IMG/VR virus record: IMGVR_UViG_3300023082_000029
Span: 1 to 31,770 of that record
From: a virus
Strand: one strand, 5' to 3'
DNA length: 31,770 nt
Part shown: piece by piece, positions 1-31,770 of the stretch
How the letters are laid out: every line of letters starts with the position of its first letter
Position numbering within the stretch: position 1 is the stretch's first letter
Notes under the pieces: generated by a model
The model's input: only the letters and a program-made list of their open reading frames with translations
Databases searched by the model: none
Told to the model about the DNA's origin: nothing
Program-made: the position numbers and the translations under genes

Positions 1-2
1 AA

Positions 3-158
3 AAGTCAAAAAGAATTTGGACACTGAAAAAAACATTGTTCACGACGCTCGATACTTTCCTAAATCTAGGCGAGCCTGAAATGTTCAATCGGTTGCTAAA
101 TAAGCTGCAATCAAGGCCAGATTTATTTCCAAGATCTCTGACGATAAAACACCTGTAA
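3..158 (+). CDS. C-terminal end of an unrecognised protein (partial)
   Basis: One reading frame is open from the window edge to a TAA at 156-158, giving about 51 residues rich in Leu, Lys and Arg (it ends ...TIKHL). The other two forward frames carry stops early in this stretch. It lies just upstream of the small terminase gene in the same direction, so it is probably the tail end of the preceding gene in the packaging operon. There is too little sequence to assign a family, and its start lies outside the window. Confidence 0.4.
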   Translation, partial: KSKRIWTLKKTLFTTLDTFLNLGEPEMFNRLLNKLQSRPDLFPRSLTIKHL

Positions 159-180
159 ACAGTGAGGAAACAGTGAGGAA
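159..180 (+). repeat. Tandem 11-bp repeat covering the ribosome-binding region of the small terminase gene
   Basis: The 11-mer ACAGTGAGGAA occurs twice back to back (159-169 and 170-180) and ends directly at the ATG at 181. Each copy contains the purine-rich GAGGAA. The second copy abuts the start codon and is too close to act as a Shine-Dalgarno, while the first lies about 11 bases upstream. The duplication may therefore have moved the functional site away from the start. Confidence 0.7.
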
Positions 181-486
181 ATGGCAAAAAAAGAAGCATC
201 AAAAAACCTAACCCCTTTTAAGAAAGGAGTATCCGGAAATCCTAGCGGAAGACCTAAAAAACTTCCTAATATTGACACATTGCTTGCAGAGGTTTTAGGG
301 TCAGATGATGATGAAAAATCAGAAGCTAAAGCTGTCATCAAAGCATTGCTTACTCAGGCCAAGAGGGGTAATGTGAGGGCCATAGAGGTGTTACTTGAGC
401 GTGCTTACGGAAAGCCTAAACAGGTAATTGATCAAACATTGGACATCACGAGTTTCAGTCTAAAAGACTTGGTTAAATTCAAGTAG
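181..486 (+). CDS. Small terminase subunit-like protein (DUF5681 type)
   Basis: The protein has 101 residues. Near the N terminus (about residues 13-27) it has the FKKGVSGNPSGRPKK signature typical of DUF5681, a family found next to large terminases and thought to recognise phage DNA for packaging. The rest is a helical, charged segment (AVIKALLTQAKRGNVRAIEVL) that could form the DNA-binding or oligomerisation helices. The stop codon abuts the ATG of the large terminase, so the two genes are translationally adjacent. The start follows a GAGGAA-containing tandem repeat. Family assignment is from the motif; the terminase role is inferred from position. Confidence 0.75.
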   Translation: MAKKEASKNLTPFKKGVSGNPSGRPKKLPNIDTLLAEVLGSDDDEKSEAKAVIKALLTQAKRGNVRAIEVLLERAYGKPKQVIDQTLDITSFSLKDLVKFK

Positions 487-1749
487 ATGATTGTACTCAA
501 TAAAAAGTACGCCACGCTGATATCAGAAGCCGTAAGATATCATATCATAATCGGCGGACGTGGATCCGGAAAGTCATTCAGTGTAAATACTTTTCTTTGC
601 CTGCTGATGCTAGAGAAGAATCAAAAGATTCTATTCCTACGTAAAACATTAACATCAGCCTATCTATCCATAATCCCAGAGTTCCAGGAGAAGATATCAT
701 TGATGGGACTTGAAAGTCTATTCGATGTTACCAAGACTGAAATCATAAACAAAAAGAATGGGAATACAATTTATTTTCGAGGTATTCAAACGGGGAGTAA
801 AGACAACACCGCAAACCTTAAATCGCTGCAAGGGATCAATACACTAGTGATTGATGAGGCGGAAGAACTTACGGAAGAAGATATTTTCGACCGCATCGAT
901 TTGTCTGTCCGTCAAAAAGGAGTGCAAAACAGGGTAATTGTAATCATGAACCCAGCTAAGAAAACGCACTTTGTTTACAAAAGATTCTTTGAGCCGGGAA
1001 AAGTTGAGTCTGGATTTAATGGTGTGATTGATAATGTGAATTACATACATACCACTTATGAAGATAACATTGACAATTTAGATGAAGGTTTTATTGAACA
1101 GGTTGAAATACTGAGATTAAAGAACCTAAAAAAATTCAAACATGTTGTTGGTGGTGAATGGGCTGATGTAAACGAAGAAGACGCTTTATGGCTACAAAGT
1201 ACAATTGATAGGAATAGGCTTTACGACAAGCCAGTATTTAAGCGTATAGTTGTCGCTATTGACCCGGCCGTAACCAGTAAGGACACCTCAGACGAAACGG
1301 GTATAGTAGTAGTTGGGCTCGGATACGATGATCACGTTTACCCTCTGGAAGATAAATCTGGCATATACACCCCTACTGATTGGTGTACGCATGCAATTAT
1401 GCTGTACAGGAAATATCAGGCGGACAGAATTGTGGGCGAGGTTAATAATGGAGGTGATCTAATCGAAACCGTTTTAAGGACCATAGACAAAAATATTCCC
1501 TATACCGGTGTCCATGCTACCCGAGATAAATTTACGCGAGCAGAACCCGTGGCTGCGCTTTATGAGCAGGGGAAAGCGCATCATGTAGGTGTATTAACCG
1601 AACTCGAATATGAACAGACGTCATGGGAAGCTAAAAAAGGGGAAAAATCACCTAATAGGATTGATGCCTTAGTTTGGGCTGTAGCGGAGTTGCTACCCGA
1701 GATGTCTAAACCAATATCAAACCTTGGAATCTTCGGATCAATACGATAA
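487..1749 (+). CDS. terL: Terminase large subunit (ATPase/nuclease)
   Basis: This 420-residue protein is the packaging motor that pumps DNA into the prohead and cuts it. The ATPase domain shows a Walker A motif GGRGSGKS (residues 23-30) and a Walker B VIDEAEE (121-127). The C-terminal RNase H-like nuclease shows acidic residues in AIDPA (D259), GEVNNGGD (E318) and RIDALVWA (D393). Length and motif order fit the PBSX/phage terminase_3 type. It follows the small terminase with no gap and is separated from the portal gene by a 69-bp promoter region. Confidence 0.95.
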   Translation: MIVLNKKYATLISEAVRYHIIIGGRGSGKSFSVNTFLCLLMLEKNQKILFLRKTLTSAYLSIIPEFQEKISLMGLESLFDVTKTEIINKKNGNTIYFRGIQTGSKDNTANLKSLQGINTLVIDEAEELTEEDIFDRIDLSVRQKGVQNRVIVIMNPAKKTHFVYKRFFEPGKVESGFNGVIDNVNYIHTTYEDNIDNLDEGFIEQVEILRLKNLKKFKHVVGGEWADVNEEDALWLQSTIDRNRLYDKPVFKRIVVAIDPAVTSKDTSDETGIVVVGLGYDDHVYPLEDKSGIYTPTDWCTHAIMLYRKYQADRIVGEVNNGGDLIETVLRTIDKNIPYTGVHATRDKFTRAEPVAALYEQGKAHHVGVLTELEYEQTSWEAKKGEKSPNRIDALVWAVAELLPEMSKPISNLGIFGSIR

Positions 1750-1752
1750 CCG

Positions 1753-1814
1753 CTTACTAATAACCACAAGTAAATCAACGCTCATGTTTACCATATTCGC
1801 GCGAGGTAATTTTG
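1753..1814 (+). promoter_or_regulatory. Phage promoter: dyad box plus -7 element driving the portal gene
   Basis: A 22-bp box at 1753-1774 contains TTACT (1754-1758), ten bases, then AGTAA (1769-1773), an inverted repeat. Exactly 54 bp downstream of the box start lies TAATTTTG (1807-1814), a perfect Bacteroidota TAnnTTTG -7 element, and the portal ATG follows 4 bp later. The same arrangement with the same 54-bp offset recurs at 12090 and 24206. No clear -33 TTTG is present, which suggests an activator at the dyad replaces it. The spacing to ATG predicts a leaderless or nearly leaderless transcript. Confidence 0.75.
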
Positions 1815-1818
1815 TTTA

Positions 1819-3276
1819 ATGGAGTTATCAAAGCTTACCAGCCTCATCACGACCGATCCAAAGACGCTGATTGAAAAGATCAGGTCCTCACGCCCGAATG
1901 AAGAAATAAAATCTATTCAGCCGGAAGATCACGAGGTAATGGATGATACAATTCGTAAGAACAGAGAGGTTGAAGTTGGTAACGGTATCATTGATCCGAA
2001 CACGAGACAAGAGGGAACGCGTAAGACCTACGAACCAGTAACGAGGATACCATCACCCATAGAGAAAAATATAATAGACTGGGCAGCGCAAATGGCAGCG
2101 GGAACGCCAGTCGAATGCCATGCCTTACCTGGAAATGAAACTGAGCAAACCCTTTACGATATGGTCAAACATACGTTGAGGGAAAACAAGACAGAATTTC
2201 TCGATAAAACTGTTGTCCGGTTGATGGGTACCTATAAGCGTTGTGCTGAGGTTTGGTTTAGTGAAGATTGCGATGAGTTTTACTGGGGTGAATTGGGTAA
2301 GTTTAAAAAGCGCATGCGTATGATGATGTTGTCCGCTGAAACCGGCGATACTATTTACCTGGTCACCAATAACGTCGGCGATGCTATTGCGTTAACCCGT
2401 GAGTACAAGATCAAAGATGACGAGGATAAGGACGTCGAAATGTTCGACATCTGGATCAATGGCGCTTATATCACTTTTTCAGCAAGCACGGGGGGAGATT
2501 GGAAAATGCTTGAAAACAGAAAGCAAACCTACAAAAAAGCATCATTTGTTTACTACTCTCAGGACCGTTTGGAGTATGAAGATATTACCCAGAAAAGAAA
2601 ACGACTTGAAATACTCGATTCGGATCATGCAGATCAGAACCTTGCCACTGGTTCGCCAATCATAGTTGCTAAAGGCATTGTTACTTTGGGTAAACGAGGG
2701 GAAACAGGTAAAGTGTTTCAGGTTGACGGTAAAGATGGTGACATGAAGATTCTTGAAGCAGCAGGGTCGCCTGAGTCGCTAAAGATGGAACGTGAGAACC
2801 TGTTGAACGGGATATACTACGACACCAACACGCCAAACATGAGCATATTTGACGCTGAGGGAATGGGCGCTAATACGCCAGGCATCACGATTAAACTTCG
2901 CTTCCTACCTGCTACATTGAAAGCAATGAACAAGCAGTCTGGAGCATGGGGAATGGGCGTACAACGTAGGTATAACTTCCTTAAATCAGCCATGGCAGTG
3001 ATTAACACTAAAGTTGCCAGTGCTGTTGGCTTGGTGATCAGTCCTCGTTTTCAGGTTTATCTTCCAAGCAACGATACCGAAAACTACAATAACATAATTG
3101 CCCTGGTTGCTGCAGGTTTGATGAGTACAAAGACCGCTGTAACAAAATTAGGATTAGTTGACAATATAGAAGACGAGATCCTAGCTATCGAAGCAGAAGT
3201 TGCTAAACGAAGCAAAGCGGCAATGGACCTTGCAGCAGCAAGCAAAGCACCAGCAAACGAAACACAAAACGTATAG
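1819..3276 (+). CDS. Portal protein
   Basis: The 485-residue protein directly follows the large terminase, which is the standard place for the dodecameric portal through which DNA enters and leaves the capsid. Size and composition fit the SPP1 gp6-like portal class. It has a charged N terminus, a long central mixed alpha/beta core, a conserved-looking helical stretch around residues 350-400 rich in Ala, Met and Gly, and an Ala/Lys-rich helical tail (AEVAKRSKAAMDLAAASKAP). The start at 1819 is fixed by the promoter 4 bp upstream. The assignment rests on order, length and character rather than a single diagnostic motif. Confidence 0.8.
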   Translation: MELSKLTSLITTDPKTLIEKIRSSRPNEEIKSIQPEDHEVMDDTIRKNREVEVGNGIIDPNTRQEGTRKTYEPVTRIPSPIEKNIIDWAAQMAAGTPVECHALPGNETEQTLYDMVKHTLRENKTEFLDKTVVRLMGTYKRCAEVWFSEDCDEFYWGELGKFKKRMRMMMLSAETGDTIYLVTNNVGDAIALTREYKIKDDEDKDVEMFDIWINGAYITFSASTGGDWKMLENRKQTYKKASFVYYSQDRLEYEDITQKRKRLEILDSDHADQNLATGSPIIVAKGIVTLGKRGETGKVFQVDGKDGDMKILEAAGSPESLKMERENLLNGIYYDTNTPNMSIFDAEGMGANTPGITIKLRFLPATLKAMNKQSGAWGMGVQRRYNFLKSAMAVINTKVASAVGLVISPRFQVYLPSNDTENYNNIIALVAAGLMSTKTAVTKLGLVDNIEDEILAIEAEVAKRSKAAMDLAAASKAPANETQNV

Positions 3277-3280
3277 CATT

Positions 3281-3748
3281 ATGAACGTAGAAGAAATACC
3301 CTCAAACGAATTGGTTGTAATGACTAACTTTTGGCATAGAGCATTTAATGCAGCAGGGTGCGACCCGATGTGCCACAATTGCAAGTCGATGATACAGGTA
3401 GGAAACAGATTTAAATTAGCTACGATAGAAACATCGGATAGTTACGTCGCAGGCGACAGCTTAGAGCTTAAAGTCGCGGTATTAAAAGGCGAAGTAGTAC
3501 CGAGTAAAAAAGTAGTTAAGGAATATTTTGATTTCGAGATACGGACTGAATTTAAATCGCATGATACCAAAGGCTTAAATAGGTTAGTAGATAAATTTAA
3601 AACTCATACCAAGGAAGTAATGCTTTGCGACAAGTGTACACCAGAGGATTACAAAAAACTGCAAATAGAGATACTTGAAGGTAGAATTATAGAGAGGGAC
3701 AAGCCAAAAGGCGGATGTTTCAGGATTAATGGTAAAATAATACACTAA
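3281..3748 (+). CDS. Putative zinc-binding protein of unknown function
   Basis: The ATG at 3281 lies 4 bp after the portal stop; an upstream in-frame start would overlap the portal by more than 75 bp and is less likely. The 155-residue product has cysteine pairs C31-x2-C34 (with C27 nearby) and C116-x2-C119, and a further C146. This is consistent with a split zinc ribbon. The rest is Lys-rich with alternating beta and helical character (LELKVAVLKGEVVP). I do not recognise the family. Its place right after the portal suggests a head-related or packaging-accessory role, but that is inference only. Confidence 0.7.
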   Translation: MNVEEIPSNELVVMTNFWHRAFNAAGCDPMCHNCKSMIQVGNRFKLATIETSDSYVAGDSLELKVAVLKGEVVPSKKVVKEYFDFEIRTEFKSHDTKGLNRLVDKFKTHTKEVMLCDKCTPEDYKKLQIEILEGRIIERDKPKGGCFRINGKIIH

Positions 3749-3761
3749 ACCATATAATTAT

Positions 3762-3896
3762 ATGAAAAACTTTACAATATCACTCGGGATCGGACTTAAT
3801 ATGTTTTTTGCCGACTTCCACACCGTATTGGCCCAGCCAGAGGAAAAAGCAAAATACAGGTTTGAGAATCCACGATTGAATAGGAGGAAAAGGTAA
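3762..3896 (+). CDS. Small basic protein (44 aa)
   Basis: The ATG at 3762 opens a 44-codon frame ending at TAA 3894-3896, whose last base is the first base of the next ATG (TAATG overlap). The N terminus is mildly hydrophobic (FTISLGIGLNMFFADF) and could be a short signal or membrane segment. The C terminus is Arg/Lys rich. The overlap coupling with the next gene is the main support. Function unknown. Confidence 0.5.
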   Translation: MKNFTISLGIGLNMFFADFHTVLAQPEEKAKYRFENPRLNRRKR

Positions 3897-4255
3897 TGCT
3901 GGATACAGAACAAAAGGTTGATCAGTTTCTAGCGTTACTGAAAACCGAAATCATGGCAGCCAAAATGGTGGAAGGTGAAAGAGGACCATATATCACAGCT
4001 AAACATAAGCAAAGCGAGGTGCATTGCGATATGGTCAATAACTCGCTAGCCATACATGGTACTGTATTCAAAGAGATAACAGTGCATATTGCTAAAGAGC
4101 CAATACAAGCAGCTACGATTTCAACAGACAGGGAAAGCTATTCGATAGTTACCGGAAGGATAAGCGATATGGATGCTATTGCCTTTTACGACCTCGGTAC
4201 TGGTAGCATGGAGCAATCGGTAAGGCCATTACCCGAATGGGCTGAAATGTTGTAG
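3896..4255 (+). CDS. Hypothetical protein (119 aa)
   Basis: A strong Shine-Dalgarno AGGAGG at 3882-3887 lies 8 bases before this ATG, which fixes the start. The product has an N-terminal helix (TEQKVDQFLALLKTEIMAAK) followed by beta-rich sequence. It contains no motif I recognise. It is two bases upstream of the kinase-like gene, so the two are probably cotranscribed and may act together. Confidence 0.7.
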   Translation: MLDTEQKVDQFLALLKTEIMAAKMVEGERGPYITAKHKQSEVHCDMVNNSLAIHGTVFKEITVHIAKEPIQAATISTDRESYSIVTGRISDMDAIAFYDLGTGSMEQSVRPLPEWAEML

Positions 4256-4257
4256 AT

Positions 4258-4737
4258 ATGGGCGCATCCGTACATACTGACTTCTTGGACCTGTTTAAGA
4301 ACGACTGGTTCCTATTGGGTGACCTAACCGACCTGTTTATCGGTGGTATTATCGCAGAAGGCTGTTCACGTTCGGTATTTGACTTTAACCTTAATCCGAA
4401 TTGGGTAGTTAAAATTGATAGATCAGGACAATTTCACAATGTATCTGAATGGGATATATGGCATAGCGTGAAGGAATATACCGAGTACAGCAAGTTCTTG
4501 GCACCATGTCATCACCTGTCACAATGCGGACGTGTATTGATTCAGCAGAAGACGTATCCCATTACGGGAGAGTTGCCTATTCAAATACCAAACTTCATTG
4601 CTGATATTAAAAGCGATAACTGGGGGATGATTGGAGAGCGGGTTGTGTGCCATGATTATGCGAATCATAACTTCTTTACAAAGGATAAGTTGGCGATGGT
4701 TGCTCACGATTGGGATTATCCGGGTGGACAAAAATAA
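4258..4737 (+). CDS. Minimal protein-kinase-like fold protein (159 aa)
   Basis: The residues match the order and spacing of a protein-kinase core. A Gly-rich loop-like segment (G30...G35CSRSVF) is followed by VVKID with K52 at the place of the ATP-binding lysine, then E64 in a helix, a hinge-like stretch near 83-97, HDYANHN with D133 and N138 (D+5 to N, as in HRDLKPEN), and HDWD with D151. The Asn to metal-binding Asp distance is 13, the same as in PKA. The protein ends eight residues after D151, so the activation loop and most of the C-lobe are missing. It could be a small-molecule or protein kinase, or a pseudokinase-like structural protein. The motif match is seen directly; activity is inference. 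Confidence 0.6.
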   Translation: MGASVHTDFLDLFKNDWFLLGDLTDLFIGGIIAEGCSRSVFDFNLNPNWVVKIDRSGQFHNVSEWDIWHSVKEYTEYSKFLAPCHHLSQCGRVLIQQKTYPITGELPIQIPNFIADIKSDNWGMIGERVVCHDYANHNFFTKDKLAMVAHDWDYPGGQK

Positions 4738-4761
4738 TTTTAATTTATTTTCATTATCCAC

Positions 4762-4792
4762 TTGCGAATACAAATAATAAAGTATATATTTG
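4762..4792 (+). promoter_or_regulatory. Host-type promoter upstream of the tRNA region
   Basis: TTG at 4762-4764 (in CTTG) is followed 20 bp later by TATATTTG at 4785-4792. This matches the Bacteroidota TTTG / TAnnTTTG promoter arrangement. A transcript would start near 4796 and run toward the tRNA, although two hairpins lie between them. It lacks the dyad box seen at the structural-gene promoters. Confidence 0.5.
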
Positions 4793-4807
4793 AATATACA
4801 AAAACGG

Positions 4808-4831
4808 AATAGCCTTAACGGGTTATTTTTT
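4808..4831 (+). terminator. Intrinsic terminator-like hairpin
   Basis: AATAGCC (4808-4814) pairs with GGTTATT (4821-4827), with one G-T wobble and a six-base loop, and is followed by a run of T to 4831. It lies only about 12 bases after the predicted start from 4785-4792, so it might act as an attenuator rather than a simple end. Confidence 0.5.
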
Positions 4832-4855
4832 GTGGTTAAAATATCCGAAATAGGA

Positions 4856-4871
4856 TTGGATTAATAAAGTA
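4856..4871 (+). repeat. 16-bp dispersed repeat, copy 1
   Basis: TTGGATTAATAAAGTA is repeated exactly at 16883-16898. A shorter TAATAAAGTA core also occurs at 4775-4784. The copies at 4856 and 16883 each follow a terminator hairpin, so the element may be a promoter or operator part. Confidence 0.6.
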
Positions 4872-4881
4872 TTTACATATT

Positions 4882-4898
4882 GCCCCTCGGGGCTTTTT
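4882..4898 (+). terminator. Intrinsic terminator
   Basis: GCCC(CTCG)GGGC forms a tight tetraloop hairpin followed by TTTTT at 4894-4898. This is a short but canonical rho-independent form. Confidence 0.6.
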
Positions 4899-5010
4899 AC
4901 CTTAACAATCACTACGTGTAGTGTGATGTAATAGAAACAAAGAAGGTCCGGTAAATCCTCCGGAATGGCGATCAAAACGTCATGGAAACCCTGGGTTGTT
5001 GAGGTTAATT

Positions 5011-5083
5011 GGTACTGTAGCACGATTGGAAGTGTGCCTGACTGTCGCTCAGGAGGTAGAGGGTTCGAACCCCTTCAGTACCG
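5011..5083 (+). tRNA. tRNA-Asp (anticodon GUC)
   Basis: A full cloverleaf can be folded. The acceptor GGTACTG pairs perfectly with CAGTACC. The D stem is GCAC/GTGT with GG in the loop. The anticodon stem is CCTGA/TCAGG with loop CTGTCGC (anticodon GTC). A five-base variable loop follows, then the T stem GAGGG/CCCTT with loop TTCGAAC. The discriminator base is G at 5083, the identity base for aspartyl-tRNA synthetase. CCA is not encoded, as is common in Bacteroidota. A phage-borne tRNA usually supplements decoding during infection. Confidence 0.93.
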
Positions 5084-5139
5084 CAAGGCCTAGCCAACCA
5101 GAGGAACGATATCGCCTCGCCGGCTCTTAGTAGATAGAA

Positions 5140-5164
5140 AAGCGGGTGCGTATAGTGCCCGCTT
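5140..5164 (+). terminator. Hairpin downstream of tRNA-Asp
   Basis: AAGCGGG (5140-5146) pairs with CCCGCTT (5158-5164), followed by TTATTGT-type sequence that is only weakly T-rich. It probably ends or processes the tRNA transcript before the gene at 5192. Confidence 0.45.
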
Positions 5165-5191
5165 ATTGTAAAGCAACTTAAATCACTACAT

Positions 5192-5689
5192 ATGAATACT
5201 ACGGATAGCACACTTCCGAAACAGAGCCACTCATCTATAAAGCGTGAGGCGAGATTAGCGAATCAAGGTAAAAAACAATTCGGTGGTAAGCTGGATAACT
5301 TCACCGATAACAGAGATCGGCATTTCAGTCAGCGGATGTTGAAAGCTTATTTAAGAGGGCATGACAGATTTGCTTTTGGCTTTACCAACCAGAAAGATGA
5401 ATCAGGAATACTTCACAGGGTTAATCAATACCACGATGTTATTCTAACTGATGATTTCAGAGATCCTAAGCTGGTAGATAAACTACTTGCCAATGGTTAC
5501 ACTGATCCGGGAAAGGTATTTGGTGGTACCAAGCCAAGCAAAAGGCAATTGAAGGATATCATATCTAAAAGAATTGAGTCTGAACGTAATGAAAATGATA
5601 AGGCTATAAAAGCAATTGGCGAGGTTGGAATAGCTGCATCTAAAGCCGGTTCTGCAATGCAGAAGATAGCTAAATTCTTCGGTAAATAA
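5192..5689 (+). CDS. Hypothetical protein (165 aa) with small-residue amphipathic C terminus
   Basis: The product begins with a Ser/Thr/Lys-rich disordered segment. Its centre is Asp/Arg rich (DNRDRHFSQRMLKAYLRGHDR), and it ends in a helix rich in Ala, Gly and Lys (VGIAASKAGSAMQKIAKFFGK). Such a tail resembles membrane-active or scaffold-type amphipathic helices. I recognise no family. It is isolated between two hairpin-rich non-coding stretches, unlike the tightly coupled genes around it. A virion or DNA-ejection protein is one possibility, but nothing proves it. Confidence 0.7.
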   Translation: MNTTDSTLPKQSHSSIKREARLANQGKKQFGGKLDNFTDNRDRHFSQRMLKAYLRGHDRFAFGFTNQKDESGILHRVNQYHDVILTDDFRDPKLVDKLLANGYTDPGKVFGGTKPSKRQLKDIISKRIESERNENDKAIKAIGEVGIAASKAGSAMQKIAKFFGK

Positions 5690-5810
5690 AATTAAAGTCC
5701 TGTTGTCGCCGGGAATCCATAGGCACGGGCATAGCAAAAAAAACAGAGAGCAGAGGCGGCATAATTGCAGTCGTCAGACAGTAGTGGTTTAAGCTACAGA
5801 GATCGATGTA

Positions 5811-5837
5811 AGCCCCGGTGAGAATGTAGCCGGGGCT
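5811..5837 (+). other. Perfect GC-rich stem-loop in an intergenic region
   Basis: AGCCCCGG (5811-5818) pairs perfectly with CCGGGGCT (5830-5837) around an 11-base loop. There is no T run after it, so it is more likely a structured RNA element or processing site than a terminator. The rest of 5690-5810 has no gene that I can see. Confidence 0.5.
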
Positions 5838-5869
5838 ATGGTACTAGGTTAGGATTAGGTGTATGTTGA

Positions 5870-5898
5870 AAGCCGGGGTTAACGCTCCGGTTTATTTT
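5870..5898 (+). terminator. Terminator-like hairpin before the accessory gene block
   Basis: AAGCCGG (5870-5876) pairs with CCGGTTT (5887-5893), with one G-T pair and a ten-base loop, followed by ATTTT. It separates the gene at 5192 from the accessory operon starting at 5921. Confidence 0.45.
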
Positions 5899-5920
5899 GT
5901 AACTCAAAAATTAGAATAAT

Positions 5921-6238
5921 ATGGAACCAGTTTCAACACAAGAGAGGATAATCCTTTCCATGAGCCTTATAGGCTTATTGTCTAATGACTTAAATATTGT
6001 AAACATACAAATGGCCTCGCTGCCAATCGATGGTGTTTATGCTAAACAATTTCAGCAAGAAAGAGAACAGTATCTATCTTCTGTAGCAGACAGACTAGCT
6101 GTAATTGCTGAAGAAATAGCTGACTTTATGAATTCTGCTGATGCCGTTGATGAAAGTATTATTTCAGTTGCAGATCCGATTATACAACTGATTCAGCCAA
6201 ATGAAACCCCATTAAACGAGGGAGGTGATAATGGATAG
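5921..6238 (+). CDS. Hypothetical protein (105 aa), helical
   Basis: The sequence is mostly helical with hydrophobic heptad-like positions (LSMSLIGLLSNDLNIVNIQM, then DRLAVIAEEIADFMNSADAV). It has no recognised motif. It is the first gene of a tightly packed rightward block and overlaps the YopX-like gene by 8 bp. The SD for that next gene lies inside its final codons, indicating translational coupling. Confidence 0.7.
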   Translation: MEPVSTQERIILSMSLIGLLSNDLNIVNIQMASLPIDGVYAKQFQQEREQYLSSVADRLAVIAEEIADFMNSADAVDESIISVADPIIQLIQPNETPLNEGGDNG

Positions 6239-6641
6239 GTTTAAATTCAGGGCGTGGGACGGTCAATTTAAAACCATGGCTTATGGATCGTTAACGCAAG
6301 ATAGGTGGTATTCAAAAACAGGTTTTTTAGATGTTTCATCTGGCGGACTGGAAGGATGCGATATCATGCAATGCACAGGGCTTAAGGACATGGAGGGACA
6401 TCATGTATTCGAAGGAGACAGATTTGAAGGTGAAGAGCCCCAAGAGTATTACTTAGTCGTTTGGAATGCGAATGAGGCGAGATTTCAGCTAGACTATTAC
6501 GGATTTGACGAATACACTGGTGAGGGCGGGCAAGAGGTTTTTGCATCTGAAATTAGTCGGATTGACGAAAATATGATTGATATGTCTTCTGTATCAGTAA
6601 TGAAGGTAATCGGAAATATTTATCAAGCACTCACTCCATGA
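6231..6641 (+). CDS. YopX-family protein
   Basis: The 136-residue product begins DRFKFRAWDGQFKTM, contains QCTGLKDMEGHHVFEGDRFE, and ends VIGNIYQAL. These are the hallmark segments of the YopX family (KFRAWD, TGLKDKNG, YEGD, IGNIYE) of small phage proteins of unknown function. The ATG at 6231 is preferred over an upstream in-frame GTG at 6225 because GGAGG (6221-6225) lies 5 bases before it. It overlaps the preceding gene by 8 bp and the following micropeptide gene by 4 bp. Confidence 0.9.
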   Translation: MDRFKFRAWDGQFKTMAYGSLTQDRWYSKTGFLDVSSGGLEGCDIMQCTGLKDMEGHHVFEGDRFEGEEPQEYYLVVWNANEARFQLDYYGFDEYTGEGGQEVFASEISRIDENMIDMSSVSVMKVIGNIYQALTP

Positions 6642-6727
6642 TCGCATTCCTAATCATCATCATAGGCATACCAACAGTTGGCATCAGTATGGATTTAATC
6701 ACCCATCATAAACGTAAGAGATTATGA
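6638..6727 (+). CDS. Membrane micropeptide (29 aa)
   Basis: The ATG overlaps the YopX stop (ATGA), and its own TGA overlaps the next ATG (ATGA). The peptide begins with a single hydrophobic helix (IAFLIIIIGIPTVGI) and ends in a basic tail (HHKRKRL), typical of a one-pass inner-membrane peptide. The double four-base overlap strongly suggests real translation. Function unknown; holin-like or regulatory roles are possible. Confidence 0.6.
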   Translation: MIAFLIIIIGIPTVGISMDLITHHKRKRL

Positions 6728-7170
6728 GTAAAAATAAATTGTACACCGACAACTCAGGATGGGTAAGGTGTTTAAACTCTAAAGAAGCTGCACTGGAGTA
6801 CTTTAAAGAGTGCGCTGCAAGATATAATCAATATCAATGGCATGTTGATTTCGCAACGACAATAGATGAAATTAAGGAAGTTGAAACGCCTTTCAAGGCG
6901 GAGAAAGCAATATACAATGGAGAGTCATACTCTGAATATTGTTCTGATTTGCTGGATAATTGGTTGGAAAGTGCGTGCAAAGACCCGAGGTATGTGAGGC
7001 CAGTAAGAGAATACGATGAATGTCATGGTGAAGATAACGTTTCTTTCGTCTATACTAATGCCGGTACACGCCTTGTTGAACGTGCGCTTACAAGGCTAAA
7101 TGCGGTGGGATATCACCATTATGATTGTTTAGATACTGAAATAAGCAGTTCACTATACAGAGAGTTTTAA
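6724..7170 (+). CDS. Hypothetical protein (148 aa)
   Basis: A soluble, acidic and aromatic-rich protein with several Cys residues (RCLNSKEAALEYFKECAARY, and ECHGEDN). I recognise no domain. Its start overlaps the stop of the membrane micropeptide by four bases, so it is part of the same coupled block. Composition is similar to its neighbours. Confidence 0.7.
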   Translation: MSKNKLYTDNSGWVRCLNSKEAALEYFKECAARYNQYQWHVDFATTIDEIKEVETPFKAEKAIYNGESYSEYCSDLLDNWLESACKDPRYVRPVREYDECHGEDNVSFVYTNAGTRLVERALTRLNAVGYHHYDCLDTEISSSLYREF

Positions 7171-7192
7171 TCACCCGTAGCCGCAGGAAATC

Positions 7193-7285
7193 ATGACCAG
7201 AAAACAGCAACAGAGCTGGCTAACCTTAGTATGGGTAGTCGGATTAATCATAGGAATAGTAACGCTTAAAATGTATACAGAATGA
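7193..7285 (+). CDS. Membrane micropeptide (30 aa)
   Basis: The ATG at 7193 is preceded by AGGA at about 6 bases. The peptide has a basic, Gln-rich start (TRKQQQ) then one hydrophobic helix (WLTLVWVVGLIIGIVTL). Its TGA overlaps the next ATG (ATGA at 7282-7285). It is the second single-helix micropeptide in this block. Confidence 0.55.
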   Translation: MTRKQQQSWLTLVWVVGLIIGIVTLKMYTE

Positions 7286-7791
7286 TAAAAGAAATAAAAA
7301 CAGAAAAGTTTGAAGGGCTTGCCGTGCTGGTGCCGGATGATGCTGAGGATTTTGATAGAGAATGCGTTTCAGATGAAGACTTTTTTCAGTTAAATTATCT
7401 GATGATAAACAACGACGAAGAAAGTGGCTTTCATGGCGAACCAACTGTATACAGCATAGATATGCCTTGTAATTTCGAAATCATTGGCAAATCAACTGAA
7501 CTTACAGAGGAACAATGTGCTGATATTGTAGGCTTAAGTTTTGGAGTTAACAATATTTATAAATCTTATGAGGACATAACGGCTGTTGATACCGCCAAGG
7601 AATCTTTCGCATCCCTCATGCAGTCTATTGGAGCGTATAGCGTTAATCCTTATCCAAAACCTGACATCAATAGCGAGAAGTACGTTCCAATAAGTGATGA
7701 TGCTAAGGACACGCTGTTTATGAATGACTGGGATCAATGGGAAACTGCACAAGAGCATACTGGCACTTGGTTGATACTTAAACGAATATAA
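7282..7791 (+). CDS. Hypothetical protein, paralogue of the gene at 30916-31347
   Basis: The 169-residue product begins IKEIKTEKFEGLAVLVP, contains EIIGKSTELTEEQCADIV, and ends TGTWLILKR. The leftward gene at 30916-31347 has matching segments in the same order (IKTEKFEGLAVMVP, LGKATELTEERCAEIV, GTWLILEK). The middle region differs, and here an extra acidic stretch is inserted. The family appears to be phage-associated with no known function. It is coupled to the preceding micropeptide by ATGA. Confidence 0.75.
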   Translation: MIKEIKTEKFEGLAVLVPDDAEDFDRECVSDEDFFQLNYLMINNDEESGFHGEPTVYSIDMPCNFEIIGKSTELTEEQCADIVGLSFGVNNIYKSYEDITAVDTAKESFASLMQSIGAYSVNPYPKPDINSEKYVPISDDAKDTLFMNDWDQWETAQEHTGTWLILKRI

Positions 7792-7793
7792 TA

Positions 7794-8006
7794 ATGCTAG
7801 AACAGATAAAAAACTTAAAAAGAGAAAACCAGGATCTGCGCGATCTGCTGCAGGATGTGCACCTGATGGTGATCGGTAAATCGAAATCAGACTTCGGACT
7901 GATGGAACAGGAGATTGCGGCTAAGGTAAGCTCAATTGCGGGCGGGAAGAAGTATAATGCTTTGGAGTGGCAGTTTGGGGACATAAATGGAGAGCAAGGA
8001 CGATGA
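7794..8006 (+). CDS. Small coiled-coil protein (70 aa)
   Basis: The N-terminal 25 residues (LEQIKNLKRENQDLRDLLQD) form a clear leucine heptad coiled coil, followed by a charged segment and a Gly-rich tail. Its stop overlaps the next ATG (ATGA at 8003-8006). It lies 2 bp after the preceding gene. It is possibly an oligomerisation adaptor for a neighbouring product; function unknown. Confidence 0.65.
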   Translation: MLEQIKNLKRENQDLRDLLQDVHLMVIGKSKSDFGLMEQEIAAKVSSIAGGKKYNALEWQFGDINGEQGR

Positions 8007-8446
8007 GTAAATATCAATGGCAAGGCGAACCAGTTCAGGTGGAATTCGGTTACGTAAATCAAAAGGAGAATTTAGACAAACCACTTTATTGGTACAATTA
8101 CGAATGCGCAATGAATAAAGTAGGTGCTGAGTGGAAGCATAAGTTTGCCTTAATTCCGGCTTGTAAAGTTACATCTTCAAATGGATCAATGTTCCTGCTA
8201 GCAAACATGTCCGGTATAGGTGTTCACAAGCTGTTAAACGGAGGCTGGCCAAATTACGCTCACTTCTCACTGGATGGTGAATTTCATCAATCAGACGAAC
8301 GCATGTGGGCTATTAAATCATTCAATGAAGATGAATACTCAGAGCGTGAATCAAAGAGGCGCAATTGGCAGAAGATACATTGTCCGGTTGAATTTGAAAG
8401 AAGCGAAAAACTAAGGGAGGCATTCAAAACTATGCATAGGCCATGA
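8003..8446 (+). CDS. Hypothetical protein (147 aa)
   Basis: The start at 8003 forms an ATGA overlap with the previous gene; a longer in-frame start at 7967 would overlap by 40 bp and is less likely. The product is rich in Trp, Tyr and His (WYNYECAMNKVGAEWKHKF) and ends in a basic helical stretch. I recognise no family. It overlaps the next gene by four bases. Confidence 0.65.
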   Translation: MSKYQWQGEPVQVEFGYVNQKENLDKPLYWYNYECAMNKVGAEWKHKFALIPACKVTSSNGSMFLLANMSGIGVHKLLNGGWPNYAHFSLDGEFHQSDERMWAIKSFNEDEYSERESKRRNWQKIHCPVEFERSEKLREAFKTMHRP

Positions 8447-9531
8447 CCACTCCAAAAACACCATTCGTAGAGATCACGCTAAAGCTAGACGAAGACCTGA
8501 TGCAGGAGTTGCATAAGGAGGGGATAGAGGCCAGAGATGTTGAGAGGGAAGTTGATGCTACCCTGAAAGCATTTGGGTTGACTCCCCATAGAGCATGGGA
8601 ACTACACGTATTAGGAACACAATTCATTAATAAATCACGAAATAAACCAGAACCAATGAAAAAGGAAAATGTAAAAGTCTTGGTGTCTTCCCAAACAGAG
8701 GCAAATGTATTAAAAGCGCTACTACAGATGCTAAAAGAGCCAGTAGATAACGACTACTTTGATTATTATCAAACAGGAATGTATTTGATCTTCTCTACAG
8801 GTACTGATTATGCCGATTGGATTATTGTGAATAAAACACATAGTAAGTTACCCGGAAAAAATAAGGTAGAAGTAAAAGATCTTATTCTATTACTTACTGC
8901 TACCGAAAGCAAACCATCCTCAATCCTATCCGGTAAAGTTGCAATAGCCGTATCGAATGAACGTGAGTTCAAGTTGTTGATGGAGTACTATGAGCGCAAA
9001 GGATTCACAGCCATGGCTTCATTCTCTGATTTTTACGGGACTTACAATATCACAAGTGAAAAAGGCTCATTAAGCACAGCCGTAGCTTACGGTAATGATT
9101 TTTCACACTCTAAAATATCGTGCTTCCAGAGAGAAGGTTACACGATCATCCCCTTCGAATCGTTTGCAAAAGAGGTAGGGATTGAAGTGCCGGTGTTTGT
9201 TATGAAGTCGATTGACGGAGTAGATATGTATCAAGGTGATATATGTTATATACCGCAAGGAATGACACATAAACCTAGCGGGTACAAAACTTTTAATATT
9301 AAATCTGACTACTCGCCTGATTTAGGTCTTTTTGCATCTAAGAAATTATGTAAGAAGCATATTTATGACTTGAACAGACCAAAGCACAAAGTAGTTCCTC
9401 TATTCACGGGAATGGAAGCGCATGTTTATGGTGGTGAGATATTACTTAAAGACGCTGACAGAACGGTAACCACCTTGCTTCCCTCCGACCTTGAAGATAT
9501 GTTGCATGCCTACAAATCCCTGCAGCCATGA
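8443..9531 (+). CDS. Hypothetical multidomain protein with internally repeated module (362 aa)
   Basis: Three parts are visible. Residues 1-72 are a helical N terminus. Two related modules follow, at about 77-152 (VKVLVSSQTEANVLKALLQML) and 165-247 (VAIAVSNEREFKLLMEYYERKG); both have a beta strand then helix with Ser-x-x-x-E and end with a Tyr/Phe-rich strand. The third part, about 250-362, includes DGVDMYQGD, reminiscent of YopX-like segments, and a Cys/Lys-rich stretch (SKKLCKKHIYDLNRPKH). Function unknown. It is coupled by ATGA at both ends. Confidence 0.7.
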   Translation: MTTPKTPFVEITLKLDEDLMQELHKEGIEARDVEREVDATLKAFGLTPHRAWELHVLGTQFINKSRNKPEPMKKENVKVLVSSQTEANVLKALLQMLKEPVDNDYFDYYQTGMYLIFSTGTDYADWIIVNKTHSKLPGKNKVEVKDLILLLTATESKPSSILSGKVAIAVSNEREFKLLMEYYERKGFTAMASFSDFYGTYNITSEKGSLSTAVAYGNDFSHSKISCFQREGYTIIPFESFAKEVGIEVPVFVMKSIDGVDMYQGDICYIPQGMTHKPSGYKTFNIKSDYSPDLGLFASKKLCKKHIYDLNRPKHKVVPLFTGMEAHVYGGEILLKDADRTVTTLLPSDLEDMLHAYKSLQP

Positions 9532-9710
9532 ACTACAAGCAAAGACTATTCGACTACATGATCGCTGTCATATTCGTGATGGTAGTCACTTGCTTTTATC
9601 TACTGCAATTGCGGGCCGATAGAAAGGCTAAGCATAATCGGGATACAAATTCCAGGTCAGTGGAGAGCTTCCCGGAGCATAGTCGGATACCTAACCCGAT
9701 CAGGCCATGA
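9528..9710 (+). CDS. Single-pass membrane protein (60 aa)
   Basis: The ATGA overlap with the preceding gene fixes the start. Residues 11-28 (MIAVIFVMVVTCFYLLQL) form one transmembrane helix, followed by a basic, Ser/Pro-rich tail. Its stop again overlaps the next ATG. Size and topology are compatible with a spanin-like or holin-like accessory, but no lysin gene is nearby. Confidence 0.65.
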   Translation: MNYKQRLFDYMIAVIFVMVVTCFYLLQLRADRKAKHNRDTNSRSVESFPEHSRIPNPIRP

Positions 9711-9820
9711 ACCTGGGCACACACGGATCCGGACGTAACACTCCGTCATGGAAATTCAGGGTTATCGGCATAGTAGGATTAGCGATAGTAGTATTGCTTT
9801 ACATAGGGTTTAATCGGTAG
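9707..9820 (+). CDS. Membrane micropeptide (37 aa)
   Basis: This 37-residue frame starts in an ATGA overlap with the previous gene. It has a polar Gly/Ser/Thr/Arg N terminus and then one hydrophobic helix (VIGIVGLAIVVLLYIGF) to the end. Together with 9528-9710 it forms a tandem pair of one-pass membrane proteins. Function unknown. Confidence 0.55.
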   Translation: MNLGTHGSGRNTPSWKFRVIGIVGLAIVVLLYIGFNR

Positions 9821-9864
9821 AAAGAATGGGAGATGTAAAAATGTATTTTAAAGGAGGTTTGGGT

Positions 9865-10119
9865 ATGCTTGATCCTGTTGATATTAACGGAGCGGTAATC
9901 AGGGCGGGTGATATTCTTACTACCGATTATGGTGACTATGAAGATTACATGCACAAGCCTATAGCGGAACACAGGAAGCATGAGGCTTTTTATCTGGTTG
10001 AACAAGGTGAAGGATTCTTGTTTGCACAATCAATTAAAGAGTGCGCGTTTGGAGTTATGGGCGGTAGATTCTATTTACATGACTTCAGGTTTAAACATTG
10101 CAAGAAAATTCAAGAATAA
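9865..10119 (+). CDS. Hypothetical small protein (84 aa)
   Basis: A strong Shine-Dalgarno AAAGGAGG (9850-9857) lies 7 bases before the ATG at 9865, which I prefer over in-frame ATGs at 9826 and 9841 (up to 97 residues). The product starts LDPVDINGAVIRAGDILTT, a pattern like the start of YopX-type beta-barrel domains, and then has a beta-rich body with FYLVEQGEGFLF. It is followed 3 bp later by the DUF551/MazG-like gene. Function unknown. Confidence 0.65.
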   Translation: MLDPVDINGAVIRAGDILTTDYGDYEDYMHKPIAEHRKHEAFYLVEQGEGFLFAQSIKECAFGVMGGRFYLHDFRFKHCKKIQE

Positions 10120-10122
10120 GTT

Positions 10123-11166
10123 ATGAACGAACAATTAAAAACAGCAGCAGAAAAATTTTGCGGGGCAGAAGGTATAAGTAAAGGGTTGTGTTACGGTATA
10201 GCAATTGAAGCTATTTTAACTGACTTCGCTCAATCCCTCATAGATAAAGGGATGCTAGTTGAGGCCGAAAAGTGGATTAGCGTAAAGGATAGATTGCCTA
10301 TCGTTAAGCCGTTCCAAACTGAATGTGTTTTGGTATTTGGAGATTGGAACAATGAAAGCTTTGCGATATTTGAAGGTGGCAAGTTTTACGATCGTGATCA
10401 AACCGACAATGATACTGGTAATTCTATAGAGATAACAAATTTGGTCACCCATTGGATGCCGTTACCTGCTGCACCTGGAAAATCAACCCTTTCAAGTGCT
10501 GGTAAGGAAGTTCTTGAAAAGCACCCTTTAGTTTTAAAATTTGCCAACCAAATGCAGATAGAACTTAATAATAACCTACATAAAGGTGATTGGTCTGAAT
10601 GGCGTGATGTTAAAGAAATACTTTATGAACTTGATTATCACAAGGCAAAGTTGATAATTGCATTGAAAGATAATAATAAAACATTAGTTAGAGAGCTTCT
10701 GGCAGATTGTGGTAATTTCTTGATGTTCTTAGGTAATGCTGGTTACGTGTACGATATGCAAGAAACAACTAAAATGCTTGATGCAGATGAACCGGGATTT
10801 AATATGTATTTCGGGACTCAATCGACTCCTAAAGAACCAACTGTTTCAAGTCATGGTAAGGAGGTGACAGAGGAAGAAATATACAACTTATCTGTAAAAT
10901 GGGCGCAGCATGATCCTGACGATCCAACAGATAACGATGCTAATCAGTTAGAACAAATGCGCAGAAGCTATGAAGAAGGCTATAAAGCTGCTATACGCTA
11001 TAAATTCAAATCATCCCCTGCCAGTACGGTTAAGGTGGTTACTGATGAAGAGATTGAGGACTACGGTAATGCAGATAGCCATTATGATTGGCCTGAAGCG
11101 CCCGCATATAATGAGGGTAGAATTACCGGTGCCCAATGGATGCGTAAAGAATTAACCGGGGAATAG
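10123..11166 (+). CDS. DUF551 plus MazG-like nucleotide pyrophosphohydrolase fusion
   Basis: In the 347-residue product, residues 51-115 match the DUF551 pattern (WISVKDRLP ... VTHWMPLPAAP). Residues about 138-207 resemble the phage MazG-like/dNTP diphosphohydrolase helical bundle. They contain LHKGDWSEW, then the acidic helix YELDYHKAKL (E169), then RELLADCGNF (E191, D195, N198). The C terminus holds two similar short modules beginning VTEEEI (248-253) and VTDEEI (306-311), each ending in a Tyr/Gly/Arg-rich helix, as seen in multi-module phage proteins. If active, the enzyme would hydrolyse (d)NTPs to monophosphates in the cytoplasm. DUF551 is well supported; the MazG-like call is from motif reading. 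Confidence 0.75.
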   Translation: MNEQLKTAAEKFCGAEGISKGLCYGIAIEAILTDFAQSLIDKGMLVEAEKWISVKDRLPIVKPFQTECVLVFGDWNNESFAIFEGGKFYDRDQTDNDTGNSIEITNLVTHWMPLPAAPGKSTLSSAGKEVLEKHPLVLKFANQMQIELNNNLHKGDWSEWRDVKEILYELDYHKAKLIIALKDNNKTLVRELLADCGNFLMFLGNAGYVYDMQETTKMLDADEPGFNMYFGTQSTPKEPTVSSHGKEVTEEEIYNLSVKWAQHDPDDPTDNDANQLEQMRRSYEEGYKAAIRYKFKSSPASTVKVVTDEEIEDYGNADSHYDWPEAPAYNEGRITGAQWMRKELTGE

Positions 11167-11171
11167 TGGAA

Positions 11172-11198
11172 AGCCTTGCAGCAATGCAGTGCTTTTTT
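11172..11198 (+). terminator. Terminator ending the accessory operon
   Basis: AGCCTTGCA and TGCAGTGCT pair with one mismatch around a GCAA tetraloop, followed by six T (11193-11198). It lies 6 bp after the stop at 11166, and its T run touches the stop codon of the convergent gene ending at 11197. Confidence 0.75.
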
Positions 11199-11430
11199 AA
11201 TCCATATGGCTCTCAATCATTTTGCCAATTAAACCAACAAGGTACGGATCAAAGTTATCATTCGATCTCCATACCAATGGCGCTTCATCATCCGTACCGA
11301 GATCAGGAAATACGGTACCATAGATCTTGTCTTCTATGTATACATCAAATACCAGCTCATCTTTAACAATCCTTCGCGGCTTAATTGTCATTTCTACATC
11401 GCCCGCTAAAGTAATATTGAATTGTTCCAT
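11197..11430 (-). CDS. Hypothetical small protein (77 aa)
   Basis: This leftward gene is downstream of 11430-11741 with a one-base TAATG overlap. The product is beta-rich (FNITLAGDVEMTIKP, VFDVYIEDKIYGTVFPDLG), then VWRSND and a C-terminal helix (YLVGLIGKMIES). It resembles a small Bacteroidota phage fold with strands, a Trp and a final helix, and may be distantly related to the divergent gene at 11779. Function unknown. Confidence 0.65.
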   Translation of the reverse strand: MEQFNITLAGDVEMTIKPRRIVKDELVFDVYIEDKIYGTVFPDLGTDDEAPLVWRSNDNFDPYLVGLIGKMIESHMD

Positions 11431-11741
11431 TATTTTCTGTTTGATAGGTACCCTTCAGCCTTCGATTTAAATTCAGCAGCCTCGTTCTGTAATTTAACAA
11501 TCAATTCTAATTTCTGTTTGTACGCAAGTATAGGATCAATAATAAGAAATACACCTAATTCTTCTTTGCCGCGTCTAATCACAACCCTTTCATCTGACGC
11601 CATAAATTCTTCAGGGGTATACCATTGTTTTGTACTACGAGAATAAATAAAGCATTTAGCATGATATGCTTCTTTTGCATATACTCTTTTCTGTGCGTAC
11701 TCCGGATCTTTCGATGTTCTATCTTTCCAAGCCCTATTCAT
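11430..11741 (-). CDS. Hypothetical basic protein (103 aa)
   Basis: A leftward gene whose product is Lys/Arg-rich at the N terminus, has a central RVVIRRGKEELGVFLIID stretch, and ends in a helical tail (LELIVKLQNEAAEFKSKAEGYL). The start at 11741 is in the 37-bp divergent promoter region. A TATAATTG-like -7 box lies five bases before the ATG on the minus strand. It forms a two-gene leftward unit with 11197-11430. Function unknown. Confidence 0.65.
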   Translation of the reverse strand: MNRAWKDRTSKDPEYAQKRVYAKEAYHAKCFIYSRSTKQWYTPEEFMASDERVVIRRGKEELGVFLIIDPILAYKQKLELIVKLQNEAAEFKSKAEGYLSNRK

Positions 11742-11743
11742 AC

Positions 11744-11775
11744 TTGCAATTATACTAATATATTTAGTAATTTTG
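11744..11775 (+). promoter_or_regulatory. Divergent promoter region; leaderless-type rightward promoter
   Basis: TTG at 11744-11746 is followed 21 bp later by TAATTTTG (11768-11775), a perfect TAnnTTTG, and then by ATG at 11779 only three bases on. The predicted transcript would begin at or next to the start codon. The complementary strand carries a one-mismatch -7 box (11747-11754) for the leftward pair, so the two promoters interlock. Confidence 0.6.
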
Positions 11776-11778
11776 CGT

Positions 11779-11982
11779 ATGGACAGGTTGATTTTAGAGA
11801 TTAATGGAAAAAATATAATGGTGCAGATTGTAAAGGATCAGCATAATTTACATCGTATTTCTGTGGATAGTTCATTTGCTGGTTACTATGACACTACGGG
11901 TAAGGATACTAATTACATGGGCAATTTCACATCGGAAGAGATAGAATTTATTGAAAATAAGATTATGAATGCTATAAATTAA
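11779..11982 (+). CDS. Hypothetical small protein (67 aa)
   Basis: The ATG at 11779 follows the -7 box by 3 bp and is preferred over an in-frame TTG at 11773, which would sit inside the promoter. The product starts with beta strands (LILEINGKNIMVQIVKD), has a central Gly/Tyr-rich part, and ends in an acidic helix (SEEIEFIENKIMNAI). It is a single-gene unit followed by a terminator at 12027. Function unknown. Confidence 0.65.
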   Translation: MDRLILEINGKNIMVQIVKDQHNLHRISVDSSFAGYYDTTGKDTNYMGNFTSEEIEFIENKIMNAIN

Positions 11983-12026
11983 TTATATACTATCAGGAAG
12001 CGATTCCACACAACCACCAATATCCC

Positions 12027-12058
12027 GCCTCCTGCATTGATTTGTAGGAGGCTTTTTT
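12027..12058 (+). terminator. Strong intrinsic terminator
   Basis: GCCTCCT (12027-12033) pairs perfectly with AGGAGGC (12046-12052) around a 12-base loop, followed by six T. It isolates the gene at 11779 from the capsid operon promoter. Confidence 0.85.
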
Positions 12059-12089
12059 ATGTCCAAAGCACCCGCATTCCAACCATTCA

Positions 12090-12151
12090 TTTACCACCCA
12101 CCTCAAGTAAGGCAAACCAATTTCACACCCCATTCCGTAGGGGTATTTTTG
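12090..12151 (+). promoter_or_regulatory. Phage promoter: dyad box plus -7 element driving the capsid operon
   Basis: The 22-bp box at 12090-12111 contains TTACC (12091-12095), ten bases, then AGTAA (12106-12110). TATTTTTG (12144-12151) starts exactly 54 bp after the box start, as at 1753 and 24206. Here the -7 element is followed by a leader of about 70 bases before the scaffold ATG at 12224, so this transcript is not leaderless. Confidence 0.7.
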
Positions 12152-12223
12152 GGTTCAAGTAGCGAGGTGTAGCACGAGTAATTACCGGATGCAACTCAGC
12201 GAAATAACCCAAACAAACTTACT

Positions 12224-12901
12224 ATGTCACTTAAAATTAAGATTGCAGCACGACTGAAAGCAAAAGCAGCAGGAGTGAATCTATCTCAAGCACGTATTGA
12301 TGCTATTGTCACCAGAGCAGAAAAGGGATTAACGGACGAATCGGACGACACCGCTATTGACGCTAATTTGGATATTATCAATGAACTGACTCCCTTCAAG
12401 GAAATAGCTTCATATGATGATCACCAAAGGGCCAAAGCAAAGAAAGAGGCTGATGAGAAAGAAGCCGCAAGATTGAAAGCAATTGAAGAAGGTAAAACGC
12501 CAGAACCAGACGCTGATCCAAATGAAAGTTCAACCGATAAGCTATTAAAAGCTTTGATGATTAAACTGGATAAGCAGAACGAGGAAATATCTGCAATCAA
12601 AGGCGAAAAAGTGACATCAACCCGTAGGGAGCAATTCATTAAATCAATGGAGGGAACTTCTGCAGAATACCAAGCAAGAGAGTTGAAAAAGTTCGACCGG
12701 ATATCATTCAAGGATGATGCGGACTTCACGTCCTTCCTGGAAGATACTAAAGATGATCACGCTGGCGCAGTGCAGGAAGCTTCAAACGCTGATTTAGGGA
12801 ACGACAGGCCGGCGGGTGGTACAGGTGGCGGAAACGCCAGTACAAAAAAAGAAGCTACAGCGGCCGAAGTCGAAGCAGCATTTACAAATTTAAAAATATA
12901 A
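12224..12901 (+). CDS. Scaffolding protein
   Basis: The 225-residue product is highly charged and helical, with a Lys/Glu-rich coiled coil (about 60-95), a second helix (DKLLKALMIKLDKQNEEISAIKG) and a Gly/Asn-rich flexible segment near the C terminus (GGTGGGNAS) before a short terminal helix. This fits an internal capsid scaffold of the GP20-like type, which guides prohead assembly and then leaves. Its position just before the decoration-like and major capsid genes supports this. Confidence 0.75.
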   Translation: MSLKIKIAARLKAKAAGVNLSQARIDAIVTRAEKGLTDESDDTAIDANLDIINELTPFKEIASYDDHQRAKAKKEADEKEAARLKAIEEGKTPEPDADPNESSTDKLLKALMIKLDKQNEEISAIKGEKVTSTRREQFIKSMEGTSAEYQARELKKFDRISFKDDADFTSFLEDTKDDHAGAVQEASNADLGNDRPAGGTGGGNASTKKEATAAEVEAAFTNLKI

Positions 12902-12905
12902 CGAA

Positions 12906-13316
12906 ATGGCAGTACAAGTCAATTTGGTGGATGATACGATTAACATTGATATGTCGAAAGACAGTATTGTTATTATCGATAATCAGTTCTCCATCCCGGG
13001 AGGTAAATCTCTTGATGTTACTGGTTTCACTCCTGACGTGCTAAACGCTGGACATGTAATCATAAAAGAAACAGCAACAGGTAATTATAAGCCTATGCCT
13101 TTAGCGACAGGAAATGCGGCATATGATACGTTGCCGACTGGACATACCTATGAAGGTATTCTGGTAGCTACAATCCTGAAAAAACGCCCGTTTGCAGGGG
13201 TAATGCTGGAAGGTTGGGTAAATGAAGTTGCTTCACCATTCCCAATTGCAACAATTAAGGCCGCGTTTTTAACTGCGGTAGGTGGTAAAATCAAATTTAG
13301 ATCAGACTTAGCATAA
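12906..13316 (+). CDS. Head decoration/stabilisation-like protein
   Basis: The 136-residue beta-rich product lies immediately before the major capsid gene and overlaps it by one base (TAATG). Its layout (VIIKETATGNYKPMPLATGNAAYDTLPTG, then a strand with GILVATI) resembles lambda gpD-type decoration proteins, which trimerise on the capsid surface and stabilise it. The call is from position and general pattern, not a unique motif. Confidence 0.6.
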   Translation: MAVQVNLVDDTINIDMSKDSIVIIDNQFSIPGGKSLDVTGFTPDVLNAGHVIIKETATGNYKPMPLATGNAAYDTLPTGHTYEGILVATILKKRPFAGVMLEGWVNEVASPFPIATIKAAFLTAVGGKIKFRSDLA

Positions 13317-14395
13317 TGGCAGAACAATCACAATTCGTAAAGTATATTCAAAAGTATTTTACTGGTTTTGTAGCTAAGGTTACAAAAACCCTTAATGGAG
13401 AAGATAAGGCGCCGCTTTACTTGCATAAGTCTATGTTGACTCCAAAACAATCATTAGATGGTAAATGGACTTCCATTACCTCTGACAATCAAAACGTAGC
13501 TGCAGATGTGGTTGCAATGGATAGTCCGCTACCATTGAAATTGCGCCCGTCTCTTTCTACCGCCTCTGGGGATATTCCAAAACTAGGTATGGAAATGAAG
13601 ATGAACGAAAATCAACTGGATCAGTTGGATACCATGGTAGCGAAGCAAGCAGAGGATGCAGACATAGTAGTTGAATTATTTGATGACGCTAAACGTGCCC
13701 TTGTGGGTATCGAGGAGCAAAAAGAATACTTGTTCCTACGTGGCTTGTCTTCTGGAATCGCATTAACCGACAGTGAAAACGTTGGTACGGGAGTTCGTGT
13801 TGATTTTGGTTACCTGGCAGAAAACAAAGCTGGCGTTCCTGTAGTATGGAGTTCAGTAAACGCAACGCCAATCAGCGATTTGAACACTTTAATTTCAGTA
13901 GCAGACGGGAAAGGTAAAACGATCTCTTATGTGATGATGGATAAAGTTTCGTTTAACAATGCGCGTAAAACTACAGAGGCGAGAAATCTATATGCTACAA
14001 GTATTGGAAACTTTGGCACAACTCAGCCAATCCCGTCATATGATCAGTTTCTGGATACATGGCAAGCTGATGCTAAGGTGTCTATTATCATCGTTGACCG
14101 ATCAATTAAGTTTGAGAAAGATGGTGTTAAGAAAACAGTTAAAGGCTGGGATGAAGGTAAAGTAATTCTGCTTACTGACAACAACGTTGGTAGTCTTGTG
14201 TGGAAACGCGTCGTTGAAGACAAACACCGTTCTAAGGCTATTGAATACAGAAACGGTGAATTCGGAACTTTGCTTTCGATGTACGTTACTCATAAACCAT
14301 TTGGCGAATGGACTGACGTACAGGCTAGGCAGCTGCCGGTAATCACTAACGTGAGCGATATCTTCCAATTGGATACTAAAGTAGTTCAGGCATAA
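13316..14395 (+). CDS. Major capsid protein
   Basis: The 359-residue product is the building block of the icosahedral head. It has the segment LPLKLRPSLSTASGDIPK followed by a Met/Asn-rich helix (MEMKMNENQLDQL), a pattern I associate with capsid proteins of Bacteroidota siphophages in the gpE-like/HK97-fold group. A long central helix (ELFDDAKRALVGIEEQKEYLF) matches the capsid spine helix. It follows scaffold and decoration genes in standard order, and its stop overlaps the next ATG (TAATG). Confidence 0.85.
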   Translation: MAEQSQFVKYIQKYFTGFVAKVTKTLNGEDKAPLYLHKSMLTPKQSLDGKWTSITSDNQNVAADVVAMDSPLPLKLRPSLSTASGDIPKLGMEMKMNENQLDQLDTMVAKQAEDADIVVELFDDAKRALVGIEEQKEYLFLRGLSSGIALTDSENVGTGVRVDFGYLAENKAGVPVVWSSVNATPISDLNTLISVADGKGKTISYVMMDKVSFNNARKTTEARNLYATSIGNFGTTQPIPSYDQFLDTWQADAKVSIIIVDRSIKFEKDGVKKTVKGWDEGKVILLTDNNVGSLVWKRVVEDKHRSKAIEYRNGEFGTLLSMYVTHKPFGEWTDVQARQLPVITNVSDIFQLDTKVVQA

Positions 14396-14568
14396 TGGCA
14401 AAGAAAAAATCAGAGGAAGCGGTCTACAAGGTAGTCGCTCCCTTTAGGGACAAAGACAACTTTAACTTGGCATACGAAGTAGACCAGGACGTAAGCCATC
14501 TTTCGGAAGACAGGTTACTGGAACTGATTGAAAAAGGCCTGGTATCAAACGAAGAATCAGAAGACTAA
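14395..14568 (+). CDS. Small head-associated protein (57 aa)
   Basis: A 58-codon frame starts in a TAATG overlap with the capsid gene. The product has a strand-like start (AVYKVVAPFRDKDNF), a loop, and a helix (SEDRLLELIEKGLVS) with an acidic tail. Small proteins of this pattern are common just after phage capsid genes. The gene at 16642 encodes a similar-sized protein with an equivalent place after the tail tube. Function unknown. Confidence 0.6.
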   Translation: MAKKKSEEAVYKVVAPFRDKDNFNLAYEVDQDVSHLSEDRLLELIEKGLVSNEESED

Positions 14569-14569
14569 C

Positions 14570-14893
14570 ATGACCATAAAAGAAGTCCTTACCATTAAAG
14601 TCAAAAAGCTTGCCTTATCCTCAGAGGATATTGACCTGCTGCTGGAAGAATCGGGATTAGTAGGTAGTGATACTTACAATTACGAGATAGATGGCAAAAA
14701 CGTTGACTTAGCATACGCAGGGCTTCTTTTGACCCAAATTCATGTGACTGAGCAAAAAGAGGATGGTGTTTCTATCAAGTTTTCAACGGATATGAAAGGT
14801 ATTTACTCTGCCATCATGCGAAAATGGGGATTGGTTGATCCGTTCCTGATTATTATGGATAAACCCACTGTCAAACAAGTAAACTTCTGGTAA
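14570..14893 (+). CDS. Head-tail connector protein (DUF6706-like)
   Basis: The start at 14570 lies 1 bp after the preceding stop; an in-frame upstream ATG at 14528 would overlap that gene by 41 bp. The 107-residue product is helical and begins TIKEVLTIKVKKLALSSEDIDLLLEESGL, followed by VDLAYAGLLLTQI. This fits gp6-like adaptor proteins that bind under the portal. It overlaps the next gene by one base. Family from pattern and order. Confidence 0.65.
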   Translation: MTIKEVLTIKVKKLALSSEDIDLLLEESGLVGSDTYNYEIDGKNVDLAYAGLLLTQIHVTEQKEDGVSIKFSTDMKGIYSAIMRKWGLVDPFLIIMDKPTVKQVNFW

Positions 14894-15219
14894 TGCTGAA
14901 CTTCAGACCTCACATAATGACTTGGACTATCTACGGAGAGCCAGCAATCGAACCGGAAACCGGGTATGAGATACCAGGGGAACCGATAGGACAAAAAACG
15001 GTTGCTTGCAGATTCCATCTAGGCGGTATCAAGGAGTTTAGGAATGAGGATAGTAATTCAGTTCAGCAGAAAGGACGTATCAGGATTGATGCGGGAATTG
15101 AGGTTCCAAAGGTAGGCGATACGGTAATCGTTACCATGGATGACCGGGAATTATTTAATGGTATCATCCGGGAAGCGTTTCTTGGTGGTCAGCTTAATTC
15201 ATGGAGGCTCGATGTTTAG
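14893..15219 (+). CDS. Head closure / head-tail joining protein
   Basis: The 108-residue beta-rich product (FRPHIMTWTIYGEP, ACRFHLGG, VGDTVIVTMD, LNSWRLDV) fits the SPP1 gp16-like stopper proteins that seal the head after packaging. It lies between the adaptor and the gp10-like protein, the expected place for a stopper. It overlaps both neighbours (TAATG upstream, 8 bp downstream). Confidence 0.65.
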   Translation: MLNFRPHIMTWTIYGEPAIEPETGYEIPGEPIGQKTVACRFHLGGIKEFRNEDSNSVQQKGRIRIDAGIEVPKVGDTVIVTMDDRELFNGIIREAFLGGQLNSWRLDV

Positions 15220-15655
15220 CATAGAAGCGGATTTCAGTGAGCCTGATCTGGAGAGGTGGATCAATGAGGATGTGCAAAGCTGGTTTGATGAGTTAACTAG
15301 TCAGCTGCTAGCCACTGGTAAAATACTGGTTGATAAAGCTCGGGCAAAGACCAAATCAGAAGGTGGTTTCGGAAACATTACATGGAACCTACGTTCATCG
15401 ATAGGATTGTGCGCGGTTAACCAGGGCAAGATAATTGAAACGTACTTCCCTCCAATTGGCAAAGGTGAGCACGGAAATACAGTAGGTCGTGAAATGGCCG
15501 AAAGGTTAGCGGTATACAGTGAAGGGCGAGACGGGATACAAGTTGTATTCGTTGCCGGTGAGAATTATGCGGAATTGGTGCAGACTACAGAAAGAGATGT
15601 AATCTATACGGTCATTGGGGATAATTTGGAAGATGCTTTAAAATCAATACTATAA
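15212..15655 (+). CDS. HK97 gp10-like neck/tail completion protein
   Basis: The ATG at 15212 overlaps the stopper gene by 8 bp; the longer frame from 15140 is less likely. The 147-residue product starts with a helix including LTSQLLATGKILVDKARAKTK, then a Gly-rich strand region, and YAELVQTTERDVIYTV near the end. This is the usual organisation of HK97 gp10-like proteins at the head-tail interface. It is followed by the tail terminator-like gene with a TAATG overlap. Confidence 0.7.
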   Translation: MFSIEADFSEPDLERWINEDVQSWFDELTSQLLATGKILVDKARAKTKSEGGFGNITWNLRSSIGLCAVNQGKIIETYFPPIGKGEHGNTVGREMAERLAVYSEGRDGIQVVFVAGENYAELVQTTERDVIYTVIGDNLEDALKSIL

Positions 15656-16053
15656 TGAAAGATGCTTTCGATGTAACTGCTGATGTAATCTCACTAATCA
15701 ATGTACCTGCGGTAAAAGCACTGATCACAGGCGGCATAACCGCTGATGATCGTGGTAGCACTAATCTAGTTGATATCGTCGTGAATTGTTTCGGTATTAC
15801 CAATAATCCAATACAGAAGGCTAGTCCTAATGTAAATATTTACGCGCCAAACTTGTCATCAGGAAAAAAGGATGCAATTAAGCTAAGAACAATCGCCAAG
15901 GCACTGATACCGTTGCTGGACACGCAATTTAGACCCACATTCCACACCGATGTTGAGGATTCAGGGTCATTGATACAAGACGCAGACGGGAACTGGTTTT
16001 ACAACATACCAATAAATTATTATTCAATACAAACAAACTTTAATAACATATAA
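15655..16053 (+). CDS. Tail completion / tail terminator-like protein
   Basis: The 132-residue product has an N-terminal helix (VTADVISLINVPAVKALI), strands (LVDIVVNCFGI, NVNIYAPNL), a helix (AIKLRTIAKALIPLLDTQF) and C-terminal strands (YNIPINYYSIQ). This alternating pattern fits lambda gpU/gp17-type tail terminators that cap the tube. It sits directly before the tail tube gene. Confidence 0.6.
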   Translation: MKDAFDVTADVISLINVPAVKALITGGITADDRGSTNLVDIVVNCFGITNNPIQKASPNVNIYAPNLSSGKKDAIKLRTIAKALIPLLDTQFRPTFHTDVEDSGSLIQDADGNWFYNIPINYYSIQTNFNNI

Positions 16054-16056
16054 ATT

Positions 16057-16623
16057 ATGGCAACATACGCAGTTGGAGGAGTAGAGCAGATTGACTTAGC
16101 TCCCGCATTTTTTACCGAAGCAGGAGCGGCTACAGCAGTATGGGTACGTGCTGAAAATGTAGCTCCGGACACGGTGGTTTACACAAAGAACGCTGATACG
16201 GAAACGGATTTAGTTCCCGAGGATAAAGACGTGGCGTTCATTACATTCTATACTCCGGGCGAGGCAGATACTATTGTTTTCGGATTGCTACAGCATCACC
16301 CGACAATTATGGCTATGCTGTTTAATCAGGAATATACTGCAGCGACTTCTAAAACTACAATGCTGGCAAAACGTAAGGTTGCTAATCTGGCTATTAGGAT
16401 TACTACCCGCTCAATGAAAGACGGACGTAAACAGATTATTGTTATTCCTAACGTTAACATCACAACATCAATTGTAAATAACCTGTCAAAAACAGCTTTG
16501 CAACAATTATTGCTTACAGGTAAAGTTGGTTCATTCAAAACGACCACCACTAATCTTGATGCAATATCAATTAAAACATGGGTAACTGATGCAGGTGCGG
16601 TGATCGATTCTACTACACCATAA
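16057..16623 (+). CDS. Major tail tube protein
   Basis: The 188-residue product lies where the tail tube protein is expected, after the neck genes and before the chaperone and tape measure. It is beta-rich with few charged residues in strands (LAIRITTR, QIIVIPNVNIT, ISIKTWV) and Gly/Thr-rich loops. Hexamers of such proteins stack to make the tail tube. It starts 3 bp after the terminator-like gene. Confidence 0.75.
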   Translation: MATYAVGGVEQIDLAPAFFTEAGAATAVWVRAENVAPDTVVYTKNADTETDLVPEDKDVAFITFYTPGEADTIVFGLLQHHPTIMAMLFNQEYTAATSKTTMLAKRKVANLAIRITTRSMKDGRKQIIVIPNVNITTSIVNNLSKTALQQLLLTGKVGSFKTTTTNLDAISIKTWVTDAGAVIDSTTP

Positions 16624-16641
16624 ACGAAGGGAGGTTAAGCC

Positions 16642-16827
16642 ATGAGTAAAGTAAAGGTTAAATTCCTAGAGGCATTATTTGCCGAGCAGACTAATACGCA
16701 TTATTTAAAAGGTGCCGAGGTAGAAATTCCTGCTGACTTAGCGGAACGACACGGGAAAGATGGAACTGGAATCTTAGAGATAATTGAAGACAAGCCAAAA
16801 GCCATTAAGCTGGACAAAGCAAAATAA
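16642..16827 (+). CDS. Small protein after the tail tube (61 aa)
   Basis: GGGAGG (16629-16634) lies 7 bases before the ATG. The product has a strand (SKVKVKFLEALF), a loop with KGAEVEIPADLAERHG, and an acidic then basic end. The overall pattern resembles the 57-residue protein after the capsid gene. It is the last gene before a strong terminator. Function unknown. Confidence 0.65.
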   Translation: MSKVKVKFLEALFAEQTNTHYLKGAEVEIPADLAERHGKDGTGILEIIEDKPKAIKLDKAK

Positions 16828-16834
16828 ACTATTT

Positions 16835-16871
16835 AAAAGGCGCAAATATCAAAAACTTGCGCCTTTTTTAT
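16835..16871 (+). terminator. Strong intrinsic terminator at the end of the capsid/neck operon
   Basis: AAAAGGCGCAA (16835-16845) pairs perfectly with TTGCGCCTTTT (16857-16867), followed by more T. It lies 8 bp after the stop at 16827. Confidence 0.9.
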
Positions 16872-16882
16872 TCAATAACAGG

Positions 16883-16898
16883 TTGGATTAATAAAGTA
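16883..16898 (+). repeat. 16-bp dispersed repeat, copy 2
   Basis: TTGGATTAATAAAGTA is identical to 4856-4871. It ends 1 bp before the ATG of the tail chaperone gene and just after a terminator, so it may be part of a promoter for the tail operon. No TAnnTTTG box is seen here. Confidence 0.55.
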
Positions 16899-16899
16899 A

Positions 16900-17427
16900 A
16901 TGGAAGATAACCAAATTATAAGAGCAGTTGTAGATACGTTAACCGGAAAGATGACTTACGAGTTCACTGTTCCGGTCCGTGTCGTAGAGCCTGTTCCGAT
17001 AGCTAAATACACCTGGCTAGATCGTGTGCTAAGAAAGCCTATTCCTAAGCCGGTACTGCCTGAAACAGAGCGGTCATTTAAAATATATCAAAGTGTAGTC
17101 GTTAATCAGTACCGTATTGCTTCAAGCGCATTAAGCCTCCCAGAGGATCTATTTGAGGAAGAAGCTAAAATGCTGTCATACGTACCTCAACATCTACCAA
17201 CGATGTGTTATATTATCGCTGCTGCTGTTCAGAATAATTATAAAGAACCTGATGCAGAATTGATAAAATTCTTCGAGTATAACCTGGATAATATTGACGT
17301 GCTAGAAATATTAGCAGCATCAATGCAGTCAGCTAATATGCAGGCTTTTTTGACTTCTATTGTCTTAATGCAGGGAACGGCGACGATCCTGAAACCAAAG
17401 GCAAGTCCGCAAGACGGGAGCGAGTAG
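16900..17427 (+). CDS. Tail assembly chaperone (short form, gpG-like)
   Basis: The 175-residue helical product lies between the tail tube and the tape measure, the usual place of the chaperone that coats the tape measure before tail assembly. It contains helices EEEAKMLSYVPQHLPTMCYI and LEILAASMQSANMQAFLTSI. Near its end a T TTT TTG heptamer in frame offers a -1 shift into an overlapping frame that stays open to 17609, as in lambda G/GT. This short form ends ...KASPQDGSE. Confidence 0.7.
   Translation: MEDNQIIRAVVDTLTGKMTYEFTVPVRVVEPVPIAKYTWLDRVLRKPIPKPVLPETERSFKIYQSVVVNQYRIASSALSLPEDLFEEEAKMLSYVPQHLPTMCYIIAAAVQNNYKEPDAELIKFFEYNLDNIDVLEILAASMQSANMQAFLTSIVLMQGTATILKPKASPQDGSE
17346..17352 (+). 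promoter_or_regulatory. Predicted -1 ribosomal frameshift slippery site
   Basis: The heptamer T TTT TTG sits in the correct X XXY YYZ phase of the chaperone frame (GCT TTT TTG). The -1 frame is closed by a TAA at 17334-17336, just upstream, and open from 17337 to the TAA at 17607-17609. Slippage would join about 151 residues of the short form to 85 new residues. Confidence 0.65.
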
Positions 17428-17609
17428 ATAGCCTCCCATACAGTACAATAGGGGCAGCAATGCATTACTTCCCGGGGTGGACAGAGGATTTTATACTGAC
17501 TATGCCGTGGGTAAAATTTATGCTCTACATGGCTTCAATACCCTCCTACAAAGATGATAAGGAGGAAAAAGAAAAGCCACAAGTTAAAGATTCAGACGAT
17601 ATATTCTAA
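17352..17609 (+). CDS. Tail assembly chaperone frameshift extension (gpT-like part)
   Basis: In the -1 frame the sequence after the slippery site reads DFYCLNAGNGDDPETKGK and continues to MHYFPGWTEDFILTMPWVKF and an acidic C terminus ending DSDDIF. The long product would be about 236 residues. The extension has protein-like composition with aromatic helices, and an ATG at 17460 could alternatively start a 49-residue independent protein. The frame overlap, phase and location before the tape measure favour a fusion made by frameshifting. Confidence 0.6.
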   Translation, partial: DFYCLNAGNGDDPETKGKSARRERVDSLPYSTIGAAMHYFPGWTEDFILTMPWVKFMLYMASIPSYKDDKEEKEKPQVKDSDDIF

Positions 17610-17619
17610 ACCCTATACA

Positions 17620-18132
17620 ATGGAACTGAATAAATACATTTTAGATAACGCAAAGCAAATCAATGTTTGTCAAGAATATGCCGAACTCATACCACTAGCT
17701 AAATCTGCGGAGGAACTATTAGAAATGTACGTTTCTCCAAAAGGCATTGAATTTTGCTTAGCGAATAACTTCCCGTCAAATGAGGATTTGGTGAGGCTAG
17801 CAGGCGATACACTGAATGCCCTGGGGGTTTATGTAGATCAATCGGTGAAGCTGTCAGAGCGGCCCTTTCTGGTTCTGCTTGGCAAGTCTCACGCAACCGT
17901 GAAAAATAACGGGTATTCGGTCAATCAATTATTCGTCAAACACCAATCATCTGCATGGATAAGTGCTACAGATCAATCGTTCACGCTTATTGACTGCTTT
18001 GATCAAAGCGAGGTGCATATCATCACCGAAGGTAATGCCAGGGTATCGGTAAACGTGTACGGTAAGGCGAAAGTAGTGACATCAGGAACAGGCGCAGTAA
18101 AAATAGTGCACAAACTTAAAGAAATTTACTAA
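17620..18132 (+). CDS. Unrecognised protein with beta-helix-like C terminus (170 aa)
   Basis: The start at 17620 lies 10 bp after the frameshift product's stop; an upstream in-frame ATG at 17554 would overlap it. Residues 1-80 are helical (QEYAELIPLAKSAEELLEMY, IEFCLANNFPS). Residues about 85-165 show short repeating strands with periodic Ala, Ser and Val (LVLLGKSHATVKNNGY, SAWISATDQSFTLIDCF, HIITEGNARVSVNVYG), a pattern typical of a right-handed beta-helix or solenoid. Similar proteins occur in Bacteroidota without known function. Its place between chaperone and tape measure is unusual. Its stop overlaps the tape measure ATG (TAATG). Confidence 0.65.
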   Translation: MELNKYILDNAKQINVCQEYAELIPLAKSAEELLEMYVSPKGIEFCLANNFPSNEDLVRLAGDTLNALGVYVDQSVKLSERPFLVLLGKSHATVKNNGYSVNQLFVKHQSSAWISATDQSFTLIDCFDQSEVHIITEGNARVSVNVYGKAKVVTSGTGAVKIVHKLKEIY

Positions 18133-21100
18133 TGGCAAAAGGAAATACAGGCGGGAGAGGTTTAAATCTTAAGGCCAAATTAGATATCGCCGAGGCCAAA
18201 CGTAACGGACAAGATCTGCTGAAAACTTTAAAAGAGTTGAGTATCGCTTCTGCAAAAGCAACAGCCGGAACCGGGGTAGGTAACGCCAAGGCATTCGATA
18301 CTAAACCATTAACTGAATACCAAGCCGGACTGCTGAAGATTAAACAGGAGGCGCTGGAATTTGCAAAATCAGAAGCGGCAAGAAAGAAGGCTGAACGCGA
18401 CGCTTCATTAGCAACGCAGGCTGCATTAAAAGAAGGAGTTCGTATAAAGAGAGAGCAAATTGCCGCAGAAAAAGCACTAAAAGCAGAACAGGCTAAAAGA
18501 AAGCCAACACAGATTTCCAATTCACAGGCTGAAATTGATGCTTATAAAAAAGCCACTCAAGGCAGTATGCTATATACATCTGCTATTAACGCTCAAACTG
18601 TCGCTAGAGCAAAGTTGAATGCCACTGCCGCAAATGCCGCTGTTACTAATGGAACGCTAAATAATGGTATTACTTATAATACGCAAGCGACTCAACAACA
18701 AACATCTGCTACCAATCAGAATGTTCTAAGCAAAAAGCAACTGGCGCAAATGCTGGCTGAAGAAAAATACAGACAACAGCAAGCAACGGCAGAATTAAAG
18801 AACAATGCCAGGGAAATGCTTAACGCAAAAGGTTCATTAGAACAAAGAAGAGCGGCATTGATCAGGCTGAATACTGCTTATGATAGGTTAAGTAAAACCG
18901 AAAGGGAGTCTGCATCAGGAAACCGATTGGCAAACGTAATTAAAAATGTAACAGATCAGGTAAAACAACTTGAAGCTGCAACAGGTAGGGCCCAGCGAAA
19001 CGTTGGTAACTACCCCAATGCATTTAGTAAGATAGGTTCGGATGCCAATAAGCTTACTGATACAGTAAAAGGATCAAAGGGTATATTCGGTCAGCTTTTT
19101 GAATCCATCAGCAGCGGTGCGCTATCTGTTCTTGCGCCTTTAGCTTTGATAGGTGCTGCATGGACGGCTGTAAAAGCTATTTTCAGTCATAACGTAGAAA
19201 TATCTGACGCCTTTGCAGATGTGCGTAGAACAGCTAAGCTATCTAATGATGAGGTTAATAATCTAGCAGATACTTTAAAGGGATTAGACACCAGAACAAA
19301 CCTTGAAGGATTACTGGATATTGGCTTTATTGGTGGTCGACTTGGTGTATCAAAAAGCGAGCTGCCTGAATTTATAAAGCAGGTAGATGAACTAGCAGTT
19401 GTCTTAAAAAAAGAATTGCCAGGTGGAGCGGAAGCTGTTGCAGAGTCATTGGGACGTATTGTAACTATTTACAAAGTAACAAAGGCAGAGGGCGTTTCAT
19501 TAGGAACAGCTTTAAGTAAAGTCGGATCTAATATGCTGGAACTTGCCCACTCTGGACCAGTAACGGTAAAGTACTTACAGGACTTTACTTTAGGGGTGGC
19601 CGGTACAGCGGCAAGCGCTAAGTTATCTATTCCGGTTATTTCTGCTTACGGTGCGGTACTTGGTGAATCTGGTCAGATTGCATCATCTGCAGCGTTGTCT
19701 GTCACCAGACTGGTAACTGGACTGACGACTAAAACAGGCAAGTACGCTGCAATTGCTCAATTGGCAGATTCTACTTTAACAGTAGAAAAGTTTACCAAGA
19801 TTGTCAATACTGATACTAAATTAGCACTAGATCTATTCTTTAAAGGATTAAAAGCCGGTAATCCGGTAGCTACAGAGTTCGCGGCCCGTCTAGGTTCGGT
19901 TGGCATCACGACTGGTAAAGTAACAAATGCTGTTAAAATTCTTGCGGAGAATCAGGATAAGCTGGCTAACAGAATAGAAAAAGGCACAATCGCATTTGAA
20001 GATGGAATAAGTGTCGCACATAATTTTGAGATTGCGAACGACACACTAGGCGCCTCTGTTGATAAATTAGGTAATTCAGTAGTTAACCTGACTACAAATC
20101 CTAATAGCAACATGTATAATTTCTTTAAAGGACTGATCGATGGGTCTACTAAAGCCGTAAATGCATTAGGCATATTGATTGCCACAGTAGAAGGACTTAC
20201 AACAGATCCAAAGAAATTTATTGGAGACAGTGCTGCAAAATCCCGAGCAGAAACACTTAATAAGATAAACGAAGAAGCAAAGAGAATAGCGGCTTCAGCT
20301 TACAAAGATAAAGATACTGACGTTGACGGGGAGAGGCTTTCGATACTTAAGGAAGAGGTTAAAATACGAGACGTTATCAATACGCAGTATTTAAAAGCCA
20401 AAATAGCTTACGAAAATACAAATACCAAAGATAGAAGTATAGCCGATACCTATGCGCTTCAAGAAATTGAAACAAAGCTTCAAAAACAGGTTGCTTTAGT
20501 TCGCGAGCTGAATAAGCTTCGGAATCGTGGTAAGGTAGATGTAATTGGTACAGGCGAGATTGTCCCTGACGCAGATGCAGATGTTCGTACGACAGATGCT
20601 ATAAGAGCTGAAATTAAAGCGTTAGAGTTAGCCAACAAAAAACTGGGTGTAGAAAGCAAACAATTCAAGTCTAATGTCAAAGATATAGTAGCATTACGTA
20701 AAGAACTGAAAATTGCATTAGGCGGTAAAGATACCGAGGGAATTGCCGCAGAAAACCAATACGCTACAGCCCTAAAAGCACGTAACAATCTCCAAGCTCA
20801 AATCAGCGCCTTAACCAAAAAAGGTACTGACAGACAATTATCCGCTGATGAGCAGGAGTTGGAATCTGTAAAGGACAAGTATAAAAAAATGCTGGATGCC
20901 GCTAATGCTTTTAATAATGATCCAAAAAATAAAGCCAAGGGGCTACGTGTTGATGCCGGCGGGCTTTCTGTTGCTCAGGACAGAGAGGAGACTGCGTTAC
21001 GCGATAAACAAGACACGGCAAAACTAAAAGTGTCCTTAGACGAGCAAAAGAAGCTATATGACGATTATGAGGAGTATAAAACTAAGGTCGGTGAAGAGAA

Positions 21101-22955
21101 CGCAAAAACACGTTATGCCAGCTTAGTTGATACAGACCGAACTTATCTGCAATCTCTGGAAGCGCAACTTGATGCAATCACTAATCCGCAAAAAAGCAAA
21201 GGAGGTGCCGAAGTTGATACAGCGGGCAATACTTTAAAGATCAAATTGCTAAGCGAAGAGATTGCTGCAGAAAAATTGCTTCAACAAAAGAAAAACGACG
21301 ATATCTATGCAGATGCGTATCAGTCTGCTATGACCAACGCCCAGGCTTTGCTGGCTATTGAGGCGGATTACCAATCAAAACGCAACGCCTTAGGCAAAGA
21401 TGCTAGTGCAGAGCAGTTGAAGAATTTGCAAAGAGAAAAGGATAACCGAATCCGAAATCAGAACAATGCAAATGCTGAAGAGGAATCTGGCTATGCGGAT
21501 TTAATGGAAAATCTGGACGAAATGACTCGGGGAGCAGCTATCAAGGCTTTTGAATTGCAAAAAGAATATTACACTAAGCAATATAAAGCTAAACTGATCA
21601 CTGCTAAAGAGTATGCTGATAAAATTGCTCAATTGAACGGTGAGATTGATAATCTGAATGGGGATAATATTTTTAAAGGCATATCGAATGCTATTAAGCG
21701 ATATAAAGAAGCTAAGAAAGCGTTTGATAAATCAAAATCTGATGACGATGCAATTGGCGTTCTTGATGCCCGTGCCGAGATGTTCAGTAAAATCGGTGAA
21801 GGTGCTGAAGCTGCTGCTGTTGGCTTATCCGGATTAGCTGGAATATTTGACGATTTAGGAGTAGGTGGTGAAAAATTGCAGGTCGTTCTGAAAGGTGTTT
21901 CTGGTGTTCTTGAGGGAGCGGGACAGATATCTAAAGGTATATCAAGTGGTGATCCTGTAGCGGTTGTTTCTGGGTCAATAAAGCTTTTGGGTTCTGCTAT
22001 TGATTTATTCAACGGTAAGGACCGTAAGCTTAACCGTAAAATTGCAGATTATAAACTACAGCTCGATAGTTTAGGCAAGGCATATGCTCAACTGGATAGA
22101 CAGGTTAACAACTCTGTAGGTGAATCGTACTATGATGATAGCGCGGCGCAAATAGAAAACCTGAAAGCTCAACAAGCGGAATTGGTTAAAATGCGTGATG
22201 CGGAACGTAGCAAAAAGAAATCTGATCAGGACAAAATCAATGAATACCAGAATCAGATTGACGAGATCCCTAATAAAATTGAGGATATCACTAAAGCTAT
22301 TTCGCAGACACTGATTCAAACTAACTTTAAGGATCTATCCAATTCCTTGGCCGATGCACTAAGTGACGCTTTTGCAGCCGGAGAAGATTCAGCAAAAGCC
22401 TTTGATGATGTATTTGATAAGGTAATTGTGAATGCGGTTAAGAATTCATTAAAGTTAAAGATATTGGATCCTATAGTGAAGAAATTCACTGATGATTTAA
22501 CAGCGTATGCTAGCGGAAATGATAATTCTGTTATTGGATTCGACTTTGAGAAATATAGGGCGTTATTGGCTGCTGGAGGGAAATTAGTAACAGCAGGACT
22601 GGATCAGATTAAAGATTACTTTCCAGATACTTTGACTGACCCCGCCAATAACGGCACACTATCGGGTTCCATTCAGGCTATTACTCAAACGCAAGCCGAT
22701 GTGTTGTCAGGTAACATCGTTGGATTACGCGTTACCCAACTGGACACCAATAACATATTACGTCCAATTGGTAAAACTATGGGGGATATATTCCTGATAG
22801 CCAAGGGTAATTTTGATTTGAATGTGAAAATCGAGGCAAACACCTTAAGGTCAGCTAATAACACGGATCGATTGGAAAACATGGAATCTGCCTTGGTATC
22901 GATCAATAAAAAAATGGATAATAATAAAAGCGCCTTAACTGGTACGGGGAGATAA
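18132..22955 (+). CDS. Tail tape measure protein
   Basis: The 1607-residue product is by far the longest in the window, as expected for the protein that sets tail length. At about 1.5 angstrom per residue this implies a tail near 240 nm. It is Lys/Ala/Gln-rich and mostly coiled coil. A hydrophobic stretch at about 327-352 (VLAPLALIGAAWTAVKAIF) could insert in the host membrane, and a second Gly/Ala-rich patch lies near 1225-1300. It follows the chaperone module and precedes the tail-tip genes. Confidence 0.93.
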   Translation: MAKGNTGGRGLNLKAKLDIAEAKRNGQDLLKTLKELSIASAKATAGTGVGNAKAFDTKPLTEYQAGLLKIKQEALEFAKSEAARKKAERDASLATQAALKEGVRIKREQIAAEKALKAEQAKRKPTQISNSQAEIDAYKKATQGSMLYTSAINAQTVARAKLNATAANAAVTNGTLNNGITYNTQATQQQTSATNQNVLSKKQLAQMLAEEKYRQQQATAELKNNAREMLNAKGSLEQRRAALIRLNTAYDRLSKTERESASGNRLANVIKNVTDQVKQLEAATGRAQRNVGNYPNAFSKIGSDANKLTDTVKGSKGIFGQLFESISSGALSVLAPLALIGAAWTAVKAIFSHNVEISDAFADVRRTAKLSNDEVNNLADTLKGLDTRTNLEGLLDIGFIGGRLGVSKSELPEFIKQVDELAVVLKKELPGGAEAVAESLGRIVTIYKVTKAEGVSLGTALSKVGSNMLELAHSGPVTVKYLQDFTLGVAGTAASAKLSIPVISAYGAVLGESGQIASSAALSVTRLVTGLTTKTGKYAAIAQLADSTLTVEKFTKIVNTDTKLALDLFFKGLKAGNPVATEFAARLGSVGITTGKVTNAVKILAENQDKLANRIEKGTIAFEDGISVAHNFEIANDTLGASVDKLGNSVVNLTTNPNSNMYNFFKGLIDGSTKAVNALGILIATVEGLTTDPKKFIGDSAAKSRAETLNKINEEAKRIAASAYKDKDTDVDGERLSILKEEVKIRDVINTQYLKAKIAYENTNTKDRSIADTYALQEIETKLQKQVALVRELNKLRNRGKVDVIGTGEIVPDADADVRTTDAIRAEIKALELANKKLGVESKQFKSNVKDIVALRKELKIALGGKDTEGIAAENQYATALKARNNLQAQISALTKKGTDRQLSADEQELESVKDKYKKMLDAANAFNNDPKNKAKGLRVDAGGLSVAQDREETALRDKQDTAKLKVSLDEQKKLYDDYEEYKTKVGEENAKTRYASLVDTDRTYLQSLEAQLDAITNPQKSKGGAEVDTAGNTLKIKLLSEEIAAEKLLQQKKNDDIYADAYQSAMTNAQALLAIEADYQSKRNALGKDASAEQLKNLQREKDNRIRNQNNANAEEESGYADLMENLDEMTRGAAIKAFELQKEYYTKQYKAKLITAKEYADKIAQLNGEIDNLNGDNIFKGISNAIKRYKEAKKAFDKSKSDDDAIGVLDARAEMFSKIGEGAEAAAVGLSGLAGIFDDLGVGGEKLQVVLKGVSGVLEGAGQISKGISSGDPVAVVSGSIKLLGSAIDLFNGKDRKLNRKIADYKLQLDSLGKAYAQLDRQVNNSVGESYYDDSAAQIENLKAQQAELVKMRDAERSKKKSDQDKINEYQNQIDEIPNKIEDITKAISQTLIQTNFKDLSNSLADALSDAFAAGEDSAKAFDDVFDKVIVNAVKNSLKLKILDPIVKKFTDDLTAYASGNDNSVIGFDFEKYRALLAAGGKLVTAGLDQIKDYFPDTLTDPANNGTLSGSIQAITQTQADVLSGNIVGLRVTQLDTNNILRPIGKTMGDIFLIAKGNFDLNVKIEANTLRSANNTDRLENMESALVSINKKMDNNKSALTGTGR

Positions 22956-22959
22956 TATT

Positions 22960-24201
22960 ATGGCAAATACAATAAAGACTAAGGCAGGGGTAACCCTGTC
23001 TTACATCGTAGAAAAGCAAACCATTAGTACGGTTGTATTTTCAGACGGAAAGCAGTTGATTATGGTAGGCAGTACAGCAAATGCAGCTGTCAAAAAGGCT
23101 TACGATGAAAAGGTAGCTGAAGAAGTGCCTCCGGTAGTAGTGGAACCTACACCGCCGGTAATCATTATTCCACCCTCACCTGGATCGCCCAGGGAAATCA
23201 CATTAAAAGAATTTGGACAATTAAAGGATGTGCAGGGTGAAAGCTTCAAGGTTAAACCTTGCGTTGCACCTGATCAGTACTGGTTAACCGGATTAAAAAA
23301 AGTGAGTATTGATTTGTCGCAGGTGCAGTTCACTACTAAGAACATGCCATCTATGGAATTGAAAGGTGTTTGTGAAGATCTGGTATTATATAAACCAAAT
23401 TTCAAGGATACCAGCGGATCAGGAGTGAGCTATAGGGGTGATGACGTGCCGTTTGGTACTGTAATTAAAGGATTACAGATCTTAGGTTCAGTTTCAGAAA
23501 ATTCCGGGGCTATATTCAGCGGTGGTGGTGGTATCAATGAGAAAGGATTCAGCATTTCCTTTCAGGGACTAACTATTAAAGATTTTCTATTCAAAAATAG
23601 TCCTGCCGTTGGTACAATTGTATACTGCCAGTCATTGGAGGATTTCGAGATCAGCAACGGGATTATAGATAATGTAAACGGGAATTCTGATATCCATAAT
23701 GGACTGCTGATGCTGGCTGGTAATGGGAAGCTTCACGATATCAAATGTACTAATCATCAGGGCGACTTACTGCGGGCCGTGCCTCACCAGGTATTATCTT
23801 CTGGTAAGATACTGGACGTGTATAATAACATCGTGTACAACAGCCGTAAGTATGGCGCTTTTGAAGTTCAGGTGTATGCTTATGTCAAAGCTTCACCTTT
23901 CTTTAAGCCAGCTGATACTTTGGTTAGGAACAATACTGTGGGTACACTGAATACTTCTCATGCTTGGGACGCTAAATTAATCGATGTGTACGATACGTTT
24001 GCTAAAGTAGATCTGGTAAATAATCTAGGCTTTGAGTTATTTCAGGCCAACATGTCACCAATTACCAAATTGGCCAACCAAATGAGTAGTCCCGCTACGG
24101 TATTAACCGAAAAAGGAAATATTTATAAAAACACTTGGCAGGAAGCTGTAATGGATTTGGTATCCTTCAAATCAAAGTACACTGGAGTCGGCGCACGGTA
24201 A
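22960..24201 (+). CDS. Tail-associated beta-helix protein (possible tailspike)
   Basis: In the 413-residue product, residues 1-54 form a small N-terminal domain, 55-78 are a proline-rich linker (VEPTPPVIIIPPSPG), and the rest shows repeated short strands with Asn, Gly and hydrophobic residues (LKGVCEDLVLYKPNF, IKGLQILGSVSENSG, LEDFEISNGIIDN, KLHDIKCTNHQG). This is the pattern of a parallel beta-helix such as polysaccharide-binding or -cleaving tailspikes. A catalytic site could not be picked out. It sits between the tape measure and the Dit-like gene, not at the usual tailspike position. Confidence 0.6.
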   Translation: MANTIKTKAGVTLSYIVEKQTISTVVFSDGKQLIMVGSTANAAVKKAYDEKVAEEVPPVVVEPTPPVIIIPPSPGSPREITLKEFGQLKDVQGESFKVKPCVAPDQYWLTGLKKVSIDLSQVQFTTKNMPSMELKGVCEDLVLYKPNFKDTSGSGVSYRGDDVPFGTVIKGLQILGSVSENSGAIFSGGGGINEKGFSISFQGLTIKDFLFKNSPAVGTIVYCQSLEDFEISNGIIDNVNGNSDIHNGLLMLAGNGKLHDIKCTNHQGDLLRAVPHQVLSSGKILDVYNNIVYNSRKYGAFEVQVYAYVKASPFFKPADTLVRNNTVGTLNTSHAWDAKLIDVYDTFAKVDLVNNLGFELFQANMSPITKLANQMSSPATVLTEKGNIYKNTWQEAVMDLVSFKSKYTGVGAR

Positions 24202-24205
24202 CCTT

Positions 24206-24267
24206 CTTACCAATATACACTAGTAAACGATCAAATCCATATAGCGTGATGAGTCGGGGTAAATTTG
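24206..24267 (+). promoter_or_regulatory. Phage promoter: dyad box plus -7 element driving the Dit/tail-fibre genes
   Basis: The 22-bp box at 24206-24227 (TTACC 24207-24211, ten bases, AGTAA 24222-24226) matches 18 of 22 bases of the box at 1753. TAAATTTG (24260-24267) begins 54 bp after the box start, and the ATG follows 4 bp later, exactly as at the portal gene. The 32 bases between the two elements are not conserved, which points to selection on the two boxes and their spacing. Confidence 0.75.
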
Positions 24268-24271
24268 TTTT

Positions 24272-24820
24272 ATGGCTGAAGTACAATACAAAATCAATGG
24301 TTATGACCTCTTTCTAGCATTAGGCATAATACCTGATAGCGATAGAACTACAGCCGATAGCTTTGAGAAACCAGCGGGTATTTTGCCCGCACCTTCTTAT
24401 CAGTGGGCAGAAGGAATTAACGAGGTAAACCTGCTGGCTCCTGTAATTAAAAAGCCTAAGGTGTTGATTGTAAAAGGGCATTTGGTAGCTGATAACCTCA
24501 CGATATACAACGCCACCAAAACAGCGCTTGAAGGATTTTTATATCAACCATACCTCACATTAGAAGCAGTTCATTTAGGGCTTAAATACAACGCTAGGCT
24601 ACAGGATGACGGTATTACCTGGCACAGGTTAACTGATCTAACAGGTCAAATAATAGTTCAAATACAATTCACATTTGATCAAATCTTACAGCCAGTACCA
24701 TTCAAAACAGATGGGGAATACTTCTTCAATGTCGATGCTAATATGGATTTACTGGTGACTACAAATAGCACAAAATACACTTTCGCCTTAAAGGATGGGC
24801 AATTAACATTAACACAATAA
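24272..24820 (+). CDS. Distal tail (Dit)-like protein
   Basis: The 182-residue beta-rich product lies downstream of the tape measure and upstream of the tail-tip proteins, where Dit, the hexameric hub ring at the tail tip, is expected. It has a strand-rich core (VQYKINGYDLFLALGII, KKPKVLIVKGHLVAD, TGQIIVQIQFTFDQILQPV) and a C-terminal strand pair. The start is fixed by the promoter 4 bp upstream. Family by position and fold pattern only. Confidence 0.6.
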   Translation: MAEVQYKINGYDLFLALGIIPDSDRTTADSFEKPAGILPAPSYQWAEGINEVNLLAPVIKKPKVLIVKGHLVADNLTIYNATKTALEGFLYQPYLTLEAVHLGLKYNARLQDDGITWHRLTDLTGQIIVQIQFTFDQILQPVPFKTDGEYFFNVDANMDLLVTTNSTKYTFALKDGQLTLTQ

Positions 24821-24824
24821 TAAG

Positions 24825-26783
24825 ATGGGGACAACGGTAATAGGGAAAGTAGGAAATACAACTCGTGGAGTATGGAATGTAACTACTGCAAATTACGAGT
24901 ACTTGGATATAGTAACGTATGAAGGCGGTTCATATATGGTTAAATTACCAACCGGAAACGTGCCAGCCGGAACTTTGCCGACAAATACTACTTATTGGCA
25001 AATGATTGCTGAAAGGGGATCTGTAGGTTGGACTCCTATTCACGCCAATGTAGCCGATGGTTTGCGTACTGTTCAGCAGTTAGTCGATTACGTAGGAGGA
25101 AGCGGCACAAAGCCCACTGTAAATATCGGTAGCTACGTTAGCACAACAGGCTACACTACTAATATTGCGAATGCTAAAGATGTTAATGGCTCGGTAAGTG
25201 ACGGTGTCGTAACTACCGAAAAATTAGCCGCTAATGCTGTAACGGCTGATAAGACGGCGTTTATAAAACCGGGGAAAAATAAGTTCGATTTAACAAAAGT
25301 AGTAACAAGTGCAGCTATAGGTAGTGCTCCAAATTTCTCAATACTAACAGGTCAAGGGAGTTCCTTCGCTTATTACGCTATGGATTGTTTGCCAAATCAA
25401 TCCTACGCGTTTAGTGGCACTATTAATAATTCAAGGTATAGTAGGGTAAGATTTGTTGATGCTGCCGGTGCGTTTATCAGCGGGTATGATCCAGAACCAA
25501 CACTGGATGTAATGCCAAAAATTTTCACTACCCCACCCCTATGTGTAAAATTTTATATTAACGTAAGAAACGGGGCGAACGTAACATATTCTACTTTACA
25601 GATTGAAGAAGGAACGGCTGCGACCACCTATTCTGCTTATTCGCCTGTAATAGATTTGTCTTTGATACCGCCAATTGATGCAAGCAAGTTGCCTTCAACT
25701 ATATTTGATAATTACGATACAAGAGCGATTGCAGATACTAAATATTTACAGCCTACTTTAGTGGGTAAGAATTTGATTAACAAAACAAAACTTACTCCCG
25801 GTAAAGCCATTAATAGCACTACGGGAGGTATTGTATCGTTATCAAATTGGACATTGTTCCAGCCTATTGCGGTTTTGCCAGAAACACTATACACTTATTC
25901 TGGTAATCTTGGTGCCGATCAGAAAGCTATTAGGTTTGAAGATGCTAACCATGCTTTGATTAGCTTTATTCCTCCAGGGCCAACAGGTAGTTCCACAACC
26001 ATATCTTTCACTACACCTGCTTTGTGTGCTTACGTAGTTCTGCCTGCATCAAATACTAATGGAGCGGCTAACACCGCTTTGTATTTGGACTCTGCACAGC
26101 TTGAAATGGGGTCAGTGACAAATTACCAAAAGTATTATAAATGGATATTACCTGACTATCTGCCAAAAGGCGATAATTACCCTTGGTTCGGTAAAAGACT
26201 AACGTTTTTCGGTGACAGTATTACTCAATTTAACAGATATACTAAAATTGTAGCCGAAATAACAGGTGTTAATTTTTTAAGGGATAGTGTTGCTGGTTCT
26301 TGTATTGCGACAGGAAAAGAGGATGTGGTAGGGGATGGTACTTTAAGACCTGCTTTATGCACTAGAGCTGACAATATAGATCTGACTTCACCTGACTTTA
26401 TTTTCATATTCGCTGGAACAAACGATTGCATATACGGTGTTCCGATGGGGACATTAGCGGACACGGCTACTAACACTTTTTACGGAGGCTTAAAGTCTAT
26501 GATAACAAAATTACAGACTCAAAATCCAAATGTTCGAATAGCAATGTCTACGCTTTGTCAACTCACTTCTGATAGAAGCAAATACGCATTGCAAAAATCA
26601 TATGCAGATACTACACTGGAAGTGTGCAGGTATTACGGGATTCCATGTTATGACGCTTTTGGTAAGTCTGGTATTACATATGAAAATACAACACAGTGGA
26701 CTAGCGACGGAATACACCCTTCTGAACCCTTGGGAGATAGGCTAATAGGGAGGCAGTTTGCTGCATTTATAAACTCTTTATAA
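24825..26783 (+). CDS. Tail fibre/receptor protein with C-terminal SGNH esterase
   Basis: In the 652-residue product, an N-terminal carbohydrate-binding-like module (about 15-65, with Y32EGGSYMV and YWQMIAERG) is followed by a linker. Two related beta-sandwich-like modules come next (about 151-277 starting KNKFD, and 315-445 starting KNLIN; both contain a Ser/Gly strand, then xIRFxDA and a QxE(x)G end). The last part, about 455-652, is an SGNH/GDSL hydrolase: GDS at 463-465, GTND at 531-534, DGIH at 628-631. Such virion-borne esterases remove acetyl groups from host surface polysaccharide. Cell-surface action is inferred. Confidence 0.85.
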   Translation: MGTTVIGKVGNTTRGVWNVTTANYEYLDIVTYEGGSYMVKLPTGNVPAGTLPTNTTYWQMIAERGSVGWTPIHANVADGLRTVQQLVDYVGGSGTKPTVNIGSYVSTTGYTTNIANAKDVNGSVSDGVVTTEKLAANAVTADKTAFIKPGKNKFDLTKVVTSAAIGSAPNFSILTGQGSSFAYYAMDCLPNQSYAFSGTINNSRYSRVRFVDAAGAFISGYDPEPTLDVMPKIFTTPPLCVKFYINVRNGANVTYSTLQIEEGTAATTYSAYSPVIDLSLIPPIDASKLPSTIFDNYDTRAIADTKYLQPTLVGKNLINKTKLTPGKAINSTTGGIVSLSNWTLFQPIAVLPETLYTYSGNLGADQKAIRFEDANHALISFIPPGPTGSSTTISFTTPALCAYVVLPASNTNGAANTALYLDSAQLEMGSVTNYQKYYKWILPDYLPKGDNYPWFGKRLTFFGDSITQFNRYTKIVAEITGVNFLRDSVAGSCIATGKEDVVGDGTLRPALCTRADNIDLTSPDFIFIFAGTNDCIYGVPMGTLADTATNTFYGGLKSMITKLQTQNPNVRIAMSTLCQLTSDRSKYALQKSYADTTLEVCRYYGIPCYDAFGKSGITYENTTQWTSDGIHPSEPLGDRLIGRQFAAFINSL

Positions 26784-26786
26784 TGG

Positions 26787-26813
26787 AAACACCATCTGGC
26801 AAGGGTGGTGTTT
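26787..26813. terminator. Bidirectional hairpin between convergent genes
   Basis: AAACACCA (26787-26794) pairs perfectly with TGGTGTTT (26806-26813) around an 11-base loop. It lies between the rightward tail-fibre gene and the end of the leftward SGNH gene. T runs are short on both sides. Confidence 0.6.
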
Positions 26814-27471
26814 AAAAATTGTTCTTTGAAATGTGTTTGTTTATCAATTCAGCCCACAGTGCGTATGCCTGTTTATTAACATGCAAGCCATCGAGAGAAT
26901 ATTTTTTTATTAATCTTTTATCTGAAGAAAGGACATTATTAACATTGATATAATCAATTTTTTTAGCCTTAGCAATTTGAATGTATAATTGATTTAGCGA
27001 GTCTATTTTAGGAATAATTTTTGGATCACTACCGTATAGTACAGATTGAAGAGCGACGTCAATATTATGCTTCTGAAGAGTATCAATAATTGAATTTATA
27101 TTGTGCTTTGTTCGAGCATAAGGAATACCAGTAAGTATATCATTTATGCCACCATTGAGATAACATATTTTAGGATTGAATTTTAAAACCCTATCCTTTA
27201 AAATTATTTCTAGATGAGACGTTGTAAATCCTCCTACTCCGCTATTTCGGACATCGCTACGTCCTAATATATTTTCCCAGTCACCTTTTTCGATTAAAGA
27301 ATCTCCAAACATTACCACAGATACAGTTGAGCTATACCCGATTTTATCTAATATTTTATTTTTAAAAGTAATGCAAACAAAAATGAGTGAAGCTAAGAAA
27401 ATAATGTTTAGTGAAATTGAAAAGATAACAAATACTTTATTGAATGATGTTCGTTGAGTGAGGCGCATCAT
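26812..27471 (-). CDS. Membrane-anchored SGNH hydrolase (moron)
   Basis: A leftward gene inside the rightward tail module, clearly more AT-rich than its neighbours. From the ATG at 27471 (219 residues; a second ATG follows at 27468) there is one N-terminal membrane anchor (about residues 12-36, VFVIFSISLNIIFLASLIF) and then an SGNH domain. The domain has FGDS (S58), a Gly near GVGGF, GGIND (N110-D111) and DGLH (D194, H197). It has its own TAnnTTTG promoter. The likely role is deacetylating or otherwise trimming host envelope glycans from the periplasmic or outer face, possibly to block superinfection. The hydrolase family is clear; the role is inferred. Confidence 0.85.
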   Translation of the reverse strand: MMRLTQRTSFNKVFVIFSISLNIIFLASLIFVCITFKNKILDKIGYSSTVSVVMFGDSLIEKGDWENILGRSDVRNSGVGGFTTSHLEIILKDRVLKFNPKICYLNGGINDILTGIPYARTKHNINSIIDTLQKHNIDVALQSVLYGSDPKIIPKIDSLNQLYIQIAKAKKIDYINVNNVLSSDKRLIKKYSLDGLHVNKQAYALWAELINKHISKNNF

Positions 27472-27491
27472 CAAAAATACCACAAGTAAAT
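27469..27491 (+). promoter_or_regulatory. Half-site of the phage promoter box overlapping the moron promoter
   Basis: ACCACAAGTAAAT (27479-27491) is identical to the right half of the dyad box at 1763-1775. The left TTACY half is missing, and the expected -7 box is degenerate (TAAATTAT at 27521-27528, 52 instead of 54 bp away). The Tal-like ATG is at 27552. The half-site directly adjoins and overlaps by one base the leftward TAnnTTTG at 27472-27479. Confidence 0.5.
27472..27479 (-). promoter_or_regulatory. -7 element of the leftward SGNH moron
   Basis: On the minus strand TATTTTTG lies directly before ATGATG, so the second ATG (27468) is 3 bases downstream, as at 11779. This predicts a leaderless mRNA. 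No TTTG at -33 is obvious. Confidence 0.5.
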
Positions 27492-27551
27492 AATACCGAA
27501 ATACGGGAAACCGTAACAATTAAATTATTACACATATAGCAATAATACATA

Positions 27552-30284
27552 ATGCCATTATACGAAATCAAAAGAGGTGCAACTGTAATAGCTACCGTAT
27601 GGCCGGAAGGTCAGCAGGAGAAAGAGATCATGCTGAAGGATGAGGTAAATATTTCTTTCAAATCTCCTGCTGCCTTATATTTTCAGATTGGCGACACCAT
27701 TACCGTTTATGGTGAAACGTATTACCTGAATGCCTTGGATGAACCGACAAAAAACAGTTCATTGGATTATCAATACCAACTTGGTTTTGTTGCGGCTTAT
27801 TATGCATTAGCTAAACCTAAGATCTTCTTTTACGATTTAGCCAATGCTTTGAAGGTCATCAAGTTTGAGGCAATGATCACCGCAAAGCAGCTGTTAGACC
27901 TTATAGTGGCCAATGCGAACCGCACGCAAACCGGATGGGTAGCAGGCGATTGTATCGAGTCCGTACCGCAACTATTGACCTTCAACGGGGAAAGCTTATT
28001 GACTGCTTTAGATAATGGAGCAAAGGACTTTAAAACCGAATGGTGGATTAAGAATAAGGTTATTCATTTAACAAAGAAAGGTGCAGTTAGCGGATACCAT
28101 TTTGAATATGGATATGATAAGGGATTACGGGGCGGTTTACAGCGTACGAATGTTGATTCCAGTTCTGTATTCAGTCGTTTATACGTGACCGGATCTGATC
28201 AGAACTTACCCGTAGGTTATCGTAATGGGCAGCCTAATCTACAACTACCTTCACCACTGGAATATATCCAAGGACCAAAATACGGGCCTGATGAAATTGA
28301 GGCGGTAATCAACTTCCCGGATATCAAGCCGGAACGTATCGGCACAATCTCCAGTGTATCGAGTCCTTTCGTATTTGCTGATGCAGATCTGGATTTCGAT
28401 CTAAATGCAGCCGGAACGCTTTTACCAGGTGTATCTGCAAAGGTTTCTTTCCTGACAGGTAATTTAGCGGGTTATAACTTTGAAATCGCTAAAGGTGGCT
28501 ATAATCATGCTTCGCGAACCATCACCATTGTAAAGAATGATGTAGAAAAAGCGCTGGAACTTCCTAGCGATCTGATGAAGCCGCAAGTAGGGGACACCTA
28601 TTTCTTCTTTGATATTCAAATGCCTGCAACTTATGTTACAGCTGCAGAAAATAGGGTAAAAGATAGAGGACAGGAATACTTCAATGAACAATCCGTTCCA
28701 AGGGTTGCCTATGATTTACCGCCTGATCCGTTTTACTTTGAGCGCAATGATATTGAATTGACTATAGGTGATTACGTTAATGTTAAGGATACCGAATTGC
28801 TACTGGATAAAGATATTCGCGTTTACTCCTATGCCAGGGATTTGCATAACCCTTACCAGTATGATAATCTGAAGGTTTCGGATATGCCGATCGGTTCGGC
28901 ATATATTAGATCTATAGCCGAAGCTGAAAAGGTAACTAAGGCTTTAGCGATTAGCCAGGTAAATAATATAGCAAGGGCCAGGAGCAACTGGAGAACGACC
29001 AATGAGCTGACTACGTTACTGGAATCTGTACAAGCAGAAATGTTTTTGAGCAGGATCGAAGGTGGTGCATATACTACTGATATTTCCAGTACAACAACGG
29101 TTAACCATTTTCAGACTACTACAGGCAATGTTTACCATGAGCAGTTTAAAGAGAATGACGGTATTTGGCACGTGCCAGCCTATCAGATGGATCTTGTTTT
29201 AAATGTACCATACTACGTGTACATCAAGGCTTCAAAGAGCAGTACAAGTGCAGAAATCGTTGTAAGTGAGGAAAAGATTACCGTAGATGCAAATCCTGCG
29301 TTCTACCACCTTCCATTCGGCATCATATCCTCTATTTTCGAAGGTAACCGGGATTTCACATCTACGCGTGGTTATTCTAAATTAATAGGTGGTCTACTGG
29401 ATACTGGTCGGGTTGTCTCACATGATGGTACGCAATATTGGGATTTAGATGGTAATTTATTCAATATTGGTACTGTATTAAGTGGCATGAACTGGGGAGT
29501 TACCGAAGCCGGCACGCTAACGATCAGCGGCCGTATCGTCGCTACTAATGCTGAATTCGTCAATTTAGCTGTGCAGAATTTACGTACTGCATCAACAGGA
29601 AAAAGAATTGTAATTTCAGGAGAAGACAATAACCAGATTTTCACAACCGTGTATTATCCGGTTACAGGTGATCCTGTAGAGTACGAATCATTCCGTCTTG
29701 ATGATAATATTGATTCGGGTCAGGCAGGTGAACCGTTAGGTGGTATCAGAATGAATACTCCTGGTGGTGATGTGTCTTTTGGGTCTGGTAATGGATTCTA
29801 CGCAAATGGCAGCGGGATGAGATTCTTGCCAGGTAGTGCAGGGATTGAAAATAATGCTTGTTTAGTTGGCTTGTTAAGATACAAAAACACCGACAACTTA
29901 GGTGTTTCATCCGCAGTTGTCGGAATTGATCAAAGCGGAGAGAATGCTTATAACTCGGCCACAACCTACAGAAAGAACTCGATTGTCACCAGTGGTGGAA
30001 CTGCATACAGATATATAAACGATACACCTGCAGCAGGAATTACACCACCAAATTCAGATTATTGGCGTATAGAATCAGGGATTAGTACCTCGTATGCAGG
30101 GTATTTCATTGGAAAAGTAATGCTGCAAGGAACTACTTATATTAAAGGGGCAATAGTTACTACCGGAGGGAACGGAACGGGTACGGGGTTTACTGGATAC
30201 GAATATATTACACCTGGTAATCCTGAAACAAGGAAACATATAAATGGTGTGTATATAGGCCAGGGAATCGGTATGAGTTGGTAA
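27552..30284 (+). CDS. Tail-tip hub / Tal-like protein with carbohydrate-binding-like module
   Basis: The 910-residue product begins with beta-rich domains of the type seen in baseplate-hub/Tal proteins (residues 1-400; VGDTYFFFDIQMP). It continues with a helical linker (YIRSIAEAEKVTKALAISQVNNIARARSNWR, about 451-481), a beta-rich fibre region, and near 800-843 a small module (YNSATTYRKNSIVTSGGTAY, then YWRI) like that at the start of the SGNH tail-fibre protein. It ends in Gly/Thr-rich sequence. It is the last rightward tail gene and likely contacts the host at the tail tip. It meets the leftward lipoprotein gene 1 bp after its stop. Confidence 0.75.
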   Translation: MPLYEIKRGATVIATVWPEGQQEKEIMLKDEVNISFKSPAALYFQIGDTITVYGETYYLNALDEPTKNSSLDYQYQLGFVAAYYALAKPKIFFYDLANALKVIKFEAMITAKQLLDLIVANANRTQTGWVAGDCIESVPQLLTFNGESLLTALDNGAKDFKTEWWIKNKVIHLTKKGAVSGYHFEYGYDKGLRGGLQRTNVDSSSVFSRLYVTGSDQNLPVGYRNGQPNLQLPSPLEYIQGPKYGPDEIEAVINFPDIKPERIGTISSVSSPFVFADADLDFDLNAAGTLLPGVSAKVSFLTGNLAGYNFEIAKGGYNHASRTITIVKNDVEKALELPSDLMKPQVGDTYFFFDIQMPATYVTAAENRVKDRGQEYFNEQSVPRVAYDLPPDPFYFERNDIELTIGDYVNVKDTELLLDKDIRVYSYARDLHNPYQYDNLKVSDMPIGSAYIRSIAEAEKVTKALAISQVNNIARARSNWRTTNELTTLLESVQAEMFLSRIEGGAYTTDISSTTTVNHFQTTTGNVYHEQFKENDGIWHVPAYQMDLVLNVPYYVYIKASKSSTSAEIVVSEEKITVDANPAFYHLPFGIISSIFEGNRDFTSTRGYSKLIGGLLDTGRVVSHDGTQYWDLDGNLFNIGTVLSGMNWGVTEAGTLTISGRIVATNAEFVNLAVQNLRTASTGKRIVISGEDNNQIFTTVYYPVTGDPVEYESFRLDDNIDSGQAGEPLGGIRMNTPGGDVSFGSGNGFYANGSGMRFLPGSAGIENNACLVGLLRYKNTDNLGVSSAVVGIDQSGENAYNSATTYRKNSIVTSGGTAYRYINDTPAAGITPPNSDYWRIESGISTSYAGYFIGKVMLQGTTYIKGAIVTTGGNGTGTGFTGYEYITPGNPETRKHINGVYIGQGIGMSW

Positions 30285-30285
30285 A

Positions 30286-30693
30286 TTATTTCAGCTTCAA
30301 TACCATATTCTTTTCATAAGGGAGATTCTTTTCGGGATAAACACCGGATCCTAATCTCCCTACAAATTCCACTTTCCTATTATCTGTCGTAGTGATAGAG
30401 GATTCAATGTCTTGTTGTGGTAAGAATGTACCTACGTAAATTTTCATTCTTACTGAATCTAGTTTAGTGTTATCAAAGGAATACTTAAAATTACCGTTGA
30501 CTACAAAATGTTGAGATTGATCACCTATACTTGATTGATTCCAAAGTGTATCATCAACATAAACCAGGCAGCCAGTACATTTAACCATGTACGTTACTTT
30601 TTGAGGTAAAACCAATTCCGGTTCTACGTTTTCTTTTTTACAGCTTGCTAATCCTAGAAAAGCAATGGCTGATATGGTAATTAGTTTTTTCAT
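30286..30693 (-). CDS. Outer-membrane-type lipoprotein (135 aa)
   Basis: Residues 1-18 form a signal peptide (MKKLITISAIAFLGLASC) with a lipobox LASC, and the residues after Cys18 (KKEN) are charged, as in Bacteroidota surface lipoproteins. The mature part is beta-rich and has a CxxC pair (KCTGC) around residue 39-42. It is the last gene of a leftward operon and is coupled by ATGA to the gene before it. A phage-encoded envelope lipoprotein often blocks superinfection, which is a reasonable but unproven role here. Confidence 0.8.
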   Translation of the reverse strand: MKKLITISAIAFLGLASCKKENVEPELVLPQKVTYMVKCTGCLVYVDDTLWNQSSIGDQSQHFVVNGNFKYSFDNTKLDSVRMKIYVGTFLPQQDIESSITTTDNRKVEFVGRLGSGVYPEKNLPYEKNMVLKLK

Positions 30694-30830
30694 AGTTCGC
30701 TTAGCTTTTTATCTAACATTTCCATTCTATTTGCCAGGATGATATCGGCATCGTTGCCTTGATCAAGGTGTTTCGATGTATAGACCAAAGCAAATCTGAT
30801 ATCTTCTATTTCTTGTGGGGTGAGTGTCAT
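30690..30830 (-). CDS. Small helical protein (46 aa)
   Basis: A 46-residue frame with ATGA overlaps at both ends (30827-30830 and 30690-30693). The sequence TLTPQEIEDIRFALVY followed by a helix ending MEMLDKKLSEL is amphipathic. The coupling to both neighbours supports it as a real gene. Function unknown. Confidence 0.6.
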   Translation of the reverse strand: MTLTPQEIEDIRFALVYTSKHLDQGNDADIILANRMEMLDKKLSEL

Positions 30831-30928
30831 TTGAAGTTGGTGTTATCTTGGTGAATAGTTTGAGCGGTTGTCATTCCCAATGCCATTAGGCAAAGGGATA
30901 GGGGGAGTAGGAGGGTTAGGAGGAACAT
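30827..30928 (-). CDS. Secreted or membrane micropeptide (33 aa)
   Basis: The peptide starts with a long hydrophobic stretch (FLLTLLLPLSLCLMALGM) followed by a short polar tail (TTAQTIHQDNTNFK), like a signal peptide with a tiny mature part or a single anchor. It overlaps the end of the upstream gene by 13 bp, and its TGA overlaps the next ATG. It is one of several membrane micropeptides in this phage. Confidence 0.5.
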   Translation of the reverse strand: MFLLTLLLPLSLCLMALGMTTAQTIHQDNTNFK

Positions 30929-31347
30929 TTTTCAAGAATTAACCATGTGCCTTGCGTTGCTCCTACAAACTCCATGAGAGAAGAGAAAGCCGTGGAAGCG
31001 TTAAGCGACTTCTTTTCAGAATTGAACATGGGATATAATATTTTAATCCCCCAGCTCTGCATCAGTTTGCCGGGAATAATGCTAGGCACAATTTCAGCGC
31101 ACCGTTCCTCTGTCAGCTCAGTTGCTTTGCCTAATACTAAATAGTCGTTCTCAGGCAATATTACGTGAGGTCTATCTTGACGTATTTGTTTACGTCTATC
31201 TGAACGAGACTCAAATATCAGAACGCTCTTTGTGTCTAAATACATCTGCCTTTGGTAATTCCAAAACGACAATTCAAAATCATTTGCGTCCTCAGGCACC
31301 ATTACCGCCAGTCCCTCAAACTTCTCTGTTTTGATTTGTTTAATCAT
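30916..31347 (-). CDS. Hypothetical protein, paralogue of 7282-7791
   Basis: The 143-residue product shares IKTEKFEGLAVMVP, GKATELTEERCAEIV and GTWLILEK with the protein at 7282, in the same order. The middle is a basic stretch (ESRSDRRKQIRQDRP) not found in the other copy. The start ATG lies 2 bp after the stop of the upstream gene. DNA identity over the first 50 bases is high, so the two copies probably arose by duplication or by separate acquisition of relatives. Confidence 0.75.
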   Translation of the reverse strand: MIKQIKTEKFEGLAVMVPEDANDFELSFWNYQRQMYLDTKSVLIFESRSDRRKQIRQDRPHVILPENDYLVLGKATELTEERCAEIVPSIIPGKLMQSWGIKILYPMFNSEKKSLNASTAFSSLMEFVGATQGTWLILEKCSS

Positions 31348-31349
31348 AG

Positions 31350-31553
31350 CTATACGTATTGAACAGTTTCCACTTCGTAATAATCACAGGGGTGGCAAAT
31401 AGAATCGAATACATTAGCATTGATTAATAGCAAAGGCAATCCATCATTCAATAAATCTGACATCGATGCACCAACGGGAATCGAATCTCCTTTATACTTA
31501 CCTTGCAGTATCTTCACTGTTATAAGCATTGTTTTTTCTAAATCTAATAGCAT
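31350..31553 (-). CDS. Hypothetical small protein (67 aa)
   Basis: The first gene of the leftward operon after a terminator. The ATG at 31553 follows a purine-rich GAAAGG about 14 bases upstream; an internal in-frame ATG at 31529 is an alternative. The product is beta-rich (LITVKILQGKYKGDSIPVG, LPLLLINANVFDS) with a CHPC motif. Function unknown. Confidence 0.6.
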   Translation of the reverse strand: MLLDLEKTMLITVKILQGKYKGDSIPVGASMSDLLNDGLPLLLINANVFDSICHPCDYYEVETVQYV

Positions 31554-31587
31554 AAGTAGTAGCGCCTTTCATTAGGTCGGGCACCCG

Positions 31588-31614
31588 AAAAACCCGAGCC
31601 TTGTGAGCGTCGGG
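31588..31614 (-). terminator. Leftward intrinsic terminator
   Basis: On the minus strand CCCGA (31614-31610) pairs with TCGGG (31597-31593), followed by TTTTT (31592-31588). It ends the gene that enters the window from the right, about 24 bases after its stop. Confidence 0.65.
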
Positions 31615-31637
31615 GGTGGATTTCGATATATTATCGA

Positions 31638-31770
31638 TCAGTCAGTGCATCCTCCGCTATCGCATGATTCTCCTAGAGTAAAAAATTCATACATAGCTTC
31701 TTTAGCTATAGTAAATCTGTCGTCTCCTATAGATTGATATGTTTGTCCGTTATCCAACCAAGTTCCTTTG
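31638..31770 (-). CDS. C-terminal end of an unrecognised protein (partial)
   Basis: The minus-strand frame is open from the right edge to TGA at 31640-31638, encoding about 43 residues. They include TWLDNGQTYQSIGDDRFT, a helix (IAKEAMYEFFTLG) and a Cys-rich end (ESCDSGGCTD). A terminator follows directly. The start lies outside the window and no family can be assigned. Confidence 0.55.
   Translation of the reverse strand, partial: KGTWLDNGQTYQSIGDDRFTIAKEAMYEFFTLGESCDSGGCTD

Follow-up and report, generated by a model that had tools for sequence, protein, structure and literature searches.

In phages of the P2 family, Ogr and Delta serve several late operons from an inverted repeat lying 5' of promoters without a normal -35 element, and the Ogr site of P2 is centred near -55. 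Ogr itself, a zinc-finger protein, has its gene close to those for the tail. The sites of phage phiRSY1, TGTTGT-N13-ACAACA, are of the dimer type and occur without sigma-70 promoters (PMC5694545). In Gram-positive phages the late genes are turned on by RinA, Ltr or ArpU, regulators of about 130 aa encoded just 5' of the terminase genes, and Ltr of phi13 is reported to act through four direct repeats, all at a single promoter ahead of the late block (PMC13123087). In the literature we searched, neither a late-gene activator nor a late-promoter class was found for Bacteroidota phages.

The DNA analysed here (the window, 31,770 nucleotides) is the entire 31.8-kb record of a siphophage-like Bacteroidota phage with large terminase, portal and capsid genes. 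A preliminary description had noted three boxes sharing the dyad TTACY-N10-AGTAA, each before a structural operon, and had read them as late promoters at which a dimeric phage activator replaces recognition of the -33 element. We find that the three boxes are a real class of phage late-gene promoters in Bacteroidota, presumably active late in infection and, judged against the literature searched, previously undescribed. The system most likely works like P2 Ogr or Staphylococcus RinA/Ltr and is related to neither by sequence; the proposed replacement of the -33 element would be as with Ogr in P2, and the genomic position of the candidate regulator is typical of RinA/Ltr (PMC13123087).

Three dyad boxes and the genes behind them

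The three boxes, and the TAnnTTTG elements at 1807, 12144 and 24260, lie exactly, to the base, where they had first been placed. The offset from box start to TAnnTTTG is 54 bp at three of three sites, and for boxes 1 and 3 an ATG follows 66 bp after the box start (1819 and 24272). Direct reading also confirmed that A7, C13 and C15 are invariant across the three boxes and that boxes 1 and 3 are identical at 18 of 22 positions. The features of the window are as follows.

181-486, + strand: small-terminase-like gene
487-1749, + strand: large terminase gene
1753-1774, + strand: dyad box 1, CTTACTAATAACCACAAGTAAA, before the portal operon
1807-1814, + strand: -7 element of promoter 1, TAATTTTG
1819-3276, + strand: portal protein gene, first behind promoter 1 (phrog_64, E 2e-42)
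12028-12058, + strand: hairpin and T-run resembling an intrinsic terminator, CCTCCTGC..AGGAGGCTTTTTT, just 5' of promoter 2 (read directly)
12090-12111, + strand: dyad box 2, TTTACCACCCACCTCAAGTAAG, before the scaffold/capsid operon
12144-12151, + strand: -7 element of promoter 2, TATTTTTG
12224-12901, + strand: scaffold-like gene behind promoter 2 (phrog_5824)
12906-13316, + strand: small gene behind promoter 2 (phrog_38330)
13316-14395, + strand: major capsid protein gene behind promoter 2 (phrog_29)
24206-24227, + strand: dyad box 3, CTTACCAATATACACTAGTAAA, before the tail/tail-fibre operon
24260-24267, + strand: -7 element of promoter 3, TAAATTTG
from 24272, + strand: gene of a 182-aa protein, first behind promoter 3, no family match
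24825-26783, + strand: tail-fibre-like protein gene behind promoter 3

The initial assignment of promoter 3 to Dit and tail-fibre genes holds for the tail fibre; the name Dit is unproven for the gene at 24272, given its lack of a family match. The arrangement of the three boxes is far from chance. TTACY-N10-AGTAA has four matches in the window (three sites, one of them palindromic) compared to 0.19 expected, which is about 20-fold over chance, and none of 100 shuffles of the window reached four. When the rest of the genome was searched with the two-part motif of box and -7 element, zero-mismatch matches were confined to these three sites; the reverse strand and other spacings had no two-part motif, and the computational test of refutation set in the preliminary description was passed. 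A fourth, partial site within the tape-measure gene of the window (22755-22815) was set aside as possibly a product of coding conservation.

In Flavobacterium johnsoniae the first T of the mapped -7 element lies at -12 (PMC6847099), which places the dyad centre at about -55.5 to -57 from +1. By the same spacing rule, the predicted +1 of promoter 1 is position 1819, the A of the portal ATG, and that of promoter 3 is position 24272, likewise the A of an ATG; both promoters are predicted to yield leaderless mRNAs. For promoter 2 the predicted +1 is at about 12156, with a leader of about 68 nt. A start codon at the predicted +1 is seen in many relatives too. In F. johnsoniae leaderless starts are uncommon, and 87% of leaders exceed 10 nt (PMC6847099).

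One promoter geometry and many dyads

Relatives were gathered by way of their portal, capsid and tail proteins from IMG/VR contigs and from Pedobacter and Mucilaginibacter prophages. The two-part pattern is present in all nearby records, at portal, capsid and tail or tape-measure operons, where the box reads TTACYA-N8-TRGTAA, sits at operon starts and invariably lies on the coding strand, 33-34 bp before TAnnTTYG. A scan of 84 loci that allowed one dyad mismatch found TTAC-N12-GTAA before TAnnTT[TC]G at 26 coding-strand sites with gaps of 33 or 34 bp (21+5) and at none on the other strand, and gaps other than 33/34 bp gave background only. An iterated profile widens the motif to TTACYAAC...AGTAAgCC with GGGTAnnTTTG. 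The geometry upstream of the portal gene is identical in G002, G004, G006, G007, G008 and G009, the capsid-operon box has orthologous boxes in relatives, and in L010/G003 the arrangement of box 3 is repeated before a 68%-identical gene.

In more distant relatives the geometry is kept and the dyad sequence changes: the centre falls 43.5-45 bp 5' of the -7 element, which corresponds to about -56 relative to the predicted start. The dyads found are listed here; inverted repeats of GTTGTC, GTTGCA, GTTGAC, TTGC, TTGACA, TGAAC, AATAAC and TGTAAT are among them.

GTTGTC-N12-GACAAC: G025, G032, G251 and L111, with a shorter form in G013
GGTTGTTT..ATACAAC: G014
TTACGTT..AACGTAA: G024
TTGC-N14-GCAA: G012
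TGAAC-N10-GTTCA: G021
GTTGCAAC-N8-GTTGCAAC: G033 and L228
GTTGAC-N12-GTCAAC: L230 = G262
AATAAC-type dyad: G027 and L057
TTGACA-N9-TGTCAA: L235
TGTAAT-N7-ATTACA: L244, with related forms in L238 and L239

A first histogram of dyad centres over all -7 sites gave a diluted signal and was replaced by a sequence-blind test, which asked of 121 records whether two promoters within a record have a dyad in common at one centre. On the coding strand, 24 records hold such a pair at centres of -45.0 to -43.5; the reverse strand has 2 and the other centres have 0-7. A stricter version of the -7 element gave 22 vs 5. A few of the 24 records, for example G029 and G039, look like chance. In each of seven genomes (G033, G262, G251, G025, G032, G021 and G003) the genome's own dyad occurs as exactly two perfect copies, both at late promoters, and in these seven none of the other strict dyad classes was found. 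The cultured Bacteroides phage BS-TP2 carries three perfect ACGACA-N10-TGTCGT dyads. Two of them precede a -7 element by 42 bp, and one precedes a near-match by an equal distance, which is about one helical turn further than in the promoters described above. The promoter family is real as originally proposed, but its scope is wider: about a dozen lineage-specific dyads, the window motif among them, share one geometry, and these dyads are unrelated to each other across related phages and each nearly unique to its phage genome.

The reported absence of a -33 TTTG is borne out by a comparison of 48 curated promoters with 154 intergenic control -7 sites, in which TTTG was present at 0/48 promoters vs 35/154 controls (23%; Fisher p=4e-5, a value that overstates independence, as the sequences share descent). 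GG stands directly before the -7 element in 29 of the 48 promoters and in 4 of the 154 controls. Counted from the first T of that element, position -14 is C in 36/48 promoters compared to 17/154 controls. The gap between box and -7 element, described at first as unconserved, is therefore conserved in part in the larger set, where these bases are enriched. Compared to standard Bacteroidota primary-sigma promoters (TTTG / TAnnTTTG), the dyad promoters have the TAnnTTTG element in common, but they lack the -33 TTTG and carry a dyad at about -56 and GG before the -7 element. They resemble P2 Ogr/Delta promoters in the dyad centre, at about -55.5 to -57, and in the missing -33 TTTG (48/48); they differ in that the polymerase is of the Bacteroidota type and in that the dyad sequence is highly diversified between relatives. 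In contrast to the four direct repeats reported for phi13 Ltr, a single inverted repeat lies before each of two or three operons.

A candidate regulator and two natural swaps

The preliminary description had suggested looking for a phage regulator, and a candidate was found where late activators usually sit, with dyad binding as its predicted role. Comparing the gene content of dyad and non-dyad phages singled out one small protein, encoded one gene 5' of the small terminase. Wherever contigs extend far enough, this helix-turn-helix (HTH)-like, unannotated protein of 120-155 residues has its gene just before the terminase genes. Dyad phages with complete contigs have a single protein family 5' of the small terminase, and diverged versions occupy the same locus in GTTG-, TTGC- and TGAAC-type phages. 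In G003 the gene lies a few genes upstream of the small terminase, and BS-TP2 encodes a homolog that is not immediately upstream of the terminase. The contigs of G024, G014 and G027 carry dyads and end short of the regulator locus. Judging from relatives, the window phage's own regulator gene presumably lies beyond the left end of the record, 5' of 181-486.

The aligned family shows, in its GTTG-type branch, the conserved C-terminal pattern R.GVA..I...LGVS(K/H/R)QAI..K....(R)HYY....FR..VD.I..EVR. Its sole real match is PHROG 38368, for which no function is assigned; Pfam, NCBIfam and the annotated PHROG families gave no match at E<=0.001. Like RinA, Ltr and ArpU, the candidate is small and encoded just upstream of the terminase genes, but by that search it has no sequence membership in those families. 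It also differs from Ogr in its location at the terminase, and the Ogr_Delta domain (PF04606) was found in 0/14 records with a positive control genome. An AlphaFold model is all-helical (pLDDT 89.8). Its best PDB fold matches are DNA-binding domains (domain IV) of DnaA, namely 3pvp (probability 0.84, TM 0.66-0.69, Foldseek E>1) and 1j1v (probability 0.44, E>1), and an HH alignment with DnaA puts the HTH in register but weakly (P=0.002, probability 14%). A first fold search with a 7-sequence alignment gave no usable match, and a profile search of PDB sequences gave nothing. In contrast to DnaA, the regulator has no ATPase domain and a different role, and no significant sequence similarity to it.

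Within the host family, Sphingobacteriaceae, 59 of 401 genomes (~15%) match the regulator profile; within the class, 4 of 395 do. A dyad pair is present in 13 of 15 whole regulator-positive records and in 0 of 6 whole regulator-negative ones (Fisher p=5e-4), these being small and related samples in which a laxer shared-pair test gives chance-like pairs in 2/6 negatives. Prophages retrieved with nothing but the protein (L228-L230, L235, L244) proved to carry dyads where they had been predicted, including several new ones. In the stretches examined of L237, L240-L243, L245-L266, G010, G028 and G035, a dyad pair at this centre is absent, and the function of the regulator may not extend to all distant family members.

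Two natural swaps provide what we regard as the strongest evidence tying the regulator to the dyad. L228 (the same phage as G033) and L230 have an identical spacer and -7 element at the capsid promoter, yet GTTGCAAC-N8-GTTGCAAC is changed to GTTGAC-N12-GTCAAC, symmetrically and at both late promoters. Their regulators (76% identity overall, with more differences outside the HTH) have identical HTHs save for two substitutions: H to K where the recognition helix begins, and a single M to I. G012 and L235 have nearly identical flanks at the tape-measure promoter with the dyad replaced, and their regulator genes diverge in the HTH but hardly differ at the 3' end, which encodes the C terminus. Dyad distance also correlates with regulator distance (Mantel r=0.61; partial r given capsid 0.57), but this correlation is not decisive because the CI-like repressor (r=0.67) and the scaffold gene (0.64) correlate equally, and as a unique pointer to the regulator it was rejected.

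A proposed late activator and the competing explanations

With good confidence, we take the boxes to be sites of a dimeric phage late activator, most likely the terminase-linked HTH-like protein, which would have co-diversified with its dyad. The geometry, the absence of the -33 element and the candidate regulator all support the original reading as a late-activator class; that the regulator binds DNA, does so as a dimer and activates, and that it acts late, is what we infer from them. A dimer of the phage-encoded activator would sit on the dyad, centred about 56 bp 5' of the transcription start and on a fixed helix face, and would recruit or stabilise the host's RNA polymerase together with its Bacteroidota primary sigma factor. 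The target promoters would have a good -7 element (often GGTAnnTTYG) and no -33 TTTG, recognition of which the activator would replace. Portal, capsid and tail operons would thereby be switched on in concert at a late stage of the lytic cycle. The activator would most likely be the all-helical, HTH-like protein of 120-155 residues encoded 5' of the small terminase, and co-diversification of recognition helix and dyad would leave each lineage answering to its own activator only.

Among the alternatives, the dyads might be bound by another phage protein, one from the late-early region, with the terminase-linked family merely travelling along. Several phage genes do track the dyad class by descent, and the BS-TP2 homolog is displaced from the terminase, but the candidate's own neighbours show no such tracking (r=0.20 for the small terminase, 0.07 for the nuclease) and the coupled changes of both swaps sit in its recognition helix or HTH; we regard this explanation as improbable. 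Somewhat less probable still is a role of the dyads as operators at which the CI-like prophage repressor, of XRE-S24 type and encoded at the left genome end, would silence the late operons in the lysogen. CI has a helix-turn-helix and tracks dyad distance about as well as the candidate does. It is disfavoured because no dyad lies near the CI gene in G033: that gene is at 1-762, and the only two perfect dyads, at 24398 and 30019, are both at late promoters. Moreover, a repressor needs neither a site phased 44 bp 5' of the -7 element nor loss of the -33 element, and between G033 and G262 the CI proteins (73% identity) diverge along their whole length, whereas in the candidate's HTH a change of dyad goes with one clear residue difference.

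Many bacterial activators bind such dyads, and phages of related hosts sometimes have a dyad in common, as might be expected if a host transcription factor were exploited by the phage. We consider this very unlikely in view of the dozen or so unrelated, nearly genome-unique dyads in related phages and the fact that the dyads within one genome change together. It is scarcely credible that the repeats are not promoters but serve in cis for DNA packaging or DNA structure, or arose by chance: they do lie in intergenic phage DNA downstream of the terminase genes, but their fixed spacing to a sigma-specific -7 element, their strict coding-strand orientation and the start codons at the predicted +1 all argue for promoters.

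Under the late-activator reading, the regulators are probably a new Bacteroidota-specific activator family, possibly DnaA-domain-IV-like, that drives -33-less promoters from a dyad at about -56. Its specificity would turn over fast, through single recognition-helix changes or HTH exchange matched by concurrent changes at every late promoter, and would give each lineage a private late-gene code. If true, the abundant phages of Bacteroidota would gain a late-gene activator and a late-promoter class, and a role would be found for a protein family that lacks annotation and occurs in about 15% of the Sphingobacteriaceae genomes sampled. The promoter/activator pairs would also be compact and orthogonal tools for Bacteroidota genetics, and the natural swaps make the specificity code directly testable. 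One regulator changing with all its sites would be a clean case of regulatory coevolution.

Position and loss of the upstream dyad in relatives

Displaced dyads recur at the late promoters of two of the relatives compared with the window, one of which is the cultured Bacteroides phage BS-TP2 (L277):

BS-TP2, 8115, 16736 and 27906: late-promoter dyads, ACGACA-N10-TGTCGT
L088, 2931 and 12205: late-promoter dyads, TGTAACAG..CTGTTACG

In both records these are centred at -53.5/-54.5, which places them approximately one helical turn farther upstream than usual. The portal promoter of another relative, L001 (6750-6790), has lost any recognisable dyad and carries in its stead a hairpin, ATACCTAACC..GGTTGGGTAT, adjoining the T-run of the -7 element.

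Start codons and further features of the window

At 1807-1819 and 24260-24272 the predicted +1 coincides exactly with the start codon, an arrangement that is kept in many relatives, and the mRNAs from these two promoters are predicted to be leaderless. A fourth, partial site composed of dyad box and -7 element lies at 22755-22815, within the tape-measure gene at its 3' end. Partial sites resembling it occur at the equivalent position in G004 (40022), G009 (34746) and G002 (45784). The site in the window could be a promoter internal to the gene, or its sequence could reflect coding conservation. We also observed one tRNA gene:

Window, 5011-5084: tRNA-Asp gene, lying after the portal operon and before the capsid operon

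Dyads over the -33 position

A distinct type of dyad, TTATTTAGAATnATTCTAAATAA, was observed upstream of the capsid operon in six relatives (L079, L083, L103, L104, L106 and L110). Its centre is 24 bp before the -7 element, hence it covers the -33 position. The candidate HTH-like regulator is absent from L079 and L103, the records scanned among these six, and the TTATTTAGAATnATTCTAAATAA dyad looks like a second control, perhaps of a repressor or metal type. In L238 and L239 a GTAATC-N6-GATTAC dyad (at 1944 and 1899, respectively) stands immediately before the regulator gene itself and overlaps the -33 position, suggesting that in this branch the candidate regulator is autoregulated.
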